Below are positions 1 to 64,000 of a stretch of 64,000 nucleotides of DNA, in pieces. The stretch's first letter is position 1. Each line of letters begins with the position of its first letter. The stretch comes from Herbaspirillum rubrisubalbicans (GTDB lineage Bacteria > Pseudomonadota > Gammaproteobacteria > Burkholderiales > Burkholderiaceae_D): positions 1,364,001-1,428,000 of the forward strand of contig NZ_CP024996.1 of the NCBI RefSeq assembly GCF_003719195.1, read 5' to 3'. Made by a program: the position numbers and the translations under genes. The notes beneath the pieces are model-generated. The model saw only the letters and a list, made by a program, of their open reading frames with translations, was not told the origin of the DNA and made no database searches.

Positions 1-995
1 AGCTGGACAAGGGGCTGCTGTCGGCCCTCAAGGACGATGCCCTGACCCGCGAGCTGGACCTGCGCCTGCCGTTGAACACCGCCGGCGTGCAGTCGCGCCT
101 GCAACTGCGCTACATGTATGACTACGTCAAGCAGGGTGAATGCCATGACATCATCATCGACAACGTGCGCGGCAGCATCGATCCCGAATCCACCATCGAC
201 CTGCGCGGCTATGACCACTTCATGGCCATGCCTGACCTGGCCGTGTTCAAGGATGCCGGCTTCCCCTTCACGCGCATGGCCGATCTCTCGGAGTCGGCCG
301 TGGTTTTGCCCGACAACGCCAGCAGCGCCGACCTGAGTGCCTACCTGTCGCTGCTGGGGCGCTTTGGCAGCGCCACTGGCTATCCGGCCACGGCCGTCTC
401 GGTGACCCAAGCCGCACAGGTCGCCAAGTTCGCCGACAAGGATCTGCTGGTGCTGGCCTCGGGCCAGAACCAGCCGCTGCTCAAGCAATGGGCCGACCAC
501 CTGCCCAGCGCCGTGACCGGCGACAAGCAGCGTTTCGAAGTCTCCGACTTGGCCTTGCGCGTGCGTAGCTGGCTCAAGCTCGACGACGACTCGGCGCTGC
601 GCCGTGCGCGCCATTCGGTGGCCTTCAGCGGCGGTGATCCGACCTCTTACCTGACTGGCTTCGAGTCACCCCTGGACAGTGGTCGTAGCGTGGTGTTGCT
701 GGCCGGTGGTGATGGCAGCGGCCTGGGCCAGATCCTCGACGCCATGGCGCGCAAGGATCCCGAAGGCGCCACCATCCAGGGTAGCTTGGTGGCCGTGCAT
801 GGCACCGCCATCGATCCGCTGCTGGCCGAGCAACAGTATTTCGTGGGTAGCCTGTCACCGCTGCGCATGGTGCGCTGGTGGTTGTCGCGCCACGTGCTGG
901 GTATGTTCGTGCTCATCGCCGGCGGCATCCTGCTGCTGGGCGGCCTGGCTTACCTGACCCTGCGTGCCAAGGCGAGAAAGCGTCTCAATGGCTGA
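1..995 (+). CDS. bcsB: Cellulose synthase regulatory subunit BcsB, C-terminal part (5' end outside window)
   Basis: The frame is open from base 3, so only the last 330 or so residues are present. BcsB is the large periplasmic partner of the cellulose synthase BcsA and guides the nascent glucan across the periplasm. The visible part is soluble and ends in one hydrophobic helix (about codons 297-320) followed by a short basic tail (RAKARKR), as expected for the C-terminal inner-membrane anchor of BcsB. The stop overlaps the bcsZ start by 8 bases, and bcsZ and bcsC follow directly, which supports the assignment more than the fragment alone does. The family is recognised by context and anchor; the carbohydrate-binding domains lie mostly upstream of the window. 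Confidence 0.85.
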   Translation, partial: LDKGLLSALKDDALTRELDLRLPLNTAGVQSRLQLRYMYDYVKQGECHDIIIDNVRGSIDPESTIDLRGYDHFMAMPDLAVFKDAGFPFTRMADLSESAVVLPDNASSADLSAYLSLLGRFGSATGYPATAVSVTQAAQVAKFADKDLLVLASGQNQPLLKQWADHLPSAVTGDKQRFEVSDLALRVRSWLKLDDDSALRRARHSVAFSGGDPTSYLTGFESPLDSGRSVVLLAGGDGSGLGQILDAMARKDPEGATIQGSLVAVHGTAIDPLLAEQQYFVGSLSPLRMVRWWLSRHVLGMFVLIAGGILLLGGLAYLTLRAKARKRLNG

Positions 996-2220
996 TCTGG
1001 TGTTTTCCCGCGCAAGGCGCAAGTGCCTCACTGCGCTGGCGACCGGGGCGGCCGTGGCTGGCTTGCCGGCGTTGCTGCCGGCTGCCGCTAACGCCGCCCA
1101 GAGCAAGTGCATCGCAGTGGACTGGCCGGCCTGGCAAAGCTGGGCTGGTGCGCATGTGCAGCCCGATGGCCGGGTGCTGCATTCCAGCCTGCAGCCCAAT
1201 CACACTACCTCCGAAGGCCAGTCCTACAACATGTTGCTGGCCTTGATCGCCAACGATCCCGAGCGTTTCGACCAGGTCTGGAGCTGGACACGCGACAACA
1301 TGATGGGCAGCGATCCCGCCAATCGCCTGCCGGCCTGGCTATGGGGGCAGGGTGCCGATGGCAAGTGGCAGGTGCAGGATGCCAATTCGGCCTCCGACGC
1401 CGACCTGTGGATCGCCTACGCGCTGCTGGAGGCAGCGCGCCTGTGGCAGCGCCCGCAATACCGCAGCGATGCCCAGGGCCTGCTCGACAGCATCGAAACC
1501 AAGCTGGTGGTCAACCTGCCGGGCCTGGGCAAGATGGTGTTGCCGGGACCGCTGGGCTTCAATCAGCGCGACCAGGCCTGGACCCTCAACCCCAGCTACC
1601 TGCCCTTGCCGCTGCTGCGTCGCCTGCACAAGGAGCGGCCCAAGGGGCCGTGGCAGCAGATTGCGCAGAACACCGTGCGCATGATCCAGGCCACCAGTCC
1701 CAAGGGTTTCGTGGCCGATTGGGTCGGCTACAAGATGACGGCGCCGCAGGCCGGCCAGTTCATGGTCGATCCGGCCAAGGGCGAGCTGGGCAGCTATGAC
1801 GCCATCCGCGTGTATCTGTGGGCCGGTCTGACCTCGCCCCGCGATCCGCTGGCCGCGCCCTTGCTGGCGGCGCTGGATGGAATGCGTCAGACCATCCTGG
1901 CCACTGGCGTGCCGCCCGAAAAGGTGAAGGTCACCACCGGGGTGGTGGAAGGCCAGGCGCCGTTCGGCTTTACCGCCGCGCTGGTTCCCTTCCTGATGGC
2001 CAAGGGCGAGAGCGCGCTGGCCGCGCAATGGCAGCGCCGCGCCGCCCAGAGCCTGGAGAGTGGCCTGGCCCAGCCCAGCGCGCAGCCCGAAGTGCTGTAC
2101 TACAACGTCATGCTGGGCCTGTTCGGATTGGGATGGGCCGAGAAGCGATACCAGTTCCGCGAGGACGGAACACTGAATTTGTCTTGGGAGAAGTCATGCG
2201 CACGCGCCGTAACACGTTAG
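988..2220 (+). CDS. bcsZ: Periplasmic endo-1,4-beta-glucanase BcsZ (GH8)
   Basis: 410-residue glycoside hydrolase family 8 cellulase that trims cellulose in the periplasm during secretion. The N-terminus is a signal peptide with a basic SRARRK segment followed by an Ala-rich core. The motif TSEGQSYNML carries the likely general acid Glu76, and SDADLW (Asp137, Asp139) supplies the conserved acidic residues of GH8. I chose the ATG at 988, which overlaps the bcsB stop, over an in-frame GTG at 964, because the signal peptide then begins properly. The 3' end overlaps bcsC by 25 bases, so translation of the operon is probably coupled. Confidence 0.93.
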   Translation: MADLVFSRARRKCLTALATGAAVAGLPALLPAAANAAQSKCIAVDWPAWQSWAGAHVQPDGRVLHSSLQPNHTTSEGQSYNMLLALIANDPERFDQVWSWTRDNMMGSDPANRLPAWLWGQGADGKWQVQDANSASDADLWIAYALLEAARLWQRPQYRSDAQGLLDSIETKLVVNLPGLGKMVLPGPLGFNQRDQAWTLNPSYLPLPLLRRLHKERPKGPWQQIAQNTVRMIQATSPKGFVADWVGYKMTAPQAGQFMVDPAKGELGSYDAIRVYLWAGLTSPRDPLAAPLLAALDGMRQTILATGVPPEKVKVTTGVVEGQAPFGFTAALVPFLMAKGESALAAQWQRRAAQSLESGLAQPSAQPEVLYYNVMLGLFGLGWAEKRYQFREDGTLNLSWEKSCARAVTR

Positions 2221-5200
2221 CCATCGGAGTGCTGACCGCGCTGCTCGGCGCTTCGGCTGCGCCAGTGCTGGCCGCCGGTTCGGATATCGAAGCCCAGTTG
2301 GTCGAGCAGGGCCAGTACTGGCAGTCGCGCAACAACAACCAGCGCGCCGCCGAAGTCTGGCAAAAAGTGCTGCAACTGGACAAGGCCCAGGTCGATGCGC
2401 TCTACGGCATGGGCTTGATCGGCGTGAAGCAGAACAAGCCGCAGCAGGCCAACGATTACCTGGAGCGCCTGCAAGCCATTTCGCCGCAACCCTGGCAGGC
2501 GCGTCAACTGATGCAGGACATTGCCCTGGCGCGCCAGGAAAACCAGGCCTTGTTGGCAGAGGCCCGGCGTCTGGTTGACGCCGGCGAGCGCGACCGCGCC
2601 ACCGAGGTGTTCCGCAAGATGTTCAACGGCCTCACACCCTCTGGCGCCATCGGCCGCGAGTACTACAACAACCTGGCTTTCAACGATGCCAGTTGGCCCG
2701 AAGCGCGCAAGGGCATGGAACGCCTGATCCGCGAAAACCCGCAGGACAGCATCCTGTCCCTGTTCTACGCCAAGCAACTGGCGCGCCATGAAGACACGCG
2801 GGTGGAGGGTATCCGTCTGCTCGCGCGCTTGAGCAAGCAGGTCGATATTGCCGGTGACGCCGACGAAAGCTGGCGCCTGGCGCTGACCTGGCTGGGCCCG
2901 CCGACGCCGGCCCAGTATGGATTGTTTGAGGACTTCCTCAAGAGCCACCCGGACGACAAGGACATCCGCGAACAATTGGCCAAGGGCCGCGCCCAGGTCG
3001 CTGGTGCGCAGCAGCCCACGGTGGTCTCGCGCGGTCTACAGGCGCTGGAAAAGGGCGACCTGCAAGAGGCCGAGAAGGCCTTCCAGGAACGCCTGGCCAC
3101 GCATCCCGACGATACCGATGCCTTGGGTGGCATGGGCGTAATCCGCCAGCAGCAGAACCGCCTGGCCGAAGCCGAGCCGCTGTTGGCACGCGCCGCTGCC
3201 AAGGGCAGCAGCGCCTGGAAGAAAGCCCTCGACAGCGTGCGGTACTGGTTGCTGATCCAGCGTGCGCGTGACCTGCAGGCCCGTGGCCAAGGCGCCCAGG
3301 CGCAGGATGCGCTGGCCCAGGCATTGCGTCTGGACCCTGGCAATGCCGATGGGTTGGTGGCCATCGCCGACATCCAGGTCAGTGCCGGTCAGTTCGACAC
3401 CGCCATCGGCCATTACCGCCAGGTGCTGGCCGCGCATCCTGATCACGTGGGGGCCATCCGTGGACTGGTCAACGTCCTGGCGCAGACCGGCAAGGCGGCC
3501 GAAGCGCTGCGCCTGCTGGACAAGCTCACGCCCCAGCAGCAAGCCGAATTCGGCGACCAGGGCCGCCTGCGTGCCCTGCGTGCATCTCAGCAGGCCAACC
3601 TGGCCGAGCAGCGCGGAGACCTCACCGCCGCCCTGGACGCCATGCGCGAGGCGGTACGCAACGACCCCGACAATGTCTGGACCACCTTCGACCTGGCACG
3701 CCTGTACATCAAGGCCGACCAGTCGCGCCAGGCGCGCATCACCATCGACGACTTTACCCGCGCCCATCGCGACAACGTCGATGCGCTGTATGCCAGCGCC
3801 TTGCTGTCGGTGGAGATGGAGCAATGGCAGGATGCGCTGGATACCTTGCGCCGCATCCCCGCAGCGCGTCGCACGGCGGCCATGGATGAACTGACCAAGC
3901 AGGTGACACTGACCATCCAGGTCAATCACGCCACGGAACTGGTCAAGACCGGTCAGCCCCAGGAAGCCCTGGCCCTGCTGGACCGCGTGCAAGACCAGGC
4001 CAGCGGCAATGCCGAACGCACCGGCACCCTGGCCTCGGCCTACGTCGATGCCGGCGACACGCCGCGCGCCATGGCCATGATGCAACCGCTGGTGACGCCA
4101 CCGGCCACGCCCACCCTGGCTACCCGCCTGCAATATGCCGCCATCCTGCTCAAGGCCGGCGAGGATGCACAGGTCTATAACGTGCTGACTGCATTGCAGA
4201 AGCAAACCATGGATGCGGCGACCAAGAAGCGCTATGACGACCTGCGCTTCCTGTACCGCGTGCGCCAGGCTGAACGCCTGCGCCAGGGGGGCGACCTGGC
4301 AGCGGCCTACGACACCCTGGCTCCGGCGCTGGTGCAACGCCCCACCGACATCGGCGCCATCTCGGCACTGGCGCGCATGTTCAATGCGGCCGGCGACAAT
4401 GCGCGCGCACTGGCACTCTACAAGCCGCTGGTGCAGCGCAATCCGCGTGACGCCGCCGTCTTGCTGGGCGCGGCCGATACCGCCGTGCAGGCGCAGGAGA
4501 ACAGCTATGCCCTCGACCTGCTGGACCAGTTCCGCAAGCTCGACAGCAGCGACCCCACCACGCTGACCGAGGCGGCGCGCATCTACCGCTCGCTGGGCAA
4601 GGTAGGCGAAGCCACCACCCTGTTGCGCAAGGCGGTGGCCATCGAAAACCGCGCGCGCCAGCGCAGCCAGCTGGCCCAGGGCAATGGCTTCGATTCCGCC
4701 ATCAATCCCTTCCGCACCCAGCGTCGTCTGCCCGGCAACGAGGACGTGGCGGCCATTCCGCCGCCGGCCGAAACCCTGCTGCAGCCGGTGGCCATGGCCG
4801 CAGCAGGCAGCGCCGAGACGCTGCCTGCGCCGGCTCAGCGGGGCAATGCCCAGCTCCAGCCCGCCGCAACCCCCGGCATTGCCTATGGTCAGCCGCTGGG
4901 GCCGGTGTTCAGCACTGCTGCGACGGCTCCCACCGCGTCGGCCACCCCGACCATGCAGGCCGCACCACGTGGCTACGCACAGCAAGCCGCAGCACCGCAG
5001 ACCGCCTTGCCGGGTGCCGCCAACAATGCCCAGCGCGCCTTGCTGGCGCTGCAAGGTCAGCCCGGTAGCCTGCCGGCTGACAACCTGACCCCGGCCCAGC
5101 GCGCCTTGAACGACATCCTGCAGGCGCGCAGTGCCTACGTCACGCAAGGCGTGGTGGTGCGCGGCAACGCCAGCGAGTCGGGCTTGAGCCGCATGAACGA

Positions 5201-6236
5201 CATCGAAGCCCCGCTGGAAGTGAACATGCCGGTCGGCAATGACCGTGTGGCCGTGCGTATCACGCCGGTCTCGCTCGATGCCGGCACCCTGGCCACTGAA
5301 CCCGCCAGCCGCTTCGGTGGCGGTGGCGCCAGCGCTCAGGGCGTGGGCAAGCAAAGCGCCCATGGTGTGGGTGTGGCGGTGGGCTACGAGCGCCCGGAAG
5401 ATGGCATGAAGGCCGACATCGGCAGCACGCCCTTCGGCTTCAAGTATCCCAATGTGGTGGGTGGCGTCAGCGTCGAGCAGCCCTTCGCCGGCAGCAGTAC
5501 CAACCGCTTCGCGGTGGCGCTCTCGCGCCGGGCCGTCAATGACAGCGTCACCTCCTTTGCTGGCAGCACGGACCCGCGCATCGGTCGCTCCTGGGGTGGC
5601 GTGACGGCCAATGGCGGACGTGCCGAAATGAGTTCGGACGATGCCCAGACCGGTGTCTATGCCTATGGCGCCCTGCATAGCCTGCAAGGACATAACGTGG
5701 AGTCCAACACGCGCATGGAACTGGGCGGCGGGGCCTACCAGTACCTGCAAAACAGCGATGACCAGAAGATGACGGTGGGTGTTTCGACCAATGTCATCAG
5801 CTACGCCAACAACCAGAACTTCTACACCTACGGCCAGGGCGGTTACTTCAGTCCGCAGACCTACCTGGGCCTGGGCGTGCCGTTCACCTGGGCCAAGCGC
5901 AACGACCGCTTCAGCTTCCAGCTCAAGGGTTCGATGGGGGTGCAGTACTTCCGCCAGGATGGCGCCGATTACTTCCCCACCGACGCCGCCCTGCAAGCCG
6001 CCAGCGGCAAGACCTATGCCGCGCAGACCAAGACCGGCCTCGGGTATAGCCTGGAAGGCAGCGGCGAATACCGCTTCGCGCCGCGCCTGTTCCTGGGCGG
6101 CTCGCTGCGCCTGAACAATTCGAGCGACTTCCGCGAACTCAATGTCGGCATGTATTTGCGTTACACCCTGGAAGACATGCAGGGCCGTTTCCTGACCTTG
6201 CCGGTCAGCCCGTATCGTTCGCCGTATTCGAACTGA
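2196..6236 (+). CDS. bcsC: Cellulose synthase subunit BcsC: TPR scaffold and outer-membrane exporter
   Basis: About 1346 residues. A signal peptide ends near AAPVLAAGS, then a long array of tetratricopeptide repeats fills roughly residues 30-840. An Ala/Pro/Gln-rich linker follows (about 850-960), then the C-terminal BCSC_C beta-barrel that forms the outer-membrane cellulose channel. The reading frame is open far upstream (to 1818), but the ATG at 2196 follows a GGGAG ribosome site and begins a clean signal peptide, so the upstream extension is rejected. Length and domain order match full-length BcsC. The next gene starts 50 bases downstream. Confidence 0.95.
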   Translation: MRTRRNTLAIGVLTALLGASAAPVLAAGSDIEAQLVEQGQYWQSRNNNQRAAEVWQKVLQLDKAQVDALYGMGLIGVKQNKPQQANDYLERLQAISPQPWQARQLMQDIALARQENQALLAEARRLVDAGERDRATEVFRKMFNGLTPSGAIGREYYNNLAFNDASWPEARKGMERLIRENPQDSILSLFYAKQLARHEDTRVEGIRLLARLSKQVDIAGDADESWRLALTWLGPPTPAQYGLFEDFLKSHPDDKDIREQLAKGRAQVAGAQQPTVVSRGLQALEKGDLQEAEKAFQERLATHPDDTDALGGMGVIRQQQNRLAEAEPLLARAAAKGSSAWKKALDSVRYWLLIQRARDLQARGQGAQAQDALAQALRLDPGNADGLVAIADIQVSAGQFDTAIGHYRQVLAAHPDHVGAIRGLVNVLAQTGKAAEALRLLDKLTPQQQAEFGDQGRLRALRASQQANLAEQRGDLTAALDAMREAVRNDPDNVWTTFDLARLYIKADQSRQARITIDDFTRAHRDNVDALYASALLSVEMEQWQDALDTLRRIPAARRTAAMDELTKQVTLTIQVNHATELVKTGQPQEALALLDRVQDQASGNAERTGTLASAYVDAGDTPRAMAMMQPLVTPPATPTLATRLQYAAILLKAGEDAQVYNVLTALQKQTMDAATKKRYDDLRFLYRVRQAERLRQGGDLAAAYDTLAPALVQRPTDIGAISALARMFNAAGDNARALALYKPLVQRNPRDAAVLLGAADTAVQAQENSYALDLLDQFRKLDSSDPTTLTEAARIYRSLGKVGEATTLLRKAVAIENRARQRSQLAQGNGFDSAINPFRTQRRLPGNEDVAAIPPPAETLLQPVAMAAAGSAETLPAPAQRGNAQLQPAATPGIAYGQPLGPVFSTAATAPTASATPTMQAAPRGYAQQAAAPQTALPGAANNAQRALLALQGQPGSLPADNLTPAQRALNDILQARSAYVTQGVVVRGNASESGLSRMNDIEAPLEVNMPVGNDRVAVRITPVSLDAGTLATEPASRFGGGGASAQGVGKQSAHGVGVAVGYERPEDGMKADIGSTPFGFKYPNVVGGVSVEQPFAGSSTNRFAVALSRRAVNDSVTSFAGSTDPRIGRSWGGVTANGGRAEMSSDDAQTGVYAYGALHSLQGHNVESNTRMELGGGAYQYLQNSDDQKMTVGVSTNVISYANNQNFYTYGQGGYFSPQTYLGLGVPFTWAKRNDRFSFQLKGSMGVQYFRQDGADYFPTDAALQAASGKTYAAQTKTGLGYSLEGSGEYRFAPRLFLGGSLRLNNSSDFRELNVGMYLRYTLEDMQGRFLTLPVSPYRSPYSN

Positions 6237-6286
6237 ACCAATTTACCCAACCGATTTTCATTTATTTATTCGATAGAGAGATTGCC

Positions 6287-6958
6287 ATGGCAGCTGCATC
6301 CATTCTCGCTGGTCTGACTATTCTGGTGCTCGGCGAAAGCCATATGAGCTTGGCCGACCACCTCACCGAACCCCTCAACGCCAAGCTGACCCAGATGGGC
6401 GCCAAGGTGCATTCCATCGGCGCCTGCGGCGCCAGCGCCGGCGATTGGCTCATCACCAAGAAGGTCGATTGCGGCGCCGAGCAGATCGGCACCGGCAAGA
6501 TCCAGATCAAGGGCCGCGACGCCACCACCACCCCGATCAACGAACTGATCGCCAAGGACAAGCCCGACCTGGTGGTGCTGGTCATTGGCGACACCATGGC
6601 TTCCTACGACAAGCCGGACTTCCCCAAGGCCTGGGCCTGGCAAAACGTCACCAGCCTGACCAAGGCCATTGCTGCCACCGGCACCAAGTGCGCCTGGGTC
6701 GGCCCGGCCTGGGGCAAGGCCGGTGGCATGTACCACAAGAACGATGCCCGCACCGAGCTGATGTCGCGCTTCCTGGCTGCCAACGTGGCGCCGTGTACCT
6801 ATATCGATTCGCTGACCATGTCCAAGCCCGGCCAGTGGGTCACCACCGATGGCCAGCACTTCACCGTGGCCGGCTACAAGTCCTGGGGCAATGCCATCGG
6901 CGACGCCCTGGGCAAGCTGCCGGCGGACGCCGTAAGCGCCAAGGGAGGCAAGAAATGA
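6287..6958 (+). CDS. wssF: SGNH/GDSL-like protein, WssF-type cellulose acetylation protein
   Basis: 223 residues with a short hydrophobic N-terminus running straight into LVLGESHMS, an SGNH block I serine region. VLVIGDTMAS and DGQHFTVAGY (the block V Asp/His pair) complete the hydrolase/acyltransferase fold. In Pseudomonas wss operons a protein of this size sits between bcsC and the AlgF/AlgI/AlgJ-like genes and is thought to help supply acetyl groups to cellulose. Position and size fit that role; the reaction itself is inferred. The stop overlaps the next start as ATGA. A conventional signal peptide is not obvious, so localisation is uncertain. Confidence 0.7.
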   Translation: MAAASILAGLTILVLGESHMSLADHLTEPLNAKLTQMGAKVHSIGACGASAGDWLITKKVDCGAEQIGTGKIQIKGRDATTTPINELIAKDKPDLVVLVIGDTMASYDKPDFPKAWAWQNVTSLTKAIAATGTKCAWVGPAWGKAGGMYHKNDARTELMSRFLAANVAPCTYIDSLTMSKPGQWVTTDGQHFTVAGYKSWGNAIGDALGKLPADAVSAKGGKK

Positions 6959-7623
6959 GCGTGATGCGCGCATGGGTCGCAGGTTCCCTCCTGCTGTGCA
7001 GCGCGGCTGCCATGGCCGCTGACATTCCCTTGTATCCGACCGGCCCGGCCGAGGATGCGGCCTTCATCCGCTTCGTCAATGGCACCAGCGAAGCGCTGCA
7101 AGTGGTGGCGCAAAAGGGCCAGCCACCGTTGAAGCTGGAGGCGGCCAAGCCGGTCTCTTCCTTCTTCCCGGTGCAGGCCAAGTCCACCATCAAGGGGACG
7201 CTCACGGTCGCTGGCAAGAGTCTGGAACTGGGCGTGCAAGCCAAGCCGGGCGAATTCGCCACGGTGGTGGTACTGGCCGATGCCAAGGGCATCGGCCAGG
7301 TCACGGTGCAGGACAACCCGGATGACTTCAATGGTTTGAAGGCCTCGTTGGCCTTCTTCAATCTCGATGCCTCCTGCGCCGGTGCTGCATTGCGCCCGGC
7401 CGGACGCAATGCCGACCTGTTCAAGGGCGTGGCGCAAGGCAGCCTGCAACGGCGCTCGATCAACCCGGTCAAGCTGGCGGTGCAACTGGTCTGCGGAGGC
7501 GCCAACACGGGCCCGGTGCTGGACCTGGGCGAATTGAAGGCGGGTGAACGCTATAGCGTGCTGCTGCTGCCTTCGGGCAAGGGACCGCACCTGGTGGCGG
7601 CGACCGACAAGCTGGCCAATTGA
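6955..7623 (+). CDS. wssG: AlgF-like periplasmic polysaccharide acetylation protein
   Basis: 222 residues starting at the ATG at 6955 behind GGAGGCAAGAA. A signal peptide ends at AAAMAADIPLYP, and the rest is a beta-rich soluble periplasmic protein that resembles AlgF: the early segment FIRFVNGTSEALQV and several Gly/Val strands. AlgF-type proteins work with an MBOAT acyltransferase and an AlgJ/AlgX-type SGNH protein to acetylate an exported polysaccharide. It overlaps the upstream gene by 4 bases and precedes both expected partners, so the assignment rests on size, export and context. Confidence 0.7.
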   Translation: MSVMRAWVAGSLLLCSAAAMAADIPLYPTGPAEDAAFIRFVNGTSEALQVVAQKGQPPLKLEAAKPVSSFFPVQAKSTIKGTLTVAGKSLELGVQAKPGEFATVVVLADAKGIGQVTVQDNPDDFNGLKASLAFFNLDASCAGAALRPAGRNADLFKGVAQGSLQRRSINPVKLAVQLVCGGANTGPVLDLGELKAGERYSVLLLPSGKGPHLVAATDKLAN

Positions 7624-7667
7624 TGGTCGCACTCACTGATTGATTGACTGTCTGACTGCGCCGCCCC

Positions 7668-9083
7668 ATGGTCTTTGCCTCGCTTGAATTCCTCACGCTG
7701 TTCTTGCCCTTGTTCCTGCTGGTGTATGCCCTGGTGCCGCAGCGCGGGCGCAATGGCGTGCTGCTGGCGGGAAGCTGGCTCTTCTATGGCTGGTTGAGTC
7801 CGCTGTTCCTGTCGCTGCACGTGGTGCTGACCATCGTGGCCTGGGTCGGTGGCTTGCTGGTGGATCGTTCGCGTGAGGATGGGCGGGGCAGGGTGCGTCT
7901 GCTCACCGGTCTGGTGGTGTTCAACACGGCGGTGCTGGTCTGGTACAAGTACGCCAACATCGTCGCCGCCACCGCCAGCGACGTGATGCAGCATTACGGC
8001 GCCATGCCGCTGGCCTGGCAGAAGGTGGCGCTGCCGGCAGGGCTGTCCTTCATCGTGCTGCAGGCCATTTCCTACCTGGTGGACGTGCATCGGCGCACGG
8101 TGGCGGTGGAGCGCAGCTTCATCAACTACGCCACCTACATTTCCATGTTCGGCCACTCCATTGCCGGCCCCATCATCCGCTACGACTGGGTGCAGCGCGA
8201 GCTGACCCAGCGCTGGTTCAACTGGGAGAACTTTTCCCTGGGAGCGCGCCGCTTCATGGTCGGCATGGCCATGAAGGTGCTGGTGGCCGACACCCTCTCG
8301 CCATTGGTGGATGCGGCCTTCCACCTGGACCACCCGAGCCTGGTGGATGCCTGGATCGCTTGCCTGGCCTATTCGCTGCAACTGTTCTTCGATTTTTCCG
8401 GCTACAGCGCCATGGCCATCGGCCTGGGGCTGATGCTGGGCTTCCACTTCCCGGAAAACTTCAATCATCCCTACCTGGCCGGCAGCATCCAGGACTTCTG
8501 GCGGCGCTGGCACATCTCGCTTTCCAGCTGGTTGCGCGACTATCTCTACATCGGCCTGGGCGGCAATCGCCACGGCCTGTGGAAGACCTATCGCAACCTG
8601 TTCCTGACCATGGCCATCGCCGGTCTCTGGCATGGCGGCGATAGCTGGAACTACCTGCTGTGGGGCTCGGCCCACGGCCTGGCCTTGTGCATCGACCGCG
8701 CCTGGTCGCGTTCTTCCTTGCCGGCCATTCCCGCCTGGCTGGCCCATGTGTTGACGCTGCTGTTCGTCTGCCTGGCCTGGACCTTGTTCCGTTCGCCCGA
8801 TTTCGCCACTGCCGCAACCATGTATGCCGGTCAGTTCGGCTTGCATGAGATCGGCTTGAGCGATGCGCTGGCCGTGATGTTGCGCCCGGTGCAGGCGCTG
8901 GCCGTGTTGCTGGGCCTGTTCTGGATCGTGGTGCCGCTGTGGCAGGCGACCATCGAGGCGCGCTGGGGGCAGCGCAAGCTGTATCTGTGCTTCATCCGCC
9001 TGTGGCCGATCGCTGCCTTCCTGCTGTCCTTTGCCCTGATCGCCAGCCGCGAGACGGTGCCTTTCCTCTACTTCCAGTTCTGA
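7668..9083 (+). CDS. wssH: MBOAT membrane O-acyltransferase, AlgI/WssH family
   Basis: 471 residues with many membrane spans. The family signature FWRRWHISLSSWLRDYLY is followed by AGLWHGGDSWNYLLWGSAHG, which holds the catalytic His of membrane-bound O-acyltransferases. AlgI proteins move acetyl groups from a cytoplasmic donor across the inner membrane to periplasmic acetyltransferases. Its place after bcsC and wssFG indicates cellulose rather than alginate as the acceptor, since no alginate genes are present. The 44-base gap upstream contains only short GATT/GACT-type repeats. Confidence 0.92.
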   Translation: MVFASLEFLTLFLPLFLLVYALVPQRGRNGVLLAGSWLFYGWLSPLFLSLHVVLTIVAWVGGLLVDRSREDGRGRVRLLTGLVVFNTAVLVWYKYANIVAATASDVMQHYGAMPLAWQKVALPAGLSFIVLQAISYLVDVHRRTVAVERSFINYATYISMFGHSIAGPIIRYDWVQRELTQRWFNWENFSLGARRFMVGMAMKVLVADTLSPLVDAAFHLDHPSLVDAWIACLAYSLQLFFDFSGYSAMAIGLGLMLGFHFPENFNHPYLAGSIQDFWRRWHISLSSWLRDYLYIGLGGNRHGLWKTYRNLFLTMAIAGLWHGGDSWNYLLWGSAHGLALCIDRAWSRSSLPAIPAWLAHVLTLLFVCLAWTLFRSPDFATAATMYAGQFGLHEIGLSDALAVMLRPVQALAVLLGLFWIVVPLWQATIEARWGQRKLYLCFIRLWPIAAFLLSFALIASRETVPFLYFQF

Positions 9084-9090
9084 TGCCACG

Positions 9091-10254
9091 ATGAGCACGC
9101 CTCCGGTTCTCGCCCCCGACACGTCCCATGCTCCCGGTCCCCTGGCGCGCCGTGCCAGCCGATGGTCAGGCGTGGCGCTGGCGCTGGTGCTGGCGGCGGG
9201 TTTGCTGTCCTGCGCCTGGCTGGTCCAGCGCGGCCAGATCGAATGGCTGCCCACCACCTGGAGCCGCGATGAAGCCCTGCACGGCGAGCTGACCCACAAG
9301 ATCGCCAAGCAACTCTCCAACGCCTGGTTGCCCACCCAAGCGGCCAACCTGGAACGCGCCGGCAGCTGGTTGCTGCTGGGCGACACCGGCCCGCGGGTGC
9401 GGCGCGGTTGCCCCGGCTGGCTGTTCCTGGCCGAGGAATTGCAGATCAACCACCACGCCCAGGCCAATGCCCAGACCAAGCTGCAGGCGGTGATCGCTAT
9501 CCGGCAGGCACTGGCACGGCGCGGTATCTCCCTGCTGGTGGCCGTGGTGCCCGACAAGAGCCGCATCGCCGCTGACCAACTGTGCGGCCTGCTGCGCCCT
9601 GCCGAATTGAATGGGCGTGCGGCGCAATGGGTGGCCGGCCTGCAGCAGGCGGGGGTACAGGCCATCGACCTGGCGCCCACGTTGGCGCCGCTGGGCGCCG
9701 CGGCCTATCTGCATACCGATACCCATTGGAATGAAACCGGCGCCCATGCTGCCGCCGAGGTGATTGCCGCCAAGCTCGCCACCGGCCTGCAGGCGACGCC
9801 CCAGCAAAGCTACCAGTCCCAGCCTGGCCCGCTGGCGCGCCGTCCGGGCGACCTGGTGCACCTGGCCGGGCTGGACTGGCTGCCCTTGCGCTTGCAACCT
9901 GCCCCCGAGTACGTGGCCGCCACCCGCTTCAAGGAAGTGCCGGGTGCCGGGCAGGGCAGTGCGCCCAAGCCCGGTGGCGACGATCTGGACGACCTGCTGG
10001 GCGACAGCAACCTGCCCAACGTGGCCCTGATCGGCACCTCCTTCTCGCGTAATTCCAACTTCGTCGGCTTCCTGCAGATGGCGCTGGGCGCCAGGATCGG
10101 CAGCTTTGCCAAGGATGGCGGCAAGTTCTCCGGCAGCGCCAGGGAATACTTCGCCAATCCGGCCTTTACCCAGACCCCGCCCAAGCTGGTGCTGTGGGAA
10201 ATTCCCGAGCGCGATCTGCAAACGCCCTATGAACCGATCGCACTGGCTCCTTGA
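9091..10254 (+). CDS. wssI: AlgJ/AlgX-like SGNH O-acetyltransferase, WssI-type
   Basis: 387 residues with one N-terminal hydrophobic anchor (about residues 28-45), then a periplasmic SGNH-like domain. GWLFLAEE, VVPDKSRI and the block HTDTHWNETG (Asp/His pair) are typical of AlgJ/AlgX/WssI proteins, and ALIGTSFSRN supplies the candidate nucleophile Ser. The protein is expected to place acetyl groups on cellulose in the periplasm using the donor delivered by the MBOAT protein. It starts 7 bases after wssH and ends the cellulose block. Confidence 0.82.
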   Translation: MSTPPVLAPDTSHAPGPLARRASRWSGVALALVLAAGLLSCAWLVQRGQIEWLPTTWSRDEALHGELTHKIAKQLSNAWLPTQAANLERAGSWLLLGDTGPRVRRGCPGWLFLAEELQINHHAQANAQTKLQAVIAIRQALARRGISLLVAVVPDKSRIAADQLCGLLRPAELNGRAAQWVAGLQQAGVQAIDLAPTLAPLGAAAYLHTDTHWNETGAHAAAEVIAAKLATGLQATPQQSYQSQPGPLARRPGDLVHLAGLDWLPLRLQPAPEYVAATRFKEVPGAGQGSAPKPGGDDLDDLLGDSNLPNVALIGTSFSRNSNFVGFLQMALGARIGSFAKDGGKFSGSAREYFANPAFTQTPPKLVLWEIPERDLQTPYEPIALAP

Positions 10255-10363
10255 GCGATGGTGTGGCTTGTTGCATTAATGCAATAAATAATTTCCTTTC
10301 ATCTGCACTTTCCTGCGTGCCAAGGTCCACTTTGCTGGAGGCCGCCCCCCGAGCCTGCTAAAC
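10255..10363. promoter_or_regulatory. Spacer between wssI and the SMC operon with a 14-bp perfect palindrome
   Basis: The 109-base spacer contains TTGCATTAATGCAA at 10271-10284, a perfect palindrome in an otherwise GC-rich setting, so it is more likely a protein-binding site than a terminator. A weak sigma-70-like pair TTGCTG (10332) - 18 bases - TGCTAA (10356) precedes jetA. No rho-independent terminator was seen for the cellulose operon. Confidence 0.35.
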
Positions 10364-11764
10364 TTGCCGGTCCGCCCACTGTACCGGGCAGGCTCCAGGC
10401 AAGGCCTGGTCAACCTCCACGACAAATTGACAGACGATTTCGAACCCGCTCCCTTAGCCGATGAGCATGAATCCGGCTCCTTCGAGAGCTATTTCCGCGA
10501 TCCCTCATTGGCGGCCGAAGCGCCCCTGGCCTGGGGCCTGGGGCAGCGCCTGGACGTGCTGGACGCGCTGCGCGGCCTGGTCTCCGGTGGCCAGGCGGCG
10601 GCACGCCTGCGCATCTGGATGTTCCTCGAACTGGCGGCCCAGCCGCAGGGCCGACTGCAGCGCGAAGACCTGAACCAGCTGTTCTATGCCTTGAAGCCCG
10701 AGGCCATGGACGCCGCCCTGAAGCGCCTACGCGACCTCGGCCTCCTGGTCTGGGACGCCACCGACCAGGATTACCAGCTCTCGCCCATCGCCCAGCAGGT
10801 GCAAGCTTTGCTGGCGCCCTTGACGCGCGCCGTGGGCGAGGATGACGAGATGGCCGCGCTGCTGGCCCAGGTGGCCGGGGCGCAGGCGCTAGGCCTGTCC
10901 GACGCCAGCCAGATCCGCCATCTGCACGCCCAGTTGGCGCGCCTGCACGACCAGTTCGCCGATGCCATCGAAAGTGGCTCCGAAGCCTTGCTGCGCCAAG
11001 CCCAGCCACGCTTCGAACGCGCCCTGAAACTGGTCAACCGTGCCGGCGAAGCCCTGACCGCCCTGATCCGCAGCGAACACGCCGACGCCCGCCTGGAACG
11101 CGAAGCCCGCGCCCTGGGCAATGGCCAGGCGCGCCTGTTGACCATGGCCAGCCAGTTCACCCGCGCCCTGCAACAGGCCGACCGCCAGCGCGTGACACTG
11201 GGCAGCACCGGGGTCACCAGCTCGGACGTGCGCCGCTGGCTGCAAGCGCATCCCGACCTGTGCTCGCTGATGGGCGAGGCGCTCTCGATCGGTGTGAAAC
11301 CGGTCTTTGTCAGCGGTCACGAATTGCTGGACGTGGCCGAGGGCGAGCTGGAGCGCGACCGTCCCGACGCCCAGCGCTCGCAAGGTTTGCCGCCTCCGGC
11401 CCAGGCCGTGGAAGGCAAGATCGAAGCCTTGCGGATGCCGGCCGAGCTGGGTGAATTGATCGAACAACTGACCCGCCTGGGCGCCTTGCCGGAAGGTGTA
11501 GAGTCCGGCGAGCCGCAAGCCCAGCCGCTATCGACCGTGGTGCTGGGCGGCAGTTTCGGCAAGGCCGCTTACCGCCTGCAATTGCTGCCGCTGCTGGGCG
11601 ACCGCCAGGCCCAGACCCTGCAAGGCCAGACCGGCGACCTGGCCAGATTGCCTTGGCAAGTCGGCTTCCTGCCACGTGTAGAAAAAATCGATGACCCCGA
11701 TGTCGCCGCCATGAGCGCCGGGGCCGTCCATCCAGATCCATCCCGGGAAAGACCCCATGAGTGA
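10364..11764 (+). CDS. mksF: Kleisin-like subunit of an SMC complex (MksF/JetA)
   Basis: 466 residues, largely alpha-helical, with a winged-helix-like N-terminal region and long helices rich in Ala, Leu, Arg and Gln (about residues 130-300). It is the first gene of a four-gene set with a small winged-helix protein, an SMC ATPase and a Toprim protein, which is the layout of Mks condensins and Wadjet anti-plasmid systems. No ATG exists near the 5' end; TTG codons at 10364 and 10427 are both possible and neither has a clear ribosome site. The more basic first 21 residues look less protein-like, so 10427 may be the real start. The end overlaps the next gene by 8 bases. Confidence 0.8.
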   Translation: MPVRPLYRAGSRQGLVNLHDKLTDDFEPAPLADEHESGSFESYFRDPSLAAEAPLAWGLGQRLDVLDALRGLVSGGQAAARLRIWMFLELAAQPQGRLQREDLNQLFYALKPEAMDAALKRLRDLGLLVWDATDQDYQLSPIAQQVQALLAPLTRAVGEDDEMAALLAQVAGAQALGLSDASQIRHLHAQLARLHDQFADAIESGSEALLRQAQPRFERALKLVNRAGEALTALIRSEHADARLEREARALGNGQARLLTMASQFTRALQQADRQRVTLGSTGVTSSDVRRWLQAHPDLCSLMGEALSIGVKPVFVSGHELLDVAEGELERDRPDAQRSQGLPPPAQAVEGKIEALRMPAELGELIEQLTRLGALPEGVESGEPQAQPLSTVVLGGSFGKAAYRLQLLPLLGDRQAQTLQGQTGDLARLPWQVGFLPRVEKIDDPDVAAMSAGAVHPDPSRERPHE

Positions 11765-12488
11765 GACCCTAGACGAAGCAGGCCTGTTGGCCGCCGAACT
11801 GCTGGCGCGCCGCTGGCTGCCCCGCAAGCATCCGCGCGTGCGCCGCGCACTGGTCGATGCCGACCTGTGGCAGGCGCTGCAAGACCGCCTGGCCCAGGTC
11901 GGCCTGCGCCTGGTGGACAACATCCACGCCGACCACATCAGCGTGGCCCTGGTACGCCCGGCCGAGTACGCCGTCTTCGGCGAGGCCGGCATGAACGCCA
12001 ACAACAACCTGGATCTGCCGCGCGATGCGATTTCGCTGCTGGTGGTGCTGTGGTCGCTGATCGTGCTGCCCAAGCGCGAGCGCCAGTCGGCGCGCGCCGC
12101 CGGTGACCATGTGGAGCAGCAGGAAGAAATGTTCCACACCGAAAAACCCATGCCCAGCGCCGCCGAGGTCAGTCCGGTGGTGTCTTACAAGGCGCTGCTG
12201 GCCGACTTCGGCAACCAGCTTGGCAAGAAGACGCGCATGGATACCAACCTGCGCCGCCTGGAAGCCCATGGCTTCATCCTGCGTCGGGGCGACGATATCG
12301 CCGAAGGCCCCTTGCTGGATCTGCTGCTGGACTACGATGCCCTGGCCCCGCGCATCCTCGATGGCGCGCTGGGCGATGTGCTGGCCCGCGCCAATGCCCG
12401 CGACGAGGCCAGTCCGGCCCAGGCGGATGCCGCCGATATCACGCAAGCCACCGAATCCACCGCATCCACCGAAGAGGGAGACGCCTGA
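11757..12488 (+). CDS. mksE: Winged-helix accessory subunit of an SMC complex (MksE/JetB)
   Basis: 243 residues, acidic, in the size range of MksE/JetB (about 200-240). These proteins bind the kleisin and regulate loading of the SMC ring. The segment VVSYKALLADFGNQLGKKTRMDTNLRR and the following LEAHGFILRRGDDIAEGPLLD read as helix-turn-helix and wing elements. The C-terminal 35 residues are low-complexity Ala/Glu/Thr. The start lies inside the end of the kleisin gene and the stop overlaps the SMC start (TGATG), so the three subunits are probably made in fixed proportion. Confidence 0.8.
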   Translation: MSETLDEAGLLAAELLARRWLPRKHPRVRRALVDADLWQALQDRLAQVGLRLVDNIHADHISVALVRPAEYAVFGEAGMNANNNLDLPRDAISLLVVLWSLIVLPKRERQSARAAGDHVEQQEEMFHTEKPMPSAAEVSPVVSYKALLADFGNQLGKKTRMDTNLRRLEAHGFILRRGDDIAEGPLLDLLLDYDALAPRILDGALGDVLARANARDEASPAQADAADITQATESTASTEEGDA

Positions 12489-15301
12489 TGTTCCACCTGC
12501 AATCGCTGGAACTGCTGCAGTGGGACTATTGCCAGCGTTTGACGCTGCCCCTGGACGGTTCCATCATCACCATCGCCGGCCCCAATGGCTCGGGCAAGAC
12601 CACGCTGCTGGACGCCATGCGCACCCTGCTGGGCCTGGAGTGTTCGGGTGGGCGCAGCTACAAGACCTATGCGCGCCACGCCAATGCCGACACCACCTGG
12701 CTGCGCGCCACCGTGGACAACCGTCCGCACGGCCGTCAGACCTCGACCCGTCCCTTCGCCCGCAACCTGCTCTATGCCGACCAGGTCACGCTGGCTTGCC
12801 GCATCGAGCGCAATGGCGGCGACTGGCAGCGCCGTTACTGCATGAGCGATGGCGATGTGGCCATCGAAACCCTGGCGCAATTGCCCGAGAAGGAGTGGCT
12901 GGGCCTGGACCACTGGCGCAAGCGCCTGGAAGGCGCTGGCCTGTCGCGCGCCATTGCCCGCGTGCTGGCGCTGGAGCAGGGCCAGACCGACCGTCTGTGC
13001 GAATTCTCGCCCAAGGAATTGCTGCGCCTGGTGTTCGAAGTCTTTGGTGACCAGGAAGTCCTGGATCGCTATGAAGAAGCACGCCGCCATCAACGCGACC
13101 TGGCCGCCGAGGTCGCCCAGGCCGAACAGGAACTGGCCTATAGCGAAGCGCAACTGGCCCAGCTCGACAGCCGCGTAACGCTTTATCGCCAATATCAGGG
13201 CAAGCTGCGCGAGCGCGAGATGCTGGCCACGGAAGTCATCCCGGTATTGCGCTGGCACGAAGAGCGGCAAGGCACGGCCACCCGCCTGCGGGAACTGCAC
13301 CGCCAGCGCCTGCACCACAACAGCCAGCGTCGCCAGCGCAGCAGCGACACCCTGCAATTATCGGCCCTGCTGACGCAACAGCAGGCCGCACGCGACAAGG
13401 TCGCCGCGCTGGAACGCGACAAGGCCGAGGCGCAACAAGCCCAGCAAAAGGCGCGCGACGCCGAAAAGCCGGTGGAAGAACTGGTCAAGCAAGCCGATGA
13501 ACTGCTGGCGCTGTCGGCCGTGGAGGGCGACGCCACCCAACTGCTGGCGCGGGTGGACGAACTGGAGCAGCAAAAGAGCGCGCTGCACGACCGCTGGCGC
13601 GATCTGGAGCAACAGCGCAAGGACGCCAACGGCGCGCTGGAACGCCTGACCGGCCAGCGCCAGGCGCCGCGTCCGGGCGACGTGCAGCAATTCACTCGCG
13701 CGCTGCGCCAGGCCGGCATCGCCCATCACCTGCTGGCCGATGTCATCGAGATTGCCGACGACCACTGGCGGGCCGCCGCCGAAGGCGTGTTGCGGGCCTC
13801 GTGCTGGGTGGTGGTGCTGGACGATCCCAAGGATGAAGCCGCCGCCATGGCCCTGGCCGAGCGCGAGCGCTATCGTCATTACGTGGTGGCCGACGCCGCC
13901 ACCGCCACTGCGCAGCCACCGGCCGAGAGTCTGTTGGCGGTGTTGCGCTTCTCGGCCAAGGCACCGTCCTGGCTGCTGCGCCAACTGGCGCAGATCCGTC
14001 GTGTGGCCGATACCGCCGAAGGGGCAAGCAGTGGGGGCGAATGGATCACTGCGCAAGCCTACTGGCGCGATGGCCGTGGCGGGCGCAGTGTCTGGCGCGA
14101 TCCGGGTGATTATCAATTCGGTGCGGCGGCCCTGGCCTCACGCCAGGCCTCGATCCAGAAACGCCTGGCCACGCTGGATGAGCAACTGACCGATATCGTG
14201 CTCAAGCAAAGCGAAGTCAAGCGCCAGCTGGAGGCGGCCCGCAAAGCTACCGAAGGACACCTCGCGGCTGAGGTTCTGGTGCGCCGAAGTGAAGAATTCG
14301 ACCAGGCACGCCACCAGTTACCGGCGTTGCGGCAAGCCCGTGTGGCCGCCAGTGAACGTTGGTTCCAGCTTGACGCCCAGTACGCCGAGGCCATCGAACA
14401 GCGCACCATCCTCGATGGTCGTCACGACGCCCTGCAACGTCGCCTGCGCGACACCGAAGGCGACCTGGCCGGACAGGAACGCGACTGGCGCATCCGCCAC
14501 GACGAACAGCGCGCCCGCGCGCTGGCTTCGCGTGCGCAGAAAAGCCGCTTCCCGCAACGCTGGATCGCCACCGATGCCTTGCAAGCGCTCTACGACAAAT
14601 ACACCAATGCCAAGCAAGCCGAGCTGCGCATGGCGTCGGTGGAAAGTGAACTGGAAACCGGTCAGTGGGAAAAAGACGGCACGGTCGAGGACAAGCACCT
14701 CATCATGCAGGGTACGGTGGGCAACCAGCGCAATGAACTGGACTCGCGCAAGATCAGCAATGCCCAGGCCGAGGAAGCCGTGGGCAATGCCCGCGAGCGC
14801 TACATCGACGTGTTGCGCGCCACCGTGCGCCGCTACCGCAAGAACATCGTCGATCTGGGTGCCTTGGCCGGGGTGGTGGTCAGCGCCGACCTGCCGCATC
14901 TGGACAATGACGACGCCATCCTGCGCCAGGCCGAACTGAAGGTCAGCTTCAACTTCGACGGCAAGGGCGAGATCGGCCTGAACGACGGCGAGGCCTCCGG
15001 TGGCCAGCAGGTCATCAAGTCGCTGATCCTGCTGGTGGGTTTGTTGAAGGATGACGACATGCCGGGTGGTTTCGTCTTCATCGACGAACCCTTTGCTCAC
15101 CTGGACGTGCGCAACATCCAGCTGGTCGGCAACTTCCTCAAGTCCACCCGCGCGCAATACGTGCTGACCACGCCGATCACGCACAACGTGGAAGTCTTCG
15201 AACCCGCCGATGTCACCCTGGTGACTTCCAAGAAACCACGCGAGGCCCGCTGGGCGCCGCCTATCGGCGTGTTGCAGCGGCGCTTGCGGCTGGATGCGTA
15301 A
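12488..15301 (+). CDS. mksB: SMC-like ATPase (MksB/JetC)
   Basis: 937 residues. Walker A GPNGSGKTT is at about residues 31-39, the ABC signature ASGGQQVIKS near 837, and Walker B FVFIDEPFAHLDVRN near 860. Between them are two long coiled-coil arms rich in Glu, Gln, Arg and Ala, with a small globular hinge-like region in the middle (about 400-540). This is the organisation of MukB-related SMC proteins. The short arms and total length suit MksB better than MukB (about 1480 residues). It should form a DNA-loop-extruding motor with the two upstream subunits. Confidence 0.9.
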   Translation: MFHLQSLELLQWDYCQRLTLPLDGSIITIAGPNGSGKTTLLDAMRTLLGLECSGGRSYKTYARHANADTTWLRATVDNRPHGRQTSTRPFARNLLYADQVTLACRIERNGGDWQRRYCMSDGDVAIETLAQLPEKEWLGLDHWRKRLEGAGLSRAIARVLALEQGQTDRLCEFSPKELLRLVFEVFGDQEVLDRYEEARRHQRDLAAEVAQAEQELAYSEAQLAQLDSRVTLYRQYQGKLREREMLATEVIPVLRWHEERQGTATRLRELHRQRLHHNSQRRQRSSDTLQLSALLTQQQAARDKVAALERDKAEAQQAQQKARDAEKPVEELVKQADELLALSAVEGDATQLLARVDELEQQKSALHDRWRDLEQQRKDANGALERLTGQRQAPRPGDVQQFTRALRQAGIAHHLLADVIEIADDHWRAAAEGVLRASCWVVVLDDPKDEAAAMALAERERYRHYVVADAATATAQPPAESLLAVLRFSAKAPSWLLRQLAQIRRVADTAEGASSGGEWITAQAYWRDGRGGRSVWRDPGDYQFGAAALASRQASIQKRLATLDEQLTDIVLKQSEVKRQLEAARKATEGHLAAEVLVRRSEEFDQARHQLPALRQARVAASERWFQLDAQYAEAIEQRTILDGRHDALQRRLRDTEGDLAGQERDWRIRHDEQRARALASRAQKSRFPQRWIATDALQALYDKYTNAKQAELRMASVESELETGQWEKDGTVEDKHLIMQGTVGNQRNELDSRKISNAQAEEAVGNARERYIDVLRATVRRYRKNIVDLGALAGVVVSADLPHLDNDDAILRQAELKVSFNFDGKGEIGLNDGEASGGQQVIKSLILLVGLLKDDDMPGGFVFIDEPFAHLDVRNIQLVGNFLKSTRAQYVLTTPITHNVEVFEPADVTLVTSKKPREARWAPPIGVLQRRLRLDA

Positions 15302-15312
15302 GAGGGGGCAGC

Positions 15313-16572
15313 ATGAGCCACTTGGTCGCGACGCCCATCGGTAAAAAACGTCGAAACGGTACAGAGTTTCAGAAGCGGGGGGCCTCAGGAGCGGTTCCCT
15401 CGGTGCTGAGACATTTCGAGCCGCATCAAATGGCTGCACTGCGCCTGTGGGTGGACGAAGATGAGTCCAAGCAGCACAAGCGAGAGAACTTGCTGAAGAT
15501 CGCCATGAAGAAGATCGAGGGTTTTAGACTTGAAGACGGCGATCTGTTGGTTCAGCATCTTTTGGACGATGGCTGGGTGACCTGCACCGAGTTCAGAAAG
15601 CCAAAGTGCGACTGGCAATGGGTGAGTCTTGCCTGGCGCGACTTGACCAAACTACAGTCCCTGTTGGGAGTGAGTGGCACCCTCGAACGCCAGCAACAAC
15701 GCCAGAGGCAGCTGGCGCAAGCCAAAGAGCAGCTCATCGCCCGTTTCGACAGTTTTGCGCAAGGCGATACCGATCCTTACCTCAACGATGAGTTGGCCCA
15801 GGCCATTGAAGCGCTGGAAAAAGCCAAGTCGCTGACCCTTGAGGCCTTGAAGCGACGCCTCGATCTGATGTTCCAGGTGGCGCACTGGCGCGATAGTGGT
15901 CAGCAGGGGATGCGTCAAGACTTTGCCTTGTCCGTGCGGGATGGGACCAAGGCCATCGAGGCCAATGAATGGAAGTGGCTGGATACGGTCTTCGACCTTG
16001 AACGCCTGGGTATCAGCCGCTTTGCCCAGACCGCATGGCTGGCAGGGGAGGTGGAGCTGTGCTGGTCAAATCGCAAGATGGAATTGTCTGCTGTCCATTT
16101 TCTGGGTATTCCGGTCGAGGACATGCAGCACCTGGAGCGGCTGGAGGGTGTGCAGCAATGGTGGCTGATCGAGAACCGGACCAGTTTTGAACGCAATGCG
16201 CGCAAGCTTCCCCATGGCACGCTTCTGCTCTGGATGCCGGGACGCCCCTCGTTGGGATGGCAGGCGATGATGGCCCATTTGCTGACCAAGGCGCCATGCC
16301 CGGCCTGGATCAGCGCTGATGCCGATCCGGCTGGCGTGGATATCGCGTGTGCGGTCGGTCGGCTGTGGGAGCAAGCCGGCCTGAGCTGGGAAGCGCATAA
16401 GATGAGCAGCGTCGAGTTGACACAGACCAAGCAGAAGTGGGACTTGACGCCACGAGATCGCTTGCTGCTGCAAAACTTGCTGGCACGCCAAGCATTGCCG
16501 GCCACACTGCGCAGCTTGTGTGAAACCATGCAACGCGAAGACCGCAAGGCCGAACAGGAAGCCTGGCTTTAA
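15313..16572 (+). CDS. mksG: Toprim-domain nuclease subunit (MksG/JetD)
   Basis: 419 residues. The N-terminal half is helical and DNA-binding-like. The C-terminal part carries DADPAGVDIA at about residues 336-345, the DxD of a Toprim fold as in topoisomerase VI-A/Spo11-type nucleases. In Wadjet systems this subunit cleaves plasmid DNA once the SMC motor has sensed a closed circle. A GAGGGGG ribosome site lies between the SMC stop and this ATG, 11 bases apart. From memory, type I Wadjet JetD carries a GDxDTHG-like Toprim motif, so DADPAG suggests the Mks-type branch; the exact class needs a profile search. Confidence 0.8.
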   Translation: MSHLVATPIGKKRRNGTEFQKRGASGAVPSVLRHFEPHQMAALRLWVDEDESKQHKRENLLKIAMKKIEGFRLEDGDLLVQHLLDDGWVTCTEFRKPKCDWQWVSLAWRDLTKLQSLLGVSGTLERQQQRQRQLAQAKEQLIARFDSFAQGDTDPYLNDELAQAIEALEKAKSLTLEALKRRLDLMFQVAHWRDSGQQGMRQDFALSVRDGTKAIEANEWKWLDTVFDLERLGISRFAQTAWLAGEVELCWSNRKMELSAVHFLGIPVEDMQHLERLEGVQQWWLIENRTSFERNARKLPHGTLLLWMPGRPSLGWQAMMAHLLTKAPCPAWISADADPAGVDIACAVGRLWEQAGLSWEAHKMSSVELTQTKQKWDLTPRDRLLLQNLLARQALPATLRSLCETMQREDRKAEQEAWL

Positions 16573-16581
16573 GTTTTTATC

Positions 16582-16599
16582 GGGGGACCGGGATCCCCC
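16582..16599. terminator. Short GC hairpin between convergent mksG and catD
   Basis: GGGGGA and TCCCCC pair around a 6-base loop, 9 bases after the mksG stop and 18 bases from the catD stop. There is no long T tract, so termination strength is uncertain, but the position between converging genes fits a shared terminator. Confidence 0.45.
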
Positions 16600-16616
16600 A
16601 TTTCACCTTCTCACAT

Positions 16617-17396
16617 TCATTCCGTCAGGAACTGCCGCACCGCCTGCGTAAAGGCACGCGGTTGCTGCTGGTTGGAGATGTGGGCGGCATCGAACTCCAC
16701 ATACAGCGCGCCGGGAATGGTGGCTCGCATGAATTGCGCATCGGCCGGCGGCGTCGGCAGGTCGCCGCTGCCGGCAATCACCAGCGTGGGCGCGCGGATG
16801 CCGGCAATCGCTTCCCGCAGGTCATTGTCGCGCACCGCTGCACAGGCGCCGGCATAGCCTTCAGCCGGGGTAGCCAGCAGCATGGCCGTCAGCGCTTGCA
16901 CCTGCTGTGGATTGTGCTCGGCATACTCGGGCGTGAGCCAGCGCGAGACCACCGCCGGCGCGATGGCTGGCAGGCCGTCACGCAGGACGGTGTCGATGCG
17001 GCTGTTCCAGGCCTCGGCCGTGCCGATCTTGGCGCCGGTGTTGCAGAGGATGAGTTTGTTCACGCGCTCCGGGTGATGCACCGCCAGCCACATGAAGGTG
17101 CTGCCACCCATGGACAGACCGCAGAAGTGCGCTTGCGCAATCTCCAACTGGTCGAGCAGGGCGATCACGTCGCTGCCCAGCTGGGCGATGGTGTAGGGGC
17201 CGGGCGTGACCTCGGACTGGCCGTGGCCGCGCGTGTCGTAGCGCAGCACGCGGAAGTGCTGGCTCAGTTCGGCAATCTGCGGCTCCCACATCGCCAGCGA
17301 GGTGCCCAGCGAATTGGACAGCACCAGCACCGGCAAGGCCGCATCGCCATCGAGCTGGTAATGCAATTTGATTCCGTTCAGTGTTGCAAATGGCAT
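16617..17396 (-). CDS. catD: 3-oxoadipate enol-lactonase (alpha/beta hydrolase)
   Basis: 259 residues. It hydrolyses beta-ketoadipate enol-lactone to beta-ketoadipate, the last step of the ortho branch encoded here. The nucleophile elbow GLSMGGS, the oxyanion region SLGTSLAMW and DTRGHGQSE, and the C-terminal AAHISN with the catalytic His are all present. I start at the ATG at 17396, which has AAGGA seven bases upstream, rather than 24 bases further out. The gene follows catC on the same strand, forming a catC-catD unit. It is also known as pcaD; catD is chosen from its neighbours. Confidence 0.92.
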   Translation of the reverse strand: MPFATLNGIKLHYQLDGDAALPVLVLSNSLGTSLAMWEPQIAELSQHFRVLRYDTRGHGQSEVTPGPYTIAQLGSDVIALLDQLEIAQAHFCGLSMGGSTFMWLAVHHPERVNKLILCNTGAKIGTAEAWNSRIDTVLRDGLPAIAPAVVSRWLTPEYAEHNPQQVQALTAMLLATPAEGYAGACAAVRDNDLREAIAGIRAPTLVIAGSGDLPTPPADAQFMRATIPGALYVEFDAAHISNQQQPRAFTQAVRQFLTE

Positions 17397-17473
17397 GGAG
17401 AAATCCTTGGCGCGCCCCACGCGACGGTGGGTACGGGCATGTGTGAATCAAAAAGCGTCAGATGCCCCGGTCA

Positions 17474-17761
17474 TCAGCCAATCTGGGCAATGGCCGAGGG
17501 ATGCTGGGTCAGCGGTGTGACCGAAATGGTCATGAACGGATAGAGCGGCAGCGCCGAGAGGAGGTTGTGCAACTCATCGTTGCCGGAGACGTTGAAGATG
17601 CTCACGTTGGCATACTGCCCGACCACGCGCCACAGATCGCGCCACTTGCCTTCGCGCTGCAGTTTTTGCGACATCTCCTTTTCATCCTTCTTCAACTGAT
17701 CGGCCACGGCCTTGTCGAGCGTGGCGGGAATGTTGACCTGCATTTGAACCATGAACAGCAT
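17474..17761 (-). CDS. catC: Muconolactone delta-isomerase
   Basis: 95 residues, the usual size of the family. It converts muconolactone to 3-oxoadipate enol-lactone. The start MLFMVQMQVNIP, the segment EGKWRDLWRVVGQYANVSIF and the ending LPLYPFMTISVTPLTQHPSA match CatC closely. The ATG at 17761 has GGAG eight bases upstream, and an in-frame ATG 57 bases earlier is rejected. It is separated from catR by 131 bases that hold a promoter and a palindrome, so it is probably transcribed with catD and controlled separately from catBA. Confidence 0.95.
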   Translation of the reverse strand: MLFMVQMQVNIPATLDKAVADQLKKDEKEMSQKLQREGKWRDLWRVVGQYANVSIFNVSGNDELHNLLSALPLYPFMTISVTPLTQHPSAIAQIG

Positions 17762-17800
17762 GATGTGATCTCCATTGTCGTTATGGGTGGGGTCTTGCAT

Positions 17801-17817
17801 TGTTCGATAAGCGAACA
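17801..17817. promoter_or_regulatory. IclR/PcaR-like palindrome in the catC leader
   Basis: TGTTCG-ATAAG-CGAACA is a perfect inverted repeat with a 5-base centre. Its core GTTCGATAAGCGAAC differs at only two positions from the PcaR site I remember for pseudomonads (GTTCGATAATCGCAC). It lies just downstream of the predicted catC transcription start. A related half-site, ATTCGCAC, occurs near 17828. The PcaR link is from memory and inference. Confidence 0.5.
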
Positions 17818-17840
17818 TACATCCTTTATTCGCACAACCG

Positions 17841-17870
17841 AGTTTAGGCGTGCGCGCCTCGCACTGTCAA
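17841..17870 (-). promoter_or_regulatory. Predicted sigma-70 promoter of catC-catD
   Basis: On the minus strand TTGACA (17870-17865), 18 bases, then TAAACT (17846-17841). The -35 is perfect. The start would fall near 17835, giving a leader of about 75 bases that contains the 17801 palindrome. Confidence 0.55.
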
Positions 17871-17892
17871 CTTGGGCTGACTATCTGGCGCT

Positions 17893-18846
17893 TTAATCGC
17901 GCCGTTCCGGCATCGGAAAAGCAGCCGCCGGGAAGGAGCTGGTCTCGATGTCCAGCCAGGCTGGATGCTCGGCATACATGTCGGCCACCAGTTGCTTGAC
18001 CGCATCGATGTACCAGGCATTGTCGTTGATGCGGTGGGTCAGGATGATGGGCGAGGTGGCGCGGGTGTCATCGATGAGCCGGTAGTGCAGGTCATTACGC
18101 AGCCGCGCCGAGGCCGGAATCAGGCATAGGCCCGACTCGGCCGCCACCAGGCCCAGTGCGGTCTGGATCTCGCGCACTTCATGCACTTCGGCCGGCTGGA
18201 TGTCCTGGTCGTTGAGCAGGCTCAGGATGTGGTCGGCAAAGCTGGGGCGGGGCTCCTTGGGGTAGACGATCAGCTTTTGCCCATGCAATTCTTTGAGGCT
18301 CACACGCTGCTGGCTGGTCGCCAGCGGGAAGGCCGGCGGGATGGCCAGCACCAGTCTTTCCTCACGCAGCACGGTGCGCGCCACGGTGGCGTCATTGCCG
18401 CGGATGCGGCCAAAACCGATGTCGATGCGGCCCGACTTGAGGGCGGCAAATTGCTGCATCGAAGTTAGCTCCAGCAGTTGGATATCGACCTCGGGGTAAT
18501 GCTGGCGCAGCTTGCGCACCAGCATCGGCAAGCCGCCATAGAGGGTCGAGGCGACAAAGCCGATGGACAGCGTCTGGCGCTGGTTCAGGCCGATCTGCTG
18601 GGTGGCATGCTTCAACTGGTCCAGGCGGTTGAGGATCTGCAGGGCCTGTTCATAGAACATCCGGCCAGCTTCGGTCAGGCGCAGCGGGCGGCTGTTGCGC
18701 AGGATCAACTGCACGCCCAGCTCCTCTTCCAGCAACTGGATCTGGCGACTCAAGGGTGGCTGGGCGATATGCAACTGCTCGGAGGCACGCGTGAAGTTGC
18801 GCGTATTGGCCACCGCGACGAAGTACTTTAGTTGTCTGATATCCAT
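17893..18846 (-). CDS. catR: LysR-type regulator of the cat/ben genes (CatR/CatM/BenM group)
   Basis: 317 residues. The N-terminal winged helix-turn-helix MDIRQLKYFVAVANTRNFTRASEQLHIAQPP is almost diagnostic of the CatR/CatM/BenM/ClcR group, which sense cis,cis-muconate or benzoate. The effector domain follows (about residues 90-300). It is divergent from catB across an AT-rich spacer, the classic arrangement for this regulator. It most likely activates catB-catA and perhaps the ben genes downstream. Ligand choice (muconate, benzoate or both) cannot be read here. The ATG at 18846 lacks a strong ribosome site. Confidence 0.85.
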   Translation of the reverse strand: MDIRQLKYFVAVANTRNFTRASEQLHIAQPPLSRQIQLLEEELGVQLILRNSRPLRLTEAGRMFYEQALQILNRLDQLKHATQQIGLNQRQTLSIGFVASTLYGGLPMLVRKLRQHYPEVDIQLLELTSMQQFAALKSGRIDIGFGRIRGNDATVARTVLREERLVLAIPPAFPLATSQQRVSLKELHGQKLIVYPKEPRPSFADHILSLLNDQDIQPAEVHEVREIQTALGLVAAESGLCLIPASARLRNDLHYRLIDDTRATSPIILTHRINDNAWYIDAVKQLVADMYAEHPAWLDIETSSFPAAAFPMPERRD

Positions 18847-18981
18847 GGTCAGAGGTCATATCTCTTAAAAATAAAAGAATTCTAATCCTTTGATTTTTAT
18901 AGAAATGCTTTTTAACTATATAAAAAAGGTATGGGACTAGACGTATTTAGTGTTGGCAATGGCAGGGCTTCCGGGTGTTCA
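18847..18981. promoter_or_regulatory. AT-rich divergent catR-catB control region
   Basis: The spacer is much richer in A and T than its surroundings, as is usual for LysR-controlled promoters. ATAT-N7-GTAT at 18918-18932 is one base from the ATAC-N7-GTAT site known for BenM/CatM. TTGATT (18890) - 17 bases - TAACTA is a possible catB promoter, but the AT-rich stretch allows other pairings. Confidence 0.5.
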
Positions 18982-20193
18982 ATGCGTCACATGGATACCT
19001 CACAACACCTCCACACTGCGGCGGCCCCGGCTCCCGCTCTCATCGAGCGGGTCGAGACCTTCCTGGTCGACCTGCCGACCATCCGGCCCCATCAATTGTC
19101 CATGGCGACGATGAATGGGCAGACCCTGATGCTGGTGCGCCTGTACTGTTCGGATGGCAGCGTCGGCGTGGGCGAGGGCACCACCATCGGTGGCCTGGCC
19201 TACGGTGCCGAATCGCCCGAGGGCATGAAGCTGGCCATCGATACCTATTTCGCGCCGCTGCTGCTGGGCGCGGATGCCAGCCTGATCCCGGCTATCATGG
19301 CGCGCCTGAACAAGGCCATTCAAGACAACCGCTTCGCCAAGTGCGCCATCGAGACCGCGTTGTTCGATGCGCTGGGTCAGCGCACCGGGCTGCCGGTGTC
19401 GCAACTGCTGGGCGGTCGGGCCCGCGAAAGCCTGCCGATTGCCTGGACCCTGGCCTCGGGCGACACCGCCAAGGATATCGACGAAGCCGAACGGATGCTG
19501 GCCGAGCGTCGCCACAATATCTTCAAGCTCAAGATCGGTCGGCGCGAGGTGGAGGCCGATGTGGCCCACGTGGCCGCCATCAAGAAGGCGCTGGGTGAGC
19601 GCGGCGCGGTGCGGGTCGATGTGAACATGGCCTGGAGCGAGCTGGAAGCCCAGCGCGGCCTGGCCGGCCTGGTCGATGCCGGTTGCGAACTGGTGGAGCA
19701 GCCAGTGGCCTCGGTGCAGGCCTTGGCGCGTCTGAAGGGCAAGCACCCCATTGCCGTCATGGCCGATGAATCGCTGACCGGCCCGGCCTCGGCCTTTGCC
19801 CTGGCGCGTATCGGTGGAGCGGACGTGTTTGCCATCAAGATCGAACAATCGGGTGGCCTGCGTGCGGCCCAGCAGGTGGCGGCCATTGGCGATGCTGCCG
19901 GCATCGAGCTCTACGGCGGCACCATGCTCGAAGGCGCCATCGGTACCATCGCTTCGGCCCATGCCTTTGCCACCTTCCGTGAATTGCAGTGGGGCACCGA
20001 GTTGTTCGGGCCGCTGCTGCTGACCGAGGAAATCCTGGCCACGCCCTTGCAGTACAAGGATTTCCAACTGGCCATTCCGAACGGCCCGGGGCTTGGCATC
20101 GTGCTCGATGAAGAGCGTGTGCAATACTTCCGACGCGACCGCAAGCAAGGGGCAACAATAACAGCAGTGAGGCCGGCCCAACTGGCCGGATAA
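18982..20193 (+). CDS. catB: Muconate cycloisomerase
   Basis: About 403 residues; enolase-superfamily enzyme that converts cis,cis-muconate to muconolactone. The start region VETFLVDLPTIRPHQLSMATMN is typical of CatB. The catalytic KxK is in FKLKIGRREV, metal ligands are in VRVDVNMAW and the LVEQPV/MADESLTG strands, and a second Lys is in FAIKIEQSGG. Three in-frame ATGs are possible (18931, 18982, 18991). The first lies within the presumed promoter and none has a strong ribosome site, so the N-terminus is uncertain by up to 20 residues. catA follows after 51 bases. Confidence 0.93.
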   Translation: MRHMDTSQHLHTAAAPAPALIERVETFLVDLPTIRPHQLSMATMNGQTLMLVRLYCSDGSVGVGEGTTIGGLAYGAESPEGMKLAIDTYFAPLLLGADASLIPAIMARLNKAIQDNRFAKCAIETALFDALGQRTGLPVSQLLGGRARESLPIAWTLASGDTAKDIDEAERMLAERRHNIFKLKIGRREVEADVAHVAAIKKALGERGAVRVDVNMAWSELEAQRGLAGLVDAGCELVEQPVASVQALARLKGKHPIAVMADESLTGPASAFALARIGGADVFAIKIEQSGGLRAAQQVAAIGDAAGIELYGGTMLEGAIGTIASAHAFATFRELQWGTELFGPLLLTEEILATPLQYKDFQLAIPNGPGLGIVLDEERVQYFRRDRKQGATITAVRPAQLAG

Positions 20194-20244
20194 AACAAGA
20201 ATCGCACTTACCCCGATTAAAAAATTCAACCAAGGAGACTCAAC

Positions 20245-21180
20245 ATGGCAGCCAAGATTTTCAGCACCCCCGAAGTACAAGACTTCCTGCGTCTGGCCAG
20301 CGGCCTGGACACCGAAGGCGGTAACCCGCGCGTCAAGCAGATCGTGCATCGCATCCTGTCGGACCTGTTCAAGACCATCGAAGACCTGGAAATCACCTCG
20401 GACGAATACTGGGCCGGCGTGGCCTACATCAACCGCCTGGGCACTGCCAGCGAAGCTGGCTTGCTCTCGCCAGGCCTGGGCCTGGACCGCTTCCTGGACA
20501 TGCGCATGGATGCCGAGGATGCCGCCCTGGGCATCACCGGCGGTACCCCGCGTACCATCGAAGGCCCGCTGTATGTGGCTGGTGCCCCGGTGGAACAAGG
20601 CTTCGCCCGTCTGGACGATGGTAGCGACAAGAACGGCCACACCATCATCATGCACGGCACCATCTACGGCGCCGATGGCAAGCCCATGCCGGGTGCCCAG
20701 GTCGAAGTCTGGCACGCCAATACCAAGGGCTTCTATTCGCACTTCGATCCGACCGGCGAGCAAAAGCCCTTCAACATGCGCCGCACCATCATCACCGATG
20801 CCCAGGGTCGCTACAAATTCCGCAGCATCATGCCGGCTGCCTATGGCTGCCCGCCGGCCGGCCCCACCCAGGCCCTGCTGAACCAGTTGGGTCGTCACGG
20901 CAACCGTCCGGCGCACATCCACTTCTTCGTCACCGCCGACGGGCATCGCAAGCTGACTACCCAGATCAACATCGATGGCGATCCTCTGATCTATGACGAC
21001 TTCGCCTACGCCACCCGCGAAGGTCTGGTGCCGCCGCTGGTCGAGCGCACCGATGCGGCCAGCATCAAGGCCGAAGGCCTGGAAGGTCCGTTTGCCGAGA
21101 TCGTCTTCGACATGACGCTCACGTCGCTGGTCAACGGTGCCGACAACCAGATCGTCGACCGCCCGCGTCTGGCTGCCTGA
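20245..21180 (+). CDS. catA: Catechol 1,2-dioxygenase (intradiol)
   Basis: 311 residues. It opens catechol to cis,cis-muconate with a non-haem Fe(III). The ligands fall at Tyr164 (KGFYSHFD), Tyr200 (PAAYGCP), His224 and His226 (RPAHIHFF), the same numbers used for the well-studied Acinetobacter enzyme. The N-terminal helical dimerisation domain occupies about residues 1-100. AAGGAGACTCAAC precedes the ATG. This is the point where the benzoate and indole-acetate routes of the window meet. Confidence 0.97.
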   Translation: MAAKIFSTPEVQDFLRLASGLDTEGGNPRVKQIVHRILSDLFKTIEDLEITSDEYWAGVAYINRLGTASEAGLLSPGLGLDRFLDMRMDAEDAALGITGGTPRTIEGPLYVAGAPVEQGFARLDDGSDKNGHTIIMHGTIYGADGKPMPGAQVEVWHANTKGFYSHFDPTGEQKPFNMRRTIITDAQGRYKFRSIMPAAYGCPPAGPTQALLNQLGRHGNRPAHIHFFVTADGHRKLTTQINIDGDPLIYDDFAYATREGLVPPLVERTDAASIKAEGLEGPFAEIVFDMTLTSLVNGADNQIVDRPRLAA

Positions 21181-21203
21181 GCGCCCCCGCGCCAAGCTCG
21201 TTA

Positions 21204-21256
21204 GCCCCACCCCCGCTGAATGAATTGCCGCGCTGGCTGCCATCGCGGGGGGCGGG
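21204..21256 (+). other. GC-rich inverted repeat between catA and benA
   Basis: CCCCACCCCCGC (21205-21216) pairs imperfectly (two mismatches) with GCGGGGGGCGGG (21245-21256) around a loop of 28 bases, just upstream of the benA ribosome site. It may attenuate read-through from catA or stabilise the mRNA end. The long loop makes this tentative. Confidence 0.3.
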
Positions 21257-21278
21257 TTGCACCCTGGAGAAACCGCAC

Positions 21279-22652
21279 ATGAACACCATCGCCGCCGACA
21301 AGTACCAAGACGTCGAACGCCTGCTGGAGAGCGCCCTGGACGAAGATGCCACCAATGGCATCTTCCGCTGCCGCCGCGACATCTTCACCAATGAAGCATT
21401 GTTCGAACTGGAGATGAAGCACCTGTTCGAATCGAACTGGGTCTATCTGGCCCACGAAAGCCAGATTCCCGAGATCAACGATTACTACACCACCTGGATC
21501 GGTCGCCAGCCGGTGGTGGTCACCCGCGACAAGACCGGCGAGCTGCACGCGGTCATCAATGCCTGCGCCCACAAGGGCGCCATGCTGTGCCGTCGCAAGC
21601 ATGGCAACAAGAGCAGCTTCACCTGTCCGTTCCATGGCTGGACCTTTTCCAACAGCGGCAAGCTGTTGAAGGTCAAGGATGAGAAGACCACCGAATACCC
21701 GGTCTCCTTCAACCAGAATGGCTCGCACGACCTGACCCGGGTAGCGCGCTTCCAGAGCTATCGCGGCTTCCTCTTCGGTAGCCTGTCGGAAGACGTACTG
21801 CCGCTGGAAGAGTATCTGGGTGAGACCCGCGTGATCATCGACCAGATCGTCGATCAAGCTCCCAACGGCTTGGAAGTCTTGCGCGGCAACTCCAGCTACC
21901 TCTACGACGGCAACTGGAAGATGCAGATGGAAAACGGCTGCGATGGCTATCACGTCAGCAGCGTGCACTGGAACTATGCGGCCACCATGGGCCGCCGCAA
22001 GGAAGGCGGCACCAAGGCCACCGATGCCAACAATTGGAGCAAGGCGGTGGCCGGCGTGTATGGCTTCGAGAATGGCCATATCCTGTTGTGGACCAATACC
22101 CTGAACCCGGAAGTGCGCCCGATCTGGAACCAGCGCGAAGAATTGGCGGCCCGCGTGGGCCAGGCCCGCGCCGACACCATCGTGGCGCAGACCCGCAACC
22201 TGTGCCTGTATCCCAACGTGTTCCTGATGGATCAGTTCGGCACCCAGATCCGCGTGGCGCGCCCGATCAGCGTGGACAAGACCGAGATCAGCATCTTCTG
22301 CTTCGGTCCCAAGGGCGAGAGCGCTGAAGACCGCCGCGTGCGTATTCGCCAGTATGAAGATTTCTTTAACGTCTCCGGCATGGGTACCGCCGATGATCTC
22401 GAAGAGTTCCGCGCCTGCCAGGCGGGTTATGCCGGTTCGGCCGTGCGCTGGAATGACATGAGTCGCGGGGCGCCGCTGTGGAAGCAAGGACCGGATGAGA
22501 ATGCGAAGAAAATGGGCATGAATCCCATACTCAGTGGCGAGCGCAGCGAAGACGAAGGCCTGTTCGTCTGCCAGCACCACTACTGGACCGAGCAGATGCG
22601 CCAGGCCGTCAAGAAGGAACGCGCCGCCGCCGGGCAAGGAGCACAGCAATGA
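21279..22652 (+). CDS. benA: Benzoate 1,2-dioxygenase, alpha (Rieske oxygenase) subunit
   Basis: 457 residues. With BenB and BenC it dihydroxylates benzoate to the cis-diol. The Rieske motif is C96-x-H98 ... C116-x2-H119 (CAHKGAMLC, CPFHGW), and the mononuclear iron site is marked by DGYHVSSVHWNY. I use the ATG at 21279 preceded by GGAG; an in-frame upstream ATG adds 18 residues of no likely value. The stop overlaps benB by 4 bases. IacC in this window is a separate, more distant Rieske subunit. Confidence 0.96.
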   Translation: MNTIAADKYQDVERLLESALDEDATNGIFRCRRDIFTNEALFELEMKHLFESNWVYLAHESQIPEINDYYTTWIGRQPVVVTRDKTGELHAVINACAHKGAMLCRRKHGNKSSFTCPFHGWTFSNSGKLLKVKDEKTTEYPVSFNQNGSHDLTRVARFQSYRGFLFGSLSEDVLPLEEYLGETRVIIDQIVDQAPNGLEVLRGNSSYLYDGNWKMQMENGCDGYHVSSVHWNYAATMGRRKEGGTKATDANNWSKAVAGVYGFENGHILLWTNTLNPEVRPIWNQREELAARVGQARADTIVAQTRNLCLYPNVFLMDQFGTQIRVARPISVDKTEISIFCFGPKGESAEDRRVRIRQYEDFFNVSGMGTADDLEEFRACQAGYAGSAVRWNDMSRGAPLWKQGPDENAKKMGMNPILSGERSEDEGLFVCQHHYWTEQMRQAVKKERAAAGQGAQQ

Positions 22653-23143
22653 GCCAGCCTGTCGAACTGAACGCCGTGTGCGCCTTCCTCTATCGCGAGG
22701 CCCGTTACCTGGATGAACGCCAGTGGGAACCCTGGCTGGAACTGTATGCCCCCGACGTCGAATACTGGATGCCGGCCTGGGACGACGATGATCAGCTCAC
22801 CGAAGACCCGCAGCGCGAAATCTCGCTGATGTACTACGCCAACCGCGATGGTCTGGAAGACCGCGTGTTCCGCATCAAGACCGAGCGTTCCAGCGCCTCC
22901 ATGCCGGAGCCGCGGACCAGCCACATGATCGCCAATGTGGAAATCCTGGAAGAGCATGACGATGTGGTCGAGGTGCGTTACAACTTCCAGACCCTGTCGC
23001 ATCGCTACAAGATCACTGACCAGTTCTTCGGCACGGTGCTGGCGAGCTTGCGCAAGGTCGAGGGTGGCTTCTTGATTGCCCGCAAGAAGATCGTCCTCAA
23101 GAACGACTATATCCGCCAGGTCATCGACGTCTATCACGTCTGA
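22649..23143 (+). CDS. benB: Benzoate 1,2-dioxygenase, beta subunit
   Basis: 164 residues, the small structural subunit of the Rieske dioxygenase. YREARYLDERQWEPWLELYAPDVEYWMP and the ending RKKIVLKNDYIRQVIDVYHV are typical of BenB/XylY. It starts inside the benA stop (ATGA) and is followed by benC after 20 bases. The subunit carries no cofactor and shapes the alpha3-beta3 hexamer. Confidence 0.95.
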   Translation: MSQPVELNAVCAFLYREARYLDERQWEPWLELYAPDVEYWMPAWDDDDQLTEDPQREISLMYYANRDGLEDRVFRIKTERSSASMPEPRTSHMIANVEILEEHDDVVEVRYNFQTLSHRYKITDQFFGTVLASLRKVEGGFLIARKKIVLKNDYIRQVIDVYHV

Positions 23144-23163
23144 CCGGCAGCAGGAGACACAAG

Positions 23164-24189
23164 ATGAGCAGCTATCGCATTGCCCTCAACTTCGAGGATG
23201 GGGTCACCCGCATCATCGATTGCGGGGCCAAGGAAAAAGTACTGGACGCGGCCTTTCGCCAGCGTATCAACCTGCCCATGGATTGTTCCGATGGCGTGTG
23301 CGGCACCTGCAAGTGCCGTGCCGAGAGTGGCCAGTACGATCTGGGCGACGACTACATCGAGGAGGCGTTGAACAGCGAGGAAGCCGAGGCCGGTATGGTG
23401 CTGACCTGCCAGATGGTGCCGCAGTCGGATTGCGTCATTGCCGTGCCGGTCGCTTCCACTGCCTGCAAGACCGGCAGCGCCAAGTTCAGTGGCAAGGTGG
23501 CCGCCGTCACCGCCTTTGGCGAGGCGGCTTTCGAGCTGGTGCTGGAGGTGGGGGCCGATGCGCCGGTCTTCCTGCCGGGCCAATACGTCAACATCGGCGT
23601 ACCCGGCAGCGGCCAGCAGCGTGCCTATTCCTTCAGCTCACCCTCGGGGGCGGCGCGCATGAGCTTTCTCATCAAGAACGTGCCGGGCGGCCTGATGAGC
23701 GCTTGGTTGGCGGGCGCCCGTGCCGGTGCAGCGCTGGAGTTGACCGGCCCCCTGGGCAGCTTCTACCTGCGCCCGGTCACCCGGCCGGTGCTGATGCTGG
23801 CCGGTGGTACCGGTCTGGCCCCGTTCCTGTCGATGCTGGAAGAACTGCTGCGCCAGGGGGTGAGCCAGCCGGTGCATATGATCTATGGCGTCACCCGCGA
23901 CCAGGACCTGGTCCTGGTGGAGCGCCTGGAAGCGCTGGCGCAACGTCTGCCGGGCTTCAGTTTCACCACCTGCGTGGCCGACCCCGCCACCGCCCATCCG
24001 CGTCAGGGTTACGTGACCCAGCACATGCCGGCCGAGGTGCTGCATGAGGGCGCGGTGGATGTCTACCTGTGCGGCCCGCCGCCAATGGTGGAGGCGGTGC
24101 AGAAGCACTTCCAGTCCCAGGGCATCACCCCGGCCAGCTTCCATTACGAGAAGTTCGTCACCAGTCAGCCGGTGGCGGTGGCAGCATGA
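23164..24189 (+). CDS. benC: Benzoate dioxygenase reductase (ferredoxin-FAD-NADH)
   Basis: 341 residues. The N-terminal plant-type [2Fe-2S] domain shows CSDGVCGTCKC plus a fourth Cys in MVLTCQM. The FAD-binding motif RAYSFSS is near residue 157, and the NAD region has LAGGTGLAPFLSML and YLCGPPPMV. It passes electrons from NADH to BenAB. The cluster domain is N-terminal here, whereas in IacF it is C-terminal, so the two reductases of the window belong to different classes. It overlaps benD by 4 bases. Confidence 0.96.
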   Translation: MSSYRIALNFEDGVTRIIDCGAKEKVLDAAFRQRINLPMDCSDGVCGTCKCRAESGQYDLGDDYIEEALNSEEAEAGMVLTCQMVPQSDCVIAVPVASTACKTGSAKFSGKVAAVTAFGEAAFELVLEVGADAPVFLPGQYVNIGVPGSGQQRAYSFSSPSGAARMSFLIKNVPGGLMSAWLAGARAGAALELTGPLGSFYLRPVTRPVLMLAGGTGLAPFLSMLEELLRQGVSQPVHMIYGVTRDQDLVLVERLEALAQRLPGFSFTTCVADPATAHPRQGYVTQHMPAEVLHEGAVDVYLCGPPPMVEAVQKHFQSQGITPASFHYEKFVTSQPVAVAA

Positions 24190-24974
24190 GCGGCCCCGCC
24201 GTGCGCGCCCGTTTTGCCGGCAAGGTAGCGGTGGTCACCGGCGCTGCCCAGGGCATCCTGCGCGGCGTGGCGTTGGGCATCGCGGCCGAAGGTGGCCAGG
24301 TGCTGCTGGTGGACCGTGCCGATTTCATCGATGAAGTCGCGGCCCAAGCCGAGGCCGGACGGGGCAGCGGCTTTGTCGCCGATCTGGAAACCTATGCCGG
24401 TGCGCAGGCGGCCATGGCGCAGGCCATCGCGCGCTATGGCCGCATCGATATCCTCATCAATGGCGTGGGCGGGGCCATCCGTATGCGGCCCTATGACCAG
24501 TTCGAGGCGGCCCAGATCGATGCCGAGATCCGCCGCTCGCTCATGCCCACGCTCTATGGCTGTCACGCCGTGCTGCCGTATCTGCTGCGCCAGGGGAGCG
24601 GCACTATCGTCAACGTCTCCTCCAATGCCACGCGCGGTATCCGCCGCGTGCCGTATTCGGCGGCCAAGGGTGGGGTCAATGCCATGACCACGGCACTGGC
24701 CATGGAGTATGGCGAGCAGGGCATCCGCGTGGTGGCCACTGCACCGGGTGGTACCGAGGCTCCGCCGCGCCGGGTGCCGCGCAATGCCGACGGCGACAGT
24801 GCCCAGGAACAGGCGTGGATGCAGCAAGCCGTGCAGCAGGTCACCAGCTCCACCTTCTTCAAACGCTATGCCACGCTGGAAGAGCAGATCGCGCCCATCC
24901 TCTTTCTCGCCTCCGATGAGGCCAGCTATATCACCGGTACGGTATTGCCGGTGGCGGCGGGTGATAACGGCTGA
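24186..24974 (+). CDS. benD: Benzoate cis-diol dehydrogenase (SDR)
   Basis: 262 residues; oxidises and decarboxylates the benzoate cis-diol to catechol with NAD. Short-chain dehydrogenase features are VVTGAAQGI (cofactor loop), NGVGG, SSNA and the catalytic YSAAK. The ATG at 24186 overlaps the benC stop. Being last of the benABCD set, it closes the route to catechol, which CatA encoded about 3 kb upstream then opens. Confidence 0.95.
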   Translation: MSGPAVRARFAGKVAVVTGAAQGILRGVALGIAAEGGQVLLVDRADFIDEVAAQAEAGRGSGFVADLETYAGAQAAMAQAIARYGRIDILINGVGGAIRMRPYDQFEAAQIDAEIRRSLMPTLYGCHAVLPYLLRQGSGTIVNVSSNATRGIRRVPYSAAKGGVNAMTTALAMEYGEQGIRVVATAPGGTEAPPRRVPRNADGDSAQEQAWMQQAVQQVTSSTFFKRYATLEEQIAPILFLASDEASYITGTVLPVAAGDNG

Positions 24975-25039
24975 TTTCATCAAGGCGTCATCAGAGCTCA
25001 TACCTCTTACATCTTCTGCATTTCTTATAAGGAACCCCC

Positions 25040-25456
25040 ATGTCCGAGCGCCAGGCCATCATTCCCAAGGGAATGGAAGACGTCTACGACAAGATCGGTT
25101 ATGCCCCCGGCGTGCTGGTGGGTGAGGTGCTGTATGTATCCGGCCAGATCGGCCGCGGCCCCGACATGCAACTGGTGGAGCCGCGCGAAGCCCAGATCGT
25201 GCAAGCCTTCGAGAACCTCAAGCAGGTGCTGGAGAGCGCTGGCGGCAAGCTGGAGGACATCGTCGACCTGACCACCTTCCACACCGACATGCGTGACCTG
25301 CCGCTGTTCATCAAGGTGCGCAACCGTTACCTGAGCGCCTATCCGCTGCCGGCCTGGACCGCCATCGGCGCCCACATGCTGGGCGGGGCGCCCGGCTACA
25401 TCATCGAGATCAAGGCCGTGGCGCATCTGCGCAAGAAGGAGGCGTCCCAGACCTGA
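25040..25456 (+). CDS. RidA/YjgF/TdcF-family protein
   Basis: 138 residues. GYAPGVLVGEVLYVSGQIGR, LTTFHTDM and the C-terminal PGYIIEIKAVAHL are RidA-fold signatures. RidA proteins deaminate reactive enamines/imines, and relatives in aromatic pathways act on carbamate or imine intermediates. It sits between benD (65 bases upstream) and benK with a good AAGGAACCCCC ribosome site. The benzoate pathway has no obvious enamine, so its substrate here is unknown. Confidence 0.85.
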   Translation: MSERQAIIPKGMEDVYDKIGYAPGVLVGEVLYVSGQIGRGPDMQLVEPREAQIVQAFENLKQVLESAGGKLEDIVDLTTFHTDMRDLPLFIKVRNRYLSAYPLPAWTAIGAHMLGGAPGYIIEIKAVAHLRKKEASQT

Positions 25457-25522
25457 GCCTGATTGCAGCACCACATACCCATAACAACGACAGAACATGA
25501 CCGACATAACGGAGGAGACCCC

Positions 25523-26884
25523 ATGAAAAACCAGGAAGTCAGCCAGATCATCGATGGCGCAGGCTTTACCCGATTCCACTGGATGGTGATGTGCCTATGC
25601 GCATTGCTGCTGGTGTTCGATGGCTATGACCTTTTTATCTACGGCGCTGTCTTGCCGGTGCTGATGAAGCACTGGAGCCTGTCGCCGGTACAGGCCGGTG
25701 CGCTGGGTAGCTATGCGCTGTTCGGCATGATGTTCGGCGCCTTCATCTTCGGCCCGCTGGCCGACCGCATCGGTCGCAAGAAGGGCGTGGCGATCAGCTT
25801 CGTGCTCTTTAGCGTTTCCACTTTCCTAAGCGGTTTTTCCAGCACGCCCAACGAGTTCGGCGTCTATCGCTTCCTGGCCGGTCTCGGTTGCGGCGGTCTC
25901 ATGCCCAATGCCGTGGCGCTGATGAATGAATATGCGCCCAAGCGCCTGCGCAGCACCCTGGTGGCCATCATGTTCAGCGGCTATTCGCTGGGTGGCGTGC
26001 TGTGTGCCGGCCTGGGGATCTGGATGTTGCCCAATTTCGGCTGGCAATCGATGTTCTTCGCCGCCGCCGTGCCGCTGGTGCTGCTGCCGCTGATCCTGTG
26101 GAAGCTGCCGGAATCGGTCGGCTTCCTGCTGCGTGCCGGCAGGCAGGAGCAGGCCCCCGCCATGCTGGCCCAGGTCGCACCGCACCTGCGTATCGACGCC
26201 GATACCCAACTGGTGCAAGCCGATGCCAAGGGGGCAGGCGCACCGATGCTGGACCTGTTCAAGCAGGATCGCCCGGTGGGTACGCTGATGATCTGGATTG
26301 CCTTCTTCTGCTGCCTGTTGATGGTCTATGCGCTCGGCTCCTGGCTGCCCAAGCTCATGGCCAGTGCCGGCTACAGCCTGGGTTCTTCGCTGTCCTTCCT
26401 GCTGGCGCTCAACTTCGGCGGCGTGGTCGGCGCCATCGGTGGCGGCTGGCTGGGCGATCGCTTCACCCTGCCCAAGGTGGTGGTGAGTTTCTTTACCGTG
26501 GGCACGGTAGCCATTGCGCTATTGGGCTTCAATAGCCCGACCCCGGTGCTGTACCTGCTCATCATCGTGGCTGGCGCGACCACCATCGGTACCCAGATCC
26601 TGCTGTACGCCAACACCGCCCAGTTCTATCCGCTGGCCAGCCGCTCCACCGGTCTTGGCTGGGCCTCCGGTGTGGGGCGCTCGGGTGCCATTGTCGGTCC
26701 CTTGCTGGGTGGCGCGTTGATGGCGGCGGCCCTGCCGCTGAAGATGAACTTCCTGGTCTTTGCCATCCCCGGCCTGGTGGCGGCGCTGGCCATGGGCATC
26801 TTCATGCTGCGTTACCGTCATGCCCGTCCGGTGACTCCTGCGGCGCCCAGCGTCACGGCCACGCCGGTGTCGCGCAGCGTTTAA
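25523..26884 (+). CDS. benK: MFS benzoate/aromatic acid transporter, AAHS family
   Basis: 453 residues with twelve predicted membrane spans. The N-terminal FDGYDLFIYGAVLPV and the loop GPLADRIGRKKG are hallmarks of the aromatic acid:H+ symporter family (BenK, PcaK). GGAGGAGACCCC precedes the ATG at 25523. It lies between the ben catabolic genes and benE, giving two candidate benzoate importers side by side. The exact substrate cannot be proven from sequence. Confidence 0.9.
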   Translation: MKNQEVSQIIDGAGFTRFHWMVMCLCALLLVFDGYDLFIYGAVLPVLMKHWSLSPVQAGALGSYALFGMMFGAFIFGPLADRIGRKKGVAISFVLFSVSTFLSGFSSTPNEFGVYRFLAGLGCGGLMPNAVALMNEYAPKRLRSTLVAIMFSGYSLGGVLCAGLGIWMLPNFGWQSMFFAAAVPLVLLPLILWKLPESVGFLLRAGRQEQAPAMLAQVAPHLRIDADTQLVQADAKGAGAPMLDLFKQDRPVGTLMIWIAFFCCLLMVYALGSWLPKLMASAGYSLGSSLSFLLALNFGGVVGAIGGGWLGDRFTLPKVVVSFFTVGTVAIALLGFNSPTPVLYLLIIVAGATTIGTQILLYANTAQFYPLASRSTGLGWASGVGRSGAIVGPLLGGALMAAALPLKMNFLVFAIPGLVAALAMGIFMLRYRHARPVTPAAPSVTATPVSRSV

Positions 26885-26907
26885 GATCGATTCACGGATC
26901 GCTGGTT

Positions 26908-26950
26908 CGGCGCCTGCGGTGGACTTCCACCCGGGCGCCGGGCCTTTTGT
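26908..26950 (+). terminator. Rho-independent terminator after benK
   Basis: CGGCGCC ... GGCGCCG form the outer stem, with GGTGGA ... TCCACC nested inside. The sequence GGCCTTTTGT follows. This is one of the strongest hairpins of the window and suggests that benE is served at least partly by another promoter. Confidence 0.75.
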
Positions 26951-27000
26951 GTCATTTGTGCCATCTCAGCCATCTCAGACGTATCAGCAAGGAACGATTC

Positions 27001-28170
27001 ATGGTCCAACGACAAGGCTCGCTCACCGCCTGGGTAGCCGGTTTCCTGGCAGTCCTGATTTCCTATGCAGGACCGCTGGTGATCTTCGTGCAAGCCGCGC
27101 ACGCCGGCCAGGTGCCCACGCCGCAATTGGTGTCCTGGGTGTGGGCCATTTCCATGGGGGCGGGCGTGAGCGGCCTGCTCTTGAGCTGGTGGTTCCGGCT
27201 GCCCATCATCACTGCCTGGTCAGCGCCGGGCACGGCGCTGTTGTTGAGTCTTTTCCCCGGCATCAGCATGAGCGAGGTGGTGGGGGCTTACCTGATGGCC
27301 GCGCTCATCCTGATTGCCATCGGTGTGACCGGTTACTTCGAAAAGATCCTGGCCTTCATCCCCAAAGGCATCGCGGCCGGCATGATGGCCGGCATCCTGT
27401 TCCAGTTCGGGGTGCAAGCCTTTCGCTCCAGCGTGGGCGCGCCGCTGATGGTGTTTGCCATGCTCGCGGCCTACCTGGCGGGACGCCGTTGGTGGCCGCG
27501 CTATGGCATCGTGGTGGTGGCACTGACCGGTTTCGCGGTGGCCTTCGCCAGTGGCAAGACCGACCTGGGGGCAGTGAGCCTGGAACTGGCGCGGCCCGTC
27601 TTCATCGCCCCGCATGTGGGTCTGGGCGTGTTCTTCAGCCTGACCGTGCCGCTCGTGCTGGTGAGCCTGACCGGTCAGTTCCTGCCGGGCATGGCGGTGC
27701 TGCAACTGGCCGGTTACCATCCGCCCACGCGCGCGGTGGTCACCGGCACCGGCCTGGCCTCGCTGGCGATGGCCTGCTTCGGTGGCATCACCATCGTGCT
27801 GGCGGCCATCACAGCGGCCCTGTGTACCGGCAAGGATGCCCATCCTGAACCCGGCAAGCGCTATATCGCCGGCATCGCCAATGGCGTTTTCTACCTCATC
27901 GGTGGCACCTTTGCGGCGTCCATCGTGACCCTGTTTGCCGCCTTCCCCAAGGAATTGATCGCCGCCCTGGCCGGCCTGGCGCTGATTGGCGCCATTGTCT
28001 CCAACCTGCGGCTGATGAGCCAGGAGGGCGGCTACCTGGAGCCCTCCGTCATCACCTTCCTGGCCACCGCTTCCGGCATGAGCCTGTTTGGCCTGGGCGC
28101 GGCATTCTGGGGTGTGGTCTTCGGCATGAGCGCCTACTGGCTGATCGGCCGCCCCCTTAAAAAAACATGA
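27001..28170 (+). CDS. benE: Benzoate:H+ symporter, BenE family
   Basis: 389 residues, highly hydrophobic with about twelve spans. ITAWSAPGTALLLS and the later GITIVLAAITAALCTGKDAHP match BenE proteins. The ATG at 27001 follows AAGGAACGATTC; an in-frame ATG 54 bases upstream would add a His/Cys-rich leader and is rejected. The stop overlaps an ATG of the following GTPase gene (ATGA), an unusual partner for a transporter. Confidence 0.93.
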   Translation: MVQRQGSLTAWVAGFLAVLISYAGPLVIFVQAAHAGQVPTPQLVSWVWAISMGAGVSGLLLSWWFRLPIITAWSAPGTALLLSLFPGISMSEVVGAYLMAALILIAIGVTGYFEKILAFIPKGIAAGMMAGILFQFGVQAFRSSVGAPLMVFAMLAAYLAGRRWWPRYGIVVVALTGFAVAFASGKTDLGAVSLELARPVFIAPHVGLGVFFSLTVPLVLVSLTGQFLPGMAVLQLAGYHPPTRAVVTGTGLASLAMACFGGITIVLAAITAALCTGKDAHPEPGKRYIAGIANGVFYLIGGTFAASIVTLFAAFPKELIAALAGLALIGAIVSNLRLMSQEGGYLEPSVITFLATASGMSLFGLGAAFWGVVFGMSAYWLIGRPLKKT

Positions 28171-28187
28171 TCTGGATGGAGACTGCA

Positions 28188-29468
28188 ATGCCCCTGCATG
28201 ACACCCCCTTCGACCCCTTGGCCGGCGACATCCTGGCCGTGGCCCCGGCGCGTGCCCACGACCTGGCGCGCCTGCGGCTGCTGGCGCAGCGCCGGGCCGC
28301 GCCCACCGTGACCGTGGTGGGCAAGTACAACCACGGCAAGAGCCGGCTGTTGAATGAATTGATGGGCCGCGACGTGTTCGCCGTGGCCGATCGTCGCCAG
28401 ACCGTGACCCTGTCCGAACACCACCACGCCGAGCTGCGCTGGCTGGACGCCCCCGGCCTGGATGCCGATGTGGCCGAGCAGGATGATCTGCACGCCCAGC
28501 AAGCGACCTGGTTGCAGGCCGATGTGCGCCTGTTCGTCCATGCCGCCAAGGAGGGCGAACTGGATGCGGCCGAACGCCAGCTCCTGCAAGCCCTGCGCGC
28601 AGACCAGCAGCGCACCCGGCGTCAGACGATCTTCGTGCTCACGCAGGTGGACCAGATGGCCGATGACGAACAACTGGCCAAGGTCAGCCAGGCGATCCAG
28701 GCCCAGGCGCCGGGCCTGGCCTTGCATCCGGTGTCTTCCACTCGCCACCGTAGCGGCGTGGAAGGCGGCAAGCCCCTGTTGCTGCAAAAGAGCGGCATCC
28801 CCGCCCTGCAAGCGCTGCTGCGTGAGGTGGCGCAACAGGTGCCGGCGGCGCGCCAGCATGAGCGCAGCCTGCTGCTGGGCGAGATCGACCAGCAATTGCA
28901 GCAACAGCAGGCAGCCGCGCTGGCCCAGGTGGAGCAATTGCAGCAGCGCCAGCGTCAGCAGCGCCAGGATTTCGAAGAAGGCTTGCAGGCGGTGCTGGAG
29001 CAGGTGCAGCAAGACTTGCTACCCATCGTGCAAGCGGTGCAAGTGCCGGGCGAGGACCCGGCGCTGGTCCCCGATAGCGCCGCCGATGAATTCAAACTTA
29101 CTGCCGGCAAGCGCGAACGTGCACGCATCCATGTGGCCTATTCGCGCGCTTGCATCGCCATTCGCAGCCACCTGATCCAGCACGGGGTGGAAGGCTTGCC
29201 GGCCAGCCAGCGTACCTCGGTGGGCAGCCTCGATACGGTGATGGTGGCCGTCATGGGGATTTCCATCAAATACCGCGCCGACCTGCGTCGCCAGTTCTGC
29301 GAAGCCGCCGGGCGCGCGCACTTGATGCAATCCTTCCTGCACTACTACGAACTGTCGGAAGACCGCCAGGCTCTGCAGCAGTCCATCGTTGGCGCCGAGT
29401 CGCTGCTCTCCGCCAACACCCGTGCCCTGGGCGCGCTCGATGGCTTGCGCGCGGTGGAGCTGGCATGA
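28188..29468 (+). CDS. Dynamin-like GTPase, first of a tandem pair
   Basis: About 426 residues. G1 is GKYNHGKS (about residue 45), G3 is DAPG (about 87) and G4 is TQVD (about 152), which make a complete GTPase core. The remainder is helical, with a Gln-rich coiled coil around residues 225-275 (EIDQQLQQQQAAALAQVEQ). No membrane helix is evident. The ATG at 28188 has GGAG six bases upstream; an earlier ATG at 28167 overlaps the benE stop and is also possible. It overlaps the second GTPase gene by 4 bases. Function is not recognised; related bacterial pairs remodel membranes or act in stress or defence. Confidence 0.8.
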   Translation: MPLHDTPFDPLAGDILAVAPARAHDLARLRLLAQRRAAPTVTVVGKYNHGKSRLLNELMGRDVFAVADRRQTVTLSEHHHAELRWLDAPGLDADVAEQDDLHAQQATWLQADVRLFVHAAKEGELDAAERQLLQALRADQQRTRRQTIFVLTQVDQMADDEQLAKVSQAIQAQAPGLALHPVSSTRHRSGVEGGKPLLLQKSGIPALQALLREVAQQVPAARQHERSLLLGEIDQQLQQQQAAALAQVEQLQQRQRQQRQDFEEGLQAVLEQVQQDLLPIVQAVQVPGEDPALVPDSAADEFKLTAGKRERARIHVAYSRACIAIRSHLIQHGVEGLPASQRTSVGSLDTVMVAVMGISIKYRADLRRQFCEAAGRAHLMQSFLHYYELSEDRQALQQSIVGAESLLSANTRALGALDGLRAVELA

Positions 29469-31027
29469 GCACCCAGGAACAGCGCTTCATCGAAGCCATC
29501 GCCAGCCAGGCAAAGGAGGGCGTTGACCTGCAACCGCTGTTGGACGCCTTGCGCGACTGGCTCAGTGACTTGCGCCAAGCCCTGCAGGCTGGACAGATCG
29601 ATGCCAGCGGTCTGCAGGCAACCAGCCCGCTGGCCCAGCGCATCACTGCCCTGCATCAGGCCCTGGCGCACCAGCAGCAGCGGCGCCACCAGCAATGGCT
29701 GGCGCTGGCGCCGGCGCGCGCGCTGGCCCAGCGTTTCGAGGGCAAGCTGATGCTGCTGGTGTTCGGCAAGTTCAATGCCGGTAAAAGCTCGCTATGCAAC
29801 TTTCTCGCGCAGCGCTTTGCCCAGCGCCGCCAGACGGTGCAGTATTTCCACCTGCACGACGGGCAACTGGTAGAAAGTGAAGAATCCTTCCACGAAGGCG
29901 CCACCGAAACGACGGCGCGTCTGCAAGGGGTATGCCTGGGCGATGGCCTGGTCCTGTTGGATACCCCTGGCCTGCATTCGGCCACCGATGACAATGCCGC
30001 GTTGACCCAGCGCTTCCTGGACAGCGCCGACGCCGTGCTGTGGCTGACCAGCTCGACCTCGCCCGGCCAGGTGCAGGAGCTAGATGAACTGGCGCGCGAA
30101 CTGCGCCGCGGCAAGCCGCTGCTGCCGGTGCTCACCCGCAGCGACGTGATCGAAGAAGACGAAGTCGACGGCCAGATCGTCAAGCGCTTGCGCAACAAGA
30201 GTGCTGCCAATCGCGCCGACCAGGAAGCCGACGTGCGCGCCCGCGCCGCCGACAAGCTGCAATCGCTGGGCGTGGCGCTGAGCCAGTTGAAGACACCGGT
30301 TTCGGTCTCGGCCTACGTGGCACGCAGTCAGGGAGCCGATGCCGCGGTCATGGAGGCGGCCGGATTCGAACGCCTGTATGCCACCTTGCTGGCGCTATTG
30401 GCCCCGGCCATGGCCTACCGCGAGCGCAAGCCGGCCGAAGTGCTGCTGCACCATCTACAGGAAGACGTGCTGGCCCCGCTGAAGGAGCGGACCCTGCCGG
30501 CACTGGCCGACCTGCAGCAACTGATCTCCGCGCAACAGCAAGCCCTGCCGACACAGCAGGCGCGCATCGTGCAACTGGCCTGGCGCGAACTGATGCCGGG
30601 CTTGCCGGCGCTGCTGGAAAAACACGCCGCCACCGGTGATGTGGCCGCCGTGCTGGCGAGCCTGCAAGCGCCGCTCATGCACGCCTTCGAGCGTCATGCG
30701 CGCGCCGTGCTTGATCATCACGTATTGTCGGCACCGGCAGTGGTGCCACTGGCCCTGCCTACCGGGGTCGCGTATGAGGCCGCCGTGGCGGGCGACTTGC
30801 CGCCTTCCTATGAAAAACTGTACGCGGCGCTGGGGCAAACCGTACAGGTCAGCCTGGAGCAACTGGCTGGCGAAGTGGCTGCTATCTGTACTGCTCGTCT
30901 GGCTGCACTGTCAGAAGCACTGGAGCGCAAGCAGGACATCATTGCGCTGTATGCCCAGCGGCTGGGCGAGATCGAACATAGCCTGCGGCCGCAGACACAG
31001 GCCCTAGCACCCCCCGCCACTGCATGA
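29465..31027 (+). CDS. Dynamin-like GTPase, second of a tandem pair
   Basis: 520 residues. It has about 95 residues of helical N-terminus, then G1 GKFNAGKSS (about residue 101), G3 DTPG (about 166) and G4 TRSD (about 223). A long helical C-terminal region follows (residues 330-510). The Asn in GKFNAGKS and the long helical stalk point to the dynamin/LeoA/YjdA type rather than a small Ras-like GTPase. The start ATG overlaps the stop of the first GTPase, so the two are translated together and probably form a heteromer. Its role next to benzoate genes is unknown. Confidence 0.8.
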   Translation: MSTQEQRFIEAIASQAKEGVDLQPLLDALRDWLSDLRQALQAGQIDASGLQATSPLAQRITALHQALAHQQQRRHQQWLALAPARALAQRFEGKLMLLVFGKFNAGKSSLCNFLAQRFAQRRQTVQYFHLHDGQLVESEESFHEGATETTARLQGVCLGDGLVLLDTPGLHSATDDNAALTQRFLDSADAVLWLTSSTSPGQVQELDELARELRRGKPLLPVLTRSDVIEEDEVDGQIVKRLRNKSAANRADQEADVRARAADKLQSLGVALSQLKTPVSVSAYVARSQGADAAVMEAAGFERLYATLLALLAPAMAYRERKPAEVLLHHLQEDVLAPLKERTLPALADLQQLISAQQQALPTQQARIVQLAWRELMPGLPALLEKHAATGDVAAVLASLQAPLMHAFERHARAVLDHHVLSAPAVVPLALPTGVAYEAAVAGDLPPSYEKLYAALGQTVQVSLEQLAGEVAAICTARLAALSEALERKQDIIALYAQRLGEIEHSLRPQTQALAPPATA

Positions 31028-31195
31028 CATGAGGGCAGGGAATCTTTTTTGGCGCAGGGTATCTGCATTAAGTCTTTCTTAATTCTGCGGTCCTACAGTA
31101 AGCCCATCGGAAGCCTCGACGTTAGCCGCAGCGCTATCCGGTGGACCGCCTCGTGCGGCAGCGCTTTTCATCCTGAACCACGACAAGGAGCCATC

Positions 31196-31609
31196 ATGGA
31201 CATCAACAAGATCACCGCCATCAGCGCCATCGTCTTCGGCCTCGCCGGTCTGGCCGCCCCGCTCACCTACGCCCAGAGCGTGCAGGGCAGTGTGGCCTAC
31301 ATGAACGGCGGCATCGGCGCCAGCGAGCAGCACAAGCTGCGCGAGGCGGCCAAGGATTACAACCTGCGCCTGCTGTTTTCCGAAGCCAAGGACGGCGCCT
31401 TCGTGAGCAACGTCAAGCTCAACGTGAACGACCATCAGGGCAAGAGCGTCTTCAGCCTGCCCAGCGCCGGCCCCATGACCAACATCAAGCTGCCCGCTGG
31501 CGAGTATGAAATCACGGCGGTCTACAACGGCGTCAAGAAGAGCACCAAGGTGAGCGTGGGTGAAAAGCCGACGTCGCTCAGTTTCAACTGGGTGCATCAG
31601 GACAACTAG
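31196..31609 (+). CDS. Small exported protein with a carboxypeptidase-regulatory-like fold
   Basis: 137 residues. A signal peptide (LAAPLTYAQS) precedes a beta-sandwich-like domain: FSEAKDGAFVSNVKLNVND, SLPSAGPMTNIKLPAGEYEITAVYNG and KKSTKVSVGEKPTSLSFNW. The phrase LPAGEYEITAVYNG is typical of carboxypeptidase-regulatory-like or transthyretin-like domains. AAGGAGCCATC precedes the ATG at 31196. It stands alone between intergenic regions of 168 and 360 bases. Function unknown; probably periplasmic. Confidence 0.8.
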   Translation: MDINKITAISAIVFGLAGLAAPLTYAQSVQGSVAYMNGGIGASEQHKLREAAKDYNLRLLFSEAKDGAFVSNVKLNVNDHQGKSVFSLPSAGPMTNIKLPAGEYEITAVYNGVKKSTKVSVGEKPTSLSFNWVHQDN

Positions 31610-31871
31610 AACGCATCTCACGCCTATTGATGAAATGAGTTCTAAGCAGTCCAGTTCTTCAACGATGGCCTGACCATTCTCGATCCTCGATGGCAGCTCT
31701 GCTGCGACCGAGGATCGATGCCCTTTAGCGGCTCTCTCGACACCCCCCAGCTTCCCAGTTTCCCAGTTTCCAGATGCAAGGAGGCTGCGCGCTTGAGCAA
31801 AGACCGCTGCCTGAGCGGTTGCCTCCCCCCTCGGGGAGTATCCTTTTTCCTTCACCTATTACGCGATAAAT

Positions 31872-31907
31872 ATGACATTTTTGTCATTCAAATGTCATTC
31901 GAATGAC
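31872..31907. promoter_or_regulatory. Two palindromic operator-like sites, 21 bp centre to centre
   Basis: ATGACA-tttt-TGTCAT (31872-31887) and GTCATTCGAATGAC (31894-31907) are both perfect inverted repeats sharing the half-site TGTCAT/ATGAC. Their centres are 21 bp apart, two helical turns, so one protein could bind both on the same DNA face. The second covers the expected -35 of a promoter whose -10 is TACAAT at 31921-31926. Confidence 0.6.
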
Positions 31908-31920
31908 GCCTTGGCTTGCC

Positions 31921-31926
31921 TACAAT
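31921..31926 (+). promoter_or_regulatory. Predicted -10 element of the DUF5666-cytochrome-oxidoreductase operon
   Basis: TACAAT matches five of six consensus bases. Seventeen bases upstream is TTCGAA (31898-31903), the centre of the second palindrome and a poor -35, which suggests regulated initiation. The transcript would begin near 31933, which excludes the in-frame ATG at 31916 as the start of the next gene. Confidence 0.5.
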
Positions 31927-31969
31927 CAAATTTCCCTTTCCAACCCAGGCCTATGAGCGCCTCTCCGTC

Positions 31970-32599
31970 ATGATGAAGATATCCCTGTCCCAAGTCTTTC
32001 GCAGCGCCCTGGTGCCGGCGCTGCTTGCCGGTCAATTGTTGAGCACGGCGGCCATGGCACAAACGCCAGCCATGGTCGGTATCCGCGGTGTCATCGTCTC
32101 GGTTGGTAACGAAAAACTGGTCGTCAAGAGCAACCGCGGTGGCGAGCAGAGCGTGACGCTCGACAAGGACACCCGCGTGGCCGCCATTTCCCTGGCCAAC
32201 ATCAACGACATCAAGCCCGGCAGCTATATCGGCGCGGCGGGTATTCCGCAGCCGGACGGTTCGCAGAAGGCCTTGGAGGTCCACGTATTCCCGCCGTCCA
32301 TGGCCGGTACCGGCGATGGCCATCGTCCCTTCGACCTGGCGCCCAACAGCACCATGACCAATGGCACCGTGGGTGATGTCATCGCCAGCAACGGTCGCAC
32401 GCTGACGCTGAAGTACAAGAATGGCGAAAAGAAGATCGTCGTGCCCGACGATGTGCCCATCGTCAGCCTCGAACCGGGTGACCGTTCGCTGCTGGCTGCT
32501 GGCGTGAAGGTGGTGGTGCGGGCGCGCAAGAATGCCGATGGCAGCCTCACCGCGGCCAGCATCAGTGCCGGCAAGAACGGCATCACGCCGCCGATGTAA
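31970..32599 (+). CDS. Exported DUF5666-type protein
   Basis: 209 residues. A signal peptide ends at STAAMAQ, then two similar beta-rich modules follow. Each opens with a GxVxxVxxxxLxxK pattern (GVIVSVGNEKLVVKS; GTVGDVIASNGRTLTLKY) and ends in a bipartite Asp/Thr or Val-Pro segment, which fits an OB-like DUF5666 duplication. ATG codons at 31970 and 31973 are adjacent and either may be used. The cytochrome gene follows after 12 bases. Metal or small-ligand binding is possible but unproven. Confidence 0.75.
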   Translation: MMKISLSQVFRSALVPALLAGQLLSTAAMAQTPAMVGIRGVIVSVGNEKLVVKSNRGGEQSVTLDKDTRVAAISLANINDIKPGSYIGAAGIPQPDGSQKALEVHVFPPSMAGTGDGHRPFDLAPNSTMTNGTVGDVIASNGRTLTLKYKNGEKKIVVPDDVPIVSLEPGDRSLLAAGVKVVVRARKNADGSLTAASISAGKNGITPPM

Positions 32600-32611
32600 G
32601 CAGGTGCCACG

Positions 32612-33226
32612 ATGCCCCGTCCTCCCGTTCGTCATCCGCTGGCCGTGCGTATCGCCCACTGGCTCAATGCATTGGCCGTCGCCTGCATGATCAGTAGCGG
32701 CTGGGGCATCTATAACGCCTCGCCCATCTTCAGCTTCAAGTTTGCGCCGTGGATGACCTTGGGCGGCTGGCTGGGCGGCTCCATTGCCTGGCATCTCGCG
32801 GCCATGTGGCTGCTGGTGGTCAATGGACTGTTCTATCTCATCTATGGAAGTGTCAGCGGACACTTCCGTCGCCATCTTCTGCCCCTGCACATGTCAGAGG
32901 TCTTACAGGATGCACGCCAGGCACTGCGCTTTCGTCTGCCGCATCAGCCTGGTGTTTATAACGCCGTGCAGAAGCTGCTGTATTGGGTCGTGATCTTGCT
33001 GGGCATCCTGGTGGTGCTGTCGGGGCTGGCGATCTGGAAGCCGGTACAGCTGGATGGGCTGGCGGCATTGTTGGGCGGCTTCGATGTCGCCCGTAAGGTT
33101 CACTTTGTCGCGATGGCCGGTATTGCCGGCTTCGTGGTGGTGCATCTGACGTTGGTGGCGATCGTCCCCAAGACCCTGATCCCGATGCTCACCGGGGGCC
33201 GCGACAAGCAGGCAATCTCATCATGA
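32612..33226 (+). CDS. Cytochrome b561-type inner-membrane electron carrier
   Basis: 204 residues with four predicted spans. Haem-ligand His candidates lie in RIAHWLNAL, IAWHLAAMW and KVHFVAMAGIAGFVVVHLT. This Ni/Fe-hydrogenase/b561-like family commonly supplies electrons from the quinone pool to periplasmic molybdoenzymes. The stop overlaps the molybdopterin enzyme gene by 4 bases, which strongly supports such a pairing, analogous to but distinct from MsrQ with MsrP. Confidence 0.88.
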   Translation: MPRPPVRHPLAVRIAHWLNALAVACMISSGWGIYNASPIFSFKFAPWMTLGGWLGGSIAWHLAAMWLLVVNGLFYLIYGSVSGHFRRHLLPLHMSEVLQDARQALRFRLPHQPGVYNAVQKLLYWVVILLGILVVLSGLAIWKPVQLDGLAALLGGFDVARKVHFVAMAGIAGFVVVHLTLVAIVPKTLIPMLTGGRDKQAISS

Positions 33227-33999
33227 AAAAACAGGACGATGTGACATCCCGACCGGCCGAGGAGATTTCGCTGCGCGACCATCGCCAGGCCCTGGTGAAG
33301 GTGGAGCGGCGCCTGTTGCTGCGTTCGGCCTTGTCGCTGGGCGCGCTGTCGATGCTCTCGGGTTGCGACCTGCAGGACAACGATAGCGTGGATAAGGTGC
33401 TGTGGGCCATGTCGCGCTGGAATGACCGCGTGCAGGCGATGCTGTTCCGTGGCCAGAAGCTGGCACCCACCTATGCGGCCAGCCAGATTATCGATCCCTT
33501 TCCCTTCAATGCCTTTTACGAGGAATTCAACGCGCCTGATATCGATGGCAGTGCCTGGCGCCTGGAGGTCTCCGGGCTGGTCAGCGACAAGCGGCCCTGG
33601 ACCCTGGAGCGCTTGCGTGCGTTGCCGCAGGCCGGGCAGATCACCCGCCATATCTGCATCGAAGGCTGGAGCGCCATCGGCCAATGGTCCGGCGTTCCCC
33701 TGCGCTTGTTCCTGCAGGCGGTAGGCGCGGATCTGACGGCCAGGTACGTAGGCTTCAAGTGTGCAGACCGTTATTACTCCAGCCTGGACATGCCCACCGC
33801 ACTGCATCCCCAGACCATCCTGGCGCTCGACTTCGGCCAGCAAGCCTTGCCGACGGCCTATGGCTACCCCCTCAAGGTAAGGGTGCCCACCAAGCTGGGA
33901 TTCAAGAATCCCAAGCATGTGGTGGCCATCTTCGTGAGCAACCAGAATCCGGGCGGATACTGGGAAGACCAGGGCTATAACTGGTTTAGCGGCATCTGA
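33223..33999 (+). CDS. Periplasmic molybdopterin oxidoreductase, sulfite-oxidase fold
   Basis: 258 residues. The N-terminus has a twin Arg (Arg29-Arg30 in VERRLLLRSAL) and a lipobox-like LSGC (Cys48), suggesting Tat export and lipid anchoring. The Mo-coordinating Cys is Cys145 in RHICIEGWSAIGQW. Later blocks (GFKCADRYYSSLDM, YGYPLKVRVPTKLGFKNPKHV, GYWEDQGYNWF) are those of YedY/MsrP-like enzymes. The substrate is unknown: sulfoxide, sulfite or another. It is coupled to the b561 gene and probably receives or delivers electrons through it. Confidence 0.88.
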   Translation: MKKQDDVTSRPAEEISLRDHRQALVKVERRLLLRSALSLGALSMLSGCDLQDNDSVDKVLWAMSRWNDRVQAMLFRGQKLAPTYAASQIIDPFPFNAFYEEFNAPDIDGSAWRLEVSGLVSDKRPWTLERLRALPQAGQITRHICIEGWSAIGQWSGVPLRLFLQAVGADLTARYVGFKCADRYYSSLDMPTALHPQTILALDFGQQALPTAYGYPLKVRVPTKLGFKNPKHVVAIFVSNQNPGGYWEDQGYNWFSGI

Positions 34000-34330
34000 T
34001 CCATTCCCGGGCCCTAGGCCTTCTTGGTTGTCAGCCACCAACAACGTGGTGTTGACGGCATCCCTTCATCAAGAATTCATGTTTCTTGTTGCATAATATT
34101 TCCCGGCAGTTATGCTGAGGGCTCCCCTCTAGGCAAGGCTGGGTGCCTTTGCGTTGCCATTTCGGCATGATGGGTTTCTTGATTTTGATATGGTCGGCAA
34201 GGCACTGCCCTCCTAGAATCATCGGGGGTGGCATCGCTCTTGCAAGGGGATATAAGGGGGCAAGCCGGACGGGAAGGGAAAGTCCATGTCCGGGGCGCCG
34301 AATATAACGCGGTAGGGATGGAAAGAAGCA
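34000..34330. other. 331-base intergenic region before the chemoreceptor
   Basis: No gene is evident. CACCAACAACGTGGTGTTG near 34037 could form a small hairpin that ends the molybdoenzyme operon. The TTGCATAATATTTCC stretch near 34089 is AT-rich and may be promoter DNA. No clear flagellar (sigma-28) promoter was found. Confidence 0.4.
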
Positions 34331-35878
34331 ATGATCAAGAACATACGTATCGGCTCGCGCCTGGGGGCGGGATTTGCCGTGGTGCTGGTGTTTTCCATGG
34401 TGGTGGCAGCAGTGGGGATTTGGCGCTTGCAGACGGTGGCGCAGCAGACCCGGGAGATGATGGATGTGCCACTGAAGACCGAGCGCCTGGTGGGCCAATG
34501 GAATACGCTGCTGCTGATCGCCATCCAGCGCACGACCACCGTGGTCAAGAGCCATGATCCCGAACTGGAAGCCTTCCTCGGCAAGGAAGCCGCCGCCTCC
34601 AGCAAGGAATCGGCGCAGACCTTGAAGGATGTCGAGCAACTGTTGACCAGCGACGAAGAGAAAAAACTGTTCGCCGCCATCAATGTCGCGCGCAAGCAGT
34701 TCCTCACCATCCGTGACCAGATCTATGCCGCCAAGAAGCAGGGTGATGCGGCCAAGGTGGAAGAGCTCTACCAGAAGCAATACGTGGGCATCGCCGCCAA
34801 TACCCAGGGCGCCATGCGCGCCTTGCTCGATTTCGAGCGCGCCCGCATCGATGAAATCTCTGCCGATATCCAGCAGGACGCCGCCAGCAGCCAATGGCAG
34901 ATCTTTGCGCTGGAAGCGGTGATCCTGCTCTGCGGTATTGCCTTCGCGGTGCTGCTCACGCGCAGCATCACGCGCCCGGTCAATGCGGCCCTGGCCATTT
35001 CGCAGCGGGTTGCGGCCGGTGACCTGACTTCGCGTGCCCAGCCCATGGGGCGCGATGAACTGGGGCAACTGGTGGCCTCGCTGCAAGGCATGAGCGAACG
35101 CTTGCACGGTGTGGTCTCCACCGTACGACTGGGTGCTGACAGCATTGCCGTAGCCTCCGGCGAAATCGCCAACGGCAACCTCGACCTGTCGGCGCGCACT
35201 GAAGAGCAGGCAGGGGCGCTGGAAGAGACGGCCGCGTCCATCGAGCAACTGACCTCCAGCGTGCGGACCAATTCCGAGCACGCGCACCAGGCCAATGACC
35301 TGGTCAAGTCGGCGGCTTCCATTGCCGGCCAGGGTGGTGTGGTGATGGATGAGCTCATCGCCACCATGGGCAACATCAACGAGTCCTCGCGCAAGATCGT
35401 GGACATCATCGGCGTGATCGATGGTATCGCCTTCCAGACCAACATCCTGGCCTTGAACGCGGCGGTGGAAGCCGCCCGCGCCGGCGAGCAGGGCCGCGGC
35501 TTCGCGGTGGTGGCCTCGGAAGTGCGCGCCCTGGCGCAACGCTCTGCTGCGGCGGCCAAGGAAATCAAGCAGCTCATCGATGACTCCGTCGAGAAGGTGG
35601 GCGCTGGTAGCCAACTGGTGGAAAAAGCCGGCAAGACCATGCAGGAAGTGGTGGGCAGCGTCCAGGGCGCGCACACGCTGGTGGGCGAGATCAGTACCGC
35701 CAGCCGCGAACAGGCCGAAGGCATCCACCAGGTCAACCAGGCGGTGAGCCAGATGGATGGCGTGACCCAGCAGAACGCGGCATTGGTGGAGCAGGCCGCA
35801 GCGGCCGCCAAGTCGCTGGAAGACCAGGCGGCACAATTGAAGCGTGCGGTGGCGTTCTTCGCCTTGCAGGTGGCGTAA
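34331..35878 (+). CDS. Methyl-accepting chemotaxis protein (four-helix-bundle sensor)
   Basis: 515 residues. TM1 is at about 8-30, a periplasmic four-helix-bundle ligand domain at 31-190, TM2 at about 192-212 and HAMP at 213-265. The signalling domain contains the invariant hairpin tip (EAARAGEQGRGFAVVASEVR). The C-terminus ends in FFALQVA with no CheR-docking pentapeptide. It sits just upstream of the auxin-degradation genes but has its own long 5' region. Sensing of an aromatic or auxin is conceivable only from location. Confidence 0.93.
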   Translation: MIKNIRIGSRLGAGFAVVLVFSMVVAAVGIWRLQTVAQQTREMMDVPLKTERLVGQWNTLLLIAIQRTTTVVKSHDPELEAFLGKEAAASSKESAQTLKDVEQLLTSDEEKKLFAAINVARKQFLTIRDQIYAAKKQGDAAKVEELYQKQYVGIAANTQGAMRALLDFERARIDEISADIQQDAASSQWQIFALEAVILLCGIAFAVLLTRSITRPVNAALAISQRVAAGDLTSRAQPMGRDELGQLVASLQGMSERLHGVVSTVRLGADSIAVASGEIANGNLDLSARTEEQAGALEETAASIEQLTSSVRTNSEHAHQANDLVKSAASIAGQGGVVMDELIATMGNINESSRKIVDIIGVIDGIAFQTNILALNAAVEAARAGEQGRGFAVVASEVRALAQRSAAAAKEIKQLIDDSVEKVGAGSQLVEKAGKTMQEVVGSVQGAHTLVGEISTASREQAEGIHQVNQAVSQMDGVTQQNAALVEQAAAAAKSLEDQAAQLKRAVAFFALQVA

Positions 35879-35892
35879 GGCAAGAGGCAAGA

Positions 35893-35924
35893 CTGATCGC
35901 TGGCGGCAGGCCGTCAGCGATCAG
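35893..35924. terminator. Inverted repeat between convergent chemoreceptor and response regulator genes
   Basis: CTGATCGCTG and CAGCGATCAG form a perfect 10-bp stem around a 12-base loop. It lies in the 106-base gap between converging genes. No T tract follows, so it may act as a bidirectional mRNA end rather than a classic terminator. Confidence 0.5.
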
Positions 35925-35984
35925 GACGTCATCGGTAAGTCCAAGGAGAGACCGGTGGCGTGAGCCGGACCCGCTCAGCGCGGT

Positions 35985-36617
35985 TCAGGCCGCCTTGAGA
36001 AATTCCGGCCCGAAATCCATCAGCACGTCGCGCACCAGCGTGGCCGTGCTCTGGCAGCCCAGCTTGTCCTTGACGCTGGCGCGATGCACATCCACCGTCT
36101 TGACGCTGATGTTCAGATCGCGCGCGATGAGCTTGCTGGACTGGCCCATGATGACCTTTTCCAGAATCTCGCGTTCTCGCACGGTCAGGGTCTTCAGGCG
36201 CGCCTTCAACTGCTGGCGCCGCTCGCGGGCCTGCATGTTGCCGGCCACGTTCTTCAGGGTCAGCTGGATGCGCTCCAGCATCTGCTGGGAGTTGTAGGGT
36301 TTTTCCAGGAAATCGACCGCGCCATTGTGCAGGGCGCGCACCGACATCGGGATATCGCCATGACCGGATACGAAGATTACGGGAATGTCGGCACCGATTT
36401 CCTTCAAGCGATCCTGCAACTGGAAGCCGCTGATCTCGGGCATCCGTACATCCAGGATCAGGCAGGACAGGCTATTGGCGTCGTAGGCCTTGAGAAAGGC
36501 TCCCGGGCCATCGAAGCATTCGGTGCGGATATTGACCGAGCTCAACAGCCAGGCAAGGGAAGTGCGAACGGCTTCGTCATCATCAACGATGTACACCACC
36601 GGCGGGTTGGTTTCCAT
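35985..36617 (-). CDS. FixJ/StyR-type response regulator (receiver + LuxR helix-turn-helix)
   Basis: 210 residues. The receiver domain has Asp12/Asp13 and phospho-acceptor Asp56 (LILDVRMPE), with Lys in FLEKPY. The LuxR-type DNA-binding domain occupies about 140-205 (LTVREREILEKVIMGQSSKLIARDLNISVKTVDVHRASV). ATGs at 36620 and 36617 are adjacent; GGAG is five bases upstream of the second. No kinase is adjacent, but a soluble PAS kinase lies about 8 kb away among the iac genes and is the likely partner. Divergent from iacG, so a direct role in auxin catabolism is probable. Confidence 0.88.
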   Translation of the reverse strand: METNPPVVYIVDDDEAVRTSLAWLLSSVNIRTECFDGPGAFLKAYDANSLSCLILDVRMPEISGFQLQDRLKEIGADIPVIFVSGHGDIPMSVRALHNGAVDFLEKPYNSQQMLERIQLTLKNVAGNMQARERRQQLKARLKTLTVREREILEKVIMGQSSKLIARDLNISVKTVDVHRASVKDKLGCQSTATLVRDVLMDFGPEFLKAA

Positions 36618-36706
36618 CATTACTCCTCGTCTCGTCAAAATGGAACCGGCTTGCACCGGCACAATTTCCGACCCTCTCGATGTCTTGATGGACTGGTCGG
36701 CACAAA

Positions 36707-36725
36707 TCAAAGCGTCACGCTTTGA
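36707..36725. promoter_or_regulatory. 19-bp perfect palindrome TCAAAGCGT-c-ACGCTTTGA
   Basis: Nine-base arms around a single central base, 90 bases upstream of the response regulator start. A one-base loop cannot form an RNA hairpin, so this is most likely a DNA site for a dimeric regulator. Confidence 0.55.
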
Positions 36726-36793
36726 CTTATGCAAAAAACAGGCCTGAAATTCTTGGGATCAGCCACACTGTAACACTCCCGTCATGGCGATGG

Positions 36794-36813
36794 TCTAGGT
36801 ATTTTTACCTAGA
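36794..36813. promoter_or_regulatory. 20-bp palindrome TCTAGGTA-tttt-TACCTAGA, candidate response regulator site
   Basis: Eight-base arms around TTTT. The inner part TAGGTA-N4-TACCTA has the 6-4-6 form of sites bound by FixJ-group regulators such as StyR (ATAAAC-N4-GTTTAT). It is 120 bases upstream of iacG, suitable for activation. The binding protein is inferred. Confidence 0.55.
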
Positions 36814-36933
36814 TGATCTGCCGCAATCCCCTGTGGGGCGGGCATGTGGCACGAATTGTATGCACCATGGTCATGCCTTAACCTGCCTTTATCGAGCGCC
36901 GTGCATCATCGGCGTGCATACCAGGGAGATTTC

Positions 36934-37503
36934 ATGAGCACCAGCGCTGTAGAACGACAAGAAACCACGCCATCTTCCACTGCTGCGGCGGTCCGACCGG
37001 CGCTGGCCCCCGAGCAATTGGAGTTTCGCAATGCCATGGCGCACTTGCCGGCGGCAGTCTCCATCATCACCACCGATGGCGAGGGTGGACGGTGTGGCAT
37101 CACCGCCAGTGCGGTCTGTTCAGTCACCGATACGCCGCCCACCATCCTGGTCTGCATCAATCGCGGCAGTGCCATGCATGACGTGTTCAAGAACAATGGC
37201 CGCCTGTGCGTGAACGTGCTCTCGGACGAACTGGAGCAACTGGCCATGCATTTTTCGGGCGCCACCAAGGTGCCCATGGAAGAGCGCTTTGCCTGGGATA
37301 TCTGGGAAGCACCGGGCGAGCTGGGGCAACCGGTGCTGGCCGATGCACTGGTCAAGCTGCAGGGGCGTATCCGCGAGTTCAAGGAAGTGGGGACGCACTC
37401 GGTGATGTTCGTGGAACTGGCCGAGGTCAGGGTCAATGAGAAGAAGGACAGCCTCATCTACTTCAATCGCTTGTTCCATAAGGTCAAGCGCACGGCCTTG
37501 TAA
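36934..37503 (+). CDS. iacG: Flavin reductase of the indole-3-acetate pathway
   Basis: 189 residues. The FMN-binding split-barrel flavin reductase fold is shown by FRNAMAHLPAAVSIITTDGEGGRCGITASAVCSVTDTPPTILVCIN and the later GTHSVMFVELAEVRV. It should provide reduced flavin to the monooxygenase IacA. I use the ATG at 36934 behind AGGGAGATTTC. It is transcribed alone, towards the iacF end, and away from the response regulator gene. HpaC/RutF-like proteins look similar; the iac context decides the name. Confidence 0.8.
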   Translation: MSTSAVERQETTPSSTAAAVRPALAPEQLEFRNAMAHLPAAVSIITTDGEGGRCGITASAVCSVTDTPPTILVCINRGSAMHDVFKNNGRLCVNVLSDELEQLAMHFSGATKVPMEERFAWDIWEAPGELGQPVLADALVKLQGRIREFKEVGTHSVMFVELAEVRVNEKKDSLIYFNRLFHKVKRTAL

Positions 37504-37536
37504 GTCACATCAAAGTCAGTTCAGTGGTTTCCAAGA

Positions 37537-37573
37537 ATGAATGCCGTTCAGCTCTGTGCTGAACGGCATTCAT
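37537..37573. terminator. Bidirectional terminator between convergent iacG and iacF
   Basis: ATGAATGCCGTTCAGC and GCTGAACGGCATTCAT form a perfect 16-bp stem with loop TCTGT. This is the longest perfect hairpin I found in the window and sits in the 119 bases between two converging genes. Confidence 0.8.
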
Positions 37574-37622
37574 CTTTCCGGGGCCTGCTCAAAAACGGTT
37601 CGGATTGACACCGAAAGAAGAG

Positions 37623-38609
37623 TCAAAGATCCAGCACCAGCCGCGCCGACCTGGCGCGCGAGACGCAGGTGCAGATCTGGTCATTGGCTGCCTTCTCCTT
37701 TTTCGACAGGCAGTTGTCCCGATGATCCGGCTCCCCCTCCAGGAGCGGTACCACGCAGGTACCGCAGATGCCCTCGCGGCAGGAGGTATCGATGACGATT
37801 CCCTCGCGCGCCAGCACATCGACGATGGGAATACCCACCGGGATCTGCACCACCTTGCCGGAGCTGGCCAGTTGCACTTCGAAGGCGCCATCGCCGCCCA
37901 CCGCCTCGGATGCAGCAGGAGCCGCCTGGAAGTGTTCCAGATGGATGGCCTCTTCGCTGCGATTGGCGGCAGCGCACTTGACCACCGCTTCCATGAAAGG
38001 CGCCGGGCCGCAGGTATAGACGTGCGCCTCCTTGCTGCCGGCGGCGAGGCAGGCGGCAAGGTAATGTTCCATCTGCGCCGGCATCACGGCATAGTGAAAG
38101 CACACCTGCGCCGCGAAGGGAGCGTTCTCCAGCAGATCCACAAAGGCCGCATGTTCCCGTGCGCGCACGAAGTAGTGCAGCGTGAAGGGCTTCTGTTCGG
38201 CCCACAGCCGATAGGCCATCGCCAGCAGTGGCGTCACGCCAATGCCGGCGCCAAACAGCAGATGTTCGGGCGCCCTCGCATCCAGTGCAAACAGGTTGCG
38301 CGGCGTGCCCACTTCCAGTTCCATACCCAGCTGCACGGTATCGTGCAGTGCCGCCGAGCCCCCGCGTGAGGCGGGCTCACGCTTGACGGCGATGGTGTAG
38401 CCGCAGCGGTCTTCCAGCGGGCCGCACAGCGAGTATTGGCGCACGATACCGGTGGGCCCGGTGACGTCGATGTGAGCGCCCGGCTCATAGGCCGGCAGCG
38501 CGGCGCCATCGGCGCGCACCAGGCGGAAGGAACGGATGTCGCCGGTTTCGTCGGTGAGTCTGTCTACGATCAGTTTCATGGGGCCGATACTCGCTTGCGG
38601 GGTTGCCAT
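37623..38609 (-). CDS. iacF: Reductase of the Rieske oxygenase (FMN/NADH, C-terminal 2Fe-2S), IacF
   Basis: 328 residues. The N-terminal flavin domain has RQYSLCGP, the NAD domain has FGAGIGVTPLLAMAY and YTCGPAPFMEAV, and the C-terminal plant-type cluster has CREGICGTC plus Cys in QICTCVS. This phthalate-dioxygenase-reductase/VanB layout differs from BenC. It should deliver electrons to IacCD. Starts at 38609 or at MKLIVDRL (38579) are both possible; neither has a strong ribosome site. It follows iacD by 17 bases on the same strand. Confidence 0.88.
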   Translation of the reverse strand: MATPQASIGPMKLIVDRLTDETGDIRSFRLVRADGAALPAYEPGAHIDVTGPTGIVRQYSLCGPLEDRCGYTIAVKREPASRGGSAALHDTVQLGMELEVGTPRNLFALDARAPEHLLFGAGIGVTPLLAMAYRLWAEQKPFTLHYFVRAREHAAFVDLLENAPFAAQVCFHYAVMPAQMEHYLAACLAAGSKEAHVYTCGPAPFMEAVVKCAAANRSEEAIHLEHFQAAPAASEAVGGDGAFEVQLASSGKVVQIPVGIPIVDVLAREGIVIDTSCREGICGTCVVPLLEGEPDHRDNCLSKKEKAANDQICTCVSRARSARLVLDL

Positions 38610-38626
38610 TGCAGTGGTGGTGATGC

Positions 38627-39127
38627 TTAGAGCAGGAAGCCCAGGGCGTTCAAGCTATCCATCGAGTTGACCAGGCGGATCACCTTCTGCTCGATCTTCG
38701 GCCCTTGCGGAGTGAAGCGCAGGCGGTGCGTGACGTTGGCCACGAACATGGTGTGCTGCTGGCGCTTGTAGCCCACCAACACCTGTGCCGAATTGATTTC
38801 CACCAGTTCCTCCGACAGGTGCACCGGCACGAAGCGCGAGACGGTGCGCACGGTGGCCGCGGCATCCACGGCCGACATTGCGTGTCCCGAGGTGAGGCGC
38901 TCGATGCGGATCTTGCGCATGTGGGCATTGTCGTAGGCGTAGTTCAGCGTGGCCGCGAAGTCGGTGGTCTGCTGGTCGATCGGCACCACGTAGTAACCGT
39001 CTTCGGTCCACAGGTCTTGCCAGGCGGCATAGTCCTTGCGGTCTAAAAGTTCAGCTTCCTTCCAGATGAAGGCGATGGCGCGCGCCATTTGCGCGGGGAT
39101 GCCTTGCAGGGTGTCTTGTTGGTTCAT
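38627..39127 (-). CDS. iacD: Rieske oxygenase beta subunit, IacD
   Basis: 166 residues with the small-subunit fold: FIWKEAELLDRKDYAAWQDLWTEDGYYVVPIDQ, then NYAYDNAHMRKIRIERLTSGHAMS. It partners IacC. The ATG at 39127 lies 5 bases beyond the iacC stop with GGAG upstream. A further upstream ATG at 39157 inside iacC is possible but would add an acidic leader (MEKDDGEVID) unlike relatives. Confidence 0.88.
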   Translation of the reverse strand: MNQQDTLQGIPAQMARAIAFIWKEAELLDRKDYAAWQDLWTEDGYYVVPIDQQTTDFAATLNYAYDNAHMRKIRIERLTSGHAMSAVDAAATVRTVSRFVPVHLSEELVEINSAQVLVGYKRQQHTMFVANVTHRLRFTPQGPKIEQKVIRLVNSMDSLNALGFLL

Positions 39128-39132
39128 ATCGA

Positions 39133-40419
39133 TCACTTCTCCATCATCTTTTTCCACATGGCATAGGCTTCGCGCATCCCGCTCTCATCGGTCGAATGCG
39201 ATACCTTGTCGCCGTTGTCATCCACCCATTCGCGGTTCAGGCCACGGTTGACCAGGATGGGTGCATCGCGCCCGGCGTGTGCGCCGGCCTGCACGCGCTC
39301 CCAGGCTTCGGCGTCATCCGGGCTGCCAAAGCCGAACGGGCCCTGGAAATGTTCATGGATGCGCAGCCGCTCCCGGTTGGCGATCTCCGGTCCGCCCTCC
39401 ATGCCCAGCGCCACGTGGCGGATCTGGGTCTCGCCCACCGACACCGGATGCAGCACCCGGAAGAAGGACATCGACATGGCCACGTTGGGGAACAGGTTCA
39501 GGTTGAAGCCGGCGCCATGCAGTGAGCGCACGATGCGGCGCACCTGCTCGGGCGGCATGGTCCTGGACAGTTCTTCGGTCACGTGGGCGAAGCGTTCCTG
39601 CAATTGCTCGCTGCCATCGTCCACGTCCAGGTCCACGTGCTCGGGCACCATGATCATGACGCTGTGGCCATTGCCCAGCGAGCGGGTGATCGATTGATCG
39701 TCGGTCATGAAGGAGAGCATCTCGGAGGTCTCTTCATCGACGGAAGACAGGAAGGTCTTGTGCACCACCGGGAAGTGATAGCCATCGGTGGTGTTTTCCA
39801 GCTGGATCTTCCAGTTGCCCTTGAAGCTGAACTTGTGCTCGCCCTGGACCTTGATGGGGAAGCCTGCGCCTTGCTTCATGAACAGGTCTATCCATTTCTT
39901 GGCATGGCCGAGGAAGTCCGACAGCGGTTCGATCTCCTGGTTGAAGGAGGCGAAGATCATGCCGTGGTAGCTCTCGGTGCGCAGGCTTTGCAGTGGCAGG
40001 TCGGCTTTTTCGATCACGTCTTCATAGCCTTCCGGGTAGGGCAGGCCGCGCAGCTTGCCGTCCAGGCCATAGGACCAGCTGTGGTAGGGACAGGTGAACC
40101 CGGTGGCATTGCCCTTGTGCTTTTCGCAGACGGTGGCGCCGCGATGGCGGCAGCGGTTTTCCAGCACGTTGATCTTGCCGCTCTTGTCGCGCACGACGAT
40201 GACCGGCTGGCGGCCGATCTGGGCGGTCTTGAAGTCGCCCGGGTTCTTGATCTCGCTTTCATGCGCGACCCAGATCCAGGTCCGGTAGAAGATCTTGTCC
40301 ATCTCGACTTCGAAGATGGCAGGATCGGTATAGAGCGAAGGGTCCACCACCGCATCCTGTACCAGGTCGGCATAGGAAGAATCGGGCTTGCGAGGGTGGA
40401 AGCGTAGCGGTGCGTTCAT
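39133..40419 (-). CDS. iacC: Rieske oxygenase alpha subunit, IacC
   Basis: 428 residues. Rieske motif C90-x-H92 ... C110-x2-H113 (CRHRGATVC, CPYHSW); catalytic iron region DGYHFPVVHKTF. In characterised iac systems IacC with IacD and IacF converts dioxindole-3-acetate to catechol. GGAGAAAGCC precedes the ATG. It is the second gene of the iacH-C-D-F transcript, 60 bases after iacH. It is clearly different from BenA in length and sequence, so the two oxygenases are not recent duplicates. Confidence 0.9.
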   Translation of the reverse strand: MNAPLRFHPRKPDSSYADLVQDAVVDPSLYTDPAIFEVEMDKIFYRTWIWVAHESEIKNPGDFKTAQIGRQPVIVVRDKSGKINVLENRCRHRGATVCEKHKGNATGFTCPYHSWSYGLDGKLRGLPYPEGYEDVIEKADLPLQSLRTESYHGMIFASFNQEIEPLSDFLGHAKKWIDLFMKQGAGFPIKVQGEHKFSFKGNWKIQLENTTDGYHFPVVHKTFLSSVDEETSEMLSFMTDDQSITRSLGNGHSVMIMVPEHVDLDVDDGSEQLQERFAHVTEELSRTMPPEQVRRIVRSLHGAGFNLNLFPNVAMSMSFFRVLHPVSVGETQIRHVALGMEGGPEIANRERLRIHEHFQGPFGFGSPDDAEAWERVQAGAHAGRDAPILVNRGLNREWVDDNGDKVSHSTDESGMREAYAMWKKMMEK

Positions 40420-40479
40420 GGCTTTCTCCAGTGGCTTGCAGTCGTTGTCAGTGTTGATCTCGGCACGCTTGATGCGGCC

Positions 40480-41655
40480 TCATGGCGTGGGCTTGAGTGC
40501 CTGTAGCGCCTGTTCCAGATGTCGCCCCAGAGCGCACAGTCTTTCGTCGTCGCCCTTGCGTCCCACCAGTTGCAGGCCGGCCTTGAGCGTGCTGCCGGCA
40601 ATCGGCACCGGGATGGTCAATGCCGGATGGCCGGACAGATTGAAGGGCCGCACCAGCGACGACAGCAGCAGCACCGATGTGCCCTGGCGGATGGCTTGCA
40701 GCGTGGGCGGCAGTGCCGGCAGGGTGGGCAGCAGCAGTGCGTCGGCGTCGGCCAGTGCCGCATCGACCTCGGCGCTGAAAGCGGCGCGCACGCGCTCGGC
40801 GTCGGCCACTGCGGCATCGGTGGTGGTAGCTGCGGCTGCCAGGCGTTGTTCGATATCTGCGCCCAGCTTGCCTTGGCCCAGCAGGTGGCCGAAGGCGTCG
40901 TGGGTTTCGCGATTGATGAGGGTCATGCCGGCTTCGAAGGCGGCGTGCATGTGTTGCGGCGTCCACCAGGTAGCGCTCCATCGGCTGGCGGAAAAGGCCT
41001 GTGCGACGGCGGCGGCGACGTCGTCGTCGGCTTGCACCGTCACCCGTTTCACGCGTGCATGGGCTGCTGCAGCGCTGGCGGCCACGCGGTCGAAGCCGGG
41101 CGCGATGCTGGTCATGGCGCGGATGATCATTTCCATGCTGCGCGCCACGGGCCCCACGCAATCCAGACTGCTGATGGCCGGATAGGCGCCGGCGCGGCTG
41201 ACGCGGCCGAACGTGGGCTTCAAGCCAATCACGCCGCAACAGGCCGCCGGCAGGCGGATCGAGCCGCCGGTATCGCTGCCGATGGATAGATCGACCAGCC
41301 CCGCGCCCACGGCTGAGGCCGAGCCGCTGGAAGAACCACCGGTCATGCGGCCTGGGTCTTGCGGGTTGACCGGCGTGCCGTTCCAGTCGTTGATGCCGGT
41401 CATGCCATAGGCCAGCTCATGCATGTTGGCGCGGGCAATGATCTGCCAGCCGGTGTCGAGCAGCCTCTGCACCACCTCCGCATGGGACTGCGCCGGGGGC
41501 GCATCGGCCAGCGCGGCGCTGCCGCCGCAGGTGGGCTGGCCGGCGATGTCGATGCAATCCTTGATGGCCACCGTCGGGCCGTTGCCGCCCAGGTGGAAGC
41601 GCGAGAGCAGGGCGTTGCCGCTGCCGGCAATGGTGCGTGGAGCAGAATTGTTCAT
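40480..41655 (-). CDS. iacH: Amidase-signature family protein, IacH
   Basis: 391 residues. The Ser-cisSer-Lys triad is present: Lys32 (VAIKDCIDIAG), a Ser in GGSSSGSAS (about 108) and nucleophile Ser132 (SDTGGSIRLPA). Its exact step in auxin breakdown is not settled; hydrolysis of an amide-like intermediate or conjugate is plausible. I start at the ATG at 41655 (MNNSAPRT) behind GGGAG; the longer open frame would place the start only about 50 bases from the predicted transcription start and adds a Pro/Arg-rich leader. It is the first gene of the minus-strand iac operon. Confidence 0.85.
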   Translation of the reverse strand: MNNSAPRTIAGSGNALLSRFHLGGNGPTVAIKDCIDIAGQPTCGGSAALADAPPAQSHAEVVQRLLDTGWQIIARANMHELAYGMTGINDWNGTPVNPQDPGRMTGGSSSGSASAVGAGLVDLSIGSDTGGSIRLPAACCGVIGLKPTFGRVSRAGAYPAISSLDCVGPVARSMEMIIRAMTSIAPGFDRVAASAAAAHARVKRVTVQADDDVAAAVAQAFSASRWSATWWTPQHMHAAFEAGMTLINRETHDAFGHLLGQGKLGADIEQRLAAAATTTDAAVADAERVRAAFSAEVDAALADADALLLPTLPALPPTLQAIRQGTSVLLLSSLVRPFNLSGHPALTIPVPIAGSTLKAGLQLVGRKGDDERLCALGRHLEQALQALKPTP

Positions 41656-41847
41656 CCTGCCGCTCCCAGGCAGGCAATGCGCGCCTGTTGCTGCAGGAGC
41701 GCGACGGCGGCCTGGCCGGTGTATGTACGCAGGGGTAGGGAAATGCTGGGCTGGGGAGTCATGGCGCATCCATTCATTTGTTGCCTTGCAGGTCGACAAT
41801 CCACGTCGGACGCTGGATGCAGGCGGGTTCCTTGGCTGATGTGAAGC

Positions 41848-41876
41848 ATTCTAAAAGTCGCCTTAAAATAGATCAA
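41848..41876 (-). promoter_or_regulatory. iacH: Predicted sigma-70 promoter of the iacHCDF operon
   Basis: On the minus strand TTGATC (41876-41871), 17 bases, TAGAAT (41853-41848). The -35 lies inside the 14-base element AGATCAAATTGATG, so a regulator bound there would contact or block RNA polymerase. Confidence 0.6.
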
Positions 41877-41883
41877 ATTGATG
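41870..41883. promoter_or_regulatory. LysR-type box AGATCAAATTGATG (copy 1)
   Basis: Core ATCAA-A-TTGAT is a perfect inverted repeat containing the T-N11-A type symmetry of LysR boxes. The same 14 bases recur at 44217-44230 in front of the porin gene. The likely binder is the LysR protein encoded from 41972. Confidence 0.6.
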
Positions 41884-41971
41884 TAAAATATTTTTCGCAT
41901 AAGTGGCATGGATAGTGATGTCACTTCCCATTGATCGGGCTTGCCCAGCGTGACCCCCACCGGAGATTGCC

Positions 41972-42901
41972 ATGGCCACCTTCAACAACATGGACCTGAA
42001 CCTGCTGCGGGTCTTCCAGGCCATTGCCGATGAGCGCAGCCTGACCCTGGCCGGCAACCGCCTGCACCTGTCGCAGCCGGCGGTGAGCTATGCGCTGGGC
42101 CGCTTGCGGCAGATCTTCGACGACCCGCTCTTCATCCGCACCAAGGAGGGAATGCAACCCACCCCGGCTGCGCTGGAATTGGCCAAGCCCATCAATCGCG
42201 CCCTGCAGGCGGTGCAGGATGCCTTGCGCTATACCGAACGTTTCGACCCGGCCGCCAGCACCCGGGTCTTTCGCGCCTCCATGACGGACGTGGCGGAAAT
42301 GATGTTCCTGCCGCAGTTGTGCGAACTGTTGACCGCGCAAGCGCCACATACCCGCCTGCAGGTGGAGCAGGTGCCGCCGGCGCACCTGGAAGAAGCCTTG
42401 CGCACCGGCCAGCTCGACTTCGCCTTCGGCAACCTGCCGGCCTTGAAGACAGTGACCTGTCATGAACTGCTGTTTCGCGAAACCTATGTCTGCATGATGC
42501 GCAAGCGCCCCGAGTTGCCGGCCCGCGCGCAATTGACGCTGGATGAATTCCTGGCGCTGTCGCATGTGCTGGTGGAGTCGGCCGAAAGCAGCCACCACCA
42601 GGTCGAGCATTCCTTCCGTACTCTGGGCGTGCAGCGCAAGATCAGCCTGTCGATCCCGCACTTCACGGTGCTGCCGCGCATCCTCGGCAAGTCCGACCTG
42701 GTGGCCACCGTGCCGGCGCGTATTGCCAAGCTGTTCCATAGCGAACACCCGGACGTGTTCCTGTCCTACGAACTGCCGGTCAAGCTACCTACCGTGGACA
42801 TCACCCTGCACTGGCACCAGGCCTTCGATGCCGACGCCGGCAATAGCTGGCTGCGCCAGATCGTCATCGACCTGCTGCAGAGCTACGGCCGCAGTAGCTG
42901 A
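41972..42901 (+). CDS. LysR-type regulator within the auxin catabolic cluster
   Basis: 309 residues. The N-terminal helix-turn-helix MDLNLLRVFQAIADERSLTLAGNRLHLSQPAVSYALGRLR belongs to the NodD/SyrM-like branch of LysR proteins. The effector domain lies at about 95-300. It is divergent from iacH and adjacent to the porin gene, and identical sites lie at both promoters. Pseudomonas iac clusters use a MarR-type IacR instead, so I give no symbol. The GGAGATTGCC ribosome site fixes the start. Confidence 0.9.
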   Translation: MATFNNMDLNLLRVFQAIADERSLTLAGNRLHLSQPAVSYALGRLRQIFDDPLFIRTKEGMQPTPAALELAKPINRALQAVQDALRYTERFDPAASTRVFRASMTDVAEMMFLPQLCELLTAQAPHTRLQVEQVPPAHLEEALRTGQLDFAFGNLPALKTVTCHELLFRETYVCMMRKRPELPARAQLTLDEFLALSHVLVESAESSHHQVEHSFRTLGVQRKISLSIPHFTVLPRILGKSDLVATVPARIAKLFHSEHPDVFLSYELPVKLPTVDITLHWHQAFDADAGNSWLRQIVIDLLQSYGRSS

Positions 42902-42938
42902 ACCCGGTATTGAATCTGGACTCGGCTTGAATGCAGAA

Positions 42939-42958
42939 GGCCCGTCATGCGACGGGCC
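42939..42958. terminator. Terminator between the LysR and porin genes
   Basis: GGCCCGTC-atgc-GACGGGCC is a perfect 8-bp GC-rich stem, 38 bases after the LysR stop and 60 bases from the porin stop. It is followed by GTTCTCC on the + strand. The converging genes probably share it. Confidence 0.65.
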
Positions 42959-43017
42959 GTTCTCCCCTGCCAGCGGGAAGGCCACCGGATGTCGGCAGCG
43001 GCCTACCCCGCAGTGAC

Positions 43018-44076
43018 TCAGAAGCGATGACGCATCCCCAGGCGCACGGCAGTCTGGTTGCCCATCGACGATTGCGCACCACCACCGAAGACCGGGAAGG
43101 CGTTGTAGCCCTTGTCGCGGTCATAGACGGCGCCCACGTAGAGATCGGTGCGCTTGGAGATCTTGTAGTCGGCCATGGCAATGAAGGCCTGAGCCTTGCC
43201 CACGCCCAGGTTGCGTTTCTGGTACTGGTAGGCGGCCGACAAATCCCACAGCGGGGTCAGTGCATAGACCGTGCCCAGTTCATAGGTGGTGGCCTTTGCG
43301 CTGGTGGCGGTATTCTTGGCCTGGGTAATCACGCCGAAGGGGGTGAAAGCGCCGATCTGGTAGCGCGCACCGATGCCGTAGATGCGGGTCGACGAACTGC
43401 CGGTGGCATCCTTGATGTCGGTGTAGGCCAGGGCACTGCTGAAGCCGCCGTTGTCATATTGGCCGGTGGCGCTGATGGTGCGGCTGGCCGTGGTGTTGCC
43501 GGCCACTTCGCCGAAGCCGTACATGGCGCCGAAGCTGAACCCACTGAACTTGACGCTGTTGTATTTGATCGAGTTGTTGGTACGGTCGCCGCCATAGATA
43601 TGGTCGTTCAAGGCCGTACCATGCGCCGCATCGGCGTGCAGGCCCCAGGCCAGGGAGCCGGCTGGCGAGAGGGCGCCCATGGCATACTGCGCGCCGATGT
43701 TGGACATGAAGTCATACTGCCGGCCCAGGCTGATCGCGCCCCAGTCCTTGCTGCCCAGGCCGACGAAGGATTGACGGCCGAACAGCAGACCGCCCTGGCC
43801 CAGGCTGCCGTCATCGGCGCCGAAACCGGTTTCCAGGGTGAAGAAGGCATTCATACCGCCGCCCAGGTCTTCGCTCCCCTTGAAACCGATGCGGCTGCCC
43901 TGGGCGATGCCGCTATCCATGCGCACCAGCGATGCACCACCGCCGCCGCTCTTGGCGGCATTGGAATAGTAGGTCAGGCCCAGATCGATCAGGCCATAGA
44001 TGGAAACACTGCTCTGGGAATGTGCCATTCCCGTGCCGGCCGCGAGCATGGCGGCGACCCATAGTTTCTTCTTCAT
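43018..44076 (-). CDS. Gram-negative trimeric porin (betaproteobacterial type)
   Basis: 352 residues. A signal peptide (MKKKLWVAAMLAAGTGMAHSQ) is followed by SSVSIYGLIDLGLTYYSN, the standard first strands of OmpC/Omp32-like porins of Burkholderiales, then GSRIGFKGSEDLGGGMNAFFTLETGF. The protein ends in the Phe required for barrel insertion (MRHRF). A LysR box shared with iacH overlaps its promoter, which suggests a channel induced for uptake of auxin or related aromatic acids. Confidence 0.93.
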   Translation of the reverse strand: MKKKLWVAAMLAAGTGMAHSQSSVSIYGLIDLGLTYYSNAAKSGGGGASLVRMDSGIAQGSRIGFKGSEDLGGGMNAFFTLETGFGADDGSLGQGGLLFGRQSFVGLGSKDWGAISLGRQYDFMSNIGAQYAMGALSPAGSLAWGLHADAAHGTALNDHIYGGDRTNNSIKYNSVKFSGFSFGAMYGFGEVAGNTTASRTISATGQYDNGGFSSALAYTDIKDATGSSSTRIYGIGARYQIGAFTPFGVITQAKNTATSAKATTYELGTVYALTPLWDLSAAYQYQKRNLGVGKAQAFIAMADYKISKRTDLYVGAVYDRDKGYNAFPVFGGGAQSSMGNQTAVRLGMRHRF

Positions 44077-44193
44077 GTGACAAGGCTCCCTGTGGTGTGG
44101 CTGTTGTGTGGTGGTATGACGGTCGCGCTAGCGTATCGCCCTGGTGGACGCGGCAAGCTGCGCGGCGTGCATGACATTTCGTCATGTGCAGCC

Positions 44194-44223
44194 ATCATAG
44201 GAAGCGCATTTGAGCGAGATCAA
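44194..44223 (-). promoter_or_regulatory. Predicted sigma-70 promoter of the porin gene
   Basis: On the minus strand TTGATC (44223-44218), 18 bases, TATGAT (44199-44194). The layout repeats that of iacH: the -35 lies within the shared AGATCAAATTGATG element. Confidence 0.6.
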
Positions 44224-44230
44224 ATTGATG
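44217..44230. promoter_or_regulatory. LysR-type box AGATCAAATTGATG (copy 2)
   Basis: Identical over 14 bases to the element at 41870-41883 and in the same orientation relative to the downstream promoter. A partial repeat, ATTGATGCA, recurs 31 bases away at 44255-44263. Confidence 0.6.
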
Positions 44231-44323
44231 CAGCCGATGCAGGTAATAAGCCTGATTGATGCATGGACTCGAACAGTGATCCATTCTCGAATCCGGTGCA
44301 TGAAAGCGCGTTTTGACGGGACT

Positions 44324-44358
44324 ATCGTGCGCAACTTCACCATGCAAGTGCGCACGAT
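44324..44358. terminator. Inverted repeat after the histidine kinase gene
   Basis: ATCGTGCGCA and TGCGCACGAT form a perfect 10-bp stem around 15 bases, with further ACTT/AAGT pairing inside. It lies 41 bases beyond the kinase stop. There is no T run, so termination is inferred. Confidence 0.45.
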
Positions 44359-44398
44359 CCCCAATGCGGCGCGTCTGGCGCGGGGGATAAAGGAATCT

Positions 44399-45976
44399 TT
44401 AGTTGTGGCGTTCGGCCAACGGCAGCGTGAAGCAGAAGCGGGTACCACGCGCCTGGGCTGCTGTTTCATGGCTTACCTCGCCAGGCTGCGCCCAGATATC
44501 GCCGCGATGGCGCGCGATGATGTTCTTGCACAGCGCAAGCCCGATACCATTGCCGCTGACCTTGGAAGAAAAGAAGCCGTCGAAGAGTCGTTCGCGGTGC
44601 CCGGCATCGATACCGCGCCCTTCATCGGCCACGCTCAACAAGGCATGGTCGCCGGCGCGTCGGGTAGTGATGCGCACATGCCGCGCCCCTTCCGGGAAAT
44701 CCATCATCTCTTCGATGGCATTGAAGGCCAGATTGAGGATCACCTGGCCGATCAAGACCTTCTCGCAACTGACCACCAGCGGCTCGGCACAGGGCAGGAA
44801 ATGCAGGTGGACCTTACCCTCGGCGGCCTTCATTTCGATGAACCAGCGCACGTCTTGCAGCACCGCATTGAGGTCGATGAGGCCTTCGCTCTGCTCCAGC
44901 CGCACCACGTATTCGCGCACGCTCTTGATGATGGCCGCGGCGTGATCGACCTGGCGCCCGGCACTCTCCAGCCCCCATACGATCTGCCCGGCCTGCTCGC
45001 GCAAGGCTTCGCTCTGTTGGAGACGCAATACCGATCCCTCCAGGAAATTGCGGATTGCCGCCAGCGGCTGCGACAGCTCGTGCGCAATGGCGGTAGCCAT
45101 CTCGCCCATGGCGTTGTGGCGCGCCAGGTATTCCAGCGAGGCCTGGTCGCGGCGGCGTGCTTCCTCGGCTTCGACCTGGTCGGTGATGTCGTGGAAGTGC
45201 AGCAGGTGACCCTTGAGGTCGTTCTCGATTTCGATATAGCGGCACACCGCATGGTGCCAGCGCACCAGACCATCCTTGCGCAGGATCTGGTAGCGCAACG
45301 GGAAGCTGATCGCATCCGGCAAGGCCAGGGTCAGCAATTCCAGTAGTTCGTCACGCGCCTCGGGCAGACATTGCTCGACGAAATTCTTGGGCGGATTCTG
45401 GCCGGGGCGCACGCCCAGCAGCTTGCGTCCGGCATCGCTCAGGTATTCGATGCCGCCATCGGCGCGCAGCACCGCCACGCCTTCGTCGGAGTCCTGCATG
45501 AATTCCTTGAGACGGCTTTCCAGTTTCTTCATCTCGCGCCGTATCTGTTCCTCGCGCGCAATATCGCGGAACTGCACCATGATGACGTCGCGCTCGCTCA
45601 GGGGCACCAGGGTGGCTACCGCCTCGGACATGATTTCGTCGCCATTCTTGGCGCGGTAGCACCACTCCACCATGTTGCTGCCGTGAAGCACCGCATCGTG
45701 CAACCACTTGCGACCGATCTCGCGGCGGTATTCGTGCGATTGCCGGCTCATGTCCGGCGCCTTCAAGGGCAGCAGTTCTTCCAGCGTGAATCCCAGCACC
45801 TGGCAGGCAGACGGATTAGCCCAGAGGATGGACTTGGTCTGGGCGTCGTGCAGGATGATGCACATGGGCAGCGCATCCATCATGCGGCGGAAATCATCGA
45901 GGCCGAAGCGGATGGCGTCGTCCTCGGGCATTGCGGCGGGTTGTTCTGGCATCGCTATCTCTGTGGTGGAATCCAT
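44399..45976 (-). CDS. Soluble PAS-domain histidine kinase
   Basis: 525 residues and no membrane span. Two PAS domains (about 25-145 and 150-275, the second followed by a PAC-like HFHDITDQVEAE) precede the dimerisation region with phospho-acceptor His299 (AIAHELSQPLAAIRN). An HATPase domain follows, with NLAFNAIEEMM (N box), DEGRGID and GNGIGLALC (G boxes). This FixL/StyS/NodV-like cytosolic design suits sensing of an intracellular aromatic. It is divergent from iacA and the likely partner of the FixJ-type regulator encoded at 35985. Confidence 0.9.
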   Translation of the reverse strand: MDSTTEIAMPEQPAAMPEDDAIRFGLDDFRRMMDALPMCIILHDAQTKSILWANPSACQVLGFTLEELLPLKAPDMSRQSHEYRREIGRKWLHDAVLHGSNMVEWCYRAKNGDEIMSEAVATLVPLSERDVIMVQFRDIAREEQIRREMKKLESRLKEFMQDSDEGVAVLRADGGIEYLSDAGRKLLGVRPGQNPPKNFVEQCLPEARDELLELLTLALPDAISFPLRYQILRKDGLVRWHHAVCRYIEIENDLKGHLLHFHDITDQVEAEEARRRDQASLEYLARHNAMGEMATAIAHELSQPLAAIRNFLEGSVLRLQQSEALREQAGQIVWGLESAGRQVDHAAAIIKSVREYVVRLEQSEGLIDLNAVLQDVRWFIEMKAAEGKVHLHFLPCAEPLVVSCEKVLIGQVILNLAFNAIEEMMDFPEGARHVRITTRRAGDHALLSVADEGRGIDAGHRERLFDGFFSSKVSGNGIGLALCKNIIARHRGDIWAQPGEVSHETAAQARGTRFCFTLPLAERHN

Positions 45977-46103
45977 GCCCTAGGGGTTTTCTTTAGAAGC
46001 CTTCTCCTCATCCCCTAAAAAAGCTGCAGCGCTCCCGATTGAACCGGGACCGGTCGCTCCCTACACTCGACTTCATTCTGATGCAAGCCACCTGGAGAAT
46101 GCA
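45977..46103. promoter_or_regulatory. Divergent kinase-iacA control region
   Basis: TTGAAC (46039-46044), 17 bases, TACACT (46062-46067) is a good sigma-70 promoter for iacA. Upstream, TAGGGG (45981-45986) and CCCCTA (46012-46017) form inverted 6-base arms 25 bases apart. These resemble, but do not match, the TAGGTA arms found upstream of iacG. Confidence 0.55.
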
Positions 46104-47264
46104 ATGTCCGTGATGGAAAACCCGGCCGCGTTGGCCGCCCGTGAAGAGGATGCACTGGCCCCGCTGCTGGCCGAGATCCGCGCGCGTCGCGATGAATTCG
46201 CGACCCAGCGCTTCGTGCCCAGGGATTTCATCGCGCAGCTCAAAAAGGCCGGCGTCTATCGCGCCGCCACCCCGCAATGCTTCGGCGGCAGCGGCATGTC
46301 GCCCATGGCCTTCCTGCAGTTGATCGAAAAGATCTCGCAAGCCGACGCTTCGGTGGGTTGGGTGGCCAGCTTCGGTTCGGCCTCGGTCTACCTGGCGGCC
46401 TTGCCCAAACAGACCCAGGCCACGCTCTATGCCAAGGGGCCCGACCTCACCTTTGCCGGTGGCCTGTTCCCGATCCAGCCGGCGACCCAGGTCGAGGGCG
46501 GCTGGATGGTCGATGGCACCTGGAAGTTCGGCAGTGGCTGCAAGGGCGCTGACGTACTCGGGGTCGGTATCGGTGCCGCCGTCCCCGGGCAGGCCGGCTC
46601 CAAGCCTCGCACTGCGGTGCTGCCGCCGCAACAGGTGGAGATCATCGACAACTGGGATGTGATGGGGCTGGTCGGGACCGGCAGCCATGACCTGAAGGTC
46701 AGCCAGCAATTCGTACCCGATGAGTGGACCTTCATCCGCGGCGGCGCTGCCACCATCGATGAACCGCTGTATCGCTATCCCACCATCGCCTATGCCGCGC
46801 AGGTCCTGGCGGTGGTCAACCTGGGCGTGGGACGGGCGGCCATTGATGAGATCAACCAGATGTCGGGCGGCCGGGTGGCCATCACCGGCGCGCCCAAGCT
46901 GGCCGACCGTTCCTATGTGCGCATCGAGGTGGCCAAGGCCGAGGCCAAATTGCGCTCGGCGCGCGCCTTCCTCTATGATGCCACCGGCGAAGTGTGGGAC
47001 TCCATCCTGGCCGGCGATCCGGTCACGCCCGAGCAGGTGAGCCTGTTGCGCCTGACTGCGGTGGAGATCGCCAAGGTCGGCAACGAAGTAGTGCAAGCCA
47101 TGTTCGGCTTGGCCGGTACCACTGCGATCTACAACCACCACCCGCTGCAGCGTTACCTACGCGATGCCGCCGTGGTCAAGCAGCACGCCTTCTTGGGCGA
47201 GGGCATCTATGACGGGGCCGGTGCGGTCACGCTGGGTGTGCCGCCGATGCCGGGCTTCCTGTAA
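46104..47264 (+). CDS. iacA: Flavin-dependent indole-3-acetate monooxygenase, IacA
   Basis: 386 residues with the acyl-CoA-dehydrogenase/group D monooxygenase fold: FGGSGMSPMAFLQLIEKISQADASVGWV near the N-terminus, FAGGLFPIQPATQVEGGWMVDGTWKFGSGC in the middle domain, and ARAFLYDATGEVWDSI in the helical C-terminal domain. No CoA-thioester substrate is expected. IacA hydroxylates indole-3-acetate at C2 using reduced flavin (from IacG). GGAGAATGCA precedes the ATG. It opens the iacA-B-E transcript that continues into transport genes. Confidence 0.88.
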   Translation: MSVMENPAALAAREEDALAPLLAEIRARRDEFATQRFVPRDFIAQLKKAGVYRAATPQCFGGSGMSPMAFLQLIEKISQADASVGWVASFGSASVYLAALPKQTQATLYAKGPDLTFAGGLFPIQPATQVEGGWMVDGTWKFGSGCKGADVLGVGIGAAVPGQAGSKPRTAVLPPQQVEIIDNWDVMGLVGTGSHDLKVSQQFVPDEWTFIRGGAATIDEPLYRYPTIAYAAQVLAVVNLGVGRAAIDEINQMSGGRVAITGAPKLADRSYVRIEVAKAEAKLRSARAFLYDATGEVWDSILAGDPVTPEQVSLLRLTAVEIAKVGNEVVQAMFGLAGTTAIYNHHPLQRYLRDAAVVKQHAFLGEGIYDGAGAVTLGVPPMPGFL

Positions 47265-47316
47265 GCCGTCGCATTCAGGTCATTTTCATTCGTCAAGTTG
47301 TCAGTTCGGAGCCTTC

Positions 47317-47688
47317 ATGAGCCAAGTCCCAAGCAATGATAAAGAACCGCTGCGCGTCCTCTTCTGCGTCGGCGTGACGCAAAACTTCTTCGACCTGCCG
47401 GCCACCGAAACCGGTCCCGTATGGCAGGCCTATGGCCAGATGATGACGGCCCTGGCCACCATGGACGGCATCAAGGTCTTGGGCACCATGGATGACGACC
47501 GCCTGATGGTGGGCAAGTCCGACGCTGCCCCCTGGACCTTCTACATCATGGCCGATGTGGCCGACCTCGATACGGTGGTGGCTGCCTGCAATCTGTTCCG
47601 TACCACCATGGTGGGGGAACATCGCCTGTGGAAGTACGGCAAGATCGAAGCCCGTGTAGGTCGCGCCCTGATCATCCAGGGTGGCTGA
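47317..47688 (+). CDS. iacB: Small conserved protein of the iac cluster, IacB
   Basis: 123 residues. EPLRVLFCVGVTQNFFDLP, IKVLGTMDDDRLMVG and FYIMADVADLDTVVAACNLFR suggest a small alpha/beta dimeric-barrel-like protein. No catalytic motif is obvious. Between iacA and iacE it matches the position and size of IacB, whose role is unresolved in the literature I know. The ATG at 47317 has CGGAG upstream; iacE starts two bases after its stop. Confidence 0.75.
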   Translation: MSQVPSNDKEPLRVLFCVGVTQNFFDLPATETGPVWQAYGQMMTALATMDGIKVLGTMDDDRLMVGKSDAAPWTFYIMADVADLDTVVAACNLFRTTMVGEHRLWKYGKIEARVGRALIIQGG

Positions 47689-47690
47689 CC

Positions 47691-48434
47691 ATGGACAAGA
47701 AGATTGCCCTGGTCACCGGCGCCGCACGCGGTCTCGGTGAAAGCATCGCGCGCAAGATGCACGCCGCCGGCTACAAGGTGGCGCTGTCCGACATTGATCT
47801 TGAACAGGTCTCGGCGGTGGCCGCCAGTCTGGACGCCAGCGGTGCCACGGCCATGCCGCTGGCGCTGGATGTGCGCCGCAAGCCCGATTTCATCGCCGCC
47901 TGCGACGCCATCGAATTGCGCTGGGGTGGCGCCACGGTGCTGGTCAACAATGCCGGTCGCTCACGCGTGGCCGCGCTCATGGAGATCACTCCCGAGGAGT
48001 GGGATGAGGTCACCGCCATCAACATGAAGGGCACATTTCTTGCATGTCAGGTGTTCGGCAAACGCTTCGCCGAACGGGGCTACGGTCGCATCATCAACGT
48101 CGCCTCGCTGGCCGGCCAGAACGGGGGCACGGCCACCGGCGCCCACTATGCCGCTGCCAAGGGTGCGGTGCTGACCTTGACCAAGGTCTTTGCGCGCGAA
48201 CTGGCCGGTTCCGGTGTCACGGTCAACGCCATCTCGCCCGGTCCGCTGGACTTGCCCATCGTGCGCGAGATCGTACCGGCCGACAAGCTGGCCGCGACCA
48301 TCGCCACCATTCCGGTCAAGACCCTGGGCGCGCCGGATTTCATCGCCGATGCCGTGCTGCTGCTGGCTTCGCCCGATGCCGGTTCGGCTACTGGCGCTTG
48401 CCTGGACATCAATGGCGGTCTGTACATGCGCTGA
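47691..48434 (+). CDS. iacE: Short-chain dehydrogenase, IacE
   Basis: 247 residues. Cofactor loop VTGAARGLGES, NNAGRSRVAA, catalytic region NVASLAGQNGGTATGAHYAAAKGAV (Tyr-x3-Lys) and the ending GACLDINGGLYMR are standard SDR features. In characterised systems IacE acts with IacA to reach dioxindole-3-acetic acid, the substrate of the Rieske enzyme. Two bases separate it from iacB. FabG-like paralogues look alike, so context carries the name. Confidence 0.85.
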   Translation: MDKKIALVTGAARGLGESIARKMHAAGYKVALSDIDLEQVSAVAASLDASGATAMPLALDVRRKPDFIAACDAIELRWGGATVLVNNAGRSRVAALMEITPEEWDEVTAINMKGTFLACQVFGKRFAERGYGRIINVASLAGQNGGTATGAHYAAAKGAVLTLTKVFARELAGSGVTVNAISPGPLDLPIVREIVPADKLAATIATIPVKTLGAPDFIADAVLLLASPDAGSATGACLDINGGLYMR

Positions 48435-48507
48435 ACCCGTACTGCTGTCTCGGATCGGTGGCGGCGTGGGGAAGTCCGCCATCATCTCAACCACAAGGGA
48501 GAAATAC

Positions 48508-49674
48508 ATGCTGCACAAACGTCTGATTGCCGGTGCCGTCCTGGCCGCTATGGGAACCCTCGCCGCTCTGGCCGGTAATTCTGCTCTGGCCCAGGTCAAG
48601 ATCGGCGTGGTGAGCTCGGCCACCGGTCCGGTCTCGCTGGTGGGCATTCCGCAAAAGAATACCGTGCCGCTGCTGCCGACCAAGGCCGGCGACCTCAAGA
48701 TCGAATACATCTCATTGGATGACGCCAGCGATCCGACCAAGTCGGTCACGGAAGTCAAGAAGCTGATCTCGGAATACAACGTCGACGCCATCATCGGCCC
48801 CAGCGGCTCGCCCAATGCCATGGGCGTGATCTCGTTCGTGGCCGAGGCAGGTGTGCCGATGCTGGCACCCGTGGGTACTGCTGCCGTGGTGCTGCCCATG
48901 ACCGAGCAAAAGAAATGGGTCTTCAAGACCACCCAGAACGATGACCTGATCGCCAATGCGCTGGTGGCGCAGATGGTCAAGAGCAAGGTCAAGACGGTGG
49001 GTTTCATCACCATCAACGATCCCTTCGGTGAGAACTGGGCCAAGGTGTTCGGCGAGCTGGCGGCCAAGAACAATATCAAGATCGTCGCCAACGAGCGCTA
49101 CCAGCGCACCGATACCTCGGTCACCGCGCAGACCCTGAAGATCCTGGCCGCCAACCCTGATGCAGTGTTGGTGGCCGCGCCAGGCGCCGCTACCGTGCTG
49201 CCGCAGACCACGCTCTATGACCAGGGCTACAAGGGCAAGATGTACCAGACCCACGGCGCGGCGCTGCCGGCCTTCCTGCAACTGGGCAAGAACAAGGTCG
49301 AGGGCACCATCCTGGCGGCCAGCCTGATGCTGGTCTTGCCTGAGATCCCCGACAGCAACCCATCCAAGAAGGTGGCCACCGACTACATCGAGGCCTACAA
49401 GAAGATGTACAACACCGTGCCCGCCACCTTCGGCGCCAACGTCTATGACGCCGGCCTGCTCTTGGAAAAAGCCATTCCGGTGGCGGCCAAGAAGGCCAAG
49501 CCGGGCAGCAAGGAATTCCGCGCCGCCCTGCGCGATGCCCTGGAAAACACGCGGGAAGTGGTGGGTACCCAGGGCGTCTACAACATGAGCCCGGCCGACC
49601 ACAGCGGTTTCGATGAGCGTGGCCGTGAACTGATTACCGTCAAGGGCGGCAACTGGACCCTGCTCAAACAATAA
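48508..49674 (+). CDS. Periplasmic solute-binding protein of a branched-chain-type ABC importer
   Basis: 388 residues. The signal peptide ends at GNSALAQ. The mature protein starts VKIGVVSSATGPVSLVGIPQKN, the typical Leu/Ile/Val-binding-protein-like type I fold, with later IIGPSGSPNAMGVISFV and YQTHGAALPAFLQ. AAGGGAGAAATAC precedes the ATG. In such HAAT importers for aromatic compounds the binding protein decides the substrate. Location directly after iacE suggests indole-3-acetate or a related acid rather than an amino acid. Confidence 0.88.
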   Translation: MLHKRLIAGAVLAAMGTLAALAGNSALAQVKIGVVSSATGPVSLVGIPQKNTVPLLPTKAGDLKIEYISLDDASDPTKSVTEVKKLISEYNVDAIIGPSGSPNAMGVISFVAEAGVPMLAPVGTAAVVLPMTEQKKWVFKTTQNDDLIANALVAQMVKSKVKTVGFITINDPFGENWAKVFGELAAKNNIKIVANERYQRTDTSVTAQTLKILAANPDAVLVAAPGAATVLPQTTLYDQGYKGKMYQTHGAALPAFLQLGKNKVEGTILAASLMLVLPEIPDSNPSKKVATDYIEAYKKMYNTVPATFGANVYDAGLLLEKAIPVAAKKAKPGSKEFRAALRDALENTREVVGTQGVYNMSPADHSGFDERGRELITVKGGNWTLLKQ

Positions 49675-49688
49675 AAAAGCCGTTCCCT

Positions 49689-49715
49689 CTGTCCGCCGCA
49701 AGTCGCAGCGGACAG
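49689..49715 (+). other. Intercistronic hairpin after the binding-protein gene
   Basis: CTGTCCGC and GCGGACAG form a perfect 8-bp stem with an 11-base loop, 14 bases after the stop. It is not followed by a T run. Hairpins at this place in ABC operons often protect the binding-protein mRNA and lower expression of the membrane genes; that role is inferred. Confidence 0.5.
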
Positions 49716-49803
49716 ATTGCTCCACCTCCACCCGTAGTTAGCACCCGGCGCGTCGCTGCTGGCCTGACCATCGCCAACGCGCCGGCTCCACAAGGAAGTC
49801 GCA

Positions 49804-50838
49804 ATGAATCTCCAAATCGTGGCGCTCCTGGGACAGGATGGCATCACCAATGGCGCCATCTATGCGCTCCTGGCGCTGTCCATCGTCCTGGTCTTCACCG
49901 TCACCCGCATCCTCCTGATTCCGCAGGGCGAGTTCGTCTCCTTCGGTGCGCTCACCATGGGCATGATGCAAAACGGCCAGACCCTGACCGTGGCCTGGTT
50001 GCTGGTGGCCATGTGCCTGGGCGCCTGTGCCTTCGATCTGTACGACATGTGGCGTACCAGCCGCCGTCGCCCCAGCCTGTGGCTGCCGGCCAAGCTGGTC
50101 TATGCGGCGCTGGTGGCGGGGGTGGCGCTATCGGTCAATTTCGCCAGCTGGCCCATGCTGGCGCAGGTGGCCATGACCTTGCTGCTGCTGGTGCCGATGG
50201 GGCCGCTGATGTATCGCATGGCGTTTGAGCCGATTGCCTCGGCTTCGCCGCTGGTGTTGCTGATCGTCTCGATTGCCGTGCACGTCGCACTGGTGGGGGT
50301 GGCGTTGTTGGTGTTCGGCCCGGAAGGGGCACGCACCGCACCCTTTACCGAGGCCGCGCTGGAAGTGGGCGGCTTGCGCCTGTCCAGCCAGGCACTGTGG
50401 GTGATCGGGGTGTCGCTGCTGTTGATCGTGGCGCTGTTCCTGATGTTTGAACGCACGCTCTACGGCAAGGCCTTGCGCGCGGCGGCCCTGAACCGCATGG
50501 GCGCGCGCCTGATGGGGATCTCGCCCGTATTCGCGGGCAAGGCCATGTTCCTGTTGGCCTCGCTGATCGGCGTGATGTCGGGCATCCTGATTGCGCCCAT
50601 CACCACCATCTACTACGACTCGGGTTTCCTGATCAGCCTCAAGGGCTTCGTCGGCTCCATCATCGGCGGCCTGGTCAGCTATCCACTGGCCGCAGCCGGT
50701 GCGCTGGCCATCGGCCTGATCGAATCCTTCTCCACCTTCTGGGCCAGCGCCTACAAGGAAATCATCGTCTTCGTGCTCATCATCCCCATCCTGCTATGGC
50801 GTTCGCTGTCGACCCATCACGTGGAGGAAGAAGAATGA
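49804..50838 (+). CDS. ABC importer permease, LivH type
   Basis: 344 residues with about eight to ten spans. DGITNGAIYALLALSIVLVFTVTRILLIPQGEFVSFGAL is the LivH N-terminal signature, and GKALRAAALNRMGARLMGISP is the coupling-loop region. The protein is somewhat long because of an inserted loop (YDMWRTSRRRPSLWLP, about residues 80-95). It overlaps the next gene by 4 bases (ATGA). Confidence 0.9.
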   Translation: MNLQIVALLGQDGITNGAIYALLALSIVLVFTVTRILLIPQGEFVSFGALTMGMMQNGQTLTVAWLLVAMCLGACAFDLYDMWRTSRRRPSLWLPAKLVYAALVAGVALSVNFASWPMLAQVAMTLLLLVPMGPLMYRMAFEPIASASPLVLLIVSIAVHVALVGVALLVFGPEGARTAPFTEAALEVGGLRLSSQALWVIGVSLLLIVALFLMFERTLYGKALRAAALNRMGARLMGISPVFAGKAMFLLASLIGVMSGILIAPITTIYYDSGFLISLKGFVGSIIGGLVSYPLAAAGALAIGLIESFSTFWASAYKEIIVFVLIIPILLWRSLSTHHVEEEE

Positions 50839-52727
50839 AAGCGCCTTCCGCTCACCGTACGTTGCGTCTGTCTTCCCGTGCCGTCCTGGCGGTGTTCGTG
50901 CTCCTGCTGGCGGCAGCCCCCTTCGTATTGCCGTCGTTCACCATGACCTTGTTGAACAACATCGGCCTGGCGTCATTGGTGGTGCTGGGCCTGGTGTTGC
51001 TGACCGGCGTGGCGGGCCTGACCAGCTTCGGCCAGGCGGCCTTCGTCGGTCTGGGTGCCTATCTCTCGGCCGCGCTCTCGGCCAAGGTATTGCCCTTGCC
51101 CGATGCCCTGCTATGGATGCAATCGCCCTGGGTGACGCTGGTGGTGGCGCTGCTGCTCACTGCCTTGCTGGCCCTGGCCGTGGGCAGCGTCACGCTCAAG
51201 CTGTCCGGGCATTACCTGCCGCTGGGCACCATCGCCTGGGGCATCAGCCTGTACTTCATCTTCGGCACACTGGAGAGCATGGGAGGACAGACCGGCATGT
51301 CAGGCATTCCCTCCATCACGCTGTTCGGCGTGGCGCTGCATTCCGACCGCGCCATGTTCGGCCTGATCTGGGTGATGGTGCTGCTGGGTGTGGCCGCCGT
51401 GCACAATCTGCTGGATTCGCGCCAGGGTCGTGCCATCCGCGCCTTGAAGGGCGGCATCGTGATGGCCGAGGCCATGGGCATTCCCACTGCCCGGATGCGC
51501 ATCGTCGTCTTCGTCATCGCCGCCGTGCTGGCCGCACTCTCGGGCTGGCTCTACGTCCACATGCAGCGCTTCGTCAATCCCTCGCCCTTTGGCCTGGGCT
51601 TTGGCATCGACTACCTGTTCATGGCCGTGCTGGGCGGGGCCAGCCAGGTCTGGGGCGCGCTGCTGGGATCGGCGCTGATCGTGGTGATGAAGGAATGGCT
51701 GCAAGGTATCTTGCCGGTGCTGCTGGGGCGTTCCGGCAACTTCGAGACCATCGTCTTTGGCCTGTTGATCGTGGTGCTGCTGCAGCGCTCGCGCGATGGG
51801 ATCTGGCCCTATCTGGCGCGCTTGGTGCCGGTGCATACCCGCCGGCTGCAACTGGCTACCCAGGCTGAACCGCTGCCCCGGCGCGCCATGCCGGCCCCGC
51901 ACGAAGTGGTGCTGGACGTGCGCGCCGTGACCCGCAAGTTCGGTGGTCTGGTGGCCAACAACAACATGAGCCTCAAGGTCATGGCCGGCGAAGTGCTAGC
52001 CTTGATCGGCCCCAATGGCGCGGGCAAGTCCACGCTGTTCAACCAGATCTCGGGCGTGGATACGCCGACCTCGGGCAGCGTGCAATTCCGCGGCCATGAG
52101 GTCACTGGCCGTGGCGCGCGTCACATCGCCGGCCTGGGCATGAGCCGCAGTTTCCAGCATGTGCGCCTCATGCCGCGCATGACGGTGCTGGAAAACGTCG
52201 CCATCGGCGCCTACCTGCGCGGCCAGCGCGGCGTGCTGGCATCGATGCTGCGCCTGGATCGCAAGGAAGAAGCGCGCATCCTGGCCGAAGCCGCACGCCA
52301 GATCGAGCGCGTGGGCTTGGGCGCGCAGATGTATGAACTAGCCGGCGCGCTCTCGCTGGGCCAGCAACGCATCCTCGAAATCGCCCGCGCGCTGGCGGCC
52401 GATCCCTGTCTGCTGCTGCTGGACGAACCGGCTGCCGGCCTGCGCCTGGGCGAAAAACAGGCGCTGGCGGAACTGTTGCGCAAGCTGCGCGGCGAGGGCA
52501 TGGCCATCCTGCTCGTGGAGCACGATATGGACTTTGTCATGGAACTGGTGGATCGCATCGTGGTGATGGACTTCGGCCAGAAGATCGCCGAAGGCTTGCC
52601 CGCGGAAATCCAGAACAACCGCGCCGTACTGGAAGCCTACCTGGGCGTGGCCGATGAGGACCAGGCAGGCCCCTCCGAGATGGATACCGATACCGCGATC
52701 GCAGCAGGAGCACATCATGGGCAATAA
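50835..52727 (+). CDS. Fused LivM permease and LivG ATPase of the ABC importer
   Basis: 630 residues. The N-terminal 335 or so form a LivM-type permease (LTGVAGLTSFGQAAFVGLGAYLSA, the coupling segment GRAIRALKGGIVMAEAMGIP). A linker of about 30 residues leads to a LivG-type nucleotide-binding domain with Walker A GPNGAGKST (about 392), signature LSLGQQRILEIARAL (about 506) and Walker B LLLLDEPAAGL. The reading frame runs through without a stop, so this is a genuine fusion, known in some HAAT systems. It overlaps livF by 11 bases. Confidence 0.92.
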   Translation: MKAPSAHRTLRLSSRAVLAVFVLLLAAAPFVLPSFTMTLLNNIGLASLVVLGLVLLTGVAGLTSFGQAAFVGLGAYLSAALSAKVLPLPDALLWMQSPWVTLVVALLLTALLALAVGSVTLKLSGHYLPLGTIAWGISLYFIFGTLESMGGQTGMSGIPSITLFGVALHSDRAMFGLIWVMVLLGVAAVHNLLDSRQGRAIRALKGGIVMAEAMGIPTARMRIVVFVIAAVLAALSGWLYVHMQRFVNPSPFGLGFGIDYLFMAVLGGASQVWGALLGSALIVVMKEWLQGILPVLLGRSGNFETIVFGLLIVVLLQRSRDGIWPYLARLVPVHTRRLQLATQAEPLPRRAMPAPHEVVLDVRAVTRKFGGLVANNNMSLKVMAGEVLALIGPNGAGKSTLFNQISGVDTPTSGSVQFRGHEVTGRGARHIAGLGMSRSFQHVRLMPRMTVLENVAIGAYLRGQRGVLASMLRLDRKEEARILAEAARQIERVGLGAQMYELAGALSLGQQRILEIARALAADPCLLLLDEPAAGLRLGEKQALAELLRKLRGEGMAILLVEHDMDFVMELVDRIVVMDFGQKIAEGLPAEIQNNRAVLEAYLGVADEDQAGPSEMDTDTAIAAGAHHGQ

Positions 52728-53466
52728 GGTACTGGAAGTGCGCGAGCTGTCGGCCGCCTATGGCCCGGTGCAGGTGCTGTCCGGCATCAACCTGTCGGTG
52801 GAGCAGGGCAGGATCGTCACCGTTATCGGCCCCAATGGGGCCGGCAAGACCACGCTGCTCTCCGCCATCATGGGCGTGTTGCCCTCGCGGGGCGCGATGG
52901 CCTTCGATGGCGTGATCCGCCACTCTCCCGAAGTGGAAGAGATGGTGGCTGCCGGCATGACCCTGGTCCCGGAAAAGCGCGAACTGTTCGCCGAGATGAA
53001 CATCGAGGACAACCTGATGCTGGGCGCCTTCCAGCGCTACCGCAGCGGTCAGCGCGACCACGCTGCCACCCTGGAAGAGGTCTATACACTGTTTCCGCGC
53101 CTGCGCGAACGACGCAGCCAGCACGCCGGCACGCTCTCCGGTGGCGAGCGCCAGATGCTGGCGGTAGGCCGCGCCTTGATGGCCAAGCCGCGCCTGTTGA
53201 TGCTGGACGAACCCAGCCTGGGCCTGGCGCCGCTGATTGTGCGCGAGATCTTCCGCATCATCGCCGAGTTGCGCCGTCGTGGCGTTTCCATCCTGCTGGT
53301 GGAACAGAATGCACGCGCCGCGCTGCAAGTGGCCGACTATGGCTACGTGCTGGAGAACGGCGAAATCCGTATGCATGGCCCGGCCAGCCAACTGGCCCAT
53401 GACCGCCGTGTGATCGAGGCTTACCTGGGCTTGTCCGGCAAGCACCAGGACAAGCTGGCCGGTTGA
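52717..53466 (+). CDS. ABC importer ATPase, LivF type
   Basis: 249 residues. Walker A GPNGAGKTT (about 39), signature LSGGERQMLAVGRALM, Walker B RLLMLDEPSLGLAP and the H-loop replaced by VEQNARAAL, the usual LivF sequence (EQN). GCAGGAGCACATC precedes the ATG. It completes the importer as a heterodimer with the fused LivG domain. Confidence 0.93.
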   Translation: MGNKVLEVRELSAAYGPVQVLSGINLSVEQGRIVTVIGPNGAGKTTLLSAIMGVLPSRGAMAFDGVIRHSPEVEEMVAAGMTLVPEKRELFAEMNIEDNLMLGAFQRYRSGQRDHAATLEEVYTLFPRLRERRSQHAGTLSGGERQMLAVGRALMAKPRLLMLDEPSLGLAPLIVREIFRIIAELRRRGVSILLVEQNARAALQVADYGYVLENGEIRMHGPASQLAHDRRVIEAYLGLSGKHQDKLAG

Positions 53467-53487
53467 TTTTTTCTTATATGCCCTGTC

Positions 53488-54537
53488 ATGAGTGACGATT
53501 CCTCCAAGCATCTTGCACCACTGCGCATCTGCATAGCCGGCGCTGGCGCCATCGGCGGCACCCTGGCTGTGCGCCTGTCGGCAGCGGGTCACCAGGTCAG
53601 CGTACTGGCGCGCGGCCAGACCCTGCAAGCCATCCGCGAGCACGGCCTGACGCTGCACGACCTGCATGGCCGCACCCACGCCCGCCCGACGGCAAGTGAG
53701 CTGCCCGAGTTCGGCGAGCAGGACGTCATTTTCCTCTGCGCCAAGAGTCAGGACATGTCAGCCTTGCTGTCCCAGATCGCCCCTCTGGTTGGCGCACAGA
53801 CGGTGGTGATCCCGACCAACAATGGCGTGCCCTGGTGGTATTTCCACCGCGAGGGCGGGCGCTTCGATGGCCAGACCGTCAAGGCGGTCGATCCCGATGG
53901 CGCCTTGTCGCGTGCGGTACCGCTGGCGCAGTTGATCGGCAGCGTGCTTTTCATTACCGCCGAGGTGGAGCGCCCGGGCGTGATCCGCTCCGTCAATCCG
54001 CACTTGATGGTCCTGGGCGAACCTTCCGGCGAGATGAGCGAACGCCTGCTGCGCGTGCGTGCCGCCGTGGAAGCCGCTGGCATCGAAGCACGCGCCACCG
54101 ACCGCATCCGCGACAAGCTGTGGACCAAGATCATTGCCAACATCAGCACCAATCCCTTGTCGGTCATCACACGCGGCACGCTGGAGCAGTTGTATGGACA
54201 GCCGGAGTTGCGCGAGGTGGTCAGCCAGATCATGCGCGAGACGCTGCTGGTGGCCTCCAGCTATGGCGCCCGCGTGGACATCGACCCGCTGACCTTCCTG
54301 CAACTGGGCGAAGCCATGGGCGCCTTCCGCACCTCCATGCTGCAGGACCTGGAACGCGGTCGCCCGCTGGAACTGGCGGCCATCGGCGATGCGGTCCTGG
54401 AAATGGCCGAGCGCTTTGCCATTCCCATGCCGATCACCCGCGCCGTCGTCTCGCTGGCCCGCTTCCGGGGCGAGACGGCGCGCCAGCAGACCGATCAGCA
54501 GACAGCGGCACAGCCGCCAGCGGCGCGGGCTGCCTGA
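53488..54537 (+). CDS. Ketopantoate reductase-like (ApbA/PanE family) dehydrogenase
   Basis: 349 residues. The NADP-binding Rossmann start RICIAGAGAIGGTLAVRL and C-terminal helical domain with DKLWTKIIANISTNPLSVITRGT (the conserved Lys-Asn-x2-Asn-like region) define the PanE superfamily. It is longer than true PanE (about 300) and located 21 bases after the importer, so a catabolic 2-keto or hydroxy acid is a more likely substrate than ketopantoate. It is followed 36 bases later by an aldolase-like gene. No symbol given. Confidence 0.82.
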   Translation: MSDDSSKHLAPLRICIAGAGAIGGTLAVRLSAAGHQVSVLARGQTLQAIREHGLTLHDLHGRTHARPTASELPEFGEQDVIFLCAKSQDMSALLSQIAPLVGAQTVVIPTNNGVPWWYFHREGGRFDGQTVKAVDPDGALSRAVPLAQLIGSVLFITAEVERPGVIRSVNPHLMVLGEPSGEMSERLLRVRAAVEAAGIEARATDRIRDKLWTKIIANISTNPLSVITRGTLEQLYGQPELREVVSQIMRETLLVASSYGARVDIDPLTFLQLGEAMGAFRTSMLQDLERGRPLELAAIGDAVLEMAERFAIPMPITRAVVSLARFRGETARQQTDQQTAAQPPAARAA

Positions 54538-54573
54538 TCGCCTTACCTCATCCACAGGATTCTGGAGTCAGAA

Positions 54574-55350
54574 ATGAACATCATGCAATACAGCTATGAC
54601 GTAGACCAGCCAGCCCACTGCAGCGATCAGGAATGGGCGCTGCGCATCCAGCTGGCGCACTGCTACCGCCTGGTCGATTACCTGGGCTGGACCGAGATGA
54701 TCTTCAACCACATCTCGGTACGGGTGCCCGGCCCCGAGCATCACTACCTAGTCAATCCCTTTGCCCTGAACTACAACGAAGTCACGCCCGCCAACCTGTT
54801 GAAGGTAGGCCTGGACGGTCAGTTGGCCGAAGCATCCGACTACAAGGCCAACCCGGCCGGCTTCGCCCTGCACAGCGCCATCCACGGCGCGCGCGACGAT
54901 CTGCGCTGCGTGATTCACACGCACACCACACCGATCTCGGCCGTGACCATGAAGAAGAGCGGCTTCGAGCATAACGACTTCTACGGCGCGCAACTGTTCG
55001 GGCGCATTGGTTATCACGAGTTCGAAGGTATCACCCTGTTTGCCGAAGAGAAGCAAAGGATGTTGCAGAGCCTGGGCGATAAACACATCCTGGTGCTGCG
55101 CAATCATGGCGTGGCGGTATGCGAGAGCGATATCGAGCGCGCCTTCTTCCTGCTGTGGACGGTGCAGCGCGCCGCCGAGATCCAGGTGGCCGGCCGTGCC
55201 ATGGGCGGCGAGGATGAGCAGCTAGCGGATGGGGTGCGGCAGAAGTGTGCTGACCTGACGCAGCAGTTGATTCGCAATGACGGGTTTGCGGTGATCTTCT
55301 TCGAGGCGATCGTGCGCAAGATGTTGAAGGCGGTTTATCAGGTGCATTGA
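54574..55350 (+). CDS. Class II aldolase/adducin-family protein
   Basis: 258 residues. GWTEMIFNHISVRVPG, the metal-binding CVIHTHTTPIS (two His) and VLRNHGVAV (third His) are family hallmarks; Glu in the SAIHGARDDLR/YHEFEGI region may be catalytic. These Zn enzymes cleave or decarboxylate sugar-phosphate-like or hydroxy-acid substrates. GGAGTCAGAA precedes the ATG. Together with the PanE-like gene it ends the iacA-led transcript; a role in auxin side-chain or related catabolism is a guess. Confidence 0.85.
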   Translation: MNIMQYSYDVDQPAHCSDQEWALRIQLAHCYRLVDYLGWTEMIFNHISVRVPGPEHHYLVNPFALNYNEVTPANLLKVGLDGQLAEASDYKANPAGFALHSAIHGARDDLRCVIHTHTTPISAVTMKKSGFEHNDFYGAQLFGRIGYHEFEGITLFAEEKQRMLQSLGDKHILVLRNHGVAVCESDIERAFFLLWTVQRAAEIQVAGRAMGGEDEQLADGVRQKCADLTQQLIRNDGFAVIFFEAIVRKMLKAVYQVH

Positions 55351-55362
55351 TCCGGGCGGTGA

Positions 55363-55389
55363 TGGCATCGTGCAGATGCCAGCCGCTTT
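55363..55389. terminator. Hairpin after the aldolase-like gene
   Basis: TGGCATC-gtgca-GATGCCA, flanked by GCGG and CCGC, gives a compact stem followed by CTTTA. It ends 13 bases before, and partly overlaps, the 3' end of the converging PAAR gene, so it may serve the plus-strand operon. Confidence 0.5.
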
Positions 55390-55654
55390 ATCCGTAGGAG
55401 GCTGTTGCCAGGCTGGAGATGAGGGTGCATCCGCAAGCCGCCTTGTGCCCATCCAGGGCTACCATGCGCCCGCCGATCAGGTAGGTGGGTGCGCCTTCGA
55501 CAATGGGATTGGCGCCATGGCCTTGCCGTGGGCAACTGACCATGTCACCGACACGGGCGATACCGATGCCGTGGATCGTGTGGGTCTCGGAGGCGGAGAT
55601 CACCTTGCCACCATGGGAGGTGGTGTCGCCTAGGCGGATGATGGGCAGGGGCAT
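55388..55654 (-). CDS. PAAR-domain type VI secretion spike-tip protein
   Basis: 88 residues, essentially one PAAR domain: GDTTSHGGKVISAS, GIARVGDMVSCPRQGHGANPIVEGAPTYLIGGRMVALDGHKAACGC. The His and Cys residues should bind the Zn at the cone tip that caps VgrG. No toxin extension is present. It is the last gene of the vgrG-effector-immunity-PAAR group on the minus strand, 114 bases after the immunity-like gene. Confidence 0.93.
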   Translation of the reverse strand: MPLPIIRLGDTTSHGGKVISASETHTIHGIGIARVGDMVSCPRQGHGANPIVEGAPTYLIGGRMVALDGHKAACGCTLISSLATASYG

Positions 55655-55768
55655 GTTAGGGGCTCTCGGGTTATGTGGGGGGATGGCGTGGGATTGCCCA
55701 GAAAAACTTGAAAAGGAATCTGAGTGGTTGGCTATCCCAGGTGGTTCGGAATACGCTGAGTTTGTTAG

Positions 55769-56377
55769 CTAGCGCCTAGATTCTTTGCTGATCTTTTTGC
55801 TTATGTGGATCCATAGATTTCTGATGTCAGAGACTTGAACCTTTTGCTTGCGCTTAACGTTGTCGAAGAAGTGAAAAACGCTGTAGATGAAGACGCCGGA
55901 ACGCAGTTCATAAAGCGCGGTGTGGCACATGCTGGTTGCTCGATATACGGGACCGTCTTCTATAAAGCAGTCCGCCTCTGCGGCATATATCTTTATCGGA
56001 TCGAGAATAAACGGCGTCATTGGATAGGTAAACAGCGGCGTAATCTTCCAATAGCCAATTTGATGTTCCTCACGGTTGCCCCAACGTTCTTCGTCGGGGA
56101 CCTCATCTCTGAAACCCATAGCCGAAATAAAGTCTGTATTTGAGGAAATGCAGATTTCTCCCAGCCACTGATTTCTCTTCTTCGAAGTGAAGGTCGTGCA
56201 GAAGCTGTCTGGATACATTCGGCCTACAGGTACCATTTTCTTTGAGAGGTGCCAAGTTTTGGGTATATGCAAGTCCTTCGAGAGAACAGATATTTCTTTT
56301 CTCGAGATTTCGTCTGCAAAGGTTGAGTGCGTGAAAAGCTCAAAAAAAATACAGAGAAAAAGTCTGATCTTGTTCAT
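55769..56377 (-). CDS. Exported protein, probable immunity protein of the adjacent T6SS effector
   Basis: 202 residues with a signal peptide (KIRLFLCIFFELFTHSTFADE), so the product is periplasmic. No catalytic motif is recognised. Base composition is markedly AT-richer than the rest of the window, with AAA/ATA/TTT codons common, which points to recent acquisition. Its ATG overlaps the stop of the effector gene, ensuring co-translation. A periplasmic location matches the compartment where a peptidoglycan-targeting effector would act, so immunity is the best reading although no family is known to me. Confidence 0.72.
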   Translation of the reverse strand: MNKIRLFLCIFFELFTHSTFADEISRKEISVLSKDLHIPKTWHLSKKMVPVGRMYPDSFCTTFTSKKRNQWLGEICISSNTDFISAMGFRDEVPDEERWGNREEHQIGYWKITPLFTYPMTPFILDPIKIYAAEADCFIEDGPVYRATSMCHTALYELRSGVFIYSVFHFFDNVKRKQKVQVSDIRNLWIHISKKISKESRR

Positions 56378-58626
56378 TTGGTTTCATCCATCACTATATT
56401 TTTAACCCAGCGAGTCTCATTCAGACGCTCAACTAAATGATTAGGTTTTTTTGTCGTATTGTTGGTTCCATTGATCGCCGCAGCCACTACGTGGACTGTC
56501 TCCTCATCAATGAGATAAGACCTAATTTTCAGGTTGATGGTTTTGAATTTGTTGTCCTGTGCGCCAGCGGTCCAATACCAACCTCCCGAATCAATGGCGT
56601 TGTAATTGTGGATTGACAGTCTTTGAGGATCAGGGACGTTGGGAGCTCTTTCAGGCTTAGATGGATTCCACCAAGTTGTAGCGAAAGAGTTAGACGATAG
56701 CCATCCCCGATACACCCAATACTTGCCGTAATTCTCCCGCCCGCTCAGTTGCTTGATCCCCCGCCCCCTGAACTTAGGCCCATCGTGCTCTTCGATATTG
56801 CCGAGTCTTCCAGACAGGTAGTAGAGATAATCCGTCTTGGCCTTGGGCATATAAAACCCCGCATCCTCCGGCAGGAAACTTTCATGAGTGGGCTTCCTCG
56901 CGAAGCTCACGGACCCCTCCGCCATCATCAGGAGATACATGCATTCAACCGCCGCCTCACCCAGAAAATGCGTCATCCGAACCGGCGAATTGACCAGGTA
57001 CTTGCGCATCACCTTGTTGAGGTCGTTGCGATAGGTTTCCCGAATCAAAGCCGGTGTGCGCTGGCGTCCCTCTGCTTCAAGCGCTTTCAACGGATACTTC
57101 TCATCGGGATAGATGCGCGCCAGATCCTTTGCGCTCAACCACGCACATTTGCGGAAGTGGCGAATGAATTCCTTCGGATGCCAGTGCCAGTGAGTTCTCG
57201 GCAGTCCCATGCCACCGGGCCAGAAGGAAAGGGCCGCGATATGTGCACGCAAGGCTTCAAAATCGGCCGTGCTCAACGGCGTCGGATTTTCCGCTGTGCT
57301 GGCCTTCAACCATCCCCAGCGTGCATCGATGGTGCTGCTCTCCCATTCGGTGGGGAACCTGGCAACGACCTTGCGCAATCTGGCTGCGTTCTCCGCATTG
57401 GCCAGTCTGGCCATGGCTTGCGCCGACCGGACGCGTCCATCCTTGTCGGTATCAAGCCAGCTTCGGATTGTCCGCGAATCACACCGGCTATCCTGATCCG
57501 TATCGTCATTGATGAGGCGCCACTGCTTCCAATGCGGAAAGTCTGCGTCGCTGAACTTGCGGATGTTGGCTGCATTCAGATTGATCCAGCCTTCGCCACC
57601 GGGATAAGGCAGCTTTTTCCAATGGGGCAGGCTGGCTGAGGGCAGCTTGTCTGGCCCGATCACGCGTCCAAAACGTAGCAGTTCATAAACGGCGCTCGGG
57701 GCAGGGCGCTGCGCTTGGGGACAGGCATTGGCGATGCGTACCGCGTTCTTGTAGAGATCAGCTTCGCCGTCCTTCTCTTTCAGGGGTTGGCCTATCCTGG
57801 TCCCATCCATCGCATAAGTGGTGAGCAGCGCTTCGCCAGTGCTGGCGACGTTGCCCTCCGCACCTGGATACTGCACGCCCAGAATCGTGTCACTCGTGGT
57901 GATATGGACGGCAGACAGTGCAACGGGGGGATCAGGCTCCTTGTCGCGTGATGGACGGGCCGGTTTCGGCGCTGGCGTCAATGCCTGTGCCGAATGCGCC
58001 AGCGGCGGCTTGTCGAAGACCGGGGTCCCGGCAGGGATGTGGAAATAGATTTCACCGAAGATCACATCGCTTCGTCCATCCGAAGTGAGCGACAACGGGT
58101 CTGAAGCGCGCCCCGTCAGTCTGGCGAGATTGGCATCGTCGCAGATAATCTCGAAGTGCATACGGCCCATTTCTCCGTCGATGTAGCCTACGTTCCCGAT
58201 GACCTCCTTGCGATGCACGAAGCGATTGACTCGCGCGCTCGGCGCGATTGCATGTAAGTGCATGTAGAGGCTGAAGAAGACCACCCGTGCCTGTTCACCT
58301 TCGCCGATCTCGGCTTCATGCCGCATCACGACCACGCCATCGCTGGTTGCGCCGTTGTACATGAGGGGATGTTCAGGCGGCAGATTGGGGAGTCCCTTGG
58401 TAGGCTGACGCACAAAGACGATGGTGCCATCCGCAATGGCCCTCACGGGTTCATGTGCATTGCCAGATTTGGGACTGGTCAGATGAATCCCGCCGTGCCA
58501 TCCGAGATTGAAACTGACAGGAAATGCTCCCTTGCCGGGAGCGTCGCCGTTCATGGCGATATCGAGCCATTCGTCTTCGGTTTGGTGTGCCGTGCGCATA
58601 GGCAGGAAGGGTGGACTGATCAGCAT
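56374..58626 (-). CDS. Multidomain T6SS cell-wall effector: M23-like, EF-hand-like and GH19-like domains
   Basis: About 750 residues. Residues about 40-165 resemble a LytM/M23 peptidase (WHGGIHL, YMHLH, RMHFEI), but the canonical HxxxD and HxH motifs are altered. Residues about 375-405 hold two EF-hand-like loops (DDTDQDSRCDS; DTDKDGRV). Residues about 545-700 resemble GH19 lysozyme/chitinase: HFLGEAAVEC with candidate Glu561 and FRGRGIKQLSGRENY. The 3' third becomes AT-rich. I start at the ATG at 58626, 25 bases after the vgrG stop; the open frame extends into vgrG but that part is Arg/Cys-rich shadow. Expected to cut peptidoglycan of rival cells. Confidence 0.82.
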   Translation of the reverse strand: MLISPPFLPMRTAHQTEDEWLDIAMNGDAPGKGAFPVSFNLGWHGGIHLTSPKSGNAHEPVRAIADGTIVFVRQPTKGLPNLPPEHPLMYNGATSDGVVVMRHEAEIGEGEQARVVFFSLYMHLHAIAPSARVNRFVHRKEVIGNVGYIDGEMGRMHFEIICDDANLARLTGRASDPLSLTSDGRSDVIFGEIYFHIPAGTPVFDKPPLAHSAQALTPAPKPARPSRDKEPDPPVALSAVHITTSDTILGVQYPGAEGNVASTGEALLTTYAMDGTRIGQPLKEKDGEADLYKNAVRIANACPQAQRPAPSAVYELLRFGRVIGPDKLPSASLPHWKKLPYPGGEGWINLNAANIRKFSDADFPHWKQWRLINDDTDQDSRCDSRTIRSWLDTDKDGRVRSAQAMARLANAENAARLRKVVARFPTEWESSTIDARWGWLKASTAENPTPLSTADFEALRAHIAALSFWPGGMGLPRTHWHWHPKEFIRHFRKCAWLSAKDLARIYPDEKYPLKALEAEGRQRTPALIRETYRNDLNKVMRKYLVNSPVRMTHFLGEAAVECMYLLMMAEGSVSFARKPTHESFLPEDAGFYMPKAKTDYLYYLSGRLGNIEEHDGPKFRGRGIKQLSGRENYGKYWVYRGWLSSNSFATTWWNPSKPERAPNVPDPQRLSIHNYNAIDSGGWYWTAGAQDNKFKTINLKIRSYLIDEETVHVVAAAINGTNNTTKKPNHLVERLNETRWVKNIVMDETK

Positions 58627-58651
58627 GATGTCTTGGTCGACGAAGATGGAT

Positions 58652-61150
58652 TTATTGCGAGAAGGGATAACGTCTGGGTATGTCCCAGACGCTCGAGGGC
58701 AGCAAGGGCATCGCATAGGAGATGCGCGCCGGTCCCGGCATCGAATGCAAGGAAGCCTTGGCTTCCCACTTGCCCGGCGTGCCTTGGGTGATCCCGGCAC
58801 TGTTGATCTGAATGAAGGAGCCGCCAGCCGAGATCATCACTTCATCCTTGGCATGGATTTCCACCCGCCCACTGGTGGAGAGCAAGCGCGCCACCTTCTC
58901 GGCAATCAAGTCCAGGTCATCACTCTGGGCTTGCACTTCCACCTTGCCCTTGGCGGCAAAGAGCTTGATACCGAGCTGGCAGGCGAACAGGCTGATCTTC
59001 TCAGCTACGCTGGCGAGCAGGCTTTTGCCCACGGCGAGATGGGTATCCGTCCCCGACGACAAGGTCACTTCAGCGCCTGCGTGAACATGCGTACCCTTGG
59101 GTGTGGTCAATCCGATCCCGGCCGGGGATGCCGCCAGCAGTACGGGCTCCTTGAAACGATTGGCCAGCGCCTGGGCCGGATCATCGTATGGCTCTTGCGT
59201 GGCACGGATGAAGTCATTCAAGCCATCCTGCCGCGGCAGGGCTTGCGCGCCGGCTTTCGCGGCGATGTCCGACAAGGTCTTGCTCAACGCTGCACCGGCC
59301 TTCAGTTGCGCCGTGGCTTCGGTGGTATCCAGTTGTGCCCCTTGTGGTCCGGGCCGTCCATAGGTGCTGATGTACAAGCCCTTGTGCGTGATGATGGCGC
59401 CATAGGCATCGCTCTTGAGCGCGAAACCGGCACCGTAGAAGTCACGCCGTTCGTTGCCGACCTGGTGGACCAGATGGCCCAGATCGAGCCGGGCATGGGT
59501 ATGGCTGCTGTAGAGATGCAGGCGGTTCTGCTGGTGGCTGTCATCCATCACCAACTGGTTGAAGCCGTCTCCTCCGAACTCCTTGGACTTGAGGCCGGAG
59601 AGCCGACCATTGCTGTGCCATTGCGGCCGCTGCTCCTCATTGAAGAGACGTCCGGTCACGACCGGGCGATCAGGATCGCCGTTGAGGAAGGAGACGATGA
59701 CTTCCTGTCCTATCCGCGGCACGTTGATGGCGCCCCAGTATTGGCCGGCATTGGGGTAACTCACCCGCACCCAGCACGAGGCGGCTTCATTGCCGGGATT
59801 GATCCGGTCCCAGTGGAACTGGACCTTGATGCGATTGAGGTGATCGGTATAGACCTCTTCGCCGCCCGGCCCCACGACGATGGCCGTCTGTGGATGCAGG
59901 AGTGGCTTGGGATGCGTGCGCTCACTGCGAAACGGCAGGCTGCGCCGCTGCACCTCAAAGCGATTGAAGCAGTGACCGGTGTGCTGGTTGTCCGCTGCTT
60001 CACTTTTCTGCGCGCGTCCTATCGATGCCTTGAACTGCGCCAGCACAGCGCTCAGGCTGCCCGGAAAATCCAGCGCCTGATGCGACAAGGGCAGGTTGTT
60101 CTCGATGAACCAGTCGATGGCGATGATCATGTACTGCCGCTCGCTCTCGGCTGCGGCTTTATGCTCAGGATGGCCATCCAGCCTGAACCAGCGTCCGCAG
60201 GCGATCTCGCGCACGCCGGAGATGGCATGGTAGCGCTGCATGGCCGACTCCCACTGTTCCACCCGCAGGTCGGCCTGGCGGTTGCCTTGTTCCTGGTTGG
60301 CATGGCTGTAGGCGCCGGTGTATTCGTAGATTTCCAATTGGCCCGGCAACTGGCCGTGTTCGGGCAGGACGTGTTCTTCTGCGCCTTTTTCTTGGCGGGG
60401 GGATTTGTAGTCGTCGGTGCGGCTGCGCCACCGGCTGGAGGCGAGATGGCGATGGGCGCGCCAGTGCAGGATCTTGTCGAGTTCGTCTTGTGGACCGGCG
60501 CCGTGGAAGGCGATGGCGTGGCGGGCGAGCGGGCGCAGGCTATAGCTGTTGTCGGTGATGACCAGGACGTGTGCGCTACCGTCTTCCTTCTGCTCGTGAT
60601 GGGCAAACCAGCCTTCTTCTTCCATCAGCCTCTGGACGAAATGCCAGTCGGTTTCGTACTGGGTGCAATAGGAGCGGGCCAGTGCCGGTCGCTCCAGCGC
60701 GAAACGGTAATGGCCCCGGGCCTGGGGATGGCAATCGAAGATGTCGGCGAGGATGTCTTCGGCGGTCTTGTCTTGCCAGATGCGGGCATCCTTGCGAAAG
60801 CGCAGGAAGTGCAGCCAGGGGGCGATGCCCAGCTGGCAGAAGGCGAGTTCGCCGTCGCTGCCCAGGCGTTCTGCGGTATGGACATAGCCATGTATCGGCA
60901 GATAGTCGCGTGTGTTCTGCCTGATCCAGAGCGTGACGGCTTGCGCGATCAATGGTTTGAGGTCGAGGTCGGAGCGGGTGGCCAGCAGATCGATGGTGTA
61001 GTCGTAGCCGTGGCTCAGATGGTCGGTGGCGACCAGGCGTTGCGGCAGGAGGAGGTCTTTTTCGAGAGGGGTATCCAGCTTGAGTAGCCGGTCATGCTGC
61101 GCAATGCGCGCCTGGGAACGAGATGAAGCTTTCTGCAAGGGGGGAGCCAT
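58652..61150 (-). CDS. vgrG: Type VI secretion spike protein VgrG with C-terminal DUF2345
   Basis: 832 residues. The N-terminal gp27-like part includes GYVHTAERLGSDGELAFCQLGIAPWLHFL and RSYCTQYETDWHFVQRLMEEEGWF. The gp5 OB-fold follows (VKVQFHWDR region, WVRVSYPNAGQYWGAINVPRIGQEVIVSFLNGDPDRPVVTG), then a DUF2345-like needle extension with LFAAKGKVEVQAQSDDLDLIAEK. VgrG trimers carry effectors on the T6SS needle. It heads the effector, immunity and PAAR genes. No other T6SS structural genes are in the window, so this is an orphan vgrG island that needs a main cluster elsewhere. Confidence 0.95.
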   Translation of the reverse strand: MAPPLQKASSRSQARIAQHDRLLKLDTPLEKDLLLPQRLVATDHLSHGYDYTIDLLATRSDLDLKPLIAQAVTLWIRQNTRDYLPIHGYVHTAERLGSDGELAFCQLGIAPWLHFLRFRKDARIWQDKTAEDILADIFDCHPQARGHYRFALERPALARSYCTQYETDWHFVQRLMEEEGWFAHHEQKEDGSAHVLVITDNSYSLRPLARHAIAFHGAGPQDELDKILHWRAHRHLASSRWRSRTDDYKSPRQEKGAEEHVLPEHGQLPGQLEIYEYTGAYSHANQEQGNRQADLRVEQWESAMQRYHAISGVREIACGRWFRLDGHPEHKAAAESERQYMIIAIDWFIENNLPLSHQALDFPGSLSAVLAQFKASIGRAQKSEAADNQHTGHCFNRFEVQRRSLPFRSERTHPKPLLHPQTAIVVGPGGEEVYTDHLNRIKVQFHWDRINPGNEAASCWVRVSYPNAGQYWGAINVPRIGQEVIVSFLNGDPDRPVVTGRLFNEEQRPQWHSNGRLSGLKSKEFGGDGFNQLVMDDSHQQNRLHLYSSHTHARLDLGHLVHQVGNERRDFYGAGFALKSDAYGAIITHKGLYISTYGRPGPQGAQLDTTEATAQLKAGAALSKTLSDIAAKAGAQALPRQDGLNDFIRATQEPYDDPAQALANRFKEPVLLAASPAGIGLTTPKGTHVHAGAEVTLSSGTDTHLAVGKSLLASVAEKISLFACQLGIKLFAAKGKVEVQAQSDDLDLIAEKVARLLSTSGRVEIHAKDEVMISAGGSFIQINSAGITQGTPGKWEAKASLHSMPGPARISYAMPLLPSSVWDIPRRYPFSQ

Positions 61151-61570
61151 GCCGGGCGGTTTCCACTGAGAGATTGTGCAATCCCGGACACGCCAGTGAA
61201 CAAGCTGGACAAGCTCGCGGCAGGTGCTCTGGCGTGCCTGCGCGAGGTGCTTGCATGAGGAAAGTCCCGGATGCGGCCAAGGCCCGTGGGTGCATCAACA
61301 TAGCAGGGGCCCCGGGCGACGAAGGCGTCAGTCTCCGATGCGCGGGGCGCTTGCTCAATGGAAGGATTTCTATTTTTCCTGCCAATCAGCAGGGATGTTT
61401 TGCTGAAAAATCAGTCTGTTGTGATGGACCGATTTTTTTAAGAGCCAGGGCACTCAGGCGTCCAGACCGAAGAGCCGATCCAGACCCTTGAAGGTGGCTT
61501 CCCTGGTCTTGAGGTCATCGCTGCGCAGGCCGCGTTAGCGGCGCAGGTATTGCGCCTCCGGCAGGGACTC
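61151..61570. other. 420-base region between vgrG and the TetR gene with a possible gene relic
   Basis: No intact gene is supported. On the minus strand 61454-61560 reads like the tail of a protein (PEAQYLRR, an in-frame TAA at 61537-61535, then RGLRSDDLKTREATFKGLDR and a short LFGLDA end). This suggests a decayed coding fragment. A terminator-like repeat is listed separately. The vgrG promoter must lie in the left part but was not recognised. Confidence 0.35.
61406..61437. terminator. AT-flanked hairpin between vgrG and the TetR gene
   Basis: AAAAATCAGTC and GGACCGATTTTTTT pair with one mismatch around a loop of about 10 bases. A-rich and T-rich flanks make it usable on either strand; on the minus strand it would end TetR transcription before vgrG. 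Confidence 0.5.
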
Positions 61571-62176
61571 TCAACGCACCGCATAAGCCGCCATGAACGT
61601 CTCCACCGCACGTCCAACCATGCGCTTGAGGCGTGGGCGTGAAATGGATGTTTCCAGCCCCAGCATCATGGGCGTCACGGTCTCACAGTCGAGCAGGGCC
61701 CAGAGTTGACGGGTGGCCAGCATGGGGTCACCCTGGCGCAGCTTTCCTGCATCCATCTGCTTCTTCATGAAAGCGGCCATGCGCTGCAAGCCCTGCTTGG
61801 GGCCTTCCTCGTGGAAGCGGCGGCCGATGTCGCTGCGACCGGATTCGGCCAGGATCATGCGGCGTGTCTGCAGGCTGCTGGTCTGACACAGGAAGCTGAC
61901 GGCTTTCTCTCCGAACATGCGTAAAGTTGTTTCAAGATCCCCGCGCTGATTGTCCAGCGCATCAAAGGCCGGCTCGATCTCTTTTTTCGCCTCCTGGTGC
62001 ATCACGCCCACGAAGAGCTCTTCTTTCGATTTGAAATAGGCATACAGCGTGCCCTTGGAGCCGCCGATGCGCGCCGAGATTTCGGCCATGGAGGCGCCTT
62101 CGAATCCCGATTCCTTGAATACCTCGGCAGCCGCCGTCAGGATGGCTTCGCGCTTGGCTTCGGTCTTTACCCTCAT
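61571..62176 (-). CDS. TetR-family repressor of the adjacent efflux operon
   Basis: 201 residues. The N-terminal helix-turn-helix KREAILTAAAEVFKESGFEGASMAEISARIGGSKGTLYAYFKSKEELF is classic TetR. The C-terminal ligand domain resembles AcrR/TtgR-like or AefR-like proteins (GRRFHEEGPKQGLQRMAAFM). It is divergent from an RND efflux operon across 148 bases with repeated CGTACAG/TTCAGTAT elements, so local repression relieved by a drug or aromatic is likely. Confidence 0.9.
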   Translation of the reverse strand: MRVKTEAKREAILTAAAEVFKESGFEGASMAEISARIGGSKGTLYAYFKSKEELFVGVMHQEAKKEIEPAFDALDNQRGDLETTLRMFGEKAVSFLCQTSSLQTRRMILAESGRSDIGRRFHEEGPKQGLQRMAAFMKKQMDAGKLRQGDPMLATRQLWALLDCETVTPMMLGLETSISRPRLKRMVGRAVETFMAAYAVR

Positions 62177-62324
62177 TTACATGTCTCCTGTTGTGTTTTC
62201 GCTCACGTCTCTTTTTCGTACAGATGTGTTCAGTATTGCTTGACGCGCCGAAAGGTGTCAACCAATAATACCGTACAGTTCAGTATCGTTATAAACCCAT
62301 CTTCCCTTTTCGAAGGAGTCCTTC
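62177..62324. promoter_or_regulatory. Divergent TetR-efflux promoter with candidate operators
   Basis: TTGACG (62240-62245), 18 bases, AATAAT (62264-62269) is a plausible efflux promoter. ATACCGTACAGTTCAGTAT (62268-62286) is an imperfect palindrome covering the -10 and start. A related element CGTACAG...TTCAGTAT occurs at 62217-62236. TTGAC-N12-GTCAA (62240-62261) is a further inverted repeat. GAAGGAG gives the efflux ribosome site. Confidence 0.6.
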
Positions 62325-63515
62325 ATGCGCACTTCCCTCATCCTAAGGCCCGTCGCCGCAGTGGCCATCCTCAGTGTTCTCAGTGCCTGCGGCAAGCCGC
62401 CGGGTGGGCCGCCACCGGCCGCAGGTACGCCGGTGCTGGGTGTCTTGACGGTGCGCACACAACCGGTGGAGTTGCATACCGAGCTGCCTGGCCGTACCTC
62501 GCCCTACCAGATCGCCGATGTGCGCCCTCAGGTTGGCGGCATCATCAAGTCGCGTAGTTTCCGCGAGGGGAGCGATGTCAAGGCCGGGCAGATGCTGTAT
62601 CAGATCGATCCGGCCAGCTACCGGGCCGCCTATGACAGCAGCGTGGCGGCCCTGGCCAAGGCCGAGGCCAGCGTCAAGACGGCGCGTCTGAAGGCGCAAC
62701 GCTACAAGGAACTGGTGGCCATCAAGGCCGTCAGTCAGCAGGATTACGACGATGCCGTGGCTTCCTTGGGCGAGGCCGAGGCTGATGTCGGTTCGGCCCG
62801 TGCCAACGTGCAGACCAGCCGCATCAACCTGGACTATGCCCGCGTCGATGCCCCCATCTCCGGGCGTATCAGCAAGTCCAGCGTGACCCCGGGGGCACTG
62901 GTGACGGCCAGCCAGACCACTGCGCTGACCACCATTCAGCAACTCGACCCCATCTACGTGGACGTGACCCAGTCCAGCACCAATTGGCTGGATCTGAAGG
63001 AAGCCCTGGCCAAGGGCCAACTGCAGAAGTCCGGCAACGGCGCCAAGGTCAGGTTGATCCTGGAAAACGGTCGCACTTATGCCGAGGAAGGCCGGCTGCA
63101 ATTCTCCGACGTGACGGTCAACCAGGATACCGGCGCAATCACCCTGCGCGCGGTCTTCCCCAATCCCAAGGCCGACCTGCTGCCGGGGATGTATGTACGT
63201 GCAGTGTTGGAGGAGGGCGTGCGCCAGCAGGGCTTGCTGGTGCCGCAACAGGCGGTGAGCCGGGATGGCGCCGGCAAGCCGCAGGCCTTCGTGGTCAATG
63301 CGCAGGGCGTGGTGGAACAGCGCGCGCTGGTGACCGATCGCGCCATTGGCGACCAGTGGCTGGTGAGCAGCGGCTTGAAGGAGGGCGATCAACTGGTGGT
63401 CGATGGCCAGCAGCAGGCCACCCCCGGTGCAAAGGTGAAGGTGGTGCCATGGTCGCCCAAGGCCACGGTGACCAACGCCAGCGCCAGCGCCGCCACCAGC
63501 GCCGCGACCCACTGA
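62325..63515 (+). CDS. RND efflux periplasmic adaptor (AcrA/MexA family lipoprotein)
   Basis: 396 residues. The lipobox LSAC (Cys22) follows a short signal peptide. [48 protein letters not shown] is the first lipoyl half, a helical hairpin ([33 protein letters not shown]) comes next, and then the beta-barrel domain. It joins an inner-membrane RND pump to an outer-membrane channel. The pump gene follows 16 bases downstream. The C-terminus is a low-complexity Ala/Ser/Thr tail. Confidence 0.95.
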
Positions 63516-63531
63516 AAGGCGGATATCGACC

Positions 63532-64000
63532 ATGGCTCGCTTTTTCATTGACCGCCCCATCTTCGCCTGGGTGCTCGCCATCATCGTCATGCTGGCCGGC
63601 GCCATCTCGGTGCTGACCCTGCCCATTGCCCAGTATCCGGCCATCGCGCCACCGGCCATCGCCATCACGGCCAACTATCCCGGCGCCTCCGCCAAGACGC
63701 TGGAAGACACCGTGACCCAGGTCATCGAACAGAAGATGAAGGGCCTGGATCGCTTGAGCTATATGGCTTCCACCAGCGAATCTTCGGGCACGGTGACCAT
63801 TACGCTGACCTTCGAGAATGGCACCAATCCCGACACTGCCCAGGTGCAGGTGCAAAACAAGCTCTCGCTGGCCACGCCCCTGCTGCCCACGGAAGTACAG
63901 CAGCAGGGCATCACCGTGACCAAGTCGGCCACCAACTTCCTCAATGTGCTGGCCTTTACCTCGGAAGATGGCAGCATGAGCGGATCGGACCTGTCGGATT
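63532..64000 (+). CDS. RND efflux pump inner-membrane transporter, N-terminal part (3' end outside window)
   Basis: First 156 codons of an AcrB/MexB-like HAE1 pump. [41 protein letters not shown] is the canonical TM1 start, followed by [23 protein letters not shown] and [26 protein letters not shown] of the pore subdomain. The full protein would be about 1050 residues. It is co-transcribed with the adaptor gene; an outer-membrane channel gene may follow beyond the window. Confidence 0.95.

Follow-up and report, generated by a model that had tools for sequence, protein, structure and literature searches.

The question raised by this locus of Herbaspirillum rubrisubalbicans is whether it holds complete routes from the auxin indole-3-acetate (IAA) and from benzoate into a single catechol pathway. 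The initial annotation of the window (the whole 64,000-nucleotide stretch analyzed here) had listed iacA, B, C, D, E, F, G, H, benABCD and catA, B, C, D, and all of these genes were confirmed. The catDC-catR-catBA-benABCD genes lie at window positions 16617–24974, and iacA, B, C, D, E, F, G, H lie at 36844–48434. The features of the cat and ben unit are:

16617..17420, minus strand: catD, 3-oxoadipate enol-lactonase (TIGR02427, 333.7 bits; cut-off 255.85)
17474..17818, minus strand: catC, muconolactone isomerase (TIGR03221, 140.6 bits; cut-off 130.6; PF02426)
17893..18846, minus strand: catR/benM-type LysR regulator (best models BenM, 259 bits, and CatM, 245.2 bits, neither over its cut-off)
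18931..20193, plus strand: catB, muconate cycloisomerase (TIGR02534, 548.2 bits; cut-off 334.95)
20245..21180, plus strand: catA, catechol 1,2-dioxygenase (TIGR02439, 475.4 bits; cut-off 392)
21225..22652, plus strand: benA, benzoate dioxygenase alpha (TIGR03229, 734.4 bits; cut-off 780.95; anthranilate model 452.8)
22649..23143, plus strand: benB (TIGR03232, 242.9 bits; cut-off 225.55)
23164..24189, plus strand: benC (NF040810, 549.8 bits; cut-off 430)
24186..24974, plus strand: benD (NF040811, 423.4 bits; cut-off 380)
25040..25456, plus strand: Rid-family protein (TIGR00004, 57.6 bits, under cut-off)
25463..26884, plus strand: benK-like aromatic acid/H+ symporter (TIGR00895, 384.9 bits; cut-off 418.55)
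26947..28170, plus strand: benE, benzoate/H+ symporter (TIGR00843, 448.7 bits; cut-off 203.4)

CatA, CatB, CatC and CatD, as well as BenB, BenC and BenD, all scored over the curated cut-offs. BenA fell below its cut-off and far above the anthranilate model, and it is 77–79% identical to BenA-like proteins of ten other genomes. Because the catC model matches only from residue 21 onward, the gene must start later in the open reading frame (ORF) than listed. Proteobacterial ben-cat clusters carry benABCD beside catA and catB with a BenM/CatM-like LysR regulator. The cluster in the window shows no difference of note from these and is ordinary. Its catA is the only one of the TIGR02439 type in the genome (E <= 1e-60), and two pcaF genes scored over the cut-off.

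The second unit, with its regulators and transport genes, consists of:

35985..36734, minus strand: FixJ/LuxR-type response regulator (PF00072 and PF00196; 59% identical to Pseudomonas sp. Root71)
36844..37503, plus strand: iacG, flavin reductase (TIGR02296, 226.6 bits; 70% to Root71)
37623..38609, minus strand: iacF, ferredoxin reductase (62% to Root71)
38627..39157, minus strand: iacD, dioxygenase beta (60% to Root71)
39133..40419, minus strand: iacC, Rieske dioxygenase alpha (82% to Root71; Rieske and Fe-site motifs)
40480..41655, minus strand: iacH, amidase (PF01425; Lys and both Ser motifs; 56% to Root71; ORF extends to 41799, ATG at 41655)
41652..41762, minus strand: 36-codon ORF at the iacI position; overlaps the start of iacH
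41872..41882: ATCAAATTGAT site in the lysR / iacHCDF promoter region (exact match)
41972..42901, plus strand: LysR-type regulator (same place in 9/9 named Herbaspirillum loci)
43018..44076, minus strand: porin (PF13609)
44219..44229: second ATCAAATTGAT site, upstream of the porin (near the porin in 6/9 named Herbaspirillum loci)
44399..45976, minus strand: PAS sensor histidine kinase, IacS-type (58% to Root71)
46104..47264, plus strand: iacA, flavin monooxygenase (67% to Root71; IacA tree)
47317..47688, plus strand: iacB (62% to Root71; alignment of 22)
47691..48434, plus strand: iacE, short-chain dehydrogenase (67% to Root71; SDR motifs; ORF from 47628)
48190..49674, plus strand: Liv-type substrate-binding protein (PF13458; ORF bounds, true start later)
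49804..53466, plus strand: LivH, fused LivM-LivG and LivF (ORF bounds; gene order identical in Acinetobacter)
53488..54537, plus strand: PanE-like reductase (NF005089, 340.5 bits)
54574..55350, plus strand: class II aldolase-family protein (NF005451, 276.3 bits; gene order identical in Acinetobacter)

The iac genes were identified by homology and gene order, and no Iac-specific NCBIfam model was among the protein matches of the window. The Iac proteins are 56–82% identical to those of the Root71 iac locus. IacA and IacC cluster with the Iac proteins of other iac loci and not with unrelated oxygenases, the grouping on which the initial annotation had staked its reading. After iacC itself (1005 bits), the next best match in the genome is benA of the window (185.9 bits). 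Similar iac sets were found in Acinetobacter, Streptomyces and Klebsiella plasmid stretches, and a Caballeronia stretch shows iac C, D, B, I, H and E only. Known iac clusters are regulated by MarR or, in the PsJN/Pseudomonas type, by LysR and/or IacS/LuxR; the window, with LysR, kinase and LuxR-type genes, follows the latter, and no MarR gene was seen among its annotated ORFs. The Variovorax iad-type locus is described as being without iacA in the available part of PMC9613470; the iad type is excluded for the window, where IacA is present. The initial annotation gave no names to the genes at 48190–55350, which encode a Liv-type ABC transporter and PanE-like and class II aldolase-family proteins; the Liv-type substrate-binding orthologues of two other genomes (G031 and G001) are 63 and 66% identical to the Acinetobacter protein. 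Of the two ATCAAATTGAT sites, the one at 41872..41882 recurs at the same place in eight of the nine named Herbaspirillum loci.

We computed gene content, homology, the one TIGR02439 CatA and the one IacC-grade oxygenase; the reaction steps are those of the literature. IacA, with IacG, and IacE/IacB would convert IAA into DOAA, which IacCDF and the amidase IacH would take to catechol. BenABCD would produce catechol from benzoate. CatA, B, C and D would then lead to 3-oxoadipate, followed by pcaF-type thiolases encoded elsewhere in the genome. We infer that this strain runs both the IAA and the benzoate steps. The shared CatA endpoint proposed for the two routes held up: they should meet at CatA because the genome has a single TIGR02439 catA, that of the window. 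Across the genus the proposed joining is less general, since three of the 17 iac-positive Herbaspirillum genomes (G004, G027 and G032) have no TIGR02439 match at E <= 1e-60. The genome of H. frisingense GSF30 (locus L043) has two TIGR02439 genes.

The word "joined" says too much: ben-cat and iac are distinct units and do not make up a single operon. Between the end of benE (28170) and the beginning of the iac response regulator (35985) lie 7.8 kb of unrelated genes. These include a GTPase-like pair, a cytochrome b/MsrP-like pair and a chemoreceptor:

34331..35878, plus strand: methyl-accepting chemotaxis protein with a 4HB sensor domain (PF12729, PF00672, PF00015)

The co-location had been called notable. 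The iac-cat linkage is ordinary and has been published for several genera (PMC6624763 and, in the part available, PMC11676955), and the closeness of iac, ben and cat adds little to published knowledge. There is nearly an even chance that ben-cat and iac lie close together by accident and that their proximity means nothing functionally. Such an accident would fit two separate units with intervening genes, whose ben-iacC distance varies between 16 and 45 kb among Herbaspirillum genomes. It would also fit the picture outside Herbaspirillum, where 37 iac-positive genomes (covering 37 of the 71 such loci) were considered. BenA is present in 28 of them, on the same contig as iacC in five and within 65 kb in only two. 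On the other hand, ben lies within 45 kb of iacC in all seven Herbaspirillum genomes for which the two are listed on the same contig, and the genome studied here has no other TIGR02439 catA. The closeness within Herbaspirillum could stem from shared ancestry alone.

The cluster of Pseudomonas putida 1290 has catR-catBCA, a methyl-accepting chemotaxis protein and transporters nearby (PMC6624763). The window resembles it in having iac near cat, a chemoreceptor, a LysR regulator, a porin-type protein and transport genes. It differs in that in-cluster iacI is absent and no MarR was seen among the annotated ORFs, whereas LysR, PAS kinase and LuxR-type regulators are present and the ben genes and catD are added. 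For Paraburkholderia xenovorans LB400 and P. phytofirmans PsJN, the available part of PMC11676955 gives iacF-catCABR-iacRCDT1BIHE and a separate iacT2AG. A LysR-type regulator, iac-cat linkage and a part of the pathway on a second locus are common to these strains and ours; in theirs iacT2AG is split off and iacI stays in the cluster, whereas in the window iacI is missing. Root71 (PMC11630574, in part) has the same genes and two-component regulators as the window. Unlike the window, it has iacI (198 bits), and no ben or cat was recognized in the 21 kb of its locus examined. According to the same partial source, Root71 degrades IAA, its iac operon rises on IAA, and the tested strains of the genus consumed IAA completely.

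The absence of iacI from the window, where iacA to iacH are all present, had been overlooked in the initial annotation. No significant iacI match was found in the window, although iacI is one marker of the iac type in the available part of PMC9613470. An iacI-type gene is present in 67 of 80 related loci (in one, L063, it is of the I2 type described below), and seven of the nine named Herbaspirillum loci are without one. In the IacC tree, the iacI-less Herbaspirillum loci fall into a single clade (support 0.898), and the iacI-positive Herbaspirillum lie outside it. Apparently, iacI was deleted from the cluster once, in the ancestor of the main Herbaspirillum clade. An iacI-less iac type that Herbaspirillum would share with Streptomyces was considered and rejected: the annotated Streptomyces plasmid locus has no iacI beside iacC, but a gene of the iacI family is found farther upstream both there and in other Streptomyces loci. 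The genomes of loci L096, L099 and L105 also carry one. One 87% complete genome (G018) has iac but gave no match to the IacI family; there the contig breaks off inside iacH, and the iacI site is cut off.

The 36-codon ORF now at the place of iacI is unlikely to encode a new protein replacing it. For 16 tail codons, excluding the final six, pN/pS across nine sequences is 0.73 in the ORF's own frame versus 1.27 and 1.19 in the other frames, and its last codons overlap the likely ribosome site of iacH. At one locus, L045, the start of iacI is fused in frame to iacH.

The sole IacI match of the genome is a divergent protein, IacI2, outside the window. Its operon lies approximately 240 kb away (G000:C1:1634000-1653900), where an IacA paralogue (IacA2), an NMT1-type ABC importer and IacI2 form one operon-like run. 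IacI2 is 33–35% identical to canonical IacI and is without some positions conserved in the three IacI of alignment A1. The IacI2-type genes form one clade (100/99), separate from the iacI that some Herbaspirillum keep in the cluster, whose closest group is that of Massilia, Janthinobacterium and Pseudoduganella. A moved copy of iacI was therefore rejected; this would be a replacement by a relative and not a relocation. The second IacA-type genes of G001 and G004 belong to another IacA branch, and that of G027 was seen in part only.

Within Herbaspirillum, IacI2 occurs in 12 of the 13 iac-positive genomes without an in-cluster iacI match, in one of the four with such a match and in none of the 17 genomes without iac, counts that are not independent because one clade explains most of them. 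It is the IacI-family gene of the seven iacI-less named loci. An IacI-family gene was present in 19/19 iac-positive genomes examined, comprising the 13 behind all 13 iacI-less loci and six others. Among 398 Pseudomonadota genomes, all seven with an IacI-family match, including the one studied here, also have IacC. In Herbaspirillum, IacI2 is unlinked to iacC. Elsewhere, IacI2-type genes go with several iac clusters of alphaproteobacteria; in Gemmobacter, Sagittula, Martelella, Shinella and Azospirillum lipoferum they adjoin full iacABCDEFGH sets. In plasmid records, iacC lies within 18 kb of the IacI2-type gene in 11 of 13, the other two (Aminobacter and Novosphingobium EMRT-2) having no iacC nearby; IacI2-type genes also occur in Gluconobacter and Acetobacter. 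The plasmid cluster L145 of Rhizobium rhizoryzae matches the A2-SBP-ATPase-permease-I2 frame of the Herbaspirillum second operon at 53–71% identity. Unlike that operon, it holds iacC, D, F, G and H inside the frame with cat adjoining; iacB and iacE were not recognized in it.

Our main reading, to which we give a probability of roughly 75%, is that the window holds two neighboring catabolic units on one catechol pathway, with iacI deleted from the cluster. IacI2 would take over the role of iacI from the second operon, so that the IAA pathway would be split over two loci approximately 240 kb apart. Whether IacI2 in fact replaces iacI we regard as evenly balanced, though the most likely reason that iacI could be lost is that IacI2 does the same job from there. 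A fuller version, with two auxin/indole intake modules and one exit, is put forward only tentatively: the window would supply IacA/B/E and the common lower part, iacCDFH with the single TIGR02439 CatA of the genome, and the second operon would supply IacA2, the importer and an IacI2 displacing iacI.

IacI may instead be dispensable, a proposal that we consider somewhat doubtful. IacA, B and E with C, D, F and H would then suffice from IAA to catechol, iacI would have been lost as useless, and IacI2 would act only in the IacA2 route. IacI2 may indeed serve only that route because it has its own partner, IacA2, in one run with its own importer. A common operator for the iac and second loci was sought and not found: none of the 13 second-locus stretches examined contains the ATCAANTTGAT site seen in the iac promoters, and thus there is no sign of common regulation. 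In the available part of PMC7225977, moreover, the reaction of IacI is not established, and E. coli with IacB and IacI gave no DOAA conversion. Dispensability sits poorly with the retention of an IacI-family gene in all 19 iac-positive genomes, with its co-occurrence with IacC in 7/7 genomes and with IacI2 in 12 of the 13 Herbaspirillum genomes mentioned above. We find it quite improbable that the locus is incomplete without iacI, taking IAA to DOAA only, so that auxin is quenched but is not a carbon source. The gene is missing from the window, and the accessible text of PMC9613470 has iacCDF and possibly iacI involved from DOAA to catechol. However, IacC and IacH retain their motifs and IacC is 93–98% identical across congeners without in-cluster iacI, so the lower half of the pathway looks to be under selection.

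The papers considered here do not settle how DOAA is turned into catechol or what IacI contributes. A clade whose cluster has lost iacI but is intact in other respects, and whose one candidate substitute lies at another locus, is a natural experiment on the need for IacI and on whether the IacI2 subfamily can stand in for it. Such a clade also suggests that genomes of this kind could be misjudged in surveys for which an iacI next to iacC counts as a marker. If the two-module reading is true, the canonical IAA route of this organism would now depend on the second operon, and IacI would be required yet exchangeable between distant subfamilies.

The own genome consists of a single 5.6 Mb contig of the genus Herbaspirillum, with the window at 1364001–1428000. 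The iac, ben and cat genes that the initial annotation had placed here are all found in the window annotation, which reads:

Leftmost of these genes, minus strand: catD, catC and a LysR gene
After this LysR gene, plus strand: catB, catA, benA, B, C and D, a Rid-family gene, BenK-like and BenE transporters
Between ben-cat and iac: a GTPase-like gene pair, then a cytochrome b/MsrP-like pair, then a 4HB chemoreceptor
iac region, left part: response regulator, iacG, iacF, D, C, H and a LysR gene
iac region, right part: porin, PAS kinase, iacA, B, E, then Liv-type ABC transporter, PanE-like and class II aldolase genes

The chemoreceptor between ben-cat and iac (34331–35878) has a 4HB sensor domain. 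Excerpts of PMC9543091 describe PcpI of P. putida 1290 as mediating taxis to indole-3-acetate (IAA), salicylate and benzoate; its sensor domain is given there as 'small unknown', unlike that of the window's receptor. The Liv-type ABC transporter, PanE-like reductase and class II aldolase lie after iacE (48190–55350). An Acinetobacter plasmid has these genes in the same order behind its iac genes (L024:21102–27750), and a Liv-type binding-protein gene is present within flanks of ≤10 kb in 8 of the 80 iac-type loci compared, all eight from Herbaspirillum. Together they probably form a pathway module for uptake and the side chain.

Rieske and iron-site motifs are present in the window's IacC, the lysine motif and both serine motifs in IacH, and SDR motifs in IacE. 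No Iac-specific NCBIfam model was among the matches of the window proteins, and we therefore compared them with the iac locus of Pseudomonas sp. Root71 (L064). The identities of 67% (IacA), 62% (IacB), 56% (IacH), 82% (IacC), 60% (IacD), 67% (IacE), 62% (IacF) and 70% (IacG) bear out the Iac gene names; the response regulator and kinase are 59% and 58% identical. In excerpts of PMC11630574, Root71, which we equate with L064 by the shared name, is among the strains whose iac operon rises on IAA, and complete IAA consumption is given for the Pseudomonas strains. The grouping with unrelated oxygenases that the initial annotation had named as refuting was not seen for IacC: the best 120 relatives listed are 72–100% identical, and the next Rieske protein in the own genome, benA, scores only 185.9 versus 1005 bits. 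IacB (47317–47688) is predicted with good confidence to adopt a ferredoxin-like fold; structure comparison gave no functional match for it, and Acinetobacter IacB is without a Pfam match.

Orthologues of IacA (≥78%) and IacC (≥81%) were found in 17 of 34 Herbaspirillum genomes, and a match to the CatA model TIGR02439 (E ≤ 1e-60) likewise in 17 of 34. Among TIGR02439-type dioxygenases at this threshold, the own genome has exactly one gene, the window's catA; two pcaF-type thiolases over the cut-off lie outside the window. Three of the 17 iac-bearing genomes, G004, G027 (63% complete) and G032, gave no TIGR02439 match and count against a general rule of a single catechol exit. At least 11 of the 17 carry benA (182–196 bit matches, each beside a TIGR02439 catA). 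In seven of the 11 listed (G000, the own genome, and G008, G011, G019, G024, G025, G028), benA and iacC are on one contig, 16 to 45 kb apart; in the other four (G012, G013, G018, G031) they are on different contigs. Outside the genus, the genomes of 37 of 71 loci were searched. BenA was present in 28 of the 37 genomes, on the same contig as iacC in five, and within 65 kb of it in two (P. umsongensis and P. jessenii). Within ≤10 kb of the 80 iac loci, catA occurs in 20 and benA in none.

That both routes feed one cat set, as the initial annotation proposed, is mostly right as regards Iac identity and the one TIGR02439 catA. The co-location itself is not new: linkage of iac to cat has been reported in P. 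putida 1290 (PMC6624763) and, according to excerpts of PMC11676955, in LB400, PsJN, A. baumannii and E. soli. The interpretation is therefore mostly known, and the window is a further example. Among the Herbaspirillum literature matches listed, none concerns iac genes or IAA degradation by title; PMC8733462 is on H. seropedicae and the metabolism of tryptophan in wheat roots, and excerpts of PMC11373566 and PMC9543091 served as background.

The iac clusters of Acinetobacter, Caballeronia and Klebsiella include iacI, a gene for a SnoaL_4-type protein. An iacI-type gene (>60 bits) is present in 67 of the 80 loci, one of which (L063) holds the divergent relative that we call iacI2. The 13 loci without iacI comprise seven of nine from Herbaspirillum, three that are cut short (L062, L084, L087) and three from Streptomyces (L096, L099, L105). 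Herbaspirillum RV1423 and CF444 have iacI between the LysR gene and iacH. The same promoter stretch is found in the window and in six of its seven named relatives, where a short ORF of 34–54 codons and then iacH follow; in the seventh (L045), the start of iacI is fused in frame to iacH. A tblastn search of the window's iacI site with five IacI proteins gave nothing significant (best E 0.045 over 10 residues). In the IacC tree, the iacI-less Herbaspirillum loci form one clade (support 0.898) with the iacI-bearing ones outside, so a single loss of iacI is the simplest reading of these sequences. The short ORF in its place (41652–41762), found in most iacI-less Herbaspirillum loci, overlaps the iacH start; its proline-rich part varies, and its tail is conserved.

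The regulators of the iac region are a LysR gene, a PAS kinase and a LuxR-type regulator; the annotated window ORFs include no MarR gene. IacS with LuxR is described for PsJN and some Pseudomonas in excerpts of PMC11630574, and LysR for PsJN in those of PMC9613470. The 64 kb contain two copies of the palindrome-like ATCAAATTGAT, one upstream of the LysR/iacH unit (41872–41882) and one upstream of the porin (44219–44229). Allowing ≤1 mismatch, the expectation is 0.9 copies, and at least two were present in 24 of 100 shuffles, so no conclusion can be drawn from the number of copies alone. What is conserved is the position, on the iacH side in eight of nine named Herbaspirillum loci and near the porin in six of nine. 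The sequence recurs in iac loci of Janthinobacterium and Massilia (L048, L049). ATCAAATTGAT may be an operator for the LysR or the LuxR-type regulator.

The own genome holds a second IacA-like gene (iacA2, 52%) and one IacI-family gene, iacI2, located near 1.64 Mb, about 240 kb from iacC, with about 3 kb between the two. The operon reads iacA2, NMT1-type binding protein, ATPase, permease, iacI2, alpha/beta hydrolase. IacI2 scores 121.7 bits versus 168–183 for four in-cluster proteins. It is present in 12 of 13 iac-bearing Herbaspirillum genomes that gave no in-cluster iacI match; the exception is G018 (87% complete), where the contig breaks off inside iacH and the iacI site is outside the sequence. 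IacI2 was found in one of four genomes with iacI and in none of 17 without iac; the Fisher values (0.022 for 12/13 versus 1/4, 5e-6 for 13/17 versus 0/17) are both too small owing to relatedness. Further IacA-type genes were observed in G001 (L035, C61) and G004 (L129, C97), each with an IacG-like neighbour and together on an IacA branch of their own, and, seen in part, in G027 (L132, C188).

A broad IacI model was run on the genomes of all 13 iacI-less loci and six others. It found an IacI-family match in 19 of 19, which in the seven iacI-less Herbaspirillum is IacI2. Among 398 evenly drawn Pseudomonadota genomes, the own genome included, seven had such a match, all with IacC, and 11 had IacC. 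I2-type scores (>270 bits) are reached by three of the seven, namely the own genome, G690 and G943; in G690 and G943, IacI2 is 7 kb and 3 kb, respectively, from IacC. At the threshold used, four IacC-bearing genomes (G310, G802, G932, G963) gave no IacI-family match; they may have an iacI that scores below it.

In a 76-sequence tree, the 27 IacI2-type rows form one clade (100/99) next to Acinetobacter and Klebsiella IacI, where long branches meet and caution is needed. All 13 plasmid records with an IacI2-type gene were examined. Six of them (Gemmobacter, Sagittula, Martelella, Shinella and both Azospirillum) have it next to iacG, F, E, D, C, B and A, and five of these six also carry a recognised iacH. 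In the N. aromaticivorans record, every iac gene except iacF was recognised. IacI2 adjoins iacC and D in Rhodococcus YL-1 and iacH, C and D in N. resinovorum, and is 18 kb from iacC in Rhodococcus USK13. Rhizobium rhizoryzae has iacA2, binding protein, ATPase, permease, iacC, D, F, G, I2 and H, then catR, catB, C, A and D; the second operon of Herbaspirillum has the same frame, which in R. rhizoryzae also encloses the lower half. At L063 of Paraburkholderia unamae, iacH, C, D and F adjoin iacA2, iacG and iacI2, and another IacC and a canonical iacI are on another contig of that genome. In the IacA tree, the A2 group (eight rows, one duplicate; 96/80) stands beside Paraburkholderia IacA (joint branch 100/100), not with the window's IacA.

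IacI2 at the second locus is, judged from sequence, likely a substitute for the lost iacI. Several results speak against replacement. IacI2 is divergent from canonical IacI and has a partner of its own in IacA2, and the putative operator ATCAAATTGAT is absent from 13 of 13 second-locus stretches, which leaves no operator shared by both loci. IacI2-like proteins are found in acetic acid bacteria, and two plasmid records with IacI2, from Aminobacter and Novosphingobium EMRT-2, have no iacC nearby. On the Aminobacter sp. MSH1 plasmid pUSP2 (L142), where no iacC was recognised, the gene lies beside an ABC transporter, a maleylacetate reductase and an intradiol dioxygenase.

Excerpts of PMC7225977 and PMC9613470 give the conversion of IAA to the intermediate DOAA by IacA/IacG and IacE/IacB. 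In the pathway we propose, IAA would be oxidised by IacA/IacG and then IacE/IacB to DOAA, and catechol would be produced by IacCDF and IacH, with IacH supposedly freeing ammonia from an amide formed en route. IacI would act somewhere between DOAA formation and catechol, and IacI2 would stand in for it in the iacI-less Herbaspirillum clade. The loss of iacI, with its likely substitute at the second locus, is the part worth a bench test.
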